64,000 nt of DNA from Geodermatophilus aquaeductus (GTDB lineage Bacteria; Actinomycetota; Actinomycetes; Mycobacteriales; Geodermatophilaceae): the NCBI RefSeq assembly GCF_900182545.1, contig NZ_FXTJ01000001.1, positions 434,001 to 498,000 of the forward strand. The letters run 5' to 3'. A program made the position numbers and the translations under genes. Below the pieces are notes generated by a model. It saw nothing but the letters and a program-made list of their open reading frames with translations. It searched no databases and was not told the DNA's origin. The number at the start of each line of letters is the position of its first letter. Position 1 is the stretch's first letter. Positions 1 to 64,000 of the stretch are shown here, piece by piece.

Positions 1-297
1 GGTCAGCTCGCCGGCGGCGAGCCGCAGCCAGGTGGCCGCGTCGGTCTCGACGACGTTCGGCGGGGTGCCGCGCGTGTGCCGCGGTCCGGGTATCAGTTGC
101 ACGGCGACGTGCGGCGGCACCCGCAGCTCCACCGACCGGCCGGGCACCTGCTGCGCCAGCCACCGGGCGCTGGTCTTCACCGCCGCGCCCAGCACCGACC
201 GCGGGGGCTGCTCGGCCTCGCCCGCCAGCCAGGGGCGGACGGCGTCGACGGCGGCGCGCAGCTCCTCGGCGGGGATGGGGCTCGTCGACGAGGGCAC
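1..297 (-). CDS. Sterol carrier family protein, N-terminal part (truncated by window edge)
   Basis: The first 99 codons are present, starting at GTG 297, 8 bases after the purL stop, so it is probably cotranscribed with purL. The protein reads [17 protein letters not shown], then a segment with [21 protein letters not shown] and, near residues 75-88, [17 protein letters not shown] recognise this as the actinobacterial SCP-2-related family that often lies next to purL; members have no firmly assigned biochemical role. The C-terminal part lies outside the window, so intactness cannot be judged. The start was chosen for frame and spacing. Confidence 0.7.
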
Positions 298-305
298 AGC
301 GGGCG

Positions 306-2639
306 TCAGCTGGTCGGGACGGTGCCCGCCGGGACGCTGCCGACCGTGACCTCCGGGGAGCCGAACAGCGCGGGGAGCGTCGCCGTCCACGCCGCGCGCA
401 GCTCGGCGAGCGGCAGCTCCCCGACGCCCTCGACCGCCAGCACGTCCCCGCCGGTGGTCCCCAGCTCGGTGACCGCGACGCCGGCCCACTCGGCCGTCGT
501 CCGCACCGCCTCGGGGTCGGCGGTGGTGACGACGGCGCGCGCACCGGACTCGCTGAACAGCGCGGTGAACACGTCGGCGGCGAGCCGCAGCGTGGCGCCG
601 GTGCCGTACCGCAGCGCCGACTCGGTCAGCGCCTGGGCCAGGCCGCCGTCGGCGAGGTCGTGCGCGGAGGTGACCAGGCCCTCGCGGCCCAGCGCCCCGA
701 GCAGCTGGCCCAGCGCGCGCTCGGCCTCGAGGTCGACGGCGGGCGGGCGGCCGCCGAGGTGGCCGTGCACGACCGACGCCCAGGCCGAGCCGCCGAACTC
801 CGGCCGCGTCTCGCCGAGCAGCAGCACCGTCTCCCCCGCGGCGCGCCAGCCGGTGGGCACGCGGTCGCGGACGTCGTCGTGCACGCCCAGGACCCCGATG
901 ACCGGCGTCGGGTTGATCGCGACGTCGCCGGTCTGGTTGTAGAGGCTGACGTTGCCGCCGGTGACCGGCAGGCCGAGGTCGCGGCAGGCGTCGGCCAGGC
1001 CGCGGACGGCCTCGGCGAACTGCCACATGACCTCGGGCTCCTCCGGGGAGCCGAAGTTCAGGCAGTTGGTGACCGCCAGCGGGCGGGCCCCGGTGACGGC
1101 GACGTTGCGGTAGGCCTCGGCGAGGTTGAGCTGCGCGCCGGCGTAGGGGTCCAGGCGCGCGAAGCGGGCGTTGCCGTCGAGGGCCAGCGCGATGCCGCGG
1201 TGCGACTCCTCGTCGATGCGGACCACGCCGGCGTCGTCGGGCTGGGCGAGCACGGTGTTGCCGCGGACGTAGCGGTCGTACTGCTCGGTGACCCAGGTCT
1301 TGTCCGCGCCGTCGGGGCTGGCGACGACGGCCAGCCAGTGGGCGGTGAGCTCCTCCGGCGTCGCCGGGCGGGGCAGCGCGGCGGGGTCGTCGGCCTGCAG
1401 GGCGTCGAGTTCGGCGGGGCGCCGCATCGGCCGCTCGTACACCGGGCCCTCGTGCGCCACGGTCCGCGGCGGGACGTCGACGATGCGCTCGCCGTGCCAG
1501 TCGACGGTCAGCCGGTCGCCGGCGGTGACCTCACCGATGACGGTGGCCAGCACGTCCCACTTGCGGCAGACGGCGAGGAACGCGTCGACCTTGGCCGGCT
1601 CGACGATCGCGCACATGCGCTCCTGCGACTCGCTCATGAGGATCTCGGCCGGCGTCAGCGTGCTGTCGCGCAGCGGGACGCGGTCGAGGTCGACGTGCAT
1701 GCCGCCGGTGCCCGCGCTGGCCAGCTCCGACGTCGCGCAGGACAGCCCGGCGCCGCCGAGGTCCTGGATCCCGGTGACGAGGTCCTGGGCGAAGATCTCC
1801 AGGCAGGCCTCGATGAGCAGCTTCTCGGTGAACGGGTCGCCGACCTGCACGCTCGGGCGCTTGGCCGGTCCCTCCTGGTCGAAGGTCTCGCTGGCGAGCA
1901 CGCTCACGCCGCCGATGCCGTCGCCGCCGGTCCGGGCGCCGAACAGGACGACCCTGTTGCCCACCCCCTCGGCCTTGGCCAGCCGCACGTCCTCGTGCCG
2001 CATGACGCCGACGCACAGCGCGTTGACCAATGGGTTGCCGGCATAGCACTCGTCGAAGAGCAGCTCGCCGCCGACGTTGGGCAGGCCCAGGCAGTTGCCG
2101 TAGCCGCCGACGCCGGCGACGACGCCGGGCAGCACGCGCGCGGTGTCAGGGGCGTCGGCGCGGCCGAAGCGCAGCGAGTCCATGACGGCGACCGGGCGGG
2201 CGCCCATCGTGAGGATGTCGCGGACGATCCCGCCGACGCCGGTGGCCGCACCCTGGTAGGGCTCGACGTAGCTCGGGTGGTTGTGGCTCTCCACCTTGAA
2301 CGTCACCGCGTAGCCGTCGCCGACGTCGACGACGCCGGCGTTCTCGCCGATGCCGACGAGCAGGTGCTCGCTGGGCGGGAGGTCGCCGAAGCGGCGCAGG
2401 TGCACCTTCGAGCTCTTGTAGGAGCAGTGCTCGCTCCACATCACCGAGTACATGGCCAGCTCGGCGGTGGTGGGCCGGCGGCCGAGGATGTCGCGGATGC
2501 GGGCGTACTCGTCGTTTGCGAGGCCGAGCTCGGCGTAGGGCTGCTCGACGTCGGCGGTGCTCTCCGCGAGCGCGACGGTGTCGAGCCGGTGCGACAGCGG
2601 GCCCGGGCCGGTGTCGAGGTCGGAGAGTCCCTGAGTCAC
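306..2639 (-). CDS. purL: Phosphoribosylformylglycinamidine synthase subunit PurL
   Basis: Catalyses ATP-dependent amination of FGAR to FGAM in de novo purine synthesis, taking ammonia from PurQ with PurS as bridge. At 777 residues it is the small PurL form, not the ~1300-residue fused enzyme. Visible signatures are the SEHCSYK block (residues 69-75) holding the conserved His, ESHNHPS (117-123) with the following glycine-rich turn, and the two AIRS-type halves. The start overlaps the purQ stop by 4 bases (ATGA), which implies translational coupling in a purS-purQ-purL operon. Length and motifs look complete. Confidence 0.97.
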
Positions 2640-3307
2640 GCTGCGACGACCGCCTTCAGGACGCTGGTGAAGAAGCCGAGCCCGTCCGTCGACGGCCCGG
2701 TGAGGTCCTCGACGGCGTGCTCGGGGTGCGGCATGAGCCCCACGACCCGGCCGTCCTCGCTGGTCACGCCGGCGACGTCGCGCAGGCTGCCGTTGGGGTT
2801 GCCGCCCACGTAGCGCACCGCCACCCGGCCCTCGCCCTCGAGCCGCTCGAGCTCGTCGGGCGCGGCGACGTAGCGGCCCTCGCCGTTCTTGACCGGGACG
2901 ACGATCTCCTGGCCGGATGTGTACGCCGAGGTCCAGGCGGTGTCGGCCCGCTCGATGCGCAGCCGCTGGTCGCGGTTGCGGAAGTGCAGGTGGCTGTTGC
3001 GGGTCAGCGCGCCGGGCAGCAGGCCGGCCTCGCAGAGCACCTGGAAGCCGTTGCAGATGCCGAGGACCGGCATGCCCTGTCGTGCGCGGTCGACGACGTC
3101 CTGCATGAGGGGCGCGCGGGCGGCGATGGCGCCGGCGCGCAGGTAGTCGCCGTAGGAGAAGCCGCCGGGCAGGACGACGGCGTCGACGTCGCGCAGGTCG
3201 TGGTCGGCGTGCCAGAGGGCGACGGGCTCGGCGCCGGCGAGGCGGACCGCGCGGGCGGCGTCGACGTCGTCCAGGGAGCCCGGGAAGGTGATGACCCCGA
3301 TGCGCAC
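2636..3307 (-). CDS. purQ: Phosphoribosylformylglycinamidine synthase subunit PurQ (glutaminase)
   Basis: Class I glutamine amidotransferase subunit that hydrolyses glutamine and supplies ammonia to PurL. The 223-residue product has the nucleophile elbow GICNGFQ with Cys85 and the His/Glu pair in PHPEH (193-197), giving a complete triad. [10 protein letters not shown] near residue 46 is the family oxyanion-strand signature. It starts 3 bases after the purS stop and overlaps purL by 4 bases, as expected for subunits made in fixed ratio. Confidence 0.97.
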
Positions 3308-3310
3308 GGC

Positions 3311-3550
3311 TCAGGCCTCCGGCAGGTGCAGCTCGACGTCCTCGATGACCGGGTTGGCGAGCAGCGTCTCGGCGATCTGCTCGAGCTCCTCCCGGCTGGG
3401 CGTGCCCTCGACGTCGAGGACGAAGTGCTTGCCCTGGCGGACGCCGGTGACCTGGGTGTGGCCCAGTCGGCCGAGGGCACCGAGCACCGCCTGCCCCTGG
3501 GGGTCGGAGATCTCCGGCTTGAGGACGACGTCGACGACCACCTGCGGCAC
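3311..3550 (-). CDS. purS: Phosphoribosylformylglycinamidine synthase subunit PurS
   Basis: Small dimeric subunit that holds PurL and PurQ together for ammonia transfer. From GTG 3550 it is 79 residues, the normal PurS size, beginning [19 protein letters not shown] and containing the typical [10 protein letters not shown] strand. The frame stays open to 3751, but the extra residues are arginine-rich and come from the palindromic repeats upstream, so I reject the longer start. A GGGAG element lies just before GTG 3550. It is the first gene of the purS-purQ-purL operon. Confidence 0.93.
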
Positions 3551-3606
3551 GGCTCCCGAGCCTACCGGTCCCACGCCACGGCCCCGCCCGGCCCGTAGGT
3601 CCTCAG

Positions 3607-3667
3607 CGAGATCCCGTGATCTCGTACGGATGGACGGCCATTTGCGTGCGATATCCCGTGATTTCGT
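3607..3667. repeat. Palindromic repeat pair, family A (copies a and b)
   Basis: Copy a (3607-3628) is a 22-mer containing CGAGATC-CCGT-GATCTCG, a 7-bp perfect palindrome. Copy b (3648-3667) is a direct near-copy matching 18 of 20 positions and ending on the stop codon of the DUF559 gene. The exact reverse complement of copy a recurs at 4634-4655 on the other side of that gene. Between the copies is GGCCATTTGCG, which resembles the spacer in the second pair. This is a REP-like interspersed palindrome; its function is unknown. Confidence 0.8.
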
Positions 3668-4539
3668 CAGCGGAGAGCTGCCTTGATCGCCGCGATGACG
3701 TCGTCCGGACGCCCGAGAACGTCCGCCGAGGTGAAGCGCAGGACCGTCCAACCCGCGGCGACCAGGCGATTCTGCCTGCGCAGGTCCTTCACGAACACGT
3801 CCCGATCGCGGTGCAGGTCACCGTCGAACTCGACGATGAGCCTGCGGTCCGGCCACGCCATGTCGGCTCGACCGATGAACCCGCCGCTGTCCCGGACGTC
3901 GACCTGCAGTTTCGGTCGCGGCAGACCTGCGACGTGCACGAGCCACCGCAGGACGGACTCCATGGGTGACTCCGCACGCGGGTCCGCCAGCGGCAGGACG
4001 ACGCGAGCCCGTGCTGAACCGCGTCCCGCCGGCTGCCTCGTCAGCTGCCGCTCGAGCTCGGACGGCGGACAGTGGCGCGCCACCACCTGGTCGGTGACCG
4101 CGAGCAGAGCCGCCGGCTCGAGGATCCCCGCGAGGTCACGCCAGGTGCGCGCAGGTGACGTGACCGGTTGCGCCCAGCGGGTCGTCACGTCGTCGCCGTC
4201 GAGCGGCAGCCGGTGTATGCGGCGGTCACGCCGGCTCTCGGCCCGCGTCCTGCCCGGCACGGTGAGATCGATCCGGTGGTCGTCGCGGTCCTGCAGCGGC
4301 ACATGCAGACCCCACATCGCAGCCGCGGTCAGGTGGCTGGCGACGGCGGTCGCCGGTGCGGTCAGTAACACCGCGGCGAGCCGGGCGCCGACGTCGTCGG
4401 CCAGCGCACGCGGCAGGTACGTGTCCCGGGACAGGCGCTCGAGGGCGGGGTCGCGGAGATGGCGGTCGGTCAGCCCATCAGCCCGGGCTCCGGCCCTCGT
4501 CGTCGGACCTGTGATGCGGCTGGGGCGTCGACTGCGCAC
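3667..4539 (-). CDS. DUF559-domain protein (PD-(D/E)XK/Vsr-like nuclease fold)
   Basis: A 290-residue protein. The N-terminal ~170 residues resemble the AbiEi-like/winged part common in actinobacterial DUF559 proteins. The C-terminal part is DUF559: ADPRAESPMESVLRW (Glu), GFIGRADMAWPDRRLIVEFDG (the D...E-x-D core, about residues 220-241), then KDLRRQNRLVAAGWTVLRF. These match the PD-(D/E)XK pattern, so the likely metal-binding acids are present. Start GTG 4539 has an AAGGTG ribosome site about 5 bases upstream. It is inserted between purS and purC and bracketed by palindromes. No biological role is established for the family; nuclease activity is inference from fold. Confidence 0.85.
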   Translation of the reverse strand: MRSRRPSRITGPTTRAGARADGLTDRHLRDPALERLSRDTYLPRALADDVGARLAAVLLTAPATAVASHLTAAAMWGLHVPLQDRDDHRIDLTVPGRTRAESRRDRRIHRLPLDGDDVTTRWAQPVTSPARTWRDLAGILEPAALLAVTDQVVARHCPPSELERQLTRQPAGRGSARARVVLPLADPRAESPMESVLRWLVHVAGLPRPKLQVDVRDSGGFIGRADMAWPDRRLIVEFDGDLHRDRDVFVKDLRRQNRLVAAGWTVLRFTSADVLGRPDDVIAAIKAALR

Positions 4540-4595
4540 CGCGGCACCTTGCCGCCTGCACGCGTCCGCCCGCTGGCGCCGTCCACAGCCTCGGC

Positions 4596-4655
4596 CGAGA
4601 TCGCGCGATGTCGTACGTCACGGGCGCATTTCGCGTACGAGATCACGGGATCTCG
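4596..4655. repeat. Palindromic repeat pair, family A (copies c and d)
   Basis: Copy c (4596-4617) matches copy a at 19 of 22 positions; copy d (4634-4655) is its exact 22-base reverse complement. Here the two copies face each other and can form a stem with a 16-base loop containing GGCGCATTTCG. The pair lies 57 bases before the DUF559 start codon and 15 bases after the purC stop. It could therefore act as a purC terminator, a promoter-proximal hairpin, or the end of a mobile unit. Confidence 0.8.
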
Positions 4656-4670
4656 ACGGGGCCGGCCGGA

Positions 4671-5546
4671 TCAGCGGAAGGGGGTGCCCGTCAGCTGCTC
4701 GTAGGCGGCGACGTAGCGCTCGCGGGTGGCGGCGACGACGTCGGCGGGCAGCTCCGGCGGGGGCGAGACGCGGTCCCAGCCCGAGGAGGTCAGCCAGTCG
4801 CGGACGTACTGCTTGTCGAACGAGGGCTGCGGCGCACCCGGTGCCCACGACGACGCCGGCCAGAAGCGCGAGGAGTCCGGCGTGAGCACCTCGTCGCCGA
4901 GCACCAGCCCGCCGTCGGAGGAGACCCCGAACTCGAACTTGGTGTCGGCCAGCAGGATGCCCGCCCCCGCGGCGACCTCCGCGCCCCGGCGGTACAGCGC
5001 CAGCGTCAGCTCCCGCAGCTCCTCGGCGCGGGCGGCACCGACGAGGTCGACGACGCGCGCGAAGTCGATCGCCTCGTCGTGCTCCCCCACCTCGGCCTTG
5101 GTCGACGGCGTGAACACCGGCGACGGCAGCCGTGAGCCCTCGACCAGCCCGGGAGGCAGCGGCACGTCGCGGATGGAGCCGGTGCGCTCGTACTCCTTCG
5201 TCCCCGAGCCGGACAGGTAGCCCCGGGCCACGCACTCCACCGGCAGCATCTCCAGCCGCCGCACCAGCATCGCCCGGCCGGCCACCTCGGCGGGCACGTC
5301 CGTGGCCGACACGAGGTGGTGCGTCGCGCCGAACGCCGACAGCACCGGCGTCAGCTGGTCGAACCACCACACCGACAGCGCGGTGAGCACCCGCCCCTTG
5401 TCCGGGATCGGCGTCGGCAGCACGGCGTCGTAGGCCGAGATGCGGTCGGAGGCCACGAGCAGCAGCCGGCCGTCCCCGGCGTCGTAGACCTCGCGCACCT
5501 TGCCGCGCGCCACCAGTGGCAGGTCCACCACCGGGTCCCCGCTCAC
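4671..5546 (-). CDS. purC: Phosphoribosylaminoimidazole-succinocarboxamide synthase (SAICAR synthetase)
   Basis: Ligates aspartate to CAIR with ATP to give SAICAR. The 291-residue product begins [30 protein letters not shown] and SDRISAYD (about 33-40) form the ATP-binding N-lobe, and LADTKFEFG is the conserved SAICAR synthetase signature. Start GTG 5546 overlaps the purB stop as GTGA, so the two are translationally coupled. The frame stays open far upstream through purB, but that is antisense-free frame noise. It is isolated from purS-Q-L only by the DUF559 unit. Confidence 0.96.
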
Positions 5547-6850
5547 GACAGCGCGGCCAGCCGGTCGAACAGCGGGCCCAACTGCCGCACGTAGCCCTCG
5601 GGCCGGCAGATCTCGTCCAGCCGCGCCTCGTCCAGGGTGACGCCGGAGCCGGCGGCACGGGAGCGCAGCGTGTCGCGGAACGGCGTCCCGGAGTTCCACG
5701 TCTCCATCGCCGCGCCCTGCACGAGGGCGTAGGCGTCCTCCCGCGACAGGCCGGTCTCGACGAGCTCCAGCAGGACGGCGGAGGTGTAGATCAGCCCGCC
5801 GGTGAGGTCGAGGTTGGCGCGCATCCGATCGACGTCGACCACCAGGTTCTCCACCAGGCCGGTGGTCAGGTGCAGCAGGTAGTCGGTGGTGATCGCGGCG
5901 TCGGGGAGGAAGACCCGCTCGGTGGAGGAGTGCGAGATGTCCCGCTCGTGCCACAGCGGGATGCCCTCCATCACCGGGACGACGGCGGCGCGCACCACCC
6001 GCGCGAGCCCGGCGATGCGCTCCGAGCGGATGGGGTTCTTCTTGTGCGGCATCGCGCTGGAGCCCTTCTGGCCCGAGCCGAACGCCTCCGACAGCTCCCG
6101 CACCTCGGTGCGCTGCCCGTGCCGCACCTCCAGCGCCACCGCCTCGCACACGGTGGCGATCACGGCCAGCGCCGCCACCCACTCGCTGATCGAGTCGCGC
6201 AGCACGACCTGCGTGGACGCGTCGGCCGGCCGCAGGTCCAGCGCCTGCGCGACGGCGACCTCCACCGACGGGTCGATGAGCGAGTACGTGCCGACGGCGC
6301 CGGAGATCGCGACGACGCCGACCCGCTCGCGCGCGGCCCGCAGCCGGTCGCGGGAGCGGGCCATGGCGAAGGCGAGGTCGGCGACGCGGTGCCCCCACAC
6401 GACCGGCTCGGCGTGCACGCCGTGCGTGCGGCCGACCTTGAGCGTGGCGCGGTGCGCCAGGCCGTGGTCGCGCAGCGCGGCCACCAGGCGGTCGGCCTTG
6501 GCCAGCAGCACGTCGGTGGCCTCGGTGAGCTGCACGGCGAGTGCGGTGTCGAGCAGGTCCGACGACGTCATGCCGTGGTGCACGTAGGCCGCGGCCGACC
6601 GGGGTTCGGTGTTGTCGGCCCAGGCGGTGAGGAAGGCGATGACGTCGTGCTGCGTCGTCTCCTCGATCTCCGCGACGCGCGCAGCCGTGGGCGGCGGGGC
6701 GTTGCGCACCGGCTCGACGACGTCGGCGGGGACCCGCCCGGCCGCGGCGTGCGCCTCGAGCACGAGGGTCTCCACCCGGCACCAGAGCTCGTACTTGTGC
6801 TCGTCGCTCCAGACCCGGCCCATCTCGGGGAGCGTGTAGCGGTCGATCAC
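5543..6850 (-). CDS. purB: Adenylosuccinate lyase
   Basis: Cleaves SAICAR to AICAR and adenylosuccinate to AMP, both with release of fumarate. The 435-residue protein has the superfamily signature [11 protein letters not shown] (263-273), the TSSD segment (95-98) and THGVHAEP (142-149) with the active-site His. It starts at ATG 6850 and ends in a GTGA overlap with purC, making purB-purC a two-gene unit. No promoter is obvious in the short divergent gap to the AI-2E family gene. Confidence 0.97.
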
Positions 6851-6955
6851 GCGGGTACCGCCGTCAATCGGTCAGCTCGTCGAGGCACGTGAGCATCCTC
6901 CCGCAGCGCTAGCGTGATCGAGAACGGCCCTCATCCCCCGAGCCGAAGGACGTCG

Positions 6956-8371
6956 ATGCTGCGACGGGCCAGTGACGCGGTCGCCCGGGCGCGCGAGCGC
7001 ATCCGGGCAGCCGGCGAACGCGATCCGCACGCGTGGCCCGAGCGCGACGACGACCGCGCCATCCTCGTGCACGACGACGAGGCCGACGTCGACCCCGCCG
7101 CCCTGCCCGCCGACGACGACCCGCCCCTGGGCAGCCCCGAGCCCGGCGCCCCCGACCTCGACGGGCCGCTCGGTCCCGGCGGGGTGAGCGGCCCACCGCA
7201 GGGCGGGCGCCCGCAGCGGGCCGTCGAGCGCGGCCGGCGTCTGCTCGGTCCCGGCCGGGAGCAGCCGCGCGGTGACACGTCCGTGCCGAGCGGGCTGCGC
7301 ACGGCCGCGGCGTACTCCTGGCGGATCATCGCCGTCCTCGCCGGTCTCTACGTCCTGCTGTACGTGGCCGCGTACGTGGCCGTCGTGGTCGTGCCGGTGT
7401 TCGTGGCGCTGCTGCTGGCGGCGCTGTTCCAGCCGGGGGCGGCGGCCCTCATCCGGCACGGCTGGCCGCGGTCGCTGGCGGCCTTCGCCATGCTGCTGGT
7501 CGGGCTGGCGGTGGTCGCCGGGATCATCACGCTGGTCGTGCAGCAGATCAGCGCCGGCTTCTCCGACCTCGCCGACCAGGTCAGCCAGGGCCTCGACCAG
7601 ATCCGCGACTTCGCCGTCGACACCTTCCCGGTGACGCAGCGGCAGATCGACGAGGCGGTCACCACCGCCCAGGACGCGCTCGTCGCCAACCAGGACACCC
7701 TCGCCTCCGGCGCGCTCACCACCGCCACCACCGTGGGCGAGGTCTTCACGGGCATCGTCCTGGCGCTGTTCACGCTGTTCTTCTTCCTCAAGGACGGCCG
7801 CTCCATCTGGCTGTGGCTGGTCGGCCTGTTCCCGCGCGAGGCCCGCGCCTACATGGACGAGGCCGCCCGCCGCTCGTGGCGGACGCTGATCTCCTACGTG
7901 CGGGCGACGGTCGTGGTCGCGCTGGTCGACGCGATCGGCATCGGCGTGGGCCTGGCGATCCTCGGCGTCCAGCTGGTCATCCCGCTGGCGGCGCTGGTCT
8001 TCCTCGGCGCATTCATCCCGATCATCGGGTCGTTCCTCGCCGGCTCGGTCGCCGTGCTCGTGGCGCTGGTGACCAAGGGCCCCATCACCGCGCTCATCGC
8101 GCTGGCGATCGTCGTGCTCGTCATGCAGCTCGAGGGGCACGTCCTGCAGCCGCTGCTGCTGGGCAAGGCGGTGCACGTGCACCCGCTCGCGGTCGTGCTG
8201 GCGATCGCGGCCGGCCTGCTCATCGCCGGGATCTTCGGGGCGCTCATCGCCGTGCCGGTGGTGGCCTGCGCCAACGTCGCGGGCACCTACCTGTCCCGGC
8301 GGCACGACGGCCCGCGGCCACCGGAGCCGCGTCCGGAACGCAGCCGCCCGGCGGTGGGAGTGCGCGCTTAA
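6956..8371 (+). CDS. AI-2E family transporter (UPF0118 permease)
   Basis: A 471-residue membrane protein of the AI-2E/UPF0118 family. An acidic, Asp/Pro-rich cytoplasmic N-terminus of about 110 residues is followed by a hydrophobic pair beginning [21 protein letters not shown], an amphipathic central region, and C-terminal helices containing [13 protein letters not shown] and [13 protein letters not shown], both typical of the family. Substrates are poorly defined; only some members export autoinducer-2. ATG 6956 was chosen over GTG 6914 because AAGGA lies 6 bases upstream. The stop overlaps the purD stop (TTAA), so the genes are tail to tail. Confidence 0.88.
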
Positions 8372-9624
8372 GGAGCGGTGATCCGCCCCTCGACGGCGGC
8401 CAGGGCGATGTCGCTGCGCCAGTGGGCACCGGCGAGCCGGACGGCGGCCACCCGCTCGTAGGCCGCCTGCCGGGCGGCGGCGAGGTCGGGGCCGGTGGCG
8501 GTGACGGCGAGCACCCGCCCGCCGGCGGAGCGGACCGTCCCGTCCGGGCCCACGGCGGTGCCCGCGTGCAGCACGCCGGGCCCGTCCGCGCCGGTCACGG
8601 GATCACCGGTGCGCGGCGCCTCCGGGTAGCCCGGCGCCGCGACGACGACGGTCACCGCGGCACCGTCGCGCCAGGTCAGCAGCGGGTGGTCGGCGAGCGT
8701 GCCGGTGGCCGCGGCGTGCAGCAGCCCGGCCAGCGGCGTCTCCAGCAGCGGCAGCACGACCTGGGTCTCGGGGTCACCGAAGCGGGCGTTGAACTCGACC
8801 ACGCGCACGCCGCGGGAGGTCAGCGCCAGCCCGGCGTAGAGCAGGCCGCTGAACGGCTCGCCGCGGCGGCGCATCTCGTCGACCGTCGGCTGCAGCACGG
8901 TCGCGAGCACCTCCTCGACCAGGCCGGCCGGCGCCCACGGCAGCGGCGCGTAGGCGCCCATCCCGCCGGTGTTGGGGCCGGCGTCGCCGTCGTCGCGGCG
9001 CTTGGCGTCCTGCGCGGGCAGCAGCGGCAGCACCGTCGTCCCGTCGGTGACGGCGAACAGCGAGACCTCGGGGCCGTCGAGGTACTCCTCGACCAGCACC
9101 GCCCCGCCGGCGTCGAGCACCCGGTGCCCGTGCGCGAGGGCAGCGTCCCGGTCGGTCGTGACGACGACCCCCTTGCCGGCGGCCAGCCCGTCGTCCTTGA
9201 CCACGTACGGCGCGCCCGCCTCGTCCAGCGCCGTCTCCAGCTCCGCGGGGCCGCCGACCGGCCAGGCGCGCGCGGTCGGCACACCAGCGGCGGACATCAC
9301 GTGCTTGGCGAAGGACTTGCTGCCCTCGATCTGCGCGGCCTCCGCCGACGGGCCGAAGCAGGCGATGCCGGCGTCGCGGACGGCGTCGGCGGCACCGGCG
9401 ACCAGCGGCACCTCCGGCCCGATGACGACGAGGTCGGCGTCCCAGCCGGTGGCCAGCGCGGCGACCGCCACCGGGTCGGCGACGTCGACCGGCCGGTGCT
9501 CGGCGACCGCCCGCGTGCCGGCGTTGCCCGGCGCGCAGGCCAGCGCGGTCACCGCGGGGTCGGACGTCAGAGCGACGCACAGGGCGTGCTCCCGGGCTCC
9601 GGAGCCGATCACGAGCACGCGCAC
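8368..9624 (-). CDS. purD: Phosphoribosylamine-glycine ligase (GAR synthetase)
   Basis: Second step of purine synthesis: ligates glycine to phosphoribosylamine using ATP. The 418-residue protein starts [15 protein letters not shown], the standard PurD N-terminus, and contains [17 protein letters not shown] (ATP-grasp glycine-rich loop), [12 protein letters not shown] and [12 protein letters not shown] (Mg/ATP site). GTG 9624 was chosen because this N-terminus is invariant in the family, although the frame is open upstream through rsgA. It converges on the AI-2E gene with overlapping stops. Confidence 0.96.
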
Positions 9625-9649
9625 GGAGCGCGACCCTACCGACGCGGGG

Positions 9650-10723
9650 TCAGCGCACCCGGTTCGGCTGCGCCCGGTACGCGCGGAACACCGCTCTGGC
9701 CCGCTGGTGCTCCGCGGCGCGGGCGCGGGCGTCGGACCGCAGCAGCTGGCGGTGCGCCTCGGCCTGCAGCTTGCGCCAGCCCAGGAGCCGGGCGGGGTCG
9801 AGCCGGCCGTCGTCGATGGCCGCCGCGACGGCGCAGCCGGGCTCGGTGCGGTGCGCGCAGTCGCGGAACCGGCAGCCGGCGGCGAGCTCCGCGACGTCGG
9901 CGTAGGCGGTGTCCACGCCCTCGTCGTCGTAGAGCCCGAGCTCGCGCATGCCGGGGGTGTCCACCAGCAGGCCGCCGCCGGGCAGCACGTGCAGCTCGCG
10001 CGAGGTGGTGGTGTGCCGTCCCCGCCCGTCGGCCTCCCGGACGTCCTGCGTGGGCGCCACCTCCCGGCCGGCCAGCGCGTTGGCCAGCGAGGACTTCCCC
10101 ACACCGGAGGGGCCGACCATCGCCGCCGTGCGTCCCGGGCCGAGCAGCGCGCGCACCGCGTCCAGCCCCTCGCCGGTGCGCGCGCTCACGGCGAGCACCT
10201 CCACGCCCAGGGCGTCCTCGGCGACCTCCGCCACGGCGGCGTCGACGTCGTCGCACAGGTCGGCCTTGGTGAGGACGACGACCGGCGTGGCCCCGCTCCC
10301 CCACGCCACGGCCAGGTACCGCTCGACCCGCCGGGCGCGCGTCGGCCCGGCCAGCGCGTCGACGACCAGCACGAGGTCGAGGTTGGCGGCCACCACCTGC
10401 GCGGCCGACGTCCGACCGGCGACGGTGCGGGTGAACGCCGAGGTGCGGGGCAGCAGCGCGACGGCGAGCTCCCCGCGCAGCGCCACCCAGTCGCCGACCG
10501 CGGGGGCTGCGAGGCCGTCGGGGTCGTAGAGCCCGGCGGCCGGGTGCACCCGGCGCTCGCCGTCGGCGGTGAGCACGGTGAGGCGGCCGCGGTCGACCCG
10601 CGCCACCCGTCCGGGGGAGGTGCCCGGGGGCAGGTGCTCGAGTCGGTCCGGCGACCAGCCGATCGCTGAGAGATGCGTCACGGACCGGATGGTGCTCCGC
10701 AGGTCAGCGCGCCGTCCTCCCAT
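9650..10723 (-). CDS. rsgA: Ribosome small subunit-dependent GTPase A
   Basis: Late-stage 30S maturation GTPase. The 357-residue protein shows the circularly permuted G-motif order of the family: OB-fold region first, TKAD (G4) before [10 protein letters not shown] (G1), then DTPGM (G3). The C-terminal zinc site [14 protein letters not shown] fits C-x4-C-x-H-x5-C. It lies 25 bases upstream of purD on the same strand. The start codon near 10723 falls in a divergent region shared with the phosphodiesterase gene, and a shorter start at the VTHLSAIGW region is possible. Confidence 0.94.
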
Positions 10724-10786
10724 TTCTCAGCGAAACGCCAGCGCGCGTTCGCCATCCCGACACCTCGGTCGGGTGTTCTGGATGGC

Positions 10787-11839
10787 ATGCACGCGACCGA
10801 GTCGCTCGCGACTCACGCACGGGTCCGCTCCTCGGATCCCTTCGTCGTCGGTCACCGCGGTGCCTGTGCGTACCGCCCGGAGCACACGATCGCCAGCTAC
10901 GAGCTGGCCATCGACATGGGCGCGGACTTCATCGAGCCCGACATCGTCGTCACCCGCGACGGCGCGCTGGTCGCGCGGCACGAGAACGAGCTCTCGCGCA
11001 CGACCGACGTCGCCACCCGGCCGGAGTTCGCCGACCGGCGCACCACCCGCCGGGTCGGCCGCAAGAGGCGCTCCGGCTGGTTCGCCGAGGACTTCACCCT
11101 CGCCGAGCTGCGCACCCTGCGCGCCGTCGAGCGCCACCCGGACCTGCGCCCGCTCAACACCGCCTACGACGGGCACTTCGGCGTCCTCACGCTCGAGGAG
11201 GTCGTCGAGCTGGTCCGCCGCCGGTCCACGCCGCAGCGCCAGGTGCGCGTGCTCGCCGAGCTGAAGAAGCCCTCCTGGTCGGCCGAGCACGGCCAGCCGA
11301 TGACCGAGCTGGTGGCCGCCGAGCTGCGCCGCCTCGACGCCACCGCGCCCGACGGCCCGGTCGTGCTGCAGTCCTTCGACACCGCCGGCCTGCGGCGGCT
11401 GCGCGCCGACCTGGGCGACGACGGGCCGACGATGTTCCAGCTGGTCGACAGGGCCTCCTGCGACGACCACCTGCTCACCAACGCCGGGCTGCGCGCGGTC
11501 TCCACCTACGCGCAGGGCATCGCGCCGAGCATCGACCGCATCCTGCTGCGCGACGCCGAGCACCGGATGACCGGCGTCTCCGACCTGGTGCCCCGCGCGC
11601 ACGCGGCGGGCCTGACGGTCGTGCCGTGGACGCTGGCCGCCGAGAACACCTTCCTGCCGCTGCACCTGCGCAGCAGCGACGACCCGGCGGCCCCCGGCGA
11701 CGCCCTGGGCGCGGCGCGGCTGCTGCTGGCCCTCGGCGTCGACGGCGTCATCACCGACAACCCCGACGTCGTGGTCGCCGCCCGGGCCGCGCTGCAGGAC
11801 CCCGAGCGCACGCGCCCGATGCGGGTCCTGAGCGCCTAG
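10787..11839 (+). CDS. Glycerophosphodiester phosphodiesterase family protein
   Basis: Predicted to hydrolyse glycerophosphodiesters to glycerol-3-phosphate and an alcohol. The 350-residue product has the GDPD core near the N-terminus: VVGHRGACAYRPEHT (first catalytic His and Arg), DFIEPDIVVTRDG (metal-binding Glu/Asp) and ARHENELSRTTDV (second His). No signal peptide is visible from ATG 10787. The frame also opens at 10673, which would overlap the divergent rsgA start; I prefer 10787 but its ribosome site is weak. Its TAG stop is embedded in the 21-bp inverted repeat that bounds the variable block. Confidence 0.85.
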   Translation: MHATESLATHARVRSSDPFVVGHRGACAYRPEHTIASYELAIDMGADFIEPDIVVTRDGALVARHENELSRTTDVATRPEFADRRTTRRVGRKRRSGWFAEDFTLAELRTLRAVERHPDLRPLNTAYDGHFGVLTLEEVVELVRRRSTPQRQVRVLAELKKPSWSAEHGQPMTELVAAELRRLDATAPDGPVVLQSFDTAGLRRLRADLGDDGPTMFQLVDRASCDDHLLTNAGLRAVSTYAQGIAPSIDRILLRDAEHRMTGVSDLVPRAHAAGLTVVPWTLAAENTFLPLHLRSSDDPAAPGDALGAARLLLALGVDGVITDNPDVVVAARAALQDPERTRPMRVLSA

Positions 11840-11856
11840 GACCTGTCCTGCGGATC
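11836..11856. repeat. Left copy of a 21-bp inverted repeat bounding the variable block
   Basis: The sequence begins CTAGGACCTGTCC and continues TGCGGATC; it includes the phosphodiesterase TAG stop. Its exact reverse complement lies at 17643-17663, where it includes the purA TAG stop. The core GGAC-CT-GTCC is itself a short palindrome. Between the copies lie only accessory genes and an insertion sequence. Confidence 0.85.
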
Positions 11857-12102
11857 TCGTGCGCCGCCATCCCTGTCCCTGGAGGCGGCTTCACGGACGG
11901 GGAGGGGCGGCCCCGTCGGCCGCTGTCGTGTCCGTCCGGCCGCGCCCTCCCGACTTCCGTCATCGCGGCGTAGCTGGCGTGGCCGTACTCGCCGCCGTCT
12001 TCTACACCACGCAGTCCTGGCTGGTCGCTGATGCCAGTTCAGTGACACCGCGAGGGGACGTGTGCGCTCCCCATCACCGGATGACCACCGGCCGGGACGC
12101 GC
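11857..12102. other. Non-coding stretch; possible decayed insertion-sequence end
   Basis: No convincing gene is seen. A stretch starting at 11874 (TGTCCCTGGAGGC...GGACGGGG) resembles the IS110-type terminal sequence at 16150 and 17619, and GGCCGCTGTCG near 11920 also occurs just inside the left IS end. This may be a degraded end of a related element, but the similarity is partial. Confidence 0.3.
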
Positions 12103-13320
12103 TCAGCCGAAGTCCGCGACGTCGAGGTAGAGCTGGAGCGTGTGGGTCTGTGGCTCGGGTGCAGCGAGCGGGATCAGCGCCGACGGGGCATCCCCGCCGT
12201 CGGCCGCCTCGTACGCCGCCATGTCGAAGGTGGCCTGCAACGTCCAGTCGTCGAAGGCCATCGGCAGGCTCTCGCCGATCAGCGGGTCGGGGTCATCGAT
12301 CAACCCGAAGTGCAGATGGGGGCCGGACGAGTTCCCGGTGTTGCCGAGCAGCCCCAGGCGTTGGCCGCTTGTCACGCGGTCGCCTTCCTTCACCGTGACG
12401 CTGCCCGGCTCAAGGTGCGCGTAGTAGGCGTAGACACCTGGGGCGATCTCGAGGGAGATGGCGTTGCCGCCATAGTCCTCGGGCCTGGTGACGTTCGTGA
12501 CCGGCTGCAGCGGCGCCTCCTCCGGATACCCCTCCTGGACGGCAACGACCGTGCCGTTGGCCACCGCGAGGACCTCGGCGCCGAAGCCGTACCAGTCCTC
12601 GGGCCGCGCGCCGTCTCCGGAGAAGGGCTCACCATCGCGCAGCCGCGCCCAGTCGATGGCAAAGGTCTCCTGCTTGCCGATCCGCGTGCCGCCGACGGGG
12701 ACGCGAACCGCGCGGTGGACCGACGCCGCCGCGCAACAGCCATTGGTGGCCAGCCAGCCGTCGCCGCGCAGGGGTGGGGCGATGATCGTGGTAGGGCGGG
12801 GATCGACATCCAGTTCGGGGCCGTCAACCGCAAAGCTGCCGATCAGCGACCGCCCCGGGGCGTCGGGGGCGACCTCATAGGTGATGCTGTGGCTCACGCG
12901 TTCCACCGCGCGATCAGGTGGGACGGTGACGTCCATGACCACGGCCACCGCGCCGGAGGCCGGGATCACCGCCGTTGGGGTCCTCCCGAGGAGGGGTTGG
13001 GTTGCCGTGACCAACGCGTCGCCCTCCAACCGCAGCAGTGTCTCGCCATCTGGAGAAGTGACAGCGATCGACGTCAGGGTGACCGGCGCGGCGAACCCGT
13101 TGGTCACCAACAGGTCGTACTCCAGGTGGTCGAGCCCGTCGCTCCCGGACACGCGGAGGGGATCGTTGGTTGCCGAGACGACGATGGCGGTCGTCTTCTC
13201 GCCCGCCGCGGGTGAGGTGACCGGAGTCGCGTCCTGGGCCCATCCGTTCCCGGGGAGCGTGGCGATGGCGCTGCCGAGCAGGCATGCGGCGAGGAATCGT
13301 AGGAGTCGAGAGATCATCAT
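12103..13320 (-). CDS. Secreted M23-family metallopeptidase-like protein
   Basis: A 405-residue protein with a signal peptide (MMISRLLRFLAACLLGSAIA...GWAQD), a beta-rich middle region and a C-terminal LytM/M23 fold. The HLHFG motif is present in GNTGNSSGPHLHFGL and the usual YYAHL strand precedes it. The first metal-ligand motif is atypical: the expected H-x3-D appears as QETFAIDW, with Asp kept and His absent at that site, although a nearby VHR could substitute, as in the subgroup with a displaced His. Start ATG 13320 has AGGGG 5-6 bases upstream. GC is somewhat lower than in neighbouring core genes, consistent with acquisition. A cell-wall or extracellular peptidase role is inferred. Confidence 0.8.
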   Translation of the reverse strand: MMISRLLRFLAACLLGSAIATLPGNGWAQDATPVTSPAAGEKTTAIVVSATNDPLRVSGSDGLDHLEYDLLVTNGFAAPVTLTSIAVTSPDGETLLRLEGDALVTATQPLLGRTPTAVIPASGAVAVVMDVTVPPDRAVERVSHSITYEVAPDAPGRSLIGSFAVDGPELDVDPRPTTIIAPPLRGDGWLATNGCCAAASVHRAVRVPVGGTRIGKQETFAIDWARLRDGEPFSGDGARPEDWYGFGAEVLAVANGTVVAVQEGYPEEAPLQPVTNVTRPEDYGGNAISLEIAPGVYAYYAHLEPGSVTVKEGDRVTSGQRLGLLGNTGNSSGPHLHFGLIDDPDPLIGESLPMAFDDWTLQATFDMAAYEAADGGDAPSALIPLAAPEPQTHTLQLYLDVADFG

Positions 13321-13647
13321 GGTCACCCCTGGACGAGAGAACTGAGGTCTTCTCAACGGGCTGGTCGTTCGGCGGTGGTCAGGACGATGGGACTCGCCAC
13401 TGGGGTTTCTCACCAGGATCTGCAGTTGGCGGACGGCTGGGTGAGGCATCGGCTGCAGAGGTCAGCGCCAGCGGTGTCGTCCGTCCACATCTTGGCGTCA
13501 TGGATCCAGCGGACCGGGCGAGTTCGGATGCTGCACGCCCGGCCAGGCCTTCGTCAGCCGCACGAACCTCATGATCTTGACCCCTCCACGAGGAGACAAC
13601 CACAACCCGCGGACCGGAGGTGAAGCGTTTCCCGGCAGCTCGGGGGC
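13321..13647. other. Intergenic stretch without recognised gene
   Basis: The 327 bases between the alpha/beta hydrolase and M23 genes contain only short open frames with no recognisable protein, ribosome site or strong hairpin. It presumably holds the promoter of the hydrolase-side transcripts or leftover insertion debris. Confidence 0.4.
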
Positions 13648-15231
13648 CTAGGGGAAGGGCAGCCGGTCGGGTTCGCAGACGGTGCCCTTCGGCGGGGTGA
13701 CCAGGTCGACGAGGTATCGCTGTCTGGCCTGGTCGGTGCACGTGCTGGGGAGTTGGTAGCTCGGGTGGCCCCAGCCGTTCACGGTGAGCAGCACGGCGTT
13801 ACCCAGTCGCTGTTCGGCGGCCTGGGCGTTGCCGTACCCGGTGGCGGGGTCGTACCGATTGTTGATCAGCAGGATCGGGGTCTCGGTACTGGCATTCCAC
13901 GGGCCGGTGTAGCGGTCGTTGCTGCTGGCCGGCCAGTTCGACGCGCACGGCGCCCACAGCCACCACCCCAGCACCGGTCCCCAGAGCCTGCTGGAGTCGG
14001 TGAAGGTGTCGATCACCTGCGGCCAGGCCGTGGAGGGCTGGGATGCGGGACCGTCCAGGCACGAGATCGCCACAGACTTCGGGATCTCGCCGTAGATCAC
14101 GGGGGTCTGTACCTGCCGCGCCGTGGTCTCCAGGGCCGAGGCGTCACCGTCGGCGGCCGCGTTCAGGTCCTGCGCGAACTGCGGCCATGTGTCCGGTTGC
14201 CGCAGCGGCGCGTAGGTGGTGGTGAGCAGGTCGCCGTAGCTGAGCTCGCCGGGCGGGTCGGCGTGCGGTGCGGGGATCGGTGCCTGGCGCGCCGTGGCGA
14301 AGATCCGCGCCACGCGCTGCTCGACGGTCTCGCCGTGGCCGGCGAGCGCACAGCGGTCTGGGCCGGCGCTCTGGCAGAGCGCGAGGAACTGGTCGAAGAC
14401 CTCGTCGGTGAACGCGACGCCGTTGACCGTCCTGGACTCGGCGCTGGCGGTGTATGCGACCGGGTCGACGATGCCGTCGAGCATCATCGCCCGCACCCGG
14501 TCCGGGAACAGGTTGGCGTAGGTCTGGCCGAGCATCGATCCGTAGGACAGGCCGATGTAGGTGAGCTCGCGGTCCCCGACGGCCTGGCGCAGCGCGTCCA
14601 GGTCGCGGGCGGTGTCCGCGGTCGAGATGTGGTTGAGAAGATCCCCGTGCACCTCACCGCACCGGCGCGCGAGCTCGACGGCCTTGCGCTGGTAGGCCTG
14701 CGACTCGGCCGTGGTCATGGGAATGGACACGCCCGCCCAGAACTGGTCCCGTTCGGCGTCGCTGCGGAAGCAGGTCACCGGCGAGCTTGCGCCGGTGCCC
14801 CGCGGATCCCAACCCACGACGTCGAAGCGGCCCCCGCTCCACTGGTCGAAGTCCGCTCCTCCTTCCCCGACCACCGTGACGCCGCTCTGACCCGGTCCGC
14901 CCGGGTTGAGGAAGGCGGACCCGATGCGCTCCTGCGGCCGACTGGCGAGATGGCGGATGACGGCCAGGTCGATGCGCTCGCCGTTCGGGCGGTCCCAGTC
15001 CAACGGCACCGAGAGCTTTCCGCACTGCAACTGGTCATCGTCGGCGAACGGGGGCTCGCAGCTCGTCCACGCGATGCCGGCCGCCTCGGGCGCAGCTCGA
15101 TCCGGCGACGGCCCGGCCTGCGCCGTGCTCACTGCGCCGACCGCCGTCATCGCCACTCCGCACACCGCGACGACGACCGACCGGATGATCGCCCGCGGAC
15201 GGGGCCCGCCGCTGACACCGCTGCTGGCCAT
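13648..15231 (-). CDS. Secreted alpha/beta hydrolase (TAP-like, S33 tripeptidyl aminopeptidase family)
   Basis: A 527-residue exported hydrolase: signal peptide to about residue 40 ending AQAGPSP, oxyanion block FLNPGGPGQSG (about 108-118), nucleophile elbow GLSYGSM (Ser about 229), acid in NNRYDPATGY and catalytic His in NGWGHPSYQ. Paired cysteines suit an extracytoplasmic location. This layout is that of actinobacterial SlpD/tripeptidyl-aminopeptidase proteins, which trim peptides from secreted substrates; the actual substrate here is unknown. GTG 15234 directly precedes ATG 15231 and either could initiate. It lies in the variable block. Confidence 0.85.
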   Translation of the reverse strand: MASSGVSGGPRPRAIIRSVVVAVCGVAMTAVGAVSTAQAGPSPDRAAPEAAGIAWTSCEPPFADDDQLQCGKLSVPLDWDRPNGERIDLAVIRHLASRPQERIGSAFLNPGGPGQSGVTVVGEGGADFDQWSGGRFDVVGWDPRGTGASSPVTCFRSDAERDQFWAGVSIPMTTAESQAYQRKAVELARRCGEVHGDLLNHISTADTARDLDALRQAVGDRELTYIGLSYGSMLGQTYANLFPDRVRAMMLDGIVDPVAYTASAESRTVNGVAFTDEVFDQFLALCQSAGPDRCALAGHGETVEQRVARIFATARQAPIPAPHADPPGELSYGDLLTTTYAPLRQPDTWPQFAQDLNAAADGDASALETTARQVQTPVIYGEIPKSVAISCLDGPASQPSTAWPQVIDTFTDSSRLWGPVLGWWLWAPCASNWPASSNDRYTGPWNASTETPILLINNRYDPATGYGNAQAAEQRLGNAVLLTVNGWGHPSYQLPSTCTDQARQRYLVDLVTPPKGTVCEPDRLPFP

Positions 15232-15267
15232 CACGCACCACCCGTCCGCAGGAAGGGCCCCGTGTGG

Positions 15268-15549
15268 TCAGCCACTCTGCACCCTCGACGTGCCCGGGGA
15301 CACCCCCACGCTGCTGACCGCGCTGCTGGTCGCCGAACGGCTGCGCCGGGCCACCGGCGTCGGCGCCCCTCTGTACGGCGTTCGTTCGTGAGCGATGCTG
15401 ATCAGTCGAGCGGCGATGAGGAAGGCCACACCGATCACCGTCGCCCAGTTCGCCACGATGGCCGCGACGACACCCATCACGGCGGCCGCAGCAATGAAGA
15501 GCCAGCGCGTGCAACACCTCTGGCCGCCGCGTGCCGCTGCCCCCGTCAC
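15268..15549 (-). CDS. Hypothetical small membrane protein
   Basis: A 93-residue frame from GTG 15549. Its central stretch RWLFIAAAAVMGVVAAIVANWATVIGVAFLIAARL (given here only as a landmark around residues 15-48) is hydrophobic enough for one or two membrane helices, followed by a basic Ser-rich tail. No ribosome site or homologous family is recognised. It lies on the same strand between the receiver gene and the hydrolase gene, so it could be a real small gene of the island or chance coding. Confidence 0.25.
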   Translation of the reverse strand: MTGAAARGGQRCCTRWLFIAAAAVMGVVAAIVANWATVIGVAFLIAARLISIAHERTPYRGAPTPVARRSRSATSSAVSSVGVSPGTSRVQSG

Positions 15550-15598
15550 CGAGAGCCGATGTCCTCGACGACGAAGACCGAGAAGGTGCCCGACGGCA

Positions 15599-16021
15599 TC
15601 AGAGGCAGTAGGGACAGCCCGAGCCGTCGGCGGCGACCGTGCGCAGGCAACGGAGCAGCGGACCGAGACGAGTGCCCTTCGGCACCAGGGCGCGAGCACC
15701 GGCAACCCCGGCCTGGGAGCGCGCCTCCGGACCTTCGCCGGTCAACATGATGACCCGGGCTGTGGATCGGACGGCACGCAGCGCTTCCGCAGCTGCACAC
15801 CCGCCCATCACCGGCATGGACAGGTCCATGAACACGATGTCGGGTCGTAGCCTCTCAGCGGCCTCCACGACCTGTGACCCGTCCTCGCACTCCCCGACGA
15901 CGGTGAGGTCGTCCTCGTCGGACAGGACTTCCGCCAGAGCTCTGCGCACCTCGGGATGGTCATCAACGATGAGCACGCGGATCTCGGCGGGGGCACCGCC
16001 GCCACAGCAGTCTCCGGTCAC
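15599..16021 (-). CDS. Stand-alone response-regulator receiver protein
   Basis: A 140-residue protein consisting almost entirely of a CheY-like receiver: IRVLIVDDHPEVRRAL (acid pocket), DIVFMDLSMPVMGG with the phospho-acceptor Asp, a Thr in IMLTGEG, and a Lys in LVPKGT. No DNA-binding output domain follows; the protein ends GSGCPYCL. GTG 16021 was chosen because a strong GGGAGGAG site lies 7 bases upstream. The frame is open to 16219, but those residues would come from the insertion-sequence end. No cognate kinase is adjacent. Confidence 0.8.
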   Translation of the reverse strand: MTGDCCGGGAPAEIRVLIVDDHPEVRRALAEVLSDEDDLTVVGECEDGSQVVEAAERLRPDIVFMDLSMPVMGGCAAAEALRAVRSTARVIMLTGEGPEARSQAGVAGARALVPKGTRLGPLLRCLRTVAADGSGCPYCL

Positions 16022-16149
16022 CCACGCACTCCTCCCGGCGGGAGTACCTGCCGAGATCCGCTCGCCTGGCAGGTCGAACATCTCCAGTATCGGCACCGGG
16101 AGACAGCGGCGGCCACTGCGCGCCGGACGACGGCGCCCCCGGCGATGCG

Positions 16150-16485
16150 TGTCCCTGAGTGGGCCGCTCTCTATGAAGACGGGGGCCGCTGTCGAGGGCT
16201 TCTGGTTCATCCGCGGCAATTGCTGGCTGACCGACGGCGCGGGAGTGGGTCCAGGTGGAGCGCCCGCAGCCGCGGAGCGGCGAGGACGAACGACCTGGAG
16301 GCACGACGAGTCGGCGGCAGGATGGCCTGCCGCAGTGGAGGAACACCAGGATCTTGCGGTTAGCGCGGCGGGGATCGGCCGGGCGAGCGGGGAGCCGGGC
16401 TCATCTCTCTATCGCCTCCTCGTGGGGAGGATCAGGTCTGGTCGGAGGGGCTTCGCTCCGGTGGCGCATCTCAGGGACGGGCCGT
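16150..16485 (-). ncRNA. Candidate bridge RNA region of the IS110-type element
   Basis: No protein is recognised in the 336 bases between the transposase stop and the left tip. In characterised IS110-family elements a structured bridge RNA is encoded in a non-coding end, downstream of the recombinase in the IS1111 group. Small hairpins such as GGAGGGGCTTCGCTCC are visible on the plus strand, but I could not derive a consensus fold. The call rests on position and family knowledge. Confidence 0.3.
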
Positions 16486-17529
16486 CTAAGCGGCCAGAGC
16501 GGTGTTTGTGGCGCCTGCCGGAGCGAAGGGCTTGTTGGCGGTGAGCATGTGCCAGATCGCCTCGGTGAGCTTGCGGGCGATGTCCACCCGGGCGATCGAG
16601 GGTCCGCGCTGGCGGCCCAACCGGATTCTGGTGCGCTGGTAGCGGTCCCGGTAGACGGGGTGGCGGGCGGCATGGGTGGCCGCCTCGATCAGCGCCCAGC
16701 GCAGGTACTTCGGCCCGTTCTTGGCCAGCGACCCGCGCCAGTCGTGGCCGCCGGACTGATCCACCGACGGGCACAGCCCGGTGTAGCCGACCAGCTTCTT
16801 GGGCGTCGGGAACCGGTCGATGTCGCCGATCTCGGCGGCGATCGTGTAACCCAGCACCCAGCCGATGCCCGGCGCGGTCATCAGCGTGGGCACGTACCGG
16901 TGGTCAGCTCCTTCGCGGCGCAGCGCGGCCTCGCAGTCATCGATCTCGCCGTCGAGGATGTCGATCAGTCGCAGCGCGGCGGTCACGTCGCCGGCCCACG
17001 GCTCGGGCAGACCCAGCCCCTCGAGCAGCCGCCGGCCGGCCGCGCCGAACAGATCCGAGACCGGGCACGGATGGCCGAAGGCCAGCAGCGTGGCGTGGAT
17101 GCGGTTCTTCAACGCGGTGCGGTGCCGCACCAGGTGCAGCCGCCAGCGGGCCCGCTCCCGGTTCGCCCGCACACCCGGGCTCGGCAGCCAGAGCGCCGGC
17201 ACCAGATCGCGGCGGGACAACTCGGCCAGCACCCAGGCATCGATCTTGTCGGTCTTGCAGGCCAGCGGCGCGAAGCCCTTCACCTTCACCGCGTCGGGGA
17301 TCTCCACCGTCCAGCCGCGCAGCTCCAGCTGGTCGTGGATGAACCGGGCGCCGTTCATCGACTCGATCACCGCCGTGATCGGCTGACCGAACTCACCGAG
17401 CCGATAGGCCAGCGAGGCCAGCCCGCCGGCGTCCGGCGCCGCCGTCGTCACCGCGACCGACGTTCCTATCTGGTCCATGGCATGCACATCCAGACGAGTC
17501 CTGCTCAGATCGAACCCAACGTGCAACAT
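16486..17529 (-). CDS. IS110-family transposase (DEDD recombinase)
   Basis: A 347-residue recombinase. The N-terminal RuvC-like DEDD domain shows Asp7 (VGFDLSR), Glu56 (AVIESMNG) and Asp94/Asp97 (CKTDKIDA). The C-terminal Tnp domain has TAPGIGWVLGYTI and GYTGLCPSVDQSGG with the conserved serine block, then AKNGPKYLRWALIEAA. All expected catalytic residues appear intact. ATG 17529 is preferred to ATG 17553 because AAGGAGG lies 10 bases before it. It catalyses insertion through a guide-RNA-dependent mechanism in characterised relatives. Confidence 0.9.
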   Translation of the reverse strand: MLHVGFDLSRTRLDVHAMDQIGTSVAVTTAAPDAGGLASLAYRLGEFGQPITAVIESMNGARFIHDQLELRGWTVEIPDAVKVKGFAPLACKTDKIDAWVLAELSRRDLVPALWLPSPGVRANRERARWRLHLVRHRTALKNRIHATLLAFGHPCPVSDLFGAAGRRLLEGLGLPEPWAGDVTAALRLIDILDGEIDDCEAALRREGADHRYVPTLMTAPGIGWVLGYTIAAEIGDIDRFPTPKKLVGYTGLCPSVDQSGGHDWRGSLAKNGPKYLRWALIEAATHAARHPVYRDRYQRTRIRLGRQRGPSIARVDIARKLTEAIWHMLTANKPFAPAGATNTALAA

Positions 17530-17642
17530 GAGGACCGGGCCTCCTTCCGTCACGCACTCCGGCTCTCACCGCAAGCGTGATCCGAGGGGAGGCCCCCGTC
17601 TTCATGGCATTCAGGGACACCGGCAGCAGTCATGCCGCACAT

Positions 17643-20738
<3,096 letters not shown>

Positions 20739-20742
<4 letters not shown>

Positions 20743-21539
20743 GCGCGCCCCCGGTGCTCGAGCTGCGCGGGCTGACCGTGCGCCACGGCAGCGTCCCGGC
20801 GCTCGACCGGGTCGGCGTCACGCTGGAGGGCGGGCGGATCACCTGCGTGCTCGGGGAGAACGGGTCGGGCAAGTCCACGCTGGTCTCGGTGCTGTCGGGA
20901 CTGCGCCGGCACGACGAGGGCGAGCTGCTCCTCGACGGCGTCCCGGTGCGCTTCCCCAGCCCGCGGGCTGCGCGCGCCGCGGGGATCGCGACGGTGTGGC
21001 AGGACCTCGCCGTCGCCCCGCTGCTGTCGGTGTGGCGCAACCTCTGCCTGGGCGCCGAGCCGACCCGCGGGGCGTGGCCGCTGCGGCGGCTCGACGTCGA
21101 CGCCGCCCGGGAGACCACCGTGCGGGCGCTGGAGCGCATCGGCGTCACCGGCGTGGACCCCGACCAGCCGGTGAACTCGCTGCGTCCGGGGCTGCGGCAG
21201 AGCCTGGCCATCGCCCGGGCGGTGCACTACGGCGCGCGGGCGCTGGTGCTCGACGAGCCCACCGAGCCGATGACCATCGCGCAGCACACGCTGGTCGGGC
21301 AGGCGGTGCTGGGCGCGCGGGCGCAGGGGCTCGCCGTCGTCCTCGTCACCCACAACCCGCGCTACGCGCACCTGGTCGGCGACCGCTTCCTGCTGCTGGC
21401 GCGCGGCCAGGTCGCCGGCGACCTCACCCGGGCCGACGTCGACTCCGACGACCTGACCCGCCTCATGGCCGGCGGCGAGGAGCTGACCGCGCTGACCACC
21501 CGCCTGCAGGAGCTGCACCCCGAGCTCGGCGACCGCTGA
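20739..21539 (+). CDS. ABC transporter ATP-binding protein, sugar type, with degenerate signature
   Basis: A 266-residue ATPase. Walker A is GENGSGKST (about residues 41-49), the Q-loop is in VWQDLAVAP, Walker B is ALVLDEPT and the switch His is in VTHNP. The signature that should read LSGGQ is LRPGLRQ, and the D-loop after Walker B reads EPMT instead of the usual SAL-type residues. One composite ATP site may therefore be weak. The single cassette differs from the double-cassette RbsA form. Start GTG 20739 overlaps the permease stop, implying coupling. Confidence 0.88.
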
Positions 21540-21540
21540 C

Positions 21541-21587
21541 CGTGCACCTCCGCGGATCTGCACCGGGCAGATCCGCGGAGGTGCACG
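21541..21587. repeat. Long palindrome, family B copy 1 (21-bp arms)
   Basis: A perfect inverted repeat: arms 21541-21561 and 21567-21587 around ACCGG. The arm runs CGTGCACCTCCGCGGA then TCTGC. It sits between two convergent genes and could terminate both, but there is no T-tract and the core GTGCACNTCCGCGGA recurs in the palindrome at 24532, pointing to a dispersed repeat family. Confidence 0.8.
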
Positions 21588-21590
21588 GCC

Positions 21591-21995
21591 TCAGGGCACG
21601 AGGGTGGGGTCGCAGTCGCGCAGCAGCTGGGTGCAGCGCTCCTGCTCGTCGACCTCGCCGATCGCCTCGGCCGCGCGGGCCAGCACGGTGACGCAGCGCA
21701 GGAACCCGCGGTTGGGCTCGTGCGACCACGGCACCGGGCCGTAGCCCTTCCAGCCGTTCTTGCGCAGCGCGTCGAGGCCGCGGTGGTAGCCGGTGCGGGC
21801 GTAGGCGTAGGCCTCGATGGTGCGGCCGCCCTCGAGCGCCGCCTCGGCCAGTGCCGCCCAGGCCGCGCTGGCGCGCGGGTGACCGGCGGCCACCTCGGCG
21901 GGGTCGGTGCCGGCGGCCAGCGCCGCCTCGGCCTCGGGGTCGCCCGGCAGCAGGGTGGCCGGCGGCTCGCCCAGCAGGTTGTGAGAGTGAGTCAT
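21591..21995 (-). CDS. DUF3151 family protein
   Basis: A 134-residue soluble protein matching the actinobacterial DUF3151 family in length and sequence: MTHSHNLLGEPPATLLPGD at the start, AYAYARTGYHRGLDALR in the middle and NRGFLRC before the C-terminus. No function is established. It follows fba after 3 bases on the same strand, an arrangement common in actinobacteria, so it is probably cotranscribed with aldolase. Confidence 0.85.
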   Translation of the reverse strand: MTHSHNLLGEPPATLLPGDPEAEAALAAGTDPAEVAAGHPRASAAWAALAEAALEGGRTIEAYAYARTGYHRGLDALRKNGWKGYGPVPWSHEPNRGFLRCVTVLARAAEAIGEVDEQERCTQLLRDCDPTLVP

Positions 21996-21998
21996 GGC

Positions 21999-23033
21999 TC
22001 AGGCGCTCGGCGACTGGCCGGCCGACAGCAGGTCCTCGCAGGCCTGCTGCACACGGGCGGCCATGCCCGTCTCGGCCAGCTTCATGTAGGGCCGCGGGTC
22101 GTAGGCCTTCTTGTTGCCGACCTCGCCGTCGACCTTCAGGACGCCGTCGTAGTTGCTGAACATGTGCCCGGCGATCGGCCGCGTGAAGGCGTACTGGGTG
22201 TCGGTGTCGACGTTCATCTTCACCACGCCGTAGGACAGCGCCTCGCGGATCTCCGACTGCAGCGAGCCCGAGCCGCCGTGGAAGACGAAGTTGAACGGCT
22301 TGCTGCCCTCGGGCAGGCCCAGCTCCTCGGTGACGACCTCCTGGCCCTCCTTGAGGATCTCCGGCCGCAGCTTGACGTTGCCCGGCTTGTAGACGCCGTG
22401 GACGTTGCCGAAGGTGGCCGCCAGCAGGTAGACGCCGCGCTCGCCGAGGCCGAGGTGCTTGGCCGTGGCCACGAAGTCGCCGGGGGCGGTGTAGAGCTTC
22501 TCGTTGATGTCGTGCGCGACGCCGTCCTCCTCGCCGCCGACGACGCCGATCTCGAGCTCCAGCACGATCTTGGCCGCCGCGCACTTGTCGATGAGCTCCT
22601 CGGCGATCTGGAGGTTCTCCTCCAGGTCGATCGCCGAGCCGTCCCACATGTGCGACTGGAACAGCGGCGCCTGGCCGGCGTCGACCCGGTCCTTCGACAG
22701 CGCGATCAGGGGGCGGACGTAGGAGTCGAGCTTGTCCTTGGGGCAGTGGTCGGTATGCAGCGCGACGTTGACCGGGTAGCGCTCGGCGACGACGTGCGCG
22801 AACTCGGCCAGCGCCACCGCGCCGGTGACCATGTCCTTGACCCGGGTGCCCGAGCCGAACTCGGCGCCACCGGTGGAGAACTGGATGATCCCGTCGCTGC
22901 CGGCGTCGGCGAAGCCGCGCAGGGCCGCGTTGATGGTCTCCGACGACGTGCAGTTGATGGCCGGGTAGGCGAAGCCGCCCTCCTTCGCCCGGCTGATCAT
23001 GTCGGCGTAGACCTCGGGGGTCGCGATGGGCAT
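21999..23033 (-). CDS. fba: Class II fructose-bisphosphate aldolase
   Basis: Zn-dependent aldolase of glycolysis and gluconeogenesis, interconverting fructose-1,6-bisphosphate with two triose phosphates. The 344-residue protein has the Zn-ligand block HTDHCPKDK, LELEIGVVGGEEDG (ligand Glu), the later Zn His in TFGNVHGVYKPG and the substrate loop HGGSGS. Start ATG 23033 gives the usual N-terminus MPIATPEVYADMI. It heads a two-gene unit with DUF3151. Confidence 0.97.
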   Translation of the reverse strand: MPIATPEVYADMISRAKEGGFAYPAINCTSSETINAALRGFADAGSDGIIQFSTGGAEFGSGTRVKDMVTGAVALAEFAHVVAERYPVNVALHTDHCPKDKLDSYVRPLIALSKDRVDAGQAPLFQSHMWDGSAIDLEENLQIAEELIDKCAAAKIVLELEIGVVGGEEDGVAHDINEKLYTAPGDFVATAKHLGLGERGVYLLAATFGNVHGVYKPGNVKLRPEILKEGQEVVTEELGLPEGSKPFNFVFHGGSGSLQSEIREALSYGVVKMNVDTDTQYAFTRPIAGHMFSNYDGVLKVDGEVGNKKAYDPRPYMKLAETGMAARVQQACEDLLSAGQSPSA

Positions 23034-23114
23034 CGGGGCACTCCTGTCGATCGACGCTGGTCGGCGGTCAGTATCGCGCCCGGGCCGGTGGTGCCGACAG
23101 CGGGCGGGTGGGGT

Positions 23115-24515
23115 TCATCCCCGGCGGCGCAGCACCTTGCCGGGGTTGAGCAGGCCGGCCGGGTCGAGGGCGTCCTTGATCCGGCGGTGCACGTCCAGCG
23201 ACACGGTGCCGACCTCGCGCTCGAGCCACTCGACCTTGATCGAGCCGATGCCGTGCTCACCGGTGACCGTGCCGCCCAGCGCCAGCCCGAGCTCGAGGAT
23301 GTCGTCGAAGGCGGCGAAGGCCCGCGCCCGCTGGCCGTCGTCGGTGGGGTCGAAGCAGATGGTCGGGTGCATGTTGCCGTCGCCGGCGTGCCCGACGACG
23401 CCGATCGTGAGCTCGCGGCGGACGGCGATCCCGTCGCAGCCGTCGAGGAAGGCCGCGATCCGCGAGCGCGGCACGGCGACGTCGTCGATGAGCGTGGCGC
23501 CGAGCTGCTCGAGCGCGGGCAGCGCCATCCGGCGGGCGGCGAGCAGCAGGTCGCCCTCGGCCGGGTCCTCGGTGGTGTGCACCAGCTGAGCGCCGGCCTC
23601 CCGGCACAGCTGCGCGAGCGCCTCCACCTCGGCGCGGGCCGCCTCTCCCCCGGTGTCGGACTGGGCCACCAACAGGGCGTGCGCGTCGCGGTCGAGGTCG
23701 GCGTGCAGCAGGTCGTCGACGGCGCGGATGCAGGTGTTGTCCATGACCTCCAGCAGGCTGGGCACCAGCCCCGTGGTGACCACGCGCTCGACCACCTGCC
23801 CGGTCTGCGCGGTGGTGGCGAACGTGGCCACGAGGGTCACCGGCTTCTGCGGCGCCGGGCGCAGCGCCAGCGTGGCCTCGGTGATGACGCCGAGGGTGCC
23901 CTCCGAGCCCACGAACAGCCGCGCCAGGTCGTAGCCGGCGACGCCCTTGACCGTGCGCCGCCCGGTGCGCAGCACCTGCCCGTCGGCGAGCACGACCTCC
24001 AGGCCGAGCACGTAGTCGGTGGTGACGCCGTACTTCACGCAGCACAGGCCGCCGGAGTTCTGCGACAGGTTGCCGCCGATCGTGCACCAGTCGTAGCTGG
24101 AGGGGTCCGGGGGATAGAACAGCCCCGAGCCCGCGACGGCGTCGCGCAGCGCCTTGTTGACCACGCCGGGCTGCACGACGGCGAGCCGGTCGGCCGGGGA
24201 GACCTCCAGGACGGCGTCCATGCGGGTCATGACGATCGTGATGGCGCCGTCGACGGCGTTGCTCGCGCCGGCCAGCCCGGAGCCCGCGCCGCGCGGCACC
24301 ACGGGGACGCCGTGCCGCGAGGCCACCCGCATCACCGCGACGACGTCGGCGGTGTCGCGGGGGAAGACCACCGCGGCGGGCGTACCGGCCTCGGCGAGCA
24401 TCGCCTGGTCGCGGGCGTAGCTGCTGGTGACGTCAGGGTCGGTGAGGACGCCGTCCGGACCGAGCACGGCGGCGAGCTCCTCGACCCACGCGGTGGCGAG
24501 TGTGGTCACCGCCAC
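23115..24515 (-). CDS. FAD-linked oxidase, glycolate oxidase subunit GlcD-like
   Basis: A 466-residue flavoprotein of the VAO family. The PCMH FAD domain has RGAGSGLAGASNAVDGAI (about 75-92) and GGLCCVKYGVT; the C-terminal domain has GHAGDGNMHP and TGEHGIG. This layout fits 2-hydroxyacid (glycolate/D-lactate) dehydrogenases. No glcE or glcF genes are adjacent, so it may act alone as a D-lactate-type dehydrogenase. GTG 24515 is chosen, with GTG 24509 as alternative; an open frame reaching 24578 would translate the palindrome and is rejected. Confidence 0.88.
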   Translation of the reverse strand: MAVTTLATAWVEELAAVLGPDGVLTDPDVTSSYARDQAMLAEAGTPAAVVFPRDTADVVAVMRVASRHGVPVVPRGAGSGLAGASNAVDGAITIVMTRMDAVLEVSPADRLAVVQPGVVNKALRDAVAGSGLFYPPDPSSYDWCTIGGNLSQNSGGLCCVKYGVTTDYVLGLEVVLADGQVLRTGRRTVKGVAGYDLARLFVGSEGTLGVITEATLALRPAPQKPVTLVATFATTAQTGQVVERVVTTGLVPSLLEVMDNTCIRAVDDLLHADLDRDAHALLVAQSDTGGEAARAEVEALAQLCREAGAQLVHTTEDPAEGDLLLAARRMALPALEQLGATLIDDVAVPRSRIAAFLDGCDGIAVRRELTIGVVGHAGDGNMHPTICFDPTDDGQRARAFAAFDDILELGLALGGTVTGEHGIGSIKVEWLEREVGTVSLDVHRRIKDALDPAGLLNPGKVLRRRG

Positions 24516-24531
24516 ACCGTACGGCCGGACT

Positions 24532-24580
24532 CCGTGCACATCCGCGGAGATGCACGGTGCATCTCCGCGGATGTGCACGG
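24532..24580. repeat. Long palindrome, family B copy 2 (24-bp arms)
   Basis: Perfect 24-base arms (24532-24555 and 24557-24580) with one central base. It shares the core GTGCACNTCCGCGGA with the palindrome at 21541. It lies between the pyrE stop (24582) and the glycolate-oxidase-like start on the same strand, where it would form a very strong hairpin, probably separating the two transcripts. Confidence 0.8.
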
Positions 24581-24581
24581 A

Positions 24582-25184
24582 TCACTCCAGGCCGAGGTCG
24601 GACAGCTCGAAGGCGGCGCGGTACTCCAGCCCGGCGGCCTCGACGGCGGCCCGCCCACCGCGGTCGACGATCACCGCCACGCCGATCACCTCGGCGCCGG
24701 CCTCCTGCAGCGCCTCGACGGCGGTCAGCGGGCTGCTGCCGGTGGTGGAGACGTCGTCGACGACGAGCACCGAGCGCCCGGTGACGTCGGGGCCCTCGAT
24801 CCGCCGCTGCATCCCGTGGGCCTTGCCTGCCTTGCGGACCACGCACGCGTCGAGGAAGCCCTCGCCGTCGGAGGCGGCGTGCAGCATGGCCGCGGCCACC
24901 GGGTCGGCGCCGAGGGTGAGCCCGCCGACGACGTCGTAGCGCAGGTCGCCGGTCAGCTGGCGCATCACCCGGCCGACCAGCGGCGCGCCCTCGTGGTGCA
25001 GCGTCAGCCGGCGCATGTCGACGTACCAGTCGGCCTCGCGCCCGGAGGACAGCGTGACCCGCCCGTGGACGACGGCGAGGTCGACGACCAGCTCCAGCAG
25101 GCGGTCGCGGTCGGGATGGCCGGCCCCGTTCCAGGGGCCCGCCCCGAGGGACGAGGGGCGGGGGGGAACGGGGTCCTTCTGCAT
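24582..25184 (-). CDS. pyrE: Orotate phosphoribosyltransferase
   Basis: Forms OMP from orotate and PRPP in pyrimidine synthesis. The 200-residue protein carries the PRPP signature VLVVDDVSTTGSS and the conserved LSSGREADWYVDMRR near residue 45. The N-terminus is odd: the first ~22 residues (MQKDPVPPRPSSLGAGPWNG...) are encoded by a copy of the nested-hairpin repeat family D, and no good alternative start lies downstream before the conserved core. ATG 25184 has AGGG about 9 bases upstream. Confidence 0.92.
   Translation of the reverse strand: MQKDPVPPRPSSLGAGPWNGAGHPDRDRLLELVVDLAVVHGRVTLSSGREADWYVDMRRLTLHHEGAPLVGRVMRQLTGDLRYDVVGGLTLGADPVAAAMLHAASDGEGFLDACVVRKAGKAHGMQRRIEGPDVTGRSVLVVDDVSTTGSSPLTAVEALQEAGAEVIGVAVIVDRGGRAAVEAAGLEYRAAFELSDLGLE
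25122..25178 (-). repeat. Nested-hairpin repeat, family D copy 3, inside pyrE coding start
   Basis: Read on the minus strand it begins AAGGACCCCGTTCC and ends GGAACGGGGCC. The outer stem CCCCGTTCC/GGAACGGGG and inner stem CCCGCCCC/GGGGCGGG are both perfect. It aligns base for base with the copies after clpB (28606-28662) and after osmC (32484-32540), but the outer stem has compensatory changes. It lies within codons 3 to 21 of pyrE. Confidence 0.75.
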
Positions 25185-25204
25185 GGGATCGACCCTACGC
25201 ACGG

Positions 25205-25239
25205 CACCGGCCCGGCTCCGCGAGGGAGCCGGGCCGGTG
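25205..25239 (-). terminator. Hairpin terminator after the fasciclin gene
   Basis: A perfect 15-bp stem (25205-25219 with 25225-25239; CACCGGCCCGGCTCC arm) around GCGAG, located 56 bases past the fasciclin-gene stop and before the pyrE start. No T-tract, as is usual for high-GC actinobacterial terminators. Confidence 0.65.
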
Positions 25240-25294
25240 GCCGGTGCACGGTGCTCGGTGCTGAGGTGCCGGGGTGCTGGGGTGCCGGGTGGGA

Positions 25295-25972
25295 TCAGCC
25301 GGCCGCGGGGGCCAGCACCTGGTCGACGATGTAGACGGTGGCGTTGGCGGTCTGCACGTTGCCGCAGATCACGCTGGCCGGCGTGCCGGTGACGGTCTGG
25401 GCGACGGTGAAGCTCTCGCCCGACCCCTCGATGGTGACCTCGTCGCCGGCGACGGTGGTGTGCGTGCCGGCGAGCTGGTCGGGCGAGAGCCGGCCCGGGA
25501 TGACGTGGTGGGTCAGGATCTGGGTCAGCGTCGCCTGGTCGGCGAGGACGGCCTGTAGCTGGTCGGCCGGGATGGCCTCGAACGCCGGGTTGGCCGGGGC
25601 GATGACGGTGATGTCGTCGGTGGTGTTCAGCGTGTCGACCAGGTTGGCCGCGGTGACCGCCTGCACCAGCGTGGACAGGACCGGGTTGTTGCTCGCCGCG
25701 GTGGCGACCGGGTCGTCGGTCATGCCGGAGAAGCTGCCCTCGCCGTCGGCGGGGACGGCGGTGCAGCCGGCGCCGAAGGGCTCGTCACTGGCCGGCTCGG
25801 CCATCGTGCTGCTGCTCTCCATCGGCTCCGAGCTCTCCGAGGCCGACGAGCTGCTGTCCGGGGAGGAGCTGTCGCTCGCGGCGCTGGTCTCGTCGGAGCC
25901 GCAGGCGCTCAGGGTGACCGCCAGGGTGGAGGCGGAGGCCAGCAGGAGGCCGCGGGTCAGGGTGCTCTTCAT
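25295..25972 (-). CDS. Fasciclin-domain surface lipoprotein
   Basis: A 225-residue protein with a lipoprotein signal ending LSACGS (Cys about 22), a Ser/Glu-rich linker of about 45 residues, then one FAS1 domain: NPVLSTLVQAVTAANLVDTLN, ITVIAPANPAFEAIP, LTHHVIPGRLS and the terminal VYIVDQVLAP. This resembles mycobacterial MPT70/MPT83-type cell-surface proteins; the ligand is unknown. ATG 25972 has GAGGAG about 11 bases upstream. It lies directly after the molybdoenzyme gene on the same strand, a recurrent actinobacterial pairing. Confidence 0.9.
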   Translation of the reverse strand: MKSTLTRGLLLASASTLAVTLSACGSDETSAASDSSSPDSSSSASESSEPMESSSTMAEPASDEPFGAGCTAVPADGEGSFSGMTDDPVATAASNNPVLSTLVQAVTAANLVDTLNTTDDITVIAPANPAFEAIPADQLQAVLADQATLTQILTHHVIPGRLSPDQLAGTHTTVAGDEVTIEGSGESFTVAQTVTGTPASVICGNVQTANATVYIVDQVLAPAAG

Positions 25973-26116
25973 GGGGGTTGTGCTCCTCGGTCGTTGGTTG
26001 CACGGTCTCACCCGGCCCGTTCGAGGGGTCGGGAGAGGCGTCTGCGGCCGGGTGGCCGAGACGGGCTCAGGGGATGGTGGGCTGCCCTGCCGGCCGGCGC
26101 CGGTGGGGCGGGACCG

Positions 26117-27823
26117 CTAGGTCGCGATCACCCGGATCGAGTGCAGGCCGCTCGCTCCGTTCGGGAACGGCCGGGCGCGCTCCTCGGGCTGCACCTCGCC
26201 GTCGGCCGCGGTGGCCCGGACGGTGAGCTGGTAGGAGCCGGGGGCGAAGTCGACGGGCAGCTGCCACTGCCGCCACAGGTCGGCGTCGACGGCGGGGGCG
26301 AGCTGAGCCTCCTGCCACTCGCCGTCGTCGACCCGGACCTCGACGCGCCGGATGCCGCGGGTCTGGGCCCACGCGACGCCGGCGACGGCGCGCCGCCCGG
26401 CGGGGAACTGCCGCAGCGGGGCCGGAGTGTCGATGCGCGAGGCCACCTTGATCGGGCCGTCGGCCGCCCAGTCGCGCTCGACCCAGTAGGCGTCGAAGGC
26501 GTCGTAGGTGGTGGCCTCGATCGAGGTCAGCCACTTGCAGGCGGAGACGTAGCCGTAGAGGCCGGGGATGAGCATCCGGACGGGGAAGCCGTGCTCGACG
26601 GGGAGCGGCTCACCGTTCATCCCGAAGGCGAGCATGGCGTCCTCGACATCGAGCGCCGAGCGGGTCGGGGCGCCGATGGTCATGCCGTCGACGGAGCGGC
26701 ACACGAGCTGGTCGGAGCGGTCGGAGACGCCGTTCTCGCGGAGGAGGTCGCCCAGCGGGACGCCGATCCAGCGGGCGGTGCCGGCCAGCCGGCCGCCGAC
26801 CTCGTTGGAGACGCAGGTGAGGGTTATGTCGCGCTCGATGACGTCGTCGCGGCCGAACAGGTCGGCCAGCGTGTAGCTGCGCGGCGAGTCGACCATCCCG
26901 CGCAGCTCGAGCCGGTAGTCGGCCGGGCGGATCTGCGGGACGGTGATGGCGGTGTCGACCCGGTAGAAGTCGCGGTTCGCGGTGAACAGCGTCGTCAGGC
27001 CCTCGACCTGCTCGGCGAGGTCGGCTCCGGCGGGCAGGGCCGGGGCCGGGGACGACGGCGTGGGGAGGGTGAGCTCGCCACGGGCGTTGCTGACGTCGAA
27101 GCGGCGCTGAAGGAGGCGCCCGCCGCCGCCGGTGACCGCGGCCGCGCCGAGGGCGACGCCGCCGGTGAGGACGAAGCGGCGGCGGTCCATGCCGCTGCCC
27201 TTGCGGTCGGCCATAGACAGCGCGCCGCGCAGCCGGTCCACGACGGCCTCGTCGGCGGTGCGGGGCGCCACCGGGGCGGAGACGGTCAGCGGGTCGACGA
27301 GCAGCAGCAGGGCGAGGACCCCGACGACGGCGCCCAGCACCGACGGCAGCGCGTCGAGCAGGCCGCCCGCCGGCCGGGTGGCCGCGGCCAGCGCCCCGAG
27401 GACGCCGAAGAGGGCGATGCCGGCCACGCCGAGGCGGCGCGACCGCAGCGACAGCAGCCCGATGAGCAGGGCATACAGCGCGACGACGATCAGCGTGCCG
27501 GCGACCAGGGCGATCTTGTCGTTCTCGCCGAAGGTGGCGATGGCGAACTGCTTGACCGGCTCGGGCACGAGCGTGATCACGGTGTCCCCGACGGCCACGA
27601 CCGGCGAGGAGGCCGGCCCGACGAGCGCGGCGACCAGCTCGGCCACGCCGAGCGCGACAGCCGCGGCGAGCAGCCCGGCGAGCGCGCCGAGCAGGCGACG
27701 CGGGCCCCGGCCGGCGGGAGGCGGGGTCCCGTCCGGTCCGGTGGCCGGCGCGGGGGCCTGCTCGGTGGTGGTCACGCCCCGGGTTCGGCGTGGATCGGCG
27801 AGCGGTTCATCCAGGTTGGTCAC
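26117..27823 (-). CDS. Membrane-anchored molybdopterin-dependent oxidoreductase, sulfite-oxidase family
   Basis: A 568-residue protein. Residues about 45-180 hold four membrane helices, then a basic segment MDRRRFVLTGG starts a second hydrophobic stretch that resembles a Tat-type signal, followed by the sulfite-oxidase catalytic domain with TLTCVSNEVGG (molybdenum-ligating Cys) and GFPVRMLIPGLYGY, and a C-terminal Mo-co dimerisation domain. The family oxidises sulfite or reduces methionine sulfoxide; the substrate here is unknown. GTG 27823 is the longest start; GTG 27775 is possible. The gene precedes the fasciclin gene. Confidence 0.88.
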   Translation of the reverse strand: MTNLDEPLADPRRTRGVTTTEQAPAPATGPDGTPPPAGRGPRRLLGALAGLLAAAVALGVAELVAALVGPASSPVVAVGDTVITLVPEPVKQFAIATFGENDKIALVAGTLIVVALYALLIGLLSLRSRRLGVAGIALFGVLGALAAATRPAGGLLDALPSVLGAVVGVLALLLLVDPLTVSAPVAPRTADEAVVDRLRGALSMADRKGSGMDRRRFVLTGGVALGAAAVTGGGGRLLQRRFDVSNARGELTLPTPSSPAPALPAGADLAEQVEGLTTLFTANRDFYRVDTAITVPQIRPADYRLELRGMVDSPRSYTLADLFGRDDVIERDITLTCVSNEVGGRLAGTARWIGVPLGDLLRENGVSDRSDQLVCRSVDGMTIGAPTRSALDVEDAMLAFGMNGEPLPVEHGFPVRMLIPGLYGYVSACKWLTSIEATTYDAFDAYWVERDWAADGPIKVASRIDTPAPLRQFPAGRRAVAGVAWAQTRGIRRVEVRVDDGEWQEAQLAPAVDADLWRQWQLPVDFAPGSYQLTVRATAADGEVQPEERARPFPNGASGLHSIRVIAT

Positions 27824-27863
27824 GATGGGATAACGGGCACCCGGGTTGTGTGCCCGTTCCGGA

Positions 27864-28484
27864 TCAGAGGCCGCGGGCGCGCTGCCAGCCGCGGTACCGG
27901 TACCACTCGCTGGCCGGCTTCTGCGCCAGCGTGACGACGCCGACCAGGATCAACAGGTACTGGACGAGGGACAGGACGGTCAGCAGACCGGGCAGCGGCG
28001 AGCCGAACAGGCTGACGAGGCCGGACACCAGCGCCAGGCCACCGAGCACCCAGAGCACGATGCGGGCCCAGTTGCGCCCCTGCCAGGCGAACCACACGAA
28101 CATGAGCTCGAGGGCGACGAAGACCAGCCCGAAGACGACGCCGACCAGGATGACGCCGGTGCCTGCGGCGTCGGTGACGCCGGAGTAGTCCGCCGGGTCG
28201 AGCCCCTGGTCGAGCAGGGCCTGGTCGACCAGCTCGTCGAGCTGCGCGAAGGTCAACACGGAGCTGACGAGGGCCAGCAGGATGCTCGCCACCCAGGCGC
28301 CGACGCCCAGCCGCACGGCCTGCGGGCGCTCGACCGGCGGAGGCGCGCCCCATGCGTCGGGCGCGGCGGGCGCGGACCCGTAGCCCCCGGAGGGCTGCTG
28401 GGAGTAGGGGTGCTGCCCGTACGGCTGTCCGTACGGCTGCTGCCCCTGCTGGTCCCAGCCCTGCGGTCCCTGTCCTGCGGTCAT
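27864..28484 (-). CDS. Membrane protein with Gln/Gly/Tyr-rich N-terminus
   Basis: A 206-residue protein of unknown function. The first ~70 residues are low-complexity GQQPYGQPYG-type sequence ending in PPPVERPQ, then four hydrophobic segments follow (VGAWVASILLALVSSVL, VILVGVVFGLVFVALELMFV, IVLWVLGGLALVSGL, VQYLLILVGVVTLA). This disordered-tail plus short membrane core is common in actinobacteria. ATG 28484 has AGAGGA 5 bases before it. It may be cotranscribed with the molybdoenzyme gene 40 bases downstream. Confidence 0.7.
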   Translation of the reverse strand: MTAGQGPQGWDQQGQQPYGQPYGQHPYSQQPSGGYGSAPAAPDAWGAPPPVERPQAVRLGVGAWVASILLALVSSVLTFAQLDELVDQALLDQGLDPADYSGVTDAAGTGVILVGVVFGLVFVALELMFVWFAWQGRNWARIVLWVLGGLALVSGLVSLFGSPLPGLLTVLSLVQYLLILVGVVTLAQKPASEWYRYRGWQRARGL

Positions 28485-28557
28485 GTCCGTCCTCTCCCGT
28501 GCGATCGCCCGCATGATGATCGACCGATCGCCGCCCGGCCACCCTCCGACGCGCGGC

Positions 28558-28589
28558 GGGCCCGCCGTCCCCGGAGGGACGACGGGCCC
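28558..28589 (-). terminator. Hairpin terminator downstream of clpB
   Basis: A 14-bp stem with one mismatch (28558-28571 with 28576-28589, GGGCCCGCCGTCCC arm) around CGGA. It follows the family D repeat after clpB on the minus strand, the same repeat-then-hairpin order as after osmC. Confidence 0.6.
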
Positions 28590-28605
28590 AGGAAGCCGAG
28601 CGGGC

Positions 28606-28662
28606 GGCCACTCTGCAGGGCCCCGCCGCGAGCGCGCGAGCGGTGGGGGCAGAGGGGTCCTT
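28606..28662 (-). repeat. Nested-hairpin repeat, family D copy 1, after clpB
   Basis: Begins 3 bases after the clpB stop with AAGGACCCCTCTGC and ends GCAGAGTGGCC. Outer stem CTCTGC/GCAGAG; the inner arms CCGC...GCGG enclose CTCGCGCGCTCG. It aligns with copies 2 and 3 along its whole 57 bases, with stem-preserving substitutions. Confidence 0.75.
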
Positions 28663-28664
28663 GC

Positions 28665-31262
<2,598 letters not shown>

Positions 31263-31333
31263 GGTCGGTGCTGTCGCTCCTTCTGTCAGGGGTGCCGGGA
31301 ACGCCCCGGCGCGGTGCTGGTCTCGAGCCGTCC

Positions 31334-31366
31334 AACGGTCGAGGAGTTGAGTCTGTTCCGCTCAAC
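31334..31366 (-). promoter_or_regulatory. clpB promoter: HAIR operator overlapping a SigR/SigH-like promoter
   Basis: On the minus strand 31366-31346 reads GTTGAGC-N7-ACTCAAC, matching the HspR-binding HAIR consensus CTTGAGT-N7-ACTCAAG at all but the outer and one inner position. Within it GGAAC (31359-31355) is followed after exactly 18 bases by GTT (31336-31334), the GGAAT-N18-GTT pattern of redox/heat sigma factors SigR/SigH. HspR bound there would cover the -35 region. The clpB start is 72 bases downstream. Confidence 0.7.
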
Positions 31367-31465
31367 CTCGACGGGCACCGACCGGTCGGCGACATTTCGC
31401 GTCCGGGGGGTTGACGCTCGACACAACTGCATGCCACGCGACCTGGTTGTCCCTACACTTCTGTC

Positions 31466-31939
31466 ATGACGATGACGAGCGGGGACCCGCACCTCCCCGC
31501 CCCGAGCGTGGCCCTCGACGACCAACTGTGCTTCGCGCTGTACGCGGCCTCGCGCGCGATGACCGCCCGGTACCGGCCGATGCTCGAGGAACTGGGGCTG
31601 ACCTATCCCCAGTACCTGGTCATGATGCTGCTCTGGGAGGAGGACCACCAGACGGTCGGCCAGCTCGGCGCCCGCCTGGCCCTGGACAGCGGCACGCTCT
31701 CCCCGCTCCTCAAGCGGCTCACCGCGGCCGGCCTGGTCACGCGGCACCGCCGCGTGGAGGACGAGCGGTCGGTGGCGATCGCGCTCACCGACAGCGGCCG
31801 GGCCCTGCGGGACAAGGCCTTCGCCATCTCGCAGGACATGATCTGCGCCCTCGACCTGGACGTGGAGTCCTTCGCCGACCTCAAGCAGACCCTCAACGTG
31901 CTGACGCAGCGCGTCACCGAGGCGCCCCGCTCCTCCTGA
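31466..31939 (+). CDS. OhrR-like MarR-family regulator
   Basis: A 157-residue winged-helix repressor of the organic-peroxide-sensing OhrR group: LDDQLCFALYAASRAMTARYRP has the reactive Cys about residue 22 with the Tyr that follows it, then the helix-turn-helix and wing in QLGARLALDSGTLSPLLKRLTAAGLVTRHRR. It precedes an OsmC-family peroxidase gene, its likely target. TACACT at 31454-31459 lies 6 bases before ATG 31466 and there is no ribosome site, which suggests a leaderless transcript. ACAAC and GTTGT half sites flank the promoter region. Confidence 0.87.
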   Translation: MTMTSGDPHLPAPSVALDDQLCFALYAASRAMTARYRPMLEELGLTYPQYLVMMLLWEEDHQTVGQLGARLALDSGTLSPLLKRLTAAGLVTRHRRVEDERSVAIALTDSGRALRDKAFAISQDMICALDLDVESFADLKQTLNVLTQRVTEAPRSS

Positions 31940-32036
31940 CCCGACGGGTTGCCCGCAACCGATCGGGGTAGGGCCGCCTGGTCCCGCGTGCCGGCGAGAC
32001 CACGCCGGCACGCCCCCCGACCGGAAGGCAGCCCTG

Positions 32037-32480
32037 ATGCCCACCCGCACCGCACGCACCGCCTGGAACGGCACCCTCGAGCAGGGCTCCGGCCAGGTCG
32101 AGCTGACCAGCTCGAAGGTCGGCACCTACGAGGTGAACTTCCCCAAGCGCGCTGCCGACGACGCCGGCGGCACGACCAGCCCCGAGGAGCTCGTCGCGGC
32201 GGCCCACTCCGCGTGCTTCGCGATGCAGCTGTCGGCCAACATCGCCCAGGCCGGCGGCACGCCGCAGTCCCTCGAGGTGCAGGCCGACGTCTCCCTCGGC
32301 CCGGACCAGGCCAACGGCGGCTTCACGCTCACCGGCATCACGCTCACCGTGCGCGGCGAGGTCGACGGCCTCGACGCCGCCGCCTTCGAGAAGGCCGCCC
32401 AGGAGGCCAAGGCCGGGTGCCCCATCAGCAAGGCGCTGGCCGGCGTCGACATCACCCTGGACGCCGCCCTCGAGTCCTGA
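32037..32480 (+). CDS. osmC: OsmC-family peroxiredoxin
   Basis: A 147-residue thiol peroxidase that reduces organic hydroperoxides. Conserved features are the N-terminal WNGTLEQGSG, SPEELVAAAHSACFAMQLS with the peroxidatic Cys, and GCPISKAL with the resolving Cys; these match OsmC more than Ohr. ATG 32037 has GGAAGG 8 bases upstream. It is 97 bases after the OhrR-like gene on the same strand and is followed by repeat D2 and a perfect hairpin. Confidence 0.9.
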   Translation: MPTRTARTAWNGTLEQGSGQVELTSSKVGTYEVNFPKRAADDAGGTTSPEELVAAAHSACFAMQLSANIAQAGGTPQSLEVQADVSLGPDQANGGFTLTGITLTVRGEVDGLDAAAFEKAAQEAKAGCPISKALAGVDITLDAALES

Positions 32481-32483
32481 TGT

Positions 32484-32540
32484 AAGGACCCCCTGCCCCC
32501 CGCCACTCGCGAGCTCGCGGCGGGCCCCTGCAGCGGGGCC
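32484..32540 (+). repeat. Nested-hairpin repeat, family D copy 2, after osmC
   Basis: Begins 4 bases after the osmC stop, AAGGACCCCCTGC, and ends GCAGCGGGGCC. Stem CTGC/GCAG plus CCCC/GGGG, with an inner hairpin around CTCGCGAGCTCG. Same position relative to the upstream stop codon as copy 1 after clpB. Confidence 0.75.
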
Positions 32541-32545
32541 GAAAA

Positions 32546-32581
32546 CGACGGCCCGCTCCCCTGCCGGGGAGCGGGCCGTCG
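32546..32581. terminator. Bidirectional hairpin terminator between osmC and the MFS gene
   Basis: A perfect 16-bp stem (32546-32561 with 32566-32581; CGACGGCCCGCTCCCC arm) around TGCC, preceded by AAAA. It sits between two convergent genes and can serve both. Confidence 0.8.
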
Positions 32582-32592
32582 TCGTCGGGAGG

Positions 32593-34260
32593 TCAGGCGG
32601 CGTCGGCCACCGTCGGCCGGGACTCGCGCTGCAGCCGCTCCTCGCCGCTCTCGGTGCGCAGGGCGACCTCGTGGATCAGCACGATGGCCGCGACGGCGAC
32701 CACGGCGATGATCGCCGAGACGAGGAAGATCCGGCCGGTCGCGTCGCCGTAGGACACCCGGATGAGCTCCTGGATGGCCGGCGGCGCGTCCTTGAGGTCG
32801 GCCAGCCCGACGCTGCCCGAGCCGGTGCCGGCCGCGGCCAGCTCCGGCGGCAGGCCGGCCGCGATCAGGTCGCCGACCCGGTTGCTGAGCACCGCGCCGA
32901 GAACCGAGACGCCGATGGTGCCGCCCAGGCTGCGGAAGAACGCCACGGCGGAGGACGCCGCGCCGAGGTCGGTGGCGGCCACGGTGTTCTGCACCGCGAG
33001 CACCAGGTTCTGCATCGTCATGCCGATGCCGACGCCCAGGACGAACAGGAAGACGCCGAGCAGCACCATGTTCGTCTCGTGGTCGATCGTCGCCAGCAGG
33101 GCGAAGCCGGCGGTGACCAGCAGCGAGCCGGCCACGAGGAACCGCTTCCACCGGCCGTGGCGGGTGATGAGGATGCCCGACACGGTGGAGGAGACCAGCA
33201 GGCCGCCGACCATGGGGATCGTCAGCAGGCCGGCCGCCGTCGGCGAGTAGCCGCGGGAGATCTGCAGGTACTGGCCGAGGAAGACCGTCGAGCCGAACAT
33301 CGCGACACCGATGGCGACGCTGGCCACGATCGCGAGGGTCGTCGTCCGGTCGCGGAACAGCCGCAGCGGGACGATCGGCTCGGCCGCCCGGAGCTCGGTG
33401 ACGACGAAGGCGACGATGGCCACGACGCTGCCGGCGAGGAACAGCGCCGTCTCGACCGAGGCCCACGCGAACTGGTCGCCGGCGAGGGTGACCCAGATGA
33501 GCAGCCCCGAGACGCCGGCGGTCAGGAACGCGGCACCGAGGTAGTCGATGCGCACCCGGCGCCGGGTCACCGGCAGGTGCAGCGTGCGCTGCAGCAGCAC
33601 CAGCGCGACGACGGCGAAGGGGACGCCGACGTAGAAGCACCAGCGCCAGCCGAGCCAGCTGGTGTCGACCAGCAGGCCGCCGAGCAGCGGGCCGCCGACG
33701 GTGGCCACGGCCATGACACCGCCGAGCAGGCCGGAGTACCGGCCGCGCTCGCGGGGGCTGATCATCGCGGCCATCGCGATCTGGACCAGCGCCTGCAGGC
33801 CGCCGAGGCCCAGACCCTGGAGCACGCGCCAGCCGATGAGCGTGCCCACCGACTGCGACAGGCCGGCCAGCATCGAGCCGACGATGAAGATGACGATCGA
33901 CAGCTGGATCAGCAGCTTCTTGCTGAACAGGTCGGAGAGCTTGCCCCAGATCGGCGTGGACGCCGTCGAGGCCAGCAGCGTCGCGGTGACCACCCAGGTG
34001 TACTGGCTCTGGCTGCCGCGCAGGTCGGTGATGATCGTGGGCAGGGCGTTGGAGACGACGGTCGAGGACAGGAACGCCACGAACATCGCCAGCAACATCC
34101 CCGAGAGCGCCTCGAGGATCTGCCGGTGCGTCATGCGCCCCTGTTGCTCGGCGGGCGCCTGCGTCCCCGGTGCGGCCGCGCTCGGCTCGCGGGTGGTGGT
34201 CACGGTGCTCCTGGACTGCTCGGTGCGGGTGGGGGACTGCTCGGTGCGGGAAGTGGTCAC
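32593..34260 (-). CDS. MFS drug exporter, EmrB/QacA (DHA2) family
   Basis: A 555-residue proton-coupled exporter with 14 predicted helices. Motifs: STVVSNALPTIITDL in helix 1, GKLSDLFSKK (motif A) between helices 2 and 3, and GWRVLQGLGLGGL (helix 4). An N-terminal ~55-residue Thr/Ser/Glu-rich tail is cytoplasmic. GTG 34260 overlaps the stop of the upstream MarR gene (GTGA), so the pump is the regulated partner of that repressor. The substrate cannot be told from sequence. Confidence 0.92.
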   Translation of the reverse strand: MTTSRTEQSPTRTEQSRSTVTTTREPSAAAPGTQAPAEQQGRMTHRQILEALSGMLLAMFVAFLSSTVVSNALPTIITDLRGSQSQYTWVVTATLLASTASTPIWGKLSDLFSKKLLIQLSIVIFIVGSMLAGLSQSVGTLIGWRVLQGLGLGGLQALVQIAMAAMISPRERGRYSGLLGGVMAVATVGGPLLGGLLVDTSWLGWRWCFYVGVPFAVVALVLLQRTLHLPVTRRRVRIDYLGAAFLTAGVSGLLIWVTLAGDQFAWASVETALFLAGSVVAIVAFVVTELRAAEPIVPLRLFRDRTTTLAIVASVAIGVAMFGSTVFLGQYLQISRGYSPTAAGLLTIPMVGGLLVSSTVSGILITRHGRWKRFLVAGSLLVTAGFALLATIDHETNMVLLGVFLFVLGVGIGMTMQNLVLAVQNTVAATDLGAASSAVAFFRSLGGTIGVSVLGAVLSNRVGDLIAAGLPPELAAAGTGSGSVGLADLKDAPPAIQELIRVSYGDATGRIFLVSAIIAVVAVAAIVLIHEVALRTESGEERLQRESRPTVADAA

Positions 34261-34739
34261 GGGGCGGCCCCGACGGCGGGGCGGGCCGGCGGCTGCGCGG
34301 CGCGGTCGAGGTCGTCGGTCAGCCGCTCGATCAGCGCGCTGAGCAGGCGGGCGTCGTCCTCGTCCCAGCCGGCGAGGGCCTCGACGGCCCATTCCGCGCG
34401 CAGCGCACGGGTCTGGGCGAGCGCGGTGGCGCCGGCGGGCGAGAGCCGGATGAGGCTGGCGCGCCCGTCGTGCGGGTCGGGCCGGCGCTCGACCAGGCCG
34501 GACCGCTCGAGGGCGGTCACCTGGCGGCTGGCGACGGAGACGTCGACACCGGCCTGCGCGGCCAGCGCGCTGCAGCGCTGCTCGCCGTCGCGCTCGAGCG
34601 GGACGAGCAGCGCCCAGCCGAAGGAGGGCAGCTCGCCGTAGAGGGAGTCCGCCGCGCGGCTGGACAGGTGCCGGCCGGCCCGGACGAGACAGGCGATGCC
34701 GGCGGTGAGCCGCTCGCGCGTCGAGGTGGAGAGGGGCAT
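34257..34739 (-). CDS. MarR-family repressor of the adjacent exporter
   Basis: A 160-residue winged-helix regulator: LAAQAGVDVSVASRQVTALERSGLVERRPDPHDGRASLIRLS is the recognition helix plus wing with the conserved DGR. ATG 34739 has GAGGA 4 bases upstream. The gene is coupled by GTGA to the DHA2 exporter and has a large inverted repeat in its promoter region (34761-34802), fitting an autoregulated, ligand-relieved efflux operon. Confidence 0.9.
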   Translation of the reverse strand: MPLSTSTRERLTAGIACLVRAGRHLSSRAADSLYGELPSFGWALLVPLERDGEQRCSALAAQAGVDVSVASRQVTALERSGLVERRPDPHDGRASLIRLSPAGATALAQTRALRAEWAVEALAGWDEDDARLLSALIERLTDDLDRAAQPPARPAVGAAP

Positions 34740-34760
34740 GGCGTCCTCGTCGAGAGGTGA

Positions 34761-34802
34761 TTGCAGACCGCAACCATACATCCGGTTGGTTGCTGTCTAC
34801 AA
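34761..34802 (-). promoter_or_regulatory. Candidate MarR operator upstream of marR-MFS
   Basis: Arms TTGCAGACCGCAACC (34761-34775) and GGTTGCTGTCTACAA (34788-34802) match at 13 of 15 inverted positions around a 12-base spacer. The operator begins 22 bases upstream of the marR start codon, and its sequence is markedly more AT-rich than its surroundings. Such promoter-covering palindromes are typical of MarR autorepression. Confidence 0.65.
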
Positions 34803-34836
34803 CCAGCTACCTCTCCGGCGTGTTCCGCACACACGA

Positions 34837-34873
34837 CGACGGCGCCCGGACCGAGGAGGTCCGGGCGCCGTCG
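34837..34873 (-). terminator. Terminator at the end of the dnaK operon
   Basis: A perfect 16-bp stem (34837-34852 with 34858-34873; CGACGGCGCCCGGACC arm) around GAGGA, 26 bases past the stop of the last operon gene. It separates the heat-shock operon from the marR-MFS promoter. Confidence 0.75.
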
Positions 34874-34898
34874 GGTGTCCGTGGATCGGGCGGGCGGG

Positions 34899-35420
34899 TC
34901 AGGAGGGCGGGACCGTGCCCGCCTCGCGCGCCTCGCCCAGCCGGTTGAGCCGGGCCAGCAGCTCACCGAGGACGGTGATGTCCTCGGCCGGCCAGCCGGA
35001 GAGGTCGGCCTCCCAGCGCTCGCGCCGCGCGTTCCGGATCCGGGCCAGCCGGGCCGCACCCTCGGCCGTCGGGGTGAGCACCTGGGCCCGGCCGTCGGCG
35101 GGGTCGGCCTCGCGGTCGACCAGGCCGAGGGCGACCAGCGAGGACACCTGCCGGCTGACCGTGCTCTTGTCCAGGCCGAGGCGGGCGACCAGGTCGCTGG
35201 CGCGCAGCGGGCCGGCGTCGGCCAGGAGCGCCAGCAGCCCGTAGGCCGCGCCGTCGAGGTCGGGGTGCAGCTCGCGGGCCAGGCGGGCCGAGATCGCCCG
35301 CGACCGGCGCAGCAGCAGCCCGATCTCGCGCTCGAGCCGCACGAAGGACTCGTGCGGGTCCGCGGGCGTGCTCGTCACGTCCCCATCCACGACGGCGGCG
35401 CCGCGGGGGTTCCCGCTCAC
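34899..35420 (-). CDS. MarR-family regulator, last gene of the dnaK operon
   Basis: A 173-residue winged-helix protein: ASDLVARLGLDKSTVSRQVSSLVALGLVDREADPADGRAQVL is the DNA-binding unit with the conserved DGR wing. GTG 35420 overlaps the hspR stop as GTGA, so it is translated with the chaperone operon. Its target is unknown; the nearby marR-MFS operator at 34761 is the closest candidate but that operon has its own MarR. Association with hspR suggests heat induction. Confidence 0.85.
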   Translation of the reverse strand: MSGNPRGAAVVDGDVTSTPADPHESFVRLEREIGLLLRRSRAISARLARELHPDLDGAAYGLLALLADAGPLRASDLVARLGLDKSTVSRQVSSLVALGLVDREADPADGRAQVLTPTAEGAARLARIRNARRERWEADLSGWPAEDITVLGELLARLNRLGEAREAGTVPPS

Positions 35421-35893
35421 CGCTGCGACTCCCGCGGGCGCCACACGACCAGCGCGGAGGTCGCCTGCCGCAGCGGCACGATGTCGGTGCCCACGAGGTC
35501 GCGGCCGTAGCCGCTGGCGAGCGCCGACTCGGCCGACATCCGGCGGTGCTCGGACCGCTCGAGCTCGCCGATCAGCTCGTGCACCCGCTGCTGCAGGGCC
35601 TCGACCTGCGACTCCAGGTCGATGATCCGCTTGATGCCAGCCAGGTTGACGCCGTCCTCCTGGGACAGGCGCTGGACCTCCCGCAGCAGCGCGACGTCCC
35701 GCGGGCTGTAGCGGCGCCCGCCACCGGGTGTACGGCCGGGGGTGACCAGGCCGAGCCGGTCGTACTGGCGCAGCGTCTGGGCGTGCATGCCGGCCAGCTG
35801 CGCGGCCACCGAGATGACGAACACGGGGGCGTCGTCGGCCACGGCGCGGGCACCGTCGGCGCGCTCGCGGCCCCCGGTGCCCGGGGCGCTCAC
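35417..35893 (-). CDS. hspR: Heat-shock repressor HspR (MerR family)
   Basis: A 158-residue MerR-type autorepressor: [44 protein letters not shown] is the winged helix, followed by a helical dimerisation arm ([20 protein letters not shown]). In actinobacteria HspR binds HAIR sites with DnaK as corepressor. HAIR sites are visible before dnaK and before clpB here. ATG 35893 overlaps the dnaJ stop (ATGA), placing it fourth in dnaK-grpE-dnaJ-hspR. Confidence 0.95.
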
Positions 35894-37122
35894 CGGGTGC
35901 TCCCGCGCTCGGCGTTGCGGGCCTGGGTGGCCGCGGTGATCTGCGGCCGGGGGTCACCCAGTTCGGCGTCGAGGGTCTTCACCGCCCGCTCGGCCTCGGC
36001 CGACAGCCGCTGCGGAACGGCGACCTCGACGGTCACCAGCAGGTCGCCGTTGCGGCCGCGGCCGGGCACTCCCCTGCCCCGGACCCGCAGCGTGCGGCCA
36101 CTCGCGGTGCCGGCGGGCACCTTGAGGGTGACGTTGCCGTCCAGCGTGGGGACGGTCAGCGTCGTCCCGAGGACGGCCTCGGGGAAGGTGATCGGCACGG
36201 TGAGGGTGAGGTCGTCACCCTTACGGCTGAACAGGTCGTGGTCGCTGACGTGCACGACGACGAACAGGTCGCCCGCCGGACCGCCGCGCCGCCCGGGCGC
36301 GCCCTTGCCGGCCAGCCGGATGCGCTGGCCGTCCTTGACGCCGGCCGGGATCCGCACGGTGATGGTGCGGGTCTGGGTGGTGACGCCGTCGCCGTGGCAG
36401 GTCGGGCACGGGTCGTCGACCACCTGGCCGGTGCCGCGGCAGGCGCGGCACGGCTCGGAGAAGGCGAACGCGCCCTGGCTGCGACTGGTGACGCCGGCCC
36501 CGCCGCAGACCTCGCAGGTGTGCGGCGAGGTGCCGGGCCTGGCCCCGGTGCCGGTGCAGGTCGGGCAGGTGCCCGGGCTCTGCATCCGCAGCGGCACGGT
36601 GACACCGAGGACGGACTCCTCGAACGAGAGCGTCGCCTCGGTCTCGACGTCCTGCCCGCGGGCCGGCCCGGACGCCGCCTGGGAGCGGGCCCGGGCCGAG
36701 CCCGGCGCGGCACCGCCGCCGCCGCCGCCGCCGAACAGGCCGCCGAAGAGGTCGCCCAGGCCGCCGGCGCGCGCGCCGGCCCCGGAAGCGGCCTGGCCGA
36801 AGAGGTCACCCAGGTCGAACGGCTGTCCGCCGCCCGAGCCCGGGAACCCGCCGGGGAAACCGGCCCGCGCCCCGGCGCCGCCGGAGCCGAACAGCCGCCG
36901 GGCGTCGTCGTACTCGCCGCGCCGCTTGGGGTCGGAGAGCACGTCGTAGGCCTCGGAGACCTCCTTGAAGCGGGCCTCGGCGTCGGCGTTGCCCGGGTTC
37001 TTGTCCGGGTGCAGGTCCCGCGCCAGCGCGCGGTAGGCCTTCTTGATCTCCGCGGCGTCGGCGCCCTGGGAGACGCCGAGCGCGGCGTAGTAGTCCTTCT
37101 CGATGAAGTCCCGAGTGCTCAT
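35890..37122 (-). CDS. dnaJ: Chaperone DnaJ
   Basis: Type I Hsp40 of 410 residues: J-domain with the HPD tripeptide in [10 protein letters not shown], a Gly/Phe-rich region with a long Gly run ([15 protein letters not shown]), four CxxCxGxG-type zinc repeats ([32 protein letters not shown]), and beta-sandwich C-terminal domains. ATG 37122 has AGGAGG 6 bases upstream. It lies between grpE and hspR, and its stop overlaps the hspR start. Confidence 0.96.
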
Positions 37123-37177
37123 CGGGCGCCTCCTCCCTGGTCCTCGTCGGTCCGCATGTCGCGGTCGGTCGCGGCGG

Positions 37178-37881
37178 TCAGCCGGCGGCCGGGGTCTCCC
37201 CCGGCGCACTCTCGCCGGCCGGCTCGGGCGCGGCGCCCGAGGGCTCGCTCACCGACACCATCGCCGTCCGCAGCACGCGGTCGCCGCGGCGGAAACCCGG
37301 CCGCAGGACCGTCGTCGCGGTCGGCACGGTGACCTCGTCGGACGTGTCGTGGAGGACCGCCTCGTGCAGCGACGGGTCGAACGGGTCGCCGGCGACGCCG
37401 AAGGCCTCCACGCCCAGGCCGTCGAGCAGCCCGAGGACGCGGTCGGCCACGACCTTGAAGGCGCCGGTCAGGTCGCCGTGGTCCCGGGCCCGCTCGATGT
37501 CGTCGACGATCGGGAACAGCTGGGCGGCGAACCGCTCGGCCGCCTGGTCGACGACGAGCGTGCGGTCGCGGTCGACCCGCCGCCGGTAGTTGGCGTACTC
37601 CGCGGTGACCCGCTGGAGGTCCTCGGTGCGCTCGGCCAGCTGGCGCGACAGGTCACCGTCGGCGGTGCTGTCGGCCGGCGCCTGGACGGGCGCCTCCGGG
37701 ACGGCCGTCTCGTTCTCGGTCATCTGCTCCCCTGGCGATGGGTGGGCCGGTGTCTGTTCCGGAGCCGGGCGGGGCGGGACGCCGGCCGGCTGCTCGCCGG
37801 CCGGCGTCCGCACCTCACCGCTGACGGGGTCGATCCGCCGCTTGTCACGGATCACGACCCGCGGCTGCTCGTCCCCCTGGC

Positions 37882-37885
<4 letters not shown>
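37178..37885 (-). CDS. grpE: Nucleotide-exchange factor GrpE
   Basis: A 235-residue cofactor that releases ADP from DnaK. A disordered, Pro/Glu-rich N-terminus of about 75 residues precedes the long helix ([20 protein letters not shown]) and the signature region [19 protein letters not shown]. The C-terminal [23 protein letters not shown] is the beta-wing. ATG 37885 overlaps the dnaK stop by 4 bases. Confidence 0.95.
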
Positions 37886-39747
<1,862 letters not shown>

Positions 39748-39815
39748 GGAGCTGGCTCCTCTTCCGTGTGCGGTGTGGTGCGGGTGTCAGGGGGTCGGTC
39801 GAGGGAGCGTCTCGC

Positions 39816-39836
39816 CTTGCGCGAGGTCCACTCAAC
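39816..39836 (-). promoter_or_regulatory. HAIR operator upstream of dnaK
   Basis: On the minus strand GTTGAGT-N7-GCGCAAG, matching CTTGAGT-N7-ACTCAAG in the first half and partly in the second. It lies 69 bases before the dnaK start codon; TTGAGT within it could serve as a -35 element. Together with the clpB site it defines an HspR regulon in this window. Confidence 0.7.
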
Positions 39837-39904
39837 TTTCCTGCCCAGACTAACGGCAGACCGCGCGGAGGTGTTCCCGGGGGCCGGTACACGACACCGT
39901 CGTC

Positions 39905-39948
39905 CCGCTACCGCTACCGCTACCGCCACCGCCACCGCCGCCGCCGCC
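39905..39948. repeat. Hexanucleotide tandem repeat
   Basis: A run of CCGCTA units passing into CCGCCA and CCGCCG units (about seven units) in the intergenic region between dnaK and the second DUF559 gene. Length may vary between strains; no function is evident. Confidence 0.7.
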
Positions 39949-39979
39949 ACTGGCCGGCCGGACACCACCCTCACCGCGC

Positions 39980-40017
39980 GGTGCCCGACCTCGCGTTGCG
40001 GGGTGGGGTCGGGCACC
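39980..40017. repeat. Palindromic repeat, family C copy 1
   Basis: Arms GGTGCCCGACC (39980-39990) and GGTCGGGCACC (40007-40017) around a 16-base centre, then ACACGGGGAGGGCG. An almost identical unit in the same orientation occurs at 41115-41156, just past the end of the DUF559 gene. The first copy is 90 bases before its start codon. Confidence 0.8.
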
Positions 40018-40107
40018 ACACGGGGAGGGCGATCCACACCTCCGGCCGCCCTCCACAGTCCGGCGCCCTTCGACCTGAGGAGGGAGGGAGCCCGCCACGG
40101 TGACGGT

Positions 40108-41100
40108 GTGCACCCCGTTCTCCGCGCCGCGGCCGAGCGCCAGTGGGGCCTGTTCACCGCCGTCGACGCGCGCCGCGCGGGCTACGGCCACGACGAGATC
40201 CGCGTCCTGTGCGCCACCGGCGGCTGGGTGCGCCTGCGCCGCGGCGTCTACACGACCGCGGCCCGACTGGCCGACCTCGGGGACCGTCGGCACGGCGTGG
40301 ACTGCCTGGCGGCCCTGCTCTCCCTCGACCGGCCCGGCGCCGTCGTCAGCCACGGCTCGGCCGCCCTGCTCTTCGGCCTGCCGGTCTGGACGGGGCTGGA
40401 CCCCACCGTGCGGCTCACCGACCCGGCGCAGTGGCGGGCGGGTTCGGCCTTCCGCATGTCGTGCGCACCCCTGAGCCCCGGCGAGGTCGTTCGGCGCGGC
40501 CCCTTCCGGCTCACCTCGACGGCCCGCACCCTGGTCGACTGCGCCCGGGAGTGGCCGCTGGAGGACGCCGTCGTAGCCATGGACGCCGCCCTCCTGGCCG
40601 GGTGGACGACACCCCAGGACCTCTCGCACGCGGTGGCAGCGCAGGCATCCTGGCGTGGCGCACCGCGGGCGCGGCGTGCGATCGGGCTGGCCGACGGGCG
40701 CGCAGAGTCCCCGCTGGAGACGCGCGGACGGCTGCGCATCCTCGGGGCGGGGCTGCCCACCCCGGAGCTGCAGGTCGAGATCCGGAGCGACGGGCGGCTC
40801 GTCGGCGTCGTCGACGCGTGGTTCGACGACGCCGCGGTCGCCGTCGAGTTCGACGGGCGGGTGAAGTACACCCGGCCGTGGCGCGACCGCTCCGCCGCAC
40901 AGGTCCTGTGGGAGGAGAAGCGGCGCGAGGACGAACTCCGCGCCCTGGGCATCCGCGTCGTCCGCATCGCCGACGCCGACCTCGGCGACCCCTGGCCGGC
41001 CACGGCCGACCGCGTGGCCGGGCTGCTCGGCACGCCCGGGCCGGCGACCCGGCCGTTCACGGCCACCCCCCGGGCCCTCGGGCGACGGCAGTCCGCGTGA
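40108..41100 (+). CDS. AbiEi-like antitoxin-domain protein with C-terminal DUF559 nuclease fold
   Basis: A 330-residue protein. Residues about 1-60 (AAAERQWGLFTAVDARRAGYGHDEIRVLCATGGWVRLRRGVY) match the winged-helix N-domain of AbiEi-type type IV antitoxins. The C-terminal part has the DUF559 pattern: DGRAESPLETRGRLR, LQVEIRSDG, VVDAWFDDAAVAVEFDG (D...E-x-D core) and EEKRREDELRALGIRVVRI. GTG 40108 has only a distant AGGGAGGGAG, so the start is tentative. No AbiEii toxin gene is adjacent. It is flanked by direct copies of palindrome family C. The function is unknown; DNA cleavage is inferred from fold. Confidence 0.85.
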   Translation: MHPVLRAAAERQWGLFTAVDARRAGYGHDEIRVLCATGGWVRLRRGVYTTAARLADLGDRRHGVDCLAALLSLDRPGAVVSHGSAALLFGLPVWTGLDPTVRLTDPAQWRAGSAFRMSCAPLSPGEVVRRGPFRLTSTARTLVDCAREWPLEDAVVAMDAALLAGWTTPQDLSHAVAAQASWRGAPRARRAIGLADGRAESPLETRGRLRILGAGLPTPELQVEIRSDGRLVGVVDAWFDDAAVAVEFDGRVKYTRPWRDRSAAQVLWEEKRREDELRALGIRVVRIADADLGDPWPATADRVAGLLGTPGPATRPFTATPRALGRRQSA

Positions 41101-41114
41101 GCAGACCGCGCCGC

Positions 41115-41156
41115 GTGGTGCCCGCCCTCGCGCCGCAGCGTGAGGTCGGGCACCAC
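41115..41156. repeat. Palindromic repeat, family C copy 2
   Basis: Arms GTGGTGCCCGCCCT (41115-41128) and AGGTCGGGCACCAC (41143-41156), 13 of 14 paired. The inner sequence CGCGCCGCAGCGTG also nearly matches copy 1, and ACACGGCGAGGACG follows as in copy 1. It begins 14 bases after the DUF559 gene stop. Confidence 0.8.
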
Positions 41157-41394
41157 ACGGCGAGGACGGCGAGGTGGGGATGGCGGCGCGGGGTCCGGGC
41201 GGAGTTCCAGCGGCGGTGACCGGGGCGTGATGCGGGCCCGTGAGCCCGGTCACCTCCCTGGCGGACGGCGCAGCGCCAGAAACACCGGCGCGACGTGTTC
41301 CACGCCTGCAGGGAATCGGCGAACGTGCAGCTCGGCGCGGTGCGAGTGGACGGGGAGCACCGTCGGAGGGGCCGGATCGGGGCGCGGCGCCCAC

Positions 41395-41433
41395 GGTTAC
41401 CAGCGAGTAACCTGCGCGTCGGCCAGCTATCGT
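41395..41433 (+). promoter_or_regulatory. Candidate operator and promoter of the Fe-S oxidoreductase gene
   Basis: GGTTAC-N6-GTAACC (41395-41412) is an 18-base perfect-armed palindrome of the size bound by TetR- or GntR-type dimers. TATCGT at 41428-41433 fits a -10 element at the right distance for the palindrome to cover the -35 region. A further inverted repeat GTGACCGGG/CCCGGTCAC lies at 41217-41253. The rest of 41157-41568 shows no gene. Confidence 0.5.
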
Positions 41434-41568
41434 GCTGGGCTGCGTGGGCACAGCCGCCCGCGCGCGATCCGCCGCCGGCCCCGCGGGCCGGTGACGGCGG
41501 CGAGACCCCTCTCGCCGGCCGGTGCGGACGGAGCCAACCGACGCCGGCAGGCGTGGGGAGAGGGAATC

Positions 41569-43863
41569 ATGACGGGCCCCCTGCAGGTCGTGCTGGGCAC
41601 GATCAGCGTGCTGTTCCTCATCGTGGCCGTCGTCTTGGCCTACCGGGCGGTGCGCGCGATGGTGCGCATCATCCGCACCGGCCAACCCGACAGCACCCGC
41701 AACGGACCGGTCGGCCCGCGGCTGAAGACCCTCGTGGTCGAGTCGCTCGGCCACACCCGGATGCTCAAGTGGTCGGCCATCGGCGCCGCCCACTGGTTCG
41801 TGTTCGTCGGCTTCTACGGCCTGTTCCTCACGCTGGTCGAGGCCTTCGGTGAGGTCTGGAACCCGGCCTTCCACCTGCCGCTCATCGGCGAGTGGGGCAT
41901 CTGGAACCTGTTCGCCGACGTCATCGGCACCGGCACGATCCTCGGCATCCTGTACCTGATCTACCGGCGCCAGAAGGACCACCCGCGCCGCCAGGGCCGC
42001 ACCAGCCGCTTCGCCGGCTCCAACGAGGGTCGCGGCTACTTCGTCGAGGCCGTCGTCCTGACCGTCGGCGTCTGCATCCTGCTGATCCGCGCGCTGAAGA
42101 TCTCCTCCGGCCTGACCGAGGCCCCCACCTGGTCGCACCCGGTCTCGAGCCTGGTCGCCACGGTGCTGCCCGACAGCCCCGACCTGCTCAGCGTCGTCGC
42201 GTTCGTGAAGATCGTCGTCTCGCTCGCCTGGCTCGTGGTGATCAGCCGCATCCTCAACATGGGCGTCGCCTGGCACCGCTTCAGCGCGTTCTTCAACATC
42301 TACTGGAAGCGGAACGACGACGGCAGCGTCGCGCTCGGCCCGCTGCAGCCCATGACCTCGAACGGCAAGCCGATCGACTTCGAGGACCCGGGCGAGGACG
42401 ACGTCTTCGGTCGCGGCAAGATCGAGGACTTCACCTGGAAGGGGATGCTCGACTTCACGACCTGCACCGAGTGCGGGCGGTGCCAGAGCCAGTGCCCTGC
42501 CTGGAACACGGGCAAGCCGCTGTCTCCCAAGATGGTGATCATGGACCTGCGGGACCACCTGTACGCCAAGGCCCCGTACCTGCTCGGTGAGAAGACGGCG
42601 TCGGAGACCGCCCCCGACTACGACATCCTCAAGCCCAGCGACGAGCAGGTCTGGGCCTCGGGCTACGCCCGCATCGAGGGCACCAACGACGCCCAGGCAC
42701 ACCGCCCGCTGGTGGGCACCCTCGAGGAGGGCGGGGTCATCGACCCCGACGTGCTGTGGAGCTGCACCAACTGCGGCGCCTGCGTCGAGCAGTGCCCGGT
42801 CGACATCGAGCACGTCGACCACATCGAGGACATGCGCCGCTACCAGGTGCTCATCGAGTCGAACTTCCCGTCCGAGGCCGGCGTGATGCTGCGCAACCTC
42901 GAGAACCGCGGCAACCCCTGGGGCGTCAGCCCGAGCACCCGCGAGGACTGGATCAAGGAGGTCGACTTCGAGGTCCGCATGGCCGACGGCCCGCTGCCCT
43001 ACGACGTCGAGTACCTGTTCTGGGTCGGCTGCGCCGGCGCCATCGACGACCGCGCCAAGAAGGTCACCAAGGCCGTCGCCGAGCTGCTCAACACGGCGGG
43101 CGTCGAGTTCGCCGTCCTGGGCTCGGGCGAGACCTGCTCGGGCGACCCGGCCCGCCGCATGGGCAACGAGTTCGTCTTCCAGATGATGGCCCAGGAGAAC
43201 GTCGAGACCCTCAACGGCGTCTTCGAGGGCCGCGTGCCGGGCACCCGCAAGATCGTCACCACCTGCCCGCACTGCTTCAACTCGCTGGGCCGCGAGTACC
43301 CGCAGGTCGGCGGCGAGTACGAGGTCGTGCACCACACGCAGCTGCTCAGCCAGCTGGTGGAGGAGGGCCGGCTCACCCCGGTCACCCCGGTCGACCGCAA
43401 GGTCACCTACCACGACCCGTGCTTCCTCGGCCGGCACAACAAGGTCTACACGCCGCCGCGGGAGATCCTCGACAGCGTGCAGGGCCTCTCCACCCAGGAG
43501 ATGCACCGCTGCAAGGACCGCGGCTTCTGCTGCGGCGCCGGCGGCGCGCGCATGTGGATGGAGGAGAAGATCGGCAAGCGGATCAACGTGGAGCGCACCG
43601 AGGAGGCCCTCGGCCTCGACCCGGACGTCATCTCCACCGCGTGCCCGTTCTGCATCACGATGCTGTCGGACGCCCTGACGTCGAAGAAGCAGAACGGCGA
43701 GGCCGCCGAGCACGTCGAGGTCCTCGACGTCAGCCAGATCCTGCTCCGCTCGATGGCGCCGGTCGGCACCCCGGGCACCGAGCACGGCGCCGAGGTCGGC
43801 ACCGCCGACGACGACGTCGCCGGCACCGGCTCGGCCGCCACGGGACACGGCCCGCAGGCGTAG
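41569..43863 (+). CDS. Membrane (Fe-S)-binding oxidoreductase (HdrD/GlpC-like, CCG domains)
   Basis: A 764-residue protein resembling mycobacterial Rv0338c. About five N-terminal membrane helices (to about residue 240) are followed by two ferredoxin-type clusters, CTECGRCQSQCP and CTNCGACVEQCP, then two CCG-type cysteine-rich domains (including CPHCFNS, DPCFLGRHN, FCCGAGGARMW and CPFCITM). This architecture carries electrons between a quinone pool or soluble donor and a disulfide- or flavin-type acceptor; the partner is unknown. ATG 41569 has AGAGGG 4 bases upstream. It is monocistronic, with a strong hairpin downstream. Confidence 0.9.
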   Translation: MTGPLQVVLGTISVLFLIVAVVLAYRAVRAMVRIIRTGQPDSTRNGPVGPRLKTLVVESLGHTRMLKWSAIGAAHWFVFVGFYGLFLTLVEAFGEVWNPAFHLPLIGEWGIWNLFADVIGTGTILGILYLIYRRQKDHPRRQGRTSRFAGSNEGRGYFVEAVVLTVGVCILLIRALKISSGLTEAPTWSHPVSSLVATVLPDSPDLLSVVAFVKIVVSLAWLVVISRILNMGVAWHRFSAFFNIYWKRNDDGSVALGPLQPMTSNGKPIDFEDPGEDDVFGRGKIEDFTWKGMLDFTTCTECGRCQSQCPAWNTGKPLSPKMVIMDLRDHLYAKAPYLLGEKTASETAPDYDILKPSDEQVWASGYARIEGTNDAQAHRPLVGTLEEGGVIDPDVLWSCTNCGACVEQCPVDIEHVDHIEDMRRYQVLIESNFPSEAGVMLRNLENRGNPWGVSPSTREDWIKEVDFEVRMADGPLPYDVEYLFWVGCAGAIDDRAKKVTKAVAELLNTAGVEFAVLGSGETCSGDPARRMGNEFVFQMMAQENVETLNGVFEGRVPGTRKIVTTCPHCFNSLGREYPQVGGEYEVVHHTQLLSQLVEEGRLTPVTPVDRKVTYHDPCFLGRHNKVYTPPREILDSVQGLSTQEMHRCKDRGFCCGAGGARMWMEEKIGKRINVERTEEALGLDPDVISTACPFCITMLSDALTSKKQNGEAAEHVEVLDVSQILLRSMAPVGTPGTEHGAEVGTADDDVAGTGSAATGHGPQA

Positions 43864-43877
43864 CGCAGCAGCACCCC

Positions 43878-43922
43878 GACGGACGCCGTCGGCGAGGTCC
43901 ACCCTCGCCGGCGGCGTCCGTC
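43878..43922 (+). terminator. Terminator after the Fe-S oxidoreductase gene
   Basis: A 20-bp stem with one wobble (43878-43897 with 43903-43922; GACGGACGCCGTCGGCGAGG arm) around TCCAC, 15 bases after the stop codon. Confidence 0.75.
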
Positions 43923-44004
43923 GTCTGCGGGGGCATGTCCACGCGAACGGTTGGCCTGTGCACCCGCCTCCGGCCGCGGCGGGGGACGGGGGGACCATCG
44001 ACGG

Positions 44005-45282
44005 GTGACCCGCACGGCCGACGACGCTCCCCCGATCCCCACGGCCGGCGACTCCCGGCGCGGCCTGCTGCTCGTCGCGATCGCGATCGTGCTGACCGCC
44101 GCGAACCTGCGGACGGCGGTGACCACGGTCGGCCCGGTGCTCGAGGAGCTCGAGGAGGGCCTCGGCGTCTCCAGCGCGGCGGCCGGCGTGGTGACGACGC
44201 TGCCGGTGCTGTGCTTCGCGGCCATCGGGTTCGCCGGTCCGCCGCTGGCCGCGCGGTTCCGCGACGCGCACGTGCTCGCCGGCGCGCTGCTGACGATGGC
44301 CGCCGGGCTGGTGCTGCGGGCCGTCGTCGACTCCTTCCCGCTGTTCCTCGCCGGCACCGTGCTGGCCATGGTCGGCGGGGCGCTGGGCAACGTGCTGCTG
44401 CCCGGCCTGGTCAAGCGCTGGTTCCCCGAGCGGACCGGGCTGCTCATCGGTGCCTACAGCGCCAGCATGGCCATCGGCGGCGCCGTCGCCGCGGTCTCCA
44501 CCGCCCCGATCGCCGCCGCCGTCGGCCCGGGCGGCTGGCGCTGGGCGCTGGGGGTGTGGGCGGTGCTGGCGCTGGTCGCCGCGGTGCCGTGGTTCCTGAC
44601 GCCGCGCCAGCCCGGCGCCGGCCGCGCGGCGCACCGCGCGGTGCGGATGCGCCCGCTGGCGCGCAGCCCGCTCGCGCTCACCATGGCGGCCTTCTTCGGG
44701 CTGCAGGCGATGCAGGCCTACGTGGTCATGGGTTGGTCGGCCCAGTACCTGCGCGACTCGGGGCTCAGCGCCGCGGCCGCCGGGCTGCTGCTCGGGATCA
44801 ACTCCGTCGTCGTCATCCCGGTCAACGCCGTCGTCCCGTCGCTCACCGTCCGGCAGCGCTGGCAGCGGCCGCTGCTGCTGGGGTTCATGGCCTGCTACGC
44901 CGTCGGCTGGACCGGGCTGTGGATGGCGCCGCGCACGCTGCCGTGGCTGTGGATGAGCGTGCTCGCCGTCGGCATGGGGACCTTCAGCATGGTGCTGGCG
45001 CTCATCGGCGTGCGCGCCCGGACGCCGGAGACGACCGCCGCGCTGTCCACGGTCACGCAGGGCTGGGGGTACGTGCTGGCCGGCACCGGCCCGCTGCTGG
45101 TCGGCGTGCTGCGCGGGGCGACCGGCGGCTACACCGGCATGTTCGTGCTCATCGCCGTCGCCACGGTGGGGCTCACGGTCACCGGGTGGCTGGTCACCCG
45201 GGACCGCTACGTCGACGACGAGGTGCCCGGCTGGTCGCCCGCGGAGGTCAGCCCTGCGGGCGCCGCGTCTCCGCGCGCGTGA
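44005..45282 (+). CDS. MFS transporter, CynX/NimT family
   Basis: A 425-residue, 12-helix transporter. The first helix region [22 protein letters not shown] and [15 protein letters not shown] are characteristic of the CynX/NimT (cyanate or nitroimidazole) group; the loop between helices 2 and 3 ([13 protein letters not shown]) and [18 protein letters not shown] also fit. GTG 44005 gives a natural N-terminus before the first helix; the ribosome site is poor. Its last 35 bases overlap the 3' end of dcd on the other strand. Substrate unknown. Confidence 0.85.
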
Positions 45283-46891
45283 AGTTGCGGAACGACCGCG
45301 ACGGCGTCGGCCCGCGCTGGTCCTGGTAGCGGGAGCCGTAGACCTCCGAGCCGTAGGGGTGCTCGGCCGCGCTGGAGAGCCGGAACAGGCACAGCTGGCC
45401 GATCTTCATCCCGGGCCACAGCGTGATCGGCAGGTTGGCCACGTTGGACAGCTCCAGCGTGATGTGACCGGAGAAACCCGGGTCGACGAAGCCCGCCGTC
45501 GAGTGGGTGAGCAGTCCGAGACGCCCCAGGGACGAGTTGTGCGTCGGGATGTAGGAGTCGCCGATCAGGAACATCCCGCTGGGCGACGACACCTGGATGC
45601 ACCGCACGGGGACGGTCGACACCTCACGGACGGCGCGGATCGCGCGGAACTCGTGACCGCGGTCGTCGGTCTTCACCCGAGCGGCCTTGCGGGCGAGCCG
45701 GAACACCGACACGCGCCGGGGCGTGAACTTCACCTGGAAGGCCGGGCCGCAGTCGATGCCGTTGAGCATCGCCCGCTTCTTCCTCCGCGTCGGCCGGAGG
45801 CCGAGGCTGGCCGCGAGCTCGTGCACGGCCCAGGCGAGGTCCTCGCGCGTGTTGCTGAACTCGCACCGCCCCTGGTCGTCGATGTAACCGTCGGAGTCCA
45901 TCAGGCCCTGCAACAGCGCCAGCCGCTGCGCGGGATCGGCTGTCAGGTAGCGAGCCGGGACGTGCTTGTCGCCGAGCACGCCGAGGGCGCGGAGGTCGCT
46001 GCTCAGCGAGCCGTTCGCGCCGAACCGGCCACCGTCGCCGCGTCGGTGCTCGTGGCCGTCGTGGCGGACCGCACCTCCGAGCCGGTACGCCGACGGGGCC
46101 GTGGCGGGCCAGACCGCATAGCCGGCCGCCTCGAAGTGCGCGAGGACCTCCTCGTCGCCGGCACCGACGGTGATCTCGCCCTTGGTGCTGGTGCCGTCAC
46201 CGAGCCAGTAGCCGAGGACGTAGGGGTCCACGGGCAGGTCAGCGGTCGGGTACCGGGCCGGCCCGGCCAACGCGACGTGGTGGTTGTACTCGCCGCCGTA
46301 GTGCAGCGTGCGGGCGATCTCGTCGGTGGTTCGCTGCGCCGACCGGCGTGGCCGGCCGGGTCGCCGTTCCGGCTTCGTCGTGGTCACCCAGAGGTGTGCG
46401 GCGTCGGCGATGAACACCGAGCCGTCGCTGAACTCCACCTCGCGGCACGGCCGGCCGAGCATCACCTCGGTGGCGGCGACCACGCGGCAGGGAGCGCCGT
46501 TCTCGTCGAACACCTCGTCGCCCACGGCGAGGGCGCCCATCGTCGTCCACCCGGTCGGGGTGGGGACGGAGGTCTCCAGGGCCAGCGCCTTGCCCTCGAG
46601 CCTCGCGGCGAGGTCGTCGGGGATCGAGACGACCTCGAGCGTGGAGCCGAGGACGAACTCCCCGGGGTGCAGCACGAACGGCTCGTCGCCGTCGGGCTCG
46701 ACCAGCGTGGTGAGGTCGTCCTGCTGCTGCGCCGGGTCGATGTGCGTGTACCGGGCGTTGTTGAAGACCCGGAAGAAGCGGTCGAGCCGGACGTCGATGC
46801 TCGAGGGCTGCACCAGCCCCGCGTCGTGCGGCTCGATGCCGAGACGCCCCTCGGCGATCGCGGCGCGGATGTCGCGGTCGGACAGCAGCAT
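45248..46891 (-). CDS. dcd: dCTP deaminase precursor interrupted by an intein
   Basis: A 547-residue precursor. Residues 1-101 ([15 protein letters not shown]...LEGK) and 453-547 ([15 protein letters not shown]...) join into a normal ~196-residue dCTP deaminase, the enzyme making dUTP for thymidylate synthesis; some actinobacterial forms also hydrolyse dUTP to dUMP. The 351-residue insertion splits the active-site motif immediately before the Ser equivalent to E. coli Ser111; the catalytic Arg (SSLGR) and Glu (HITLELS) lie in the C-extein. Activity therefore depends on protein splicing. ATG 46891 matches the family N-terminus. Confidence 0.95.
45536..46588 (-). other. Class 3-type intein with LAGLIDADG homing endonuclease, inside dcd
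   Basis: Precursor residues 102-452. It starts with Ala ([14 protein letters not shown]) not Cys or Ser, and ends THN before Ser+1. The class 3 signature is visible: His166/Trp168 in block B (AHLWV), Cys431 in block F (VRCIQV) and Thr450 before His451-Asn452. Such inteins use the block F Cys in place of residue 1 to start splicing. Two LAGLIDADG motifs, LGYWLGDG (226-233) and LMDSDGYI (330-337), both keep their Asp, so the endonuclease may be active. Confidence 0.88.
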
Positions 46892-47049
46892 GGCGCGGAG
46901 TCTAGGGAGCACGCCACCTCCCCCCATCGGGTCACCGCCGCCGGACCCGGCTCGAGACCGGCTCCGCCGCCGCCGAGGTCCCCCTGCCGGCCCATCGGAG
47001 GACCGGCCGCCGGCCGGGCAGGGGACCCGGGCCGGGGAGGAGGCCCGAC

Positions 47050-49767
47050 GTGGCGACGCTCCGCAGGCGCACACAGGCGGTCGTGCTGGTCACGGCCGCG
47101 GCCACCGGCTTCGCCGGGGCGGCGACGGTGGCCGCACTGGCCGCACCCGCCGTCGCCGTGGCCGACGGCTGGGGACCCGGTGACGGCCTGGACCGCTACG
47201 TGGTCACCGCCGACGCCGCCGACGCCTCCGCGCTGCTGGCCCCGCTGGCGGCCCTCGACGGCGTGGCCAGCGCCCAGCCGCTCAGCGACGGCCGCGCGCT
47301 GGTGGCCACCGACCGGCTCTCCGCCGACGACCTGGCCGCCGTCGACGGCGTCGCCTCCGTCGAGGTCTCGCCGAGCCTGCCGGTCCTCGGCACCGTCAGC
47401 GACCCCTACGTGCCGTCCTACGGCTGGAACCTGGTCAACACCGGCACCAACGCTCCCGGGCAGGGCGCCGTCCCGGACGCCGACACCGACGCTCCCGACG
47501 GGTGGGCCGGCGGCACCGGCTCCGGCGTCGTCGTGGCCGTCGTCGACACCGGCTACGACAGCGACCACGAGGACCTCGCCGGCGCGCTGTGGACCAATCC
47601 CGCCGAGCCCTGCGGCACCCGCGACACCGACGGCAACGGCAAGGCCGGCGACTGCCACGGCTGGAACTTCACGACCAACTCGCCCGACGTCGACAACGGC
47701 GCCGGCGGCGAGCACGGCGCGGGCGTGTCCGGCGCGGTCGGCGCGCGGACCGGCAACAACCGCGGCACCGCGGGCGTCGCGCCCGACGTGACGATCATGC
47801 CGCTGGTCGTGGGCAGCGGCGGCGGCGTCGACGCGATGCTGGGCGCCGAGGCCATCCGCTACGCCGCCGACCACGGCGCCGACGTCGTCAACGCCTCCTG
47901 GGGCGGCTCGATGAGCGGCGCGGCGCTGGAGTACCTGCGCTCGGCCATCGCCTACGCGGGCAGCAAGGGCGTCGTCGTGGTGGCCGCCGCCGGCAACGAC
48001 GCCGCCGACCGCGACCGCTACCCGCTCTACCCGGCCGCCTACGCCGAGCCCAACCTGCTGACCGTCGGCGCGAGCACGGCGGCCGACACGGTGAGCTCCT
48101 TCTCCGCGTACGGCGCCACGACCGTCGACCTGTTCGCCCCGGGCACCCAGGTCTTCACCACCGCCAACAGCGGTGGCTACGAGCTCGTCAGCGGCACCTC
48201 GATCGCCGCGCCCCAGGTGGCGGGCGCGGTCGCGCTCTACCGGGCGGCCTTCCCGGACCTCAGCGCGGCCGCCCTGCGCTCCGCCGTGCTCGCCGACGTC
48301 GACCCGGTCGCGGCCTTCCGTGGCCGGTCGGTGAGCGGCGGCCGGCTGTCGGTGTCGGGCCTGGCCACCGCCGGCGTCGGCGCCGTCGAGTACGGCTTCA
48401 CCTCGATGACCGCCGCGCCGGGCACCGTCACCCCGCGGGTGGCGGTCAGCGGCACCGTGGCGCCGGGCTCCTTCGCCGTCACCCTCGGCCTGGGCATGCA
48501 GTACCAGGGCAGCACCTGGGCCGTCGCCGACGTCCCGGTCGTCCTCGACGGCGCCACCGTGACCACGGACGATGACGGGCAGGCCACCTTCTCCCTCGGC
48601 GCCCGCACCTCCCTCGCCGGGCTGGTCCTGGCGCCGTCGGTGCCCCTGCCCGAGGGCCGTTACGTCCTCACCGTGCAGCTCACCCGCGACGGCGCGACGG
48701 TGGGCGGCACCCGCGCGGCCCCGCTCGTGGTCGGCGCGCCGGCCCCGTCGGGGGGTCCGTCGGGCGGCACCACCCCGGGCGGCACGACCCCGGGCGGCAC
48801 CGGCACGCCCGGCACGGGCACCCCGGCCACCCCGGGCACCGGCGGCTCCGGCTCGACCGGGGGCGGGACGGGGAGCGGCACGGGAACCGGCACCGGCTCC
48901 GGCTCGGGCGGCACCGGGACGCCCGGCTCCGGCACCACGGCACCCAGCGGCCCGACCGGCGGCAGCACCGCCCCGGGCGGCCCGTCGGGCGGCACGACCC
49001 CTGGCGGCACCACCCCCGAGGGGAGCGGCACGGGCACCGGGACCGGTCCGGGGACCGGCACGGGCACGGGCACGGGGAGCGGCACGGGAACGGGCACCGG
49101 GACCGGCAGCGGCTCTGGGTCCGGTAGCGGCTCGGGGTCCGGCAGCGGCTCCGGCGGGTCGGGCTCCGGCTCGGTGACCCCCACCCCCACCCCCGGCACG
49201 ACCACGCCGACCCCGGGCACCGGCGGCCAGCAGACCTACCCGGGCACCGGCACCTTCCGCATCACCTCGATCAGCCCGGTGCGGGTGTCGGTGGCCGGCG
49301 GGACCGAGGTCCGCGTGACCGGCCTGGCGCTCCCGGTGGGCGCGCGGGTGCTCGTCGGCTCGTCCGGCGCGGCCACCGTGGTCCGCTCGAGCACCACCGA
49401 GGTCGTCTTCCGGTCCCCGGCCCGCGTCGCCGGGCGGTACGACGTCACGGTCTTCGCCCCCGACGGCCGGTCCGAGGTGCTCCCGAGCGTCCTCGAGTAC
49501 GTGGCGGCGGCCACGGGCGGCACCGCGCCGACCCCGGGCACCGGCGGGTCAACGCCCGCCCCCACGCCGGCCCCGTCGTCCCCGGGTGCCGGCAGCACGC
49601 CCACGCCGGGCGGCAGCAGCGGCGGCGCGGCCCCGACGGGGCCGTCGGAGGTGACCGGTCCCGGGAGCGTGCGACTGGTCCGCTCGGCTCGCTGGGACGC
49701 GGTGCCGGCGTCGGTCTGGTCGCTGGACTGCGCGTCGTCCTGCCGCGGTCTGGTGCTGCGCGCCTGA
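47050..49767 (+). CDS. Secreted subtilase (S8) with Gly/Thr-rich linker and TIG/IPT domain
   Basis: A 905-residue exported serine protease. Signal peptide to about residue 38; an inhibitor-like prodomain to about 110; catalytic domain with Asp166 (VVDTGYD), His222 ([10 protein letters not shown]), Asn316 (AAGND) and Ser384 (GTSIAAP). After about residue 565 comes a ~165-residue linker of [15 protein letters not shown] repeats, then a TIG-like Ig domain ([21 protein letters not shown] to VLEYV, about 738-825) and a second Pro/Gly/Thr-rich tail. GTG 47050 has GGAGGAGG 6 bases upstream. Substrate unknown. Confidence 0.9.
48748..49215 (+). repeat. Low-complexity Gly/Thr/Ser/Pro-coding tract in the subtilase gene
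   Basis: Imperfect tandem GGCACSGGS and GGCACCACCCCGGGC-like units encode the interdomain linker. The tract is prone to slippage, so its length may vary between strains and its assembly deserves caution. Confidence 0.8.
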
Positions 49768-49779
49768 GCCACCGAGTGA

Positions 49780-49821
49780 GCCGACGGCCGGGCCGGGGAC
49801 CTCCCCGGTCCGGCCGTCGGC
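49780..49821 (+). terminator. Terminator after the subtilase gene
   Basis: A 19-bp stem with one wobble (49780-49798 with 49803-49821; GCCGACGGCCGGGCCGGGG arm) around ACCT, followed by GTTTC, 13 bases after the stop codon. Confidence 0.8.
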
Positions 49822-49890
49822 GTTTCGGGTCGCGTCCGGCCGCTCCCTGCCGATACCTGCGGGGACGACGACCCGCAGGAGGACACCCGC

Positions 49891-50466
49891 GTGCTCGACA
49901 CCCACCCGCGGACCGCGGTGCGCGCCACCCGGACGGCCGTGCGCCCCACCGGGAAGGAGCGGACCTTCGCGGCCGACGAGCTGATCGTCTCCAAGACCGA
50001 CCCGCGCGGGGTCATCACCTACGCCAACGACGTCTTCCTGCGGGTGGGCGCCTACTCCCTCGACGAGGTGATCGGGCAGCCGCACAACCTGATCCGCCAC
50101 CCCGACATGCCGCGCGCGGTCTTCCAGCTGCTGTGGGACACCCTCTCCGACCGCCGCGAGCTGTTCGCCTACATCCAGAACCTCGCCGCCGACGGCGCGT
50201 CCTACTGGGTGCTCGCCCACGTGACGCCCTCCTACGGCGCCGACGGCTCGGTCGTGGGTTACCACTCCAACCGCCGCCGGCCCTCCCGCCGCGCGGTGGA
50301 CCGCATCCGGCCCCTCTACGAGCGCCTCCTGGCCGAGGAGCGGCGCCACCCGAACGCCCGCGCGGCCGTCGCGGCGTCGTCGGAGCTGTTCGGGCGGCTG
50401 GTCGCCGAGCAGGCGGCCTCGTACGAGGACCTGGTGTGGTCGGTCATCGGCGAGGAGGAGGACTGA
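49891..50466 (+). CDS. Aer-type PAS domain protein
   Basis: A 191-residue soluble protein with one PAS domain in residues about 30-130: [42 protein letters not shown] has the NxxF and HPDMP features of flavin-binding aerotaxis PAS domains. The C-terminal ~60 residues are helical. GTG 49891 has AGGAGG 8 bases upstream. Its stop overlaps the start of a chemoreceptor signalling gene by one base (TGATG), so the two together equal one aerotaxis receptor split into two polypeptides. Confidence 0.88.
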
Positions 50467-51416
50467 TGGCACGCTCCCGCACCCGTTCCGACGCCGCGGA
50501 GCTCGAGGTCTACCGCGCGTTCGTGCGGCGGCTGACCCAGACCTGCGAGGCGGCCGCCCGCGGCGACCTCGAGGCCCGCGCCGTGCCGGTCGACGGCTCC
50601 GACGCCGTCCCCGAGCTCGTCGCCCTGCAGCACGGGGTGAACCGCGCGCTGGACGTCAGCGACGCCTTCGTCCGGGAGTCGCGGGCCGCGCTCGCCTCGG
50701 CCGCCGAGGGCCGCCACCACCGCAAGGTGCTCCGCACCGGGCTGCAGGGCGCCTACCGGCACGCGGCGACCGACATCAACGCCGCCCGCGACGCGATGCG
50801 CGAGACGGCCGGGCGGGTCACCGAGGCACAGACCTCGCGGCTGCGGCTGGCCGACGAGTTCGAGTCGGTCGTGCTGGCGATGAGCGAGCAGGTGGCGACG
50901 GCGGCCACGGAGATGAGCGCGTCGGCGGCCGGGCTGACCAGCGCGGCGTCCGCGGCGTCGGCCGAGGTGGGCAACGCCACCGGCACGCTGGGGTCCCTCA
51001 CCCGCACCTCCGCCGAGATCCGCGAGGTCATCGCCCTCATCGAGTCGGTGGCCGCGCAGACCCGGCTGCTGGCGCTCAACGCCACCATCGAGGCCGCGCG
51101 CGCCGGGGAGGCCGGCAAGGGCTTCGCCGTCGTCGCCTCCGAGGTCAAGGACCTCGCCGACCAGACGGCGCAGGCCACCGAGCGGGTGACCGCGCAGGTC
51201 GAGGCCATCCGCGCCGCCTGCGACGACGTCACCGCCGTCATCGGCTCGGTCGGCGACACGGTGACCGACATGAACGGCCTGGTCGACGGGATCGCCGCGG
51301 CGGTCGACGGCACGGCGTCCCTGGGCACCGCCGACACCGACGTCACCGGGCTGTCCCGGATGGCCGAACGGCTGCGCTCGGAGGCCACCGGCTTCCTGGC
51401 CGTCATGCGCCGCTGA
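50466..51416 (+). CDS. Soluble methyl-accepting chemotaxis protein
   Basis: A 316-residue protein without membrane helices. A HAMP-like helical N-terminal region (to about 130) precedes the MCP signalling domain, whose hairpin tip reads [45 protein letters not shown] (only the core is given as landmark). This tip contacts CheA and CheW. It is coupled to the upstream PAS gene, which probably supplies redox or oxygen sensing. No che or flagellar genes are in the window. Confidence 0.9.
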
Positions 51417-51470
51417 CCTCGGCAACGACACCGCGGGCGCCCAGTGAGCGCATGTACCGTGCAGCCAACG

Positions 51471-51489
51471 GGGAGCCGCTGCGGCTCCC
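51471..51489 (+). terminator. Small hairpin between the MCP and hybrid kinase genes
   Basis: GGGAGCCGC-T-GCGGCTCCC, a 9-bp perfect stem with a one-base centre, 55 bases after the MCP stop and 63 before the kinase start. It may attenuate or terminate read-through. Confidence 0.4.
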
Positions 51490-51551
51490 GACGTCATGAC
51501 GCCAGGGCGGGGGTCCGCCCGGCGTCCGCACTCGTGTGCCTGGAGGTGTGC

Positions 51552-54230
51552 GTGGCACCGGATCCCGTCGCCGGGACCGGGATCCAGGACGTCGCACCGG
51601 GCCCCGGCACGGAGGACGTCTTCGCCGGCGGCAGCGAGAACGGGCGCCTGATGGCGGCCTTCGACTGGTCGACGACGCCGATCGGGCCGGTGCAGACCTG
51701 GCCGGCCAGCCTCCGCTACGCCGTCCGCACGGTCCTGGCCTCGCGGTTCCCGATGATCCTGACCTGGGGTCCGGAGTACACGCAGTTCTACAACGACGCC
51801 TACGCCGAGCTCATCGGCGCGAAGCACCCCGGCGCCATCGGCGACGACCTGCGCATCACGCTGGCGGAGGGCTGGGCGGCGCTGCAGCAGCCGGTCGAGC
51901 ACGCCATGGCCACCCGCGAGGCCTCGTGGATCCCGCAGCTGCTCCTGCTGCTGGAGCGCGCCGGCTACCGCGAGGAGACCTACTTCACCGTCTCCCACGC
52001 CCACGCCCCCGCCTTCGGCGACGACGGCGAGGTCGCCGGGATGCACGCGGTCTGCACCGAGGTCACCCGGCAGGTGGTGGCCGAGCGGCGGCAGCGGCTG
52101 CTGCACGAGGTCTCCACCGCCGCCGGGCGCCGCGAGGACGAGCGCGACCTCGCCGCCCAGGTGTGCGCCGCGCTCGCCGCCGACCCGCTCGATGTGCCCT
52201 TCGCCGCCGTGTACCTCACCGGCGAGGACGCCCGGCTGCACCGGGTGGCCACCGTCGGGGTCGACGCCGACGCGCTGCCGGCCACGGCGCGGGGGGCCGC
52301 CGACCTGCGGGGCGTCGACGCCGCCGCGCTGCACGTGCCCGGCGGGCCCTTCGGCGACGAGGTGACCGCGGCCGTGGCGCTGCCGCTGTCCGGCGGCGCC
52401 GGACGCGAGCCGGTCGGGGCGCTGCTGGTCGGCGTCAGCCCCAACCGCGCGCTGGACGAGGAGTACCGGACCTTCCACCAGCTGCTCGCCGCACAGGTCG
52501 CGGGCGCGGTCACCGACGCGCGCGCCTACGCCGCCGAGCGCGCCCGCGCCGAGGCGCTCGCCGAGCTCGACCGGGCCAAGACGACCTTCTTCTCCGACGT
52601 CAGCCACGAGCTGCGCACGCCGCTGACCCTGCTGCTCGCCCCGATCACCGACGCCCTCGCCGAGTCCGGCGGGGAGCTGCCGGCACCGGTCCGCGACCAG
52701 CTCACCCTCGCCCTGCGCAACGGCCAGCGGCTCAGGCGGCTGGTCGACGACCTGCTGGAGTTCGTCAGCATCGAGGCCGGGCGCACCGCGGCGGTGCGGG
52801 TGGCCACCGACCTGGCCGCCACCACCGCCGAGTTGGCCGGCGTGCTGCGGGCCGCCGCCGAGCGGGCCGGGCTGACCCTCGCCGTGGACTGCCCGCCGCT
52901 GCCCCGGCCCGCCGCGGTCGACCCGCGGATGTGGGAGAAGGTCGTCCTCAACCTCGTCGCGAACGCGGTCAAGTACACCTTCGTCGGCGGCATCACCGTC
53001 GCCCTGCGCCCGGACGGCGACGCCGTGGTGCTGCGGGTCTCCGACACCGGCGTGGGCATCCCCGCCGCCGAGCTGCCGGCGCTGTTCGAGCGGTTCCACC
53101 GGGTGACCGACTCCCCCGCGCGCAGCCGCGAGGGCACCGGGCTCGGGCTGGCGATGGTCCGCGAGCTGGTCGGCCTGCACGGCGGCACCGTGGCGGTGGA
53201 GAGCGAGCCCGGCAGCGGCAGCACGTTCACCGTCCGGCTGCCCTTCGGCGAGCCCGACAGCGACGCCGCCCCTCCGCCGTCGCCGGCCGGGGTCCGCGCG
53301 GCCGCCCTCACGCCCTGGGACGACGACCTGGGCTGGCGGGGCCGCGCCGCCGAGCCGCTGGGCACCGTGCTCGTGGTCGACGACAACGCCGACATGCGCG
53401 CCTACCTCACCCGGCTGCTGTCGCCGTCGTGGACGGTGCGGACGGCGCCCGACGGCGAGGAGGCGCTGCGCGACGTCGCGCGGGTGTGCCCCGACGTGGT
53501 GCTGACCGACGTGATGATGCCGGGCCTCGACGGGTTCGGGCTGCTCCGCGCCCTGCGCGACGACCCGGGCACGCGCGCCGTCCCGGTGGTCATGCTCACC
53601 GCGCGGGCCGGTCAGGAGGCCGCCGTCGAGGGCTTCGACGCCGGCGTCGACGACTACCTGCCCAAGCCGTTCGAGTCCGCCGAGCTGCTCGGCCGGCTGC
53701 GTGCGGTGCTCGAGCGCTCGCGGGGACGGCGGGCGCCGGTGCCCCCGCCCGCCCCGTCGGCGGCCGCGCCCACTCTCCCACCGCGGCGACCGCGCGCGAC
53801 CGCGTCCTCCCCGGAGACCATGCCGTTGCCCCTGCCGCCGTCCCGGACGGCCGGCGCCACGACGACGGCCTGGCGGTTCCCCTCCCGCCCGTCGTCGATC
53901 CCGGTGCTGCGCCGACGGCTGCGGGCGCTGCTCCTCGACGCCGGCCTGGACGACGACCGCGTCTACGACCTCGTCCTGGCCGCCTGCGAGGCCGCCACCA
54001 ACGCCGTCGAGCACGCGCAGGACCCCGTCGAGCCCGTCGTCGACGTCCGGGTGACCCTCGACGACGGCGCGGTGGAGATCGCGGTGCGCGACCACGGGCA
54101 GTGGAGGGAGCGGACCTCGAGCATGGACCGCGGCCGCGGCTCGATGCTCATGAGCGCGTTCGCCGACATCACCGCCGTGCCCGGCCCGGCGGGGACCACG
54201 GTGACGATCCGCAGCCCCCGCCCCGCCTGA
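51552..54230 (+). CDS. Hybrid sensor kinase: PAS-GAF-HisKA-HATPase-receiver-RsbW-like
   Basis: An 892-residue soluble protein. Order: PAS (about 30-175, WSTTPIGPVQTWPASLR and FYNDAYAELIG), GAF-like (about 190-330), HisKA with SDVSHELRTP (His352), HATPase with NLVANAVKYTF and DTGVGIP, receiver with VLVVDDNADMRAY and phospho-Asp653 in TDVMMPG, a Pro-rich linker, then a second ATPase fold of the anti-sigma/RsbW type (ACEAATNAVEHAQ, about 770-890). It can thus relay phosphate internally and perhaps act on an anti-sigma antagonist. GTG 51552 has GGAGG 5 bases upstream. No partner gene is adjacent. Confidence 0.9.
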   Translation: MAPDPVAGTGIQDVAPGPGTEDVFAGGSENGRLMAAFDWSTTPIGPVQTWPASLRYAVRTVLASRFPMILTWGPEYTQFYNDAYAELIGAKHPGAIGDDLRITLAEGWAALQQPVEHAMATREASWIPQLLLLLERAGYREETYFTVSHAHAPAFGDDGEVAGMHAVCTEVTRQVVAERRQRLLHEVSTAAGRREDERDLAAQVCAALAADPLDVPFAAVYLTGEDARLHRVATVGVDADALPATARGAADLRGVDAAALHVPGGPFGDEVTAAVALPLSGGAGREPVGALLVGVSPNRALDEEYRTFHQLLAAQVAGAVTDARAYAAERARAEALAELDRAKTTFFSDVSHELRTPLTLLLAPITDALAESGGELPAPVRDQLTLALRNGQRLRRLVDDLLEFVSIEAGRTAAVRVATDLAATTAELAGVLRAAAERAGLTLAVDCPPLPRPAAVDPRMWEKVVLNLVANAVKYTFVGGITVALRPDGDAVVLRVSDTGVGIPAAELPALFERFHRVTDSPARSREGTGLGLAMVRELVGLHGGTVAVESEPGSGSTFTVRLPFGEPDSDAAPPPSPAGVRAAALTPWDDDLGWRGRAAEPLGTVLVVDDNADMRAYLTRLLSPSWTVRTAPDGEEALRDVARVCPDVVLTDVMMPGLDGFGLLRALRDDPGTRAVPVVMLTARAGQEAAVEGFDAGVDDYLPKPFESAELLGRLRAVLERSRGRRAPVPPPAPSAAAPTLPPRRPRATASSPETMPLPLPPSRTAGATTTAWRFPSRPSSIPVLRRRLRALLLDAGLDDDRVYDLVLAACEAATNAVEHAQDPVEPVVDVRVTLDDGAVEIAVRDHGQWRERTSSMDRGRGSMLMSAFADITAVPGPAGTTVTIRSPRPA

Positions 54231-54239
54231 CCCGACCGC

Positions 54240-55390
<1,151 letters not shown>

Positions 55391-55394
<4 letters not shown>

Positions 55395-55798
55395 TCCGTG
55401 ACGGTCGGCGCGGCGCCGAGGAAGGGGCGCACCTCGAGCCACTCGTGGATCGGCCTGCCACCGGCCCCGGGGGCCGCGGACAGCTCGCCGGCCAGCTCCA
55501 GCGCCCGCTGGTGGCTGTCGACGTCGATCACCATCCAGCCGGCGATGAGGTCCTTGGTCTCGGCGAACGGGCCGTCGGTGACCGGCGGGCGCCCCTCGCC
55601 GTCGTAGCGGACCCACGTGCCCTGCGGGGAGAGGGCCTGGCCGTCGACGAACTCGCCGGTGCCCTCGAGCCGGGCGGCGAAGTCCTCCATGTACCGCACG
55701 TGCGCGGTGACCTCCTCCGGCGTCCACTGGTCCATCGGGACGTCGTTGACCGCCGCCGGCGCGCCGCGGTAGTGCTTGAGCAGCAGGTACTTGGCCAT
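55391..55798 (-). CDS. YCII/DGPF-domain protein
   Basis: A 135-residue protein starting MAKYLLLKHYRG, with the family signature VTDGPFAETKDLIAGWMVIDVDS. YCII proteins have a ferredoxin-like fold with a putative His-Asp active site but no known substrate. ATG 55798 has GAGGAG 6 bases upstream. It is upstream of and translationally coupled to the ECF42-like sigma gene, the standard neighbourhood of that group. Confidence 0.92.
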
Positions 55799-55958
55799 GT
55801 CGTTCTCCTCGGTGCGGTACGGCCCTCGTGGCCGTGTGTACTGCAGGGACGCAGCCGCGTGCCGGTTCTCGACATCCCCCGTCGGGGTTTCTCCCGGACC
55901 CGGTCGGCGGACCGGTGGCCCGTCACTTGCTAGGCTGGGAGGCGGCCGCCAGGCCACC

Positions 55959-56029
55959 GCGGGTGTAGTTCAATGGCAGAACATCAGCTTCCCAAGCTGA
56001 CAGTGCGAGTTCGATTCTCGTCACCCGCT
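55959..56029 (+). tRNA. tRNA-Gly (anticodon CCC)
   Basis: A 71-nt cloverleaf: acceptor GCGGGTG/CACCCGC, D-arm with AGTTCAATGGCAGAA, anticodon arm TCAGC-TTCCCAA-GCTGA with anticodon CCC, and T-arm GTTCGATTC. The discriminator is T, as usual for tRNA-Gly. The 3' CCA is not encoded. A TAGGCT element at 55931-55936 may be the -10 of its promoter. Confidence 0.95.
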
Positions 56030-56094
56030 CTCCCTCCTCCGGCCGACCGGCAAGCCGGTCGCCCGACCGCCCCTCCGCGTGGGACGGTCCGCCC

Positions 56095-56628
56095 GTGGTC
56101 GTCGTCGCTCGCCCGCGGGCCGTGGTGCTCGTCGAGGGCGTCAGCGACCGCGAGGCCGTGCTGGCGGCCGCCCGGGCGCAGGGCCGGGACCTGGCCGCCG
56201 ACGGCGTGCGCGTCGTCGCGATGGGTGGCGCGACCGCGATCCGGCGGCACCTCGCGCAGGTGGCGGCCGGCGTCCGCGTGGCCGGCCTCTACGACCTCGG
56301 CGAGGCGGAGTTCTTCCGCCGCGCGCTCGGCGGCCCCGACCCGGCGGCGGCGCACTTCCACGCCTGCGTGGCCGACCTCGAGGACGAGCTGATCCGCGCG
56401 GTCGGGGTGGCCGGCGTCGAGGCGGTGGTCGCCGAGCAGGGCCAGGCGCAGGCCCTGACGACGTTCCGCCGGCAGCCGGCGCAGCGCGACCGCGCCCCCG
56501 AGGCGCAGCTGCACCGGTTCCTGGGCACGACGAGCGGGCGCAAGGCCCGCTACGCGCGCGCCCTGGTCGAGCGGCTCGAGCCGGCGGCGGTCCCCGCTCC
56601 GCTGCGCGCCCTGCTCGCGTGCGTCTGA
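56095..56628 (+). CDS. TOPRIM-domain protein (OLD-type nuclease-like), short
   Basis: A 177-residue protein: RAVVLVEGVSDREAVLAAA has the TOPRIM Glu, and GVRVAGLYDLGEAEFFRRALGG has the acidic second motif. TOPRIM folds of this kind occur at the C-terminus of OLD-family nucleases and as free-standing proteins annotated as ATP-dependent endonuclease-like; no ATPase domain is present here. GTG 56095 gives a compact domain. It lies just after a tRNA gene. The function is unknown; DNA or RNA cleavage is inferred from fold. Confidence 0.7.
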   Translation: MVVVARPRAVVLVEGVSDREAVLAAARAQGRDLAADGVRVVAMGGATAIRRHLAQVAAGVRVAGLYDLGEAEFFRRALGGPDPAAAHFHACVADLEDELIRAVGVAGVEAVVAEQGQAQALTTFRRQPAQRDRAPEAQLHRFLGTTSGRKARYARALVERLEPAAVPAPLRALLACV

Positions 56629-59727
<3,099 letters not shown>

Positions 59728-59735
59728 GCCGGAGC

Positions 59736-60377
59736 TCAGGAGGGCCGTCGGCCGCGCAGCTCGGTGGCCAGGATCGCGGCCTGGGTGCGCCGCTCGAGAC
59801 CCAGCTTGGCCAGCAGGTGGCTGGTGTAGTTCTTCACCGTCTTCTCGGCCAGCCCCATGCGCTCGCCGATCTGCCGGTTGGTCAGCCCCTCGCCGATGAG
59901 CATGAGGACGCTCCGCTCCTGCTCGGTGAGCGAGGCGAGCCGCCGGTCGTCGTTGCCGTTCGGCCCCGGCCGCCGTCCGGACCAGCCGGGCAGCGTCCCG
60001 CCGTCCGCCACGGTCCGCACCGCCGAGACCAGGTCCGCGCCGCGCACCTGCTTGACCAGGTAGCCGGCCGCGCCCGCCGCCGCGGCCGCCGCGATCGCGG
60101 CCTCGTCGGCGTAGCTGGACAGCACCAGGCAGCGCACCCCCGGCAGCCGCTCGGCCAGCCGGCGGACGACCTCCGCGCCGTCCCCGTCGGGCAGCCGCAT
60201 GTCCACCACGACGACGTCGGGCCGCACCGCAGGGCCGCGCGCGAGGGCCTCGGCGAGGCTCCCGGCCTCACCGACCACCACCAGCCCGGGGTCGTCCTCG
60301 AGGACCTCGGCCACGCCACGGCGCACCACCTCGTGGTCGTCGACCAGGAACACCCGGACGACTCCAGCGGTGGCCAT
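59736..60377 (-). CDS. NarL/DevR-family response regulator
   Basis: A 213-residue regulator: receiver with VRVFLVDDHEVVRRGVAEVL, phospho-Asp in VVVVDMRLPDGDG and Lys in YLVKQVRG, then a LuxR-type helix-turn-helix, SLTEQERSVLMLIGEGLTNRQIGERMGLAEKTVKNYTSHLLAKLG. This C-terminal sequence is close to mycobacterial DevR/DosR. ATG 60377 has AGGGGG upstream. It converges with the DevS-like kinase gene, so the pair is not an operon here. Confidence 0.92.
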   Translation of the reverse strand: MATAGVVRVFLVDDHEVVRRGVAEVLEDDPGLVVVGEAGSLAEALARGPAVRPDVVVVDMRLPDGDGAEVVRRLAERLPGVRCLVLSSYADEAAIAAAAAAGAAGYLVKQVRGADLVSAVRTVADGGTLPGWSGRRPGPNGNDDRRLASLTEQERSVLMLIGEGLTNRQIGERMGLAEKTVKNYTSHLLAKLGLERRTQAAILATELRGRRPS

Positions 60378-60444
60378 CGCGAGCCCCCTCTCCGACCGTG
60401 ATCGCGATCACAGACGGTAGTGCCCAGGGGGGCGTATGACCAGG

Positions 60445-61473
60445 TCAGGCAGGAAGCAGTAGCGCTGCGTACAGGGTCAACCCCGGACCGAAGGCCATGG
60501 CCACCACCGGGCCGTCGACGTCGGCGAGCTCCTGCAGCACGAGCAGCACCGTGGCCGACGAGCAGTTGCCGTGCTCGGCGAGCACCCGCCGCGAGGCCGC
60601 GATCTGCTCCTCCGCCAGGCCCAGCTCGTCGCGGACGACGTCGAGGATGCGCGGCCCGCCGGGGTGCACCGCCCAGCCCGCGACGTCCTCGACCCGCAGG
60701 TCGGCGCCGTCGAGCAGCTCGGCGACGACGTCGCCCACGTGCCGGGACAGGACGTCGGGCACGCGGGGCGACAGGCCCATGCGGAAGCCCAGGTCGGTGA
60801 CGTCCCAGGTCATGTGGTCCGACGTCGACGCGTCGGTGCGCGCCACCACGCCCGCCAGCCGCCGTCCCCGGCCCGCGCCGGGCTCCACGACGACGGCCGC
60901 CGCGGCGTCGGAGAACAGCGCGTGGGCGACCACCTGGTCCAGGTCCCGCACCGCCGGCTGCACGTGCAGGCTGGTCAGCTCGCAGCACAGCAGCACCGCC
61001 GGGCGCGAGCGGGCGGTGACGAAGTCGCCGACGGCGGCCAGCCCGGGGAGCGCCGCGTAGCAGCCCATGTGCCCGACCAGCAGCCGCTGCAGGCCCGGCG
61101 GCATGCCCAGGTCGCTGGCCAGCCGGATGTCCAGGCCGGGTGTGGCGTACCCGGTGCAGGTGGCGACGGCGAACAGGCCGACGTCGCCCGGCGCGAGGCC
61201 CGCGGCGTCCAGCGCCCCGGCGACCGCCTGCTTGCCCAGCGGCAGCGCCTCCTGGACGTAGCGGGCCATGCGGGCGCCGGTGCCCCACTGGCTCAGGTCC
61301 TCGTCGACCGGGTTGGCCACCGCGTGCCGCGTGCGCACGCCGGCGCCGGCCCAGATGCGGCGGGCGGCACGGACGCCCTCGTAGTGGCGGGCGAAGAAGC
61401 CCTCCCACGCGGCGTCCTGGTCGAGGGTCGCCGGCAGGGCGGCGCCGGCGCCGGTCAGCACGGCCGCGCTCAT
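60445..61473 (-). CDS. Type III polyketide synthase
   Basis: A 342-residue chalcone-synthase-fold enzyme with the full Cys-His-Asn triad: Cys138 (VGHMGCYAALPG), His270 (AVHPGGP) and Asn303 (HGNCSSAT). The chain length and ATCTGYATPGLD block match bacterial alkylresorcinol/alkylpyrone synthases. Product cannot be predicted. It follows a methyltransferase gene by 43 bases on the same strand, a known pairing for methylated phenolic lipids. Confidence 0.93.
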   Translation of the reverse strand: MSAAVLTGAGAALPATLDQDAAWEGFFARHYEGVRAARRIWAGAGVRTRHAVANPVDEDLSQWGTGARMARYVQEALPLGKQAVAGALDAAGLAPGDVGLFAVATCTGYATPGLDIRLASDLGMPPGLQRLLVGHMGCYAALPGLAAVGDFVTARSRPAVLLCCELTSLHVQPAVRDLDQVVAHALFSDAAAAVVVEPGAGRGRRLAGVVARTDASTSDHMTWDVTDLGFRMGLSPRVPDVLSRHVGDVVAELLDGADLRVEDVAGWAVHPGGPRILDVVRDELGLAEEQIAASRRVLAEHGNCSSATVLLVLQELADVDGPVVAMAFGPGLTLYAALLLPA

Positions 61474-61516
61474 CCTCGGGGTCCCCGGGTGTTCGCGCTG
61501 CTCACGAGCGGGGTCA

Positions 61517-62299
61517 TCACCCGACCGTAGTTGCGGAGCCGGTCGTGCGCTCCTGCAGGAGCCCGGTGTCCCGCGACGGTGGCGCAGCGTCCTCCCGCTT
61601 GCGTCCGTAGCCGGCGAAGAGGACCGCCGTCGTGGGCAGCTCGCGCATCCGGACGACGTCGCGCCGCCCGCGCAGCCACGCGACGACGTCGCGGACCGAC
61701 GGGCGCAGGCCCACCAGCCGCAGGTCCAGGCCCAGCCGGTCGGCGGCGGCGAGCAGCCGGCGGCGGTCGACGAACAGCGCGGGGTCGTGCAGGCCCGGCG
61801 GCGGCCCGCCCGGCAGCCGCTCGGCGATCCGGATGGCGATCACCTCGGCCAACCGGGTGGCGGCGATGGCGTCGACGACGACCGTCCCGCCGGGCCGCAG
61901 CAGCCGGGCGGCCTCGGCGAGCACCGCGACGTCGTCCTCGACGTGCTCGAGGACCTCGCCGGCCACGACGACGTCGGCACACCCGTCCCGCAGCGGAACG
62001 GCCGTCACCGAGCCGCGCACCGCGACGACGCCGTGCCGTGCGGCGATCGCCAGGGCAGGGGCGTTGAGGTCGACGCCGACGTGCCGGTAGCCCAGGCGCG
62101 CGACGTGCGGCGCCATGAGCCCGCCGCCGCAGGCGAGGTCGACCAGCAGCGCGCCGGGGTGCGGGGCGGGCGGGATGTGCCCGGCGCGCGAGGCGGCGAG
62201 CCAGTGCAGCATCGCGAACCCGCCCGAGGCCTCCCACCACTGGTCGGCCAGGCCGTCGTACTGGGCGGGGTCGTTGCGGCGCGGGTCGTCGAGGCGCAC
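61517..62299 (-). CDS. UbiG-like SAM-dependent methyltransferase
   Basis: A 260-residue class I methyltransferase: VDLACGGGLMAPHVARLGYRHVGVDLN is motif I plus the ribose acid, with GEVLEHVEDD (motif post-I/II) and LRPGGTVVVDAI (motif III). The start WWEASGGFAMLHWLAASR resembles UbiG-type quinone or phenol O-methyltransferases. GTG 62299 fits the DUF3140 gene ending 11 bases upstream. Linked to the PKS, it probably methylates the polyketide product; this is inference. Confidence 0.87.
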   Translation of the reverse strand: MRLDDPRRNDPAQYDGLADQWWEASGGFAMLHWLAASRAGHIPPAPHPGALLVDLACGGGLMAPHVARLGYRHVGVDLNAPALAIAARHGVVAVRGSVTAVPLRDGCADVVVAGEVLEHVEDDVAVLAEAARLLRPGGTVVVDAIAATRLAEVIAIRIAERLPGGPPPGLHDPALFVDRRRLLAAADRLGLDLRLVGLRPSVRDVVAWLRGRRDVVRMRELPTTAVLFAGYGRKREDAAPPSRDTGLLQERTTGSATTVG

Positions 62300-62310
62300 G
62301 GGGCGCGACG

Positions 62311-62655
62311 CTACTTCTTCTTGAGCGGGTCGTGGCCCCAGTTCATGAGGGAGTAGCGCCACTTGGAGGTCTCGACGTCCTCCTTGGCCGGCTCCTGCGC
62401 CAGGTGCCGCTGGACGTAGCCGTGGACCTTCCTCATGTGGGCGTAGTCGTCGTCGACGAGGTCGCCCTTCTTCTTGTGCAGGAGCTCGACGATCCGCCGT
62501 CCCGACTCGTGACCGGTGGACTCGCCGGAGTCGCCGCTCTTCTGCCCCACCGACTGCGACTCGTCGGTTTTCAGCCACTTCTCCAGCTCCGAGGCGCTCA
62601 TGTTCACCGCCTCGCCGAAGTCCTTCCTGACGGTGTCCCGGTCGTCGTCGGCCAC
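62311..62655 (-). CDS. DUF3140 family protein
   Basis: A 114-residue soluble, highly charged protein: FGEAVNMSASELEKWL and SGRRIVELLHKKKGDLVDDDYAHMRKVHGYVQRHLAQ, ending WGHDPLKKK. It matches DUF3140, found in actinobacteria; a DNA-binding or stress role has been suggested for the family but none is proven. GTG 62655 has GGAGGGG just upstream. It may be cotranscribed with the methyltransferase and PKS. Confidence 0.8.
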   Translation of the reverse strand: MADDDRDTVRKDFGEAVNMSASELEKWLKTDESQSVGQKSGDSGESTGHESGRRIVELLHKKKGDLVDDDYAHMRKVHGYVQRHLAQEPAKEDVETSKWRYSLMNWGHDPLKKK

Positions 62656-62749
62656 GGCCCCTCCTCGGTCGGTCCTCCGGGGGCGGTACCGCGCCGCCGA
62701 CCGCGGGAAACGGGTGTCGCGCCGGCACCCCGGCGGGTACGCCCCATCC

Positions 62750-63325
62750 GTGGACAGGGCGAGCGCGCGGACGGGGCGACGGACCGGCCGTCCGGACCTC
62801 TCCGCCGCCCACCGCACTGCCCGGGCCCGCGGCGAGACCCTGGACCAGGTGCTCGACCGCAACCTCGCCGAGCTCCTGCAGGAGCTCCGGGTGGCCATCA
62901 CCGGCGTGCAGGTGCTCTTCGCCTTCCTGCTCGGGCTGGCCTTCACCCAGCGCTTCGCCGAGCTCGACGACCTCCAGCTCACCGTCTACACGGTGACGCT
63001 GCTGGCCACGGCACTGGCGACGGTGGTGCTCATCGCGCCGGTCTCCTTCCACCGCCTGGTCTTCCGGCGACGGCGCAAGGCGGTGCTCATCGCGGTCGCC
63101 GACCGGCTGCTGCTGGTCGGCCTGGCGCTGCTCGTGCTGGCGATCAGCACCGGCGTGCTGCTCATCCTCGACGTCGTCCTGGGGCGCACGGCCGGCGTCG
63201 TCGGCGGCGCGCTCGTGCTGCTGATCGGCGTGCTGACCTGGTACGGGCTGCCCCTGTGGGTGCGGTGGGACGACTCGGGCGTGCAGCCCGACCCGGACGA
63301 CGACGAGGGGCGGCCCGCAGACTGA
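62750..63325 (+). CDS. DUF6328 family membrane protein
   Basis: A 191-residue protein with a basic N-terminus, a helix RVAITGVQVLFAFLLGLAFTQRF and three further hydrophobic segments (TVTLLATALATVVLIAPV, LLLVGLALLVLAISTGVLLIL, VVGGALVLLIGVLTWYGL), ending in an acidic tail. This matches DUF6328 in size and layout; function unknown. GTG 62750 is chosen because it is in frame and near the first conserved charged segment. Confidence 0.75.
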   Translation: MDRASARTGRRTGRPDLSAAHRTARARGETLDQVLDRNLAELLQELRVAITGVQVLFAFLLGLAFTQRFAELDDLQLTVYTVTLLATALATVVLIAPVSFHRLVFRRRRKAVLIAVADRLLLVGLALLVLAISTGVLLILDVVLGRTAGVVGGALVLLIGVLTWYGLPLWVRWDDSGVQPDPDDDEGRPAD

Positions 63326-63361
63326 GCGCCGTCGTCGCCGCGCTCCTTCGGAGGTCCGCCC

Positions 63362-64000
63362 GTGTCCGTCACCGTCGTCGGCAGCCTGAACGAGGACGTG
63401 CTGGTCGCCGTCGGGCGGCTGCCCGGCCGCGGCGAGACCGTCGTCGGCCGGGAGGCGGTGCTCGCCCCGGGCGGCAAGGGCGCCAACCAGGCCGCGGCCG
63501 CGGGACGGCTGGCCGGGTCGGCGGTCGCGATGGTGGGCCGGGTGGGCGACGACCCGGCCGGGGAGCGGCAGCGGGCGGCACTGGCCGACGCCGGGGTGGA
63601 CACCGCGCTGGTCCTGGCCACGCCCGGGCACCCGACCGGCTCGGCGACCATCCCCGTGGAGGACGGCAGCGGGGAGAACCTCATCGTCGTCGTGCCGGGC
63701 GCCAACGCCGCGCTCACGCGTGCCGACGTCGACGTCGCGGCCGTGCAGCGCGCCGCGGTGGTGCTGCTGCAGCTCGAGGTGCCGCTGGCCACCGTGCAGG
63801 CGGCGGCCGACGCGGCGTCGGGGACCGTCGTCCTGACCCCGGCGCCGCCGCAGCCGCTGCCGCCGGAGCTGCTGCAGCGGGTGGCGGTGCTGGTGCCCAA
63901 CGAGCACGAGCTCGTGCAGCTGGCCGGCGCCGACCCGGCACCCCGGACCCCGGCGGAGCTGGCCGCCCTGGCCCGGACGCTCGGCGCCGCGGCCACCGTC
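63362..64000 (+). CDS. rbsK: Ribokinase (PfkB family), 5' part, truncated by window edge
   Basis: The first 213 codons are present. VSVTVVGSLNEDVLVAVGRLPGRGETV and LAPGGKGANQAAAAGRLAGS are the ribokinase substrate-site signatures, and VPNEHELVQLAGAD is the NxxE region before the missing C-terminal ATP site. It phosphorylates ribose or a related sugar. GTG 63362 has GGAGGT 6 bases upstream. The 3' end lies beyond the window, so completeness cannot be judged. Confidence 0.9.
   Translation, partial: MSVTVVGSLNEDVLVAVGRLPGRGETVVGREAVLAPGGKGANQAAAAGRLAGSAVAMVGRVGDDPAGERQRAALADAGVDTALVLATPGHPTGSATIPVEDGSGENLIVVVPGANAALTRADVDVAAVQRAAVVLLQLEVPLATVQAAADAASGTVVLTPAPPQPLPPELLQRVAVLVPNEHELVQLAGADPAPRTPAELAALARTLGAAATV

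What the first reader, a model, noticed from the sequence alone, without database searches (positions are those of the whole stretch)
3607..41156. Two DUF559 genes, each bracketed by its own palindrome family: a possible uncharacterised mobile or selfish unit
Seen directly: the genes at 3667-4539 and 40108-41100 both encode a PD-(D/E)XK-type DUF559 domain with the acidic core apparently intact, and each has palindromes a few to 15 bases after its stop and 57-90 bases before its start. The palindromes belong to two unrelated sequence families (A: CGAGATCCCGTGATCTCG; C: GGTGCCCGACC...GGTCGGGCACC). Known: in the RAYT/REP system a single-domain transposase gene is flanked by palindromes it acts on. 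Inference: these DUF559 proteins may be the cognate nucleases of the palindromes that surround them. I know of no description of such a pairing.
Basis: partly seen in the sequence, partly recalled or inferred. Interest (0 to 1): 0.8.

Follow-up and report, generated by a model that had tools for sequence, protein, structure and literature searches.

The report
DUF559 nucleases with cognate palindrome elements
A little-studied family of DNA-cutting-enzyme genes in soil bacteria often sits, gene by gene, between two copies of its own short palindromic element, and matching copies of that element are scattered through the same genome, which suggests a so far undescribed partnership between an enzyme and selfish repeats.

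Summary
The window is from Geodermatophilus. Gene A (3667-4539) lies between two 60-bp palindrome doublets, gene C (40108-41100) between two 63-bp hairpin repeats. In relatives, a gene's own two flanks match each other beyond the 99th percentile of same-locus control pairs in 47/51 A genes, 26/30 C-type, 40/80 of a third subfamily and 14/20 loci from five other families. Palindrome type follows the protein tree (11 changes, 33.9 shuffled). Dispersed copies match the type at the resident gene (NCGN 6/6 against 1/43; TGCACA 12/12 against 8/37). Between near-identical purC and purS, close species carry different element-gene-element cassettes; single genomes show a lone element, a decayed gene between both elements, or neither. 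The protein has an AbiEi-type part and a nuclease domain whose solved relatives include a mobile-intron endonuclease. Best reading: a REPIN/RAYT-like partnership run by an unrelated nuclease. Cleavage and movement are inferred; half of the third subfamily shows no match above control; no RAYT search was made. I found no description in the searches made.

The parts
3607..3666 (.). downstream element of gene A: doublet of 18-bp palindromes (3607-3624, 3649-3666), abutting the stop codon
   Evidence: hairpin (z -2.0, 6 of 200 shuffles as good)
3667..4539 (-). gene A: AbiEi-type N-terminal part plus DUF559 / Vsr-like nuclease domain
4581..4588 (.). DnaA-box-like motif GTCCACAG (CTGTGGAC on the gene strand) between element and gene
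   Evidence: position; conservation
4596..4655 (.). upstream element of gene A: palindromes 4596-4613 (degenerate) and 4638-4655; its outer 22 bp (4634-4655) is an exact inverted copy of 3607-3628
   Evidence: hairpin (z -3.6)
39969..40031 (.). upstream element of gene C (family C hairpin)
   Evidence: hairpin (z -3.6)
40033..40057 (.). two DnaA-box-like TCCACA motifs (40033-40038, 40052-40057), 19 bp apart
40108..41100 (+). gene C: AbiEi-type protein homologous to A, with most of the nuclease core
41106..41168 (.). downstream element of gene C (family C hairpin)
   Evidence: hairpin (z -6.1)

Best explanation
Each gene with its two flanking elements is one co-evolving unit. The protein joins an AbiEi-type part, probably DNA-binding, to a Vsr / I-Bth0305I-like nuclease domain. 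It most likely recognises the roughly 60-bp bipartite palindrome as a dimer and nicks or breaks DNA at element-type sites; repair or replication then copies the element to new, mostly intergenic places and can swap the whole element-gene-element cassette between strains. Shown here: bracketing, dispersed matching copies, clade-by-clade matching of protein and palindrome, cassette swaps, conserved nuclease residues. Inferred: binding, cleavage, and that the enzyme causes the spread.
For: Own up/down flank match above the p99 of same-locus control pairs: A 47/51, O25 12/25, O80 40/80, C 26/30, other families 14/20; against ORF-end controls A 45/51, O25 13/25. Palindrome type follows the protein tree; protein identity predicts element likeness across genomes, while DUF559 genes of one genome mostly have unlike elements. 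Dispersed type matches resident gene type. Cassette swap between G000 and G030: 88-98% in purC, 94-100% in purS and the start of purQ, 59-83% in 100-bp windows in between; further pairs with purS 97-99% but gene A 71-78% and another type. Lone element in G037, decayed gene between both elements in G091, neither seen in G007. 15 of 52 A genes have neither purC nor purS in the held flanks. S191, E194, D226, D239, H243 in 48/48 proteins, dN/dS 0.14-0.27 in the 6 pairs computed. Profile hits to 3hrl and 3r3p over the nuclease domain; a review says I-Bth0305I dimerises on a target of nearly 60 bp (PMC3943268, passages).
Against: No cleavage, binding or movement was observed; no target-site duplication was seen by eye. 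Not above the control: 4/51 A, 13/25 O25, 40/80 O80, 4/30 C, 6/20 outside loci. Outside the family the flanks are rarely strong palindromes (3/20 up, 1/20 down above p99). Some genomes carry elements without the gene or with a gene of another type (G064: 11 NCGN copies, gene GACGAAC type). Sites often hold unrelated palindrome families, so shared position alone does not show in-place conversion. Flanks and gene share descent, so part of the clade matching is expected without any action of the protein. RAYT presence was not searched.
Confidence: 0.62

Rival explanations
1. The palindromes are operators: the AbiEi-type part binds them to control its own gene and a regulon; nothing moves. (The odds of this list overlap and need not sum to 1.)
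For: AbiEi matches in both proteins; that AbiEi antitoxins bind inverted repeats upstream of their operon is recalled. Palindromes lie upstream of many of these genes.
Against: In many loci a second copy lies at or next to the stop codon; dispersed copies often lie, by eye, right after stop codons or between convergent genes; type changes with cassette swaps.
Confidence: 0.15
2. The elements are REPINs moved by an undetected RAYT or other transposase, and the DUF559 gene is a passenger caught between two of them.
For: Element anatomy is that of REPINs (PMC3116915: passages).
Against: A passenger would not be expected to track the palindrome clade by clade or to be bracketed in other families too. 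RAYT presence was not searched.
Confidence: 0.13
3. The gene is a homing-type insert that lands in pre-existing palindromes: the elements are its targets and spread by other means.
For: Lone element at the purC-purS site of G037; nuclease domain related to 3r3p, a mobile intron protein.
Against: In the A loci read, both flanks usually carry complete elements, not half-sites; element copy number and type go with the resident gene.
Confidence: 0.15
4. The hairpins are ordinary terminators or chance palindromes of GC-rich DNA.
For: Many lie just after stop codons; strong palindromes are not rare in this genome (53 in 464 kb).
Against: Sequence match between a gene's own two flanks beyond same-locus and ORF-end controls; upstream copies; doublet spacing.
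Confidence: 0.02

Closest known systems
REPIN / RAYT (REPtron) systems
   Same: single gene between palindrome doublets that fold as hairpins, dispersed mostly extragenic copies, enzyme matched to repeat family (REPIN features from passages of PMC3116915, and PMC3733652)
   Different: the enzyme is an AbiEi + PD-(D/E)XK-type nuclease protein, not a Y1 HUH tyrosine transposase; no terminal GTAG tag. PMC3733652 also describes CGTC-tagged REPs that apparently lack a dedicated transposase (abstract passage); 4 of 8 A elements of the own genome have CGT just outside, so that CGTC spans the boundary; whether they belong there was not tested
EDxHD homing endonucleases (I-Bth0305I)
   Same: related nuclease domain (3r3p 'Mobile intron protein', E 2.1e-4; that 3r3p is I-Bth0305I is recalled); target of nearly 60 bp bound by a dimer (PMC3943268, passages)
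   Different: no intron was seen around genes A and C, each flank has a complete element, and matching elements are dispersed
Vsr-like DUF559 protein VsrA of Caulobacter
   Same: DUF559 domain (PMC12907096, passages)
   Different: described there as a predicted mismatch-repair endonuclease; words beginning with palindrom have 0 occurrences in its main text
AbiE type IV toxin-antitoxin antitoxin (AbiEi)
   Same: N-terminal region matches AbiEi models
   Different: fused to a nuclease core; a partner AbiEii gene was not looked for

Membership tests
REPIN/RAYT | enzyme is a Y1 HUH tyrosine transposase | tested here: not met
   over cut-off only DUF559 (gene A) and AbiEi_4 (gene C); no Y1/HUH family among hits at E <= 0.1
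REPIN/RAYT | palindromes in inverted doublets forming hairpins | tested here: met
   type A elements. Type C is one 63-bp hairpin rather than two separate palindromes
REPIN/RAYT | gene flanked by its cognate repeats, with clade matching | tested here: met
REPIN/RAYT | GTAG tag at one end of the REP | tested here: not met
   8 A and 6 C elements of the own genome read at their ends
CGTC-tagged REPs | CGTC at one end of the palindrome | tested here: inconclusive
   CGTC spans one boundary in 4 of 8 A elements of the own genome; other genomes not counted
EDxHD homing endonuclease | homologous nuclease domain | tested here: met
   3r3p, E 2.1e-4 with profile A3
EDxHD homing endonuclease | cleaves an allele lacking the gene and is copied into it | not testable with these tools
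   only swaps and one lone-element site were seen
DUF559 (PF04480) | Pfam gathering score | tested here: met
   gene A 39.9 bits against 20.6; gene C has no such match at E <= 0.1
AbiE toxin-antitoxin system | antitoxin paired with an AbiEii toxin gene | not tested
   AbiEi match only

The most novel reading that the evidence does not exclude
DUF559/AbiEi proteins are a second, non-homologous class of REPIN partners, widespread in the order: site-specific nucleases that spread and update roughly 60-bp palindromes by break-and-copy. When a strain acquires a nuclease of new specificity, its dispersed elements are replaced by, or converted to, the new type, while the element-gene-element cassette is exchanged as an allele at fixed places such as purC-purS.
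Probability: 0.42. Interest if true: 0.95.

Novelty: new variant of a known kind. Interest (0 to 1): 0.86.

Why it matters
It proposes a testable job for a very common gene family of unknown function (relatives of gene C at E <= 0.001 in 259 of 298 sampled genomes of the order) and a candidate partner enzyme for palindromic repeats in actinobacteria. If the nuclease drives the elements, REPIN-like selfish repeats arose at least twice with unrelated enzymes, and a natural set of matched nuclease-target pairs of about 60 bp becomes available for study of specificity.

Tried and rejected
Chance and terminator readings were disfavoured by the controls. In-place conversion of dispersed elements looked compelling at seg3 and seg4, but one search showed that such stop-proximal gaps in Blastococcus often hold unrelated palindrome families, so it stays a possibility. 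(42/48 genomes with the gene against 6/48 without) is partly circular, because its thresholds can be met by copies flanking the gene itself; one search uses thresholds above that number (counts typed). The TGC pattern also fits CTGCGA-type elements. I looked by eye for target-site duplications and saw none. A single-sequence structure model is poor (mean pLDDT 46; blocks of residues 191-289 at 56-82) and its Foldseek search gave nothing at E <= 0.001, with 3hrl third at E 0.28. A second job on alignment A3 had not finished at the last poll. No Rfam match at 3300-4900. A first broad alignment was too diverse for a collection scan.

Parts given and rows dropped: of the six dispersed A doublets of the own genome four were given; of seven G077 loci fetched five were given to and four analysed, the fifth having one conserved side only. 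One search kept the best 80 of 412 loci. The 20 outside loci (16 genomes, five families) were picked from the listed hits. leave out L060, L082, L084 and L086 (partial); leave out L060; one search counts 51 of 52 A loci on each side. O25 and O80 share 11 loci, and gene C itself (L026) is in both O25 and C30. In one search, G087 (partial hit) counts as without gene. One search printed six loci (L036, L041, L046, L047, L053, L056) on the wrong strand; one search set the strands. Element types were read by eye.
Full report
WHAT IS THERE. The window is C1:434001-498000 of a 5.43-Mb genome; the nearest named protein relative is from Geodermatophilus amargosae. Gene A (3667-4539, minus) lies between purC and purS and is bracketed by two 60-bp elements, each a doublet of an 18-bp palindrome of the form CGAGATCNCGNGATCTCG at 42-bp spacing. 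The genome has 14 exact copies, reversed control 0: 2 at gene A, whose partner palindromes carry mismatches, and 12 in six dispersed doublets on contigs C1, C2, C3 (two), C14 and C17. Gene C (40108-41100, plus) is bracketed by two 63-bp hairpin repeats, 83% alike, with 4 further full hairpins elsewhere in the genome. Seven elements were folded as single-stranded DNA: for six no shuffle of 200 was as good; for the degenerate copy at 3607-3666 six were (z -2.0).

IS IT GENERAL. In 96 genomes of the family, protein A has a distinct subfamily, present in 48 at E < 1e-60. I fetched 52 A loci (one a partial hit), 25 other DUF559-type loci including gene C (O25), 80 named loci of a third subfamily (O80: Modestobacter, Blastococcus, Geodermatophilus, Klenkia, one Micromonospora and others), gene C with 29 relatives (C30) and 20 loci from 16 genomes of five other families of the order. 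Best inverted repeat in the flank above the 99th percentile of control windows: A 45/51 upstream and 39/51 downstream; O25 11/25 and 16/25; O80 41/80 and 29/80; C30 17/30 and 21/30; other families only 3/20 and 1/20. The more telling test is whether a gene's own two flanks match each other: above p99 of same-locus control pairs in A 47/51, O25 12/25, O80 40/80, C30 26/30, other families 14/20. With windows at the ends of neighbouring ORFs as control (1142 pairs), A 45/51 and O25 13/25. Strong palindromes as such are not rare in this genome (53 in 464 kb), so the locus-specific match carries the argument.

DO PROTEIN AND PALINDROME BELONG TOGETHER. Across genomes, element likeness rises with protein identity (median score 17 at 30-40% identity, 57 above 70%); DUF559 genes of the same genome have a median of 17 over 42 pairs, with four pairs above 30 (L029/L031, L031/L032, L039/L070, L054/L072; proteins 47-58% alike). 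High-identity pairs may share flanks by descent, so the same-genome comparison matters more. On a tree of 48 A proteins plus 3 outgroup rows the element types need 11 changes, shuffled mean 33.9, 0 of 200 as low, least possible 8; some groups are mixed, and the branch of the NCGN group has little support. Dispersed copies follow the resident gene, counted over 49 genomes with an A locus: NCGN type at 5 or more copies in 6/6 genomes with an NCGN gene and 1/43 others; other CGAGATC-type palindromes at 5 or more in 9/12 with a GGC gene and 8/37 others; TGC-type at 3 or more in 12/12 with a TGCACA gene and 8/37 others. Over all 96 genomes the first figure is 6/6 against 1/90.

DOES IT MOVE. 37 of 52 A genes have purC or purS in the held flanks of up to 1.5-2.5 kb; 15 have neither. 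G000 and G030 are 88-98% identical in purC and 94-100% in purS and the start of purQ, but between them, from about window 4700 to 3500, identity falls to 59-83% in 100-bp windows: a swapped element-gene-element cassette with another palindrome type. G041/G070 and G078/G092 show the same contrast over a purS stretch of about 200 bp. Of 30 genomes searched with purC, 15 have purS in the held flank: among these G007 has about 110 bp and no element by eye, G037 a lone element, G091 a decayed A gene still between two elements, and G058 an intact one; several have other sequence there. At four sites orthologous to dispersed doublets of the own genome (20 genomes searched; 6 to 9 aligned per site) genomes carry NCGN, GGC or TGCACA elements, or nothing. 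At seg4 all six elements seen have the type of the resident gene, and G062, which lacks the gene, has none. Exceptions: decayed NCGN elements in G059 and G089 at seg1 and an NCGN element in G030 at seg2, whose genes are GGC; in G030 at seg1 one palindrome of each type; at seg3 an element in G046 unlike its gene's and a half relic in G082, which has no A gene; several genomes with the gene have empty sites. Four sites from G077 gave three clear matching A-type elements (G057, G069, G043), one mismatching relic (G088), and many unrelated palindrome families.

HOW IT MAY WORK. Residues S191, E194, D226, D239, G240 and H243 are invariant in 48/48 A proteins, E237 in 47/48; dN/dS is 0.14-0.27 in the six pairs computed, so the protein is maintained (numbering from the GTG start). 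The profile of 71 relatives matches 3hrl (E 1.8e-5, positions 225-289) and 3r3p, 'Mobile intron protein' (E 2.1e-4, positions 231-286); that 3r3p is I-Bth0305I is recalled. A review says that enzyme dimerises on a target of nearly 60 bp (PMC3943268, passages), close to the element length here. The N-terminal part matches AbiEi models. Hence the proposal of a dimeric nuclease on a bipartite 60-bp site, with repair or replication spreading the element. Binding, cutting and spreading are not shown.

WHAT IS KNOWN. The anatomy is that of REPINs with RAYTs (PMC3116915 and PMC3733652, passages), but the enzyme is unrelated, so it works like that system without being a member. Fourteen papers of the held library mention DUF559 (listing); the one opened concerns a Vsr-like protein (PMC12907096, passages). 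A 2025 REP survey, which does list actinomycete genomes, has no occurrence of words beginning with nuclease, RAYT, Geodermatophil or Blastococcus in its main text (PMC12306157). The listings showed no title on such a pairing; only open-licence papers are held, so print elsewhere is not excluded.

AN EXTRA FEATURE. Between upstream element and gene lies a conserved TNTCCACA / CTGTGGAC motif: within 180 bp upstream, A 52/52 and O80 76/80 as TGTGGA on the gene strand, C30 29/30 as TCCACA, against 1.8, 1.6 and 1.2 expected for the forward word; in the other families 18/20 on either strand within 220 bp. It resembles the DnaA box (consensus recalled). Unlike the palindromes it is shared by all subfamilies examined; its role is unknown.

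Noticed in passing
window 4581-4588, 40033-40038, 40052-40057; upstream of most fetched DUF559-type genes: DnaA-box-like motif (TNTCCACA / CTGTGGAC), in several loci as a pair 17-19 bp apart, conserved across subfamilies whose palindromes differ.
   Followed up: partly
window 21540-21588 and 24531-24581; three more places in C2:200001-600000 of the own genome: Another dispersed palindrome family, TGCANNTCCGCGGANNTGCA; four of the five lie right after a stop codon by eye, and no nuclease gene beside it was seen in the held loci.
   Followed up: partly
L017 (C14:71298-71357): One dispersed A doublet of 60 bp appears, by eye and without an ORF check, to lie inside a coding region rather than between genes.
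   Followed up: no
Blastococcus loci: Several further large palindrome families occupy the same stop-proximal gaps, for example ones built on GATCAGGTNACCTGATC; their partner genes, if any, were not sought.
   Followed up: no
L330 (G037), purC-purS intergenic: A lone GGC-like element without the nuclease gene.
   Followed up: partly
own-genome A elements (L009, L017, L019 and the upstream element of gene A): CGT just outside one end, so that CGTC spans the boundary, as in the CGTC-tagged REPs of PMC3733652 that apparently lack a transposase.
   Followed up: no
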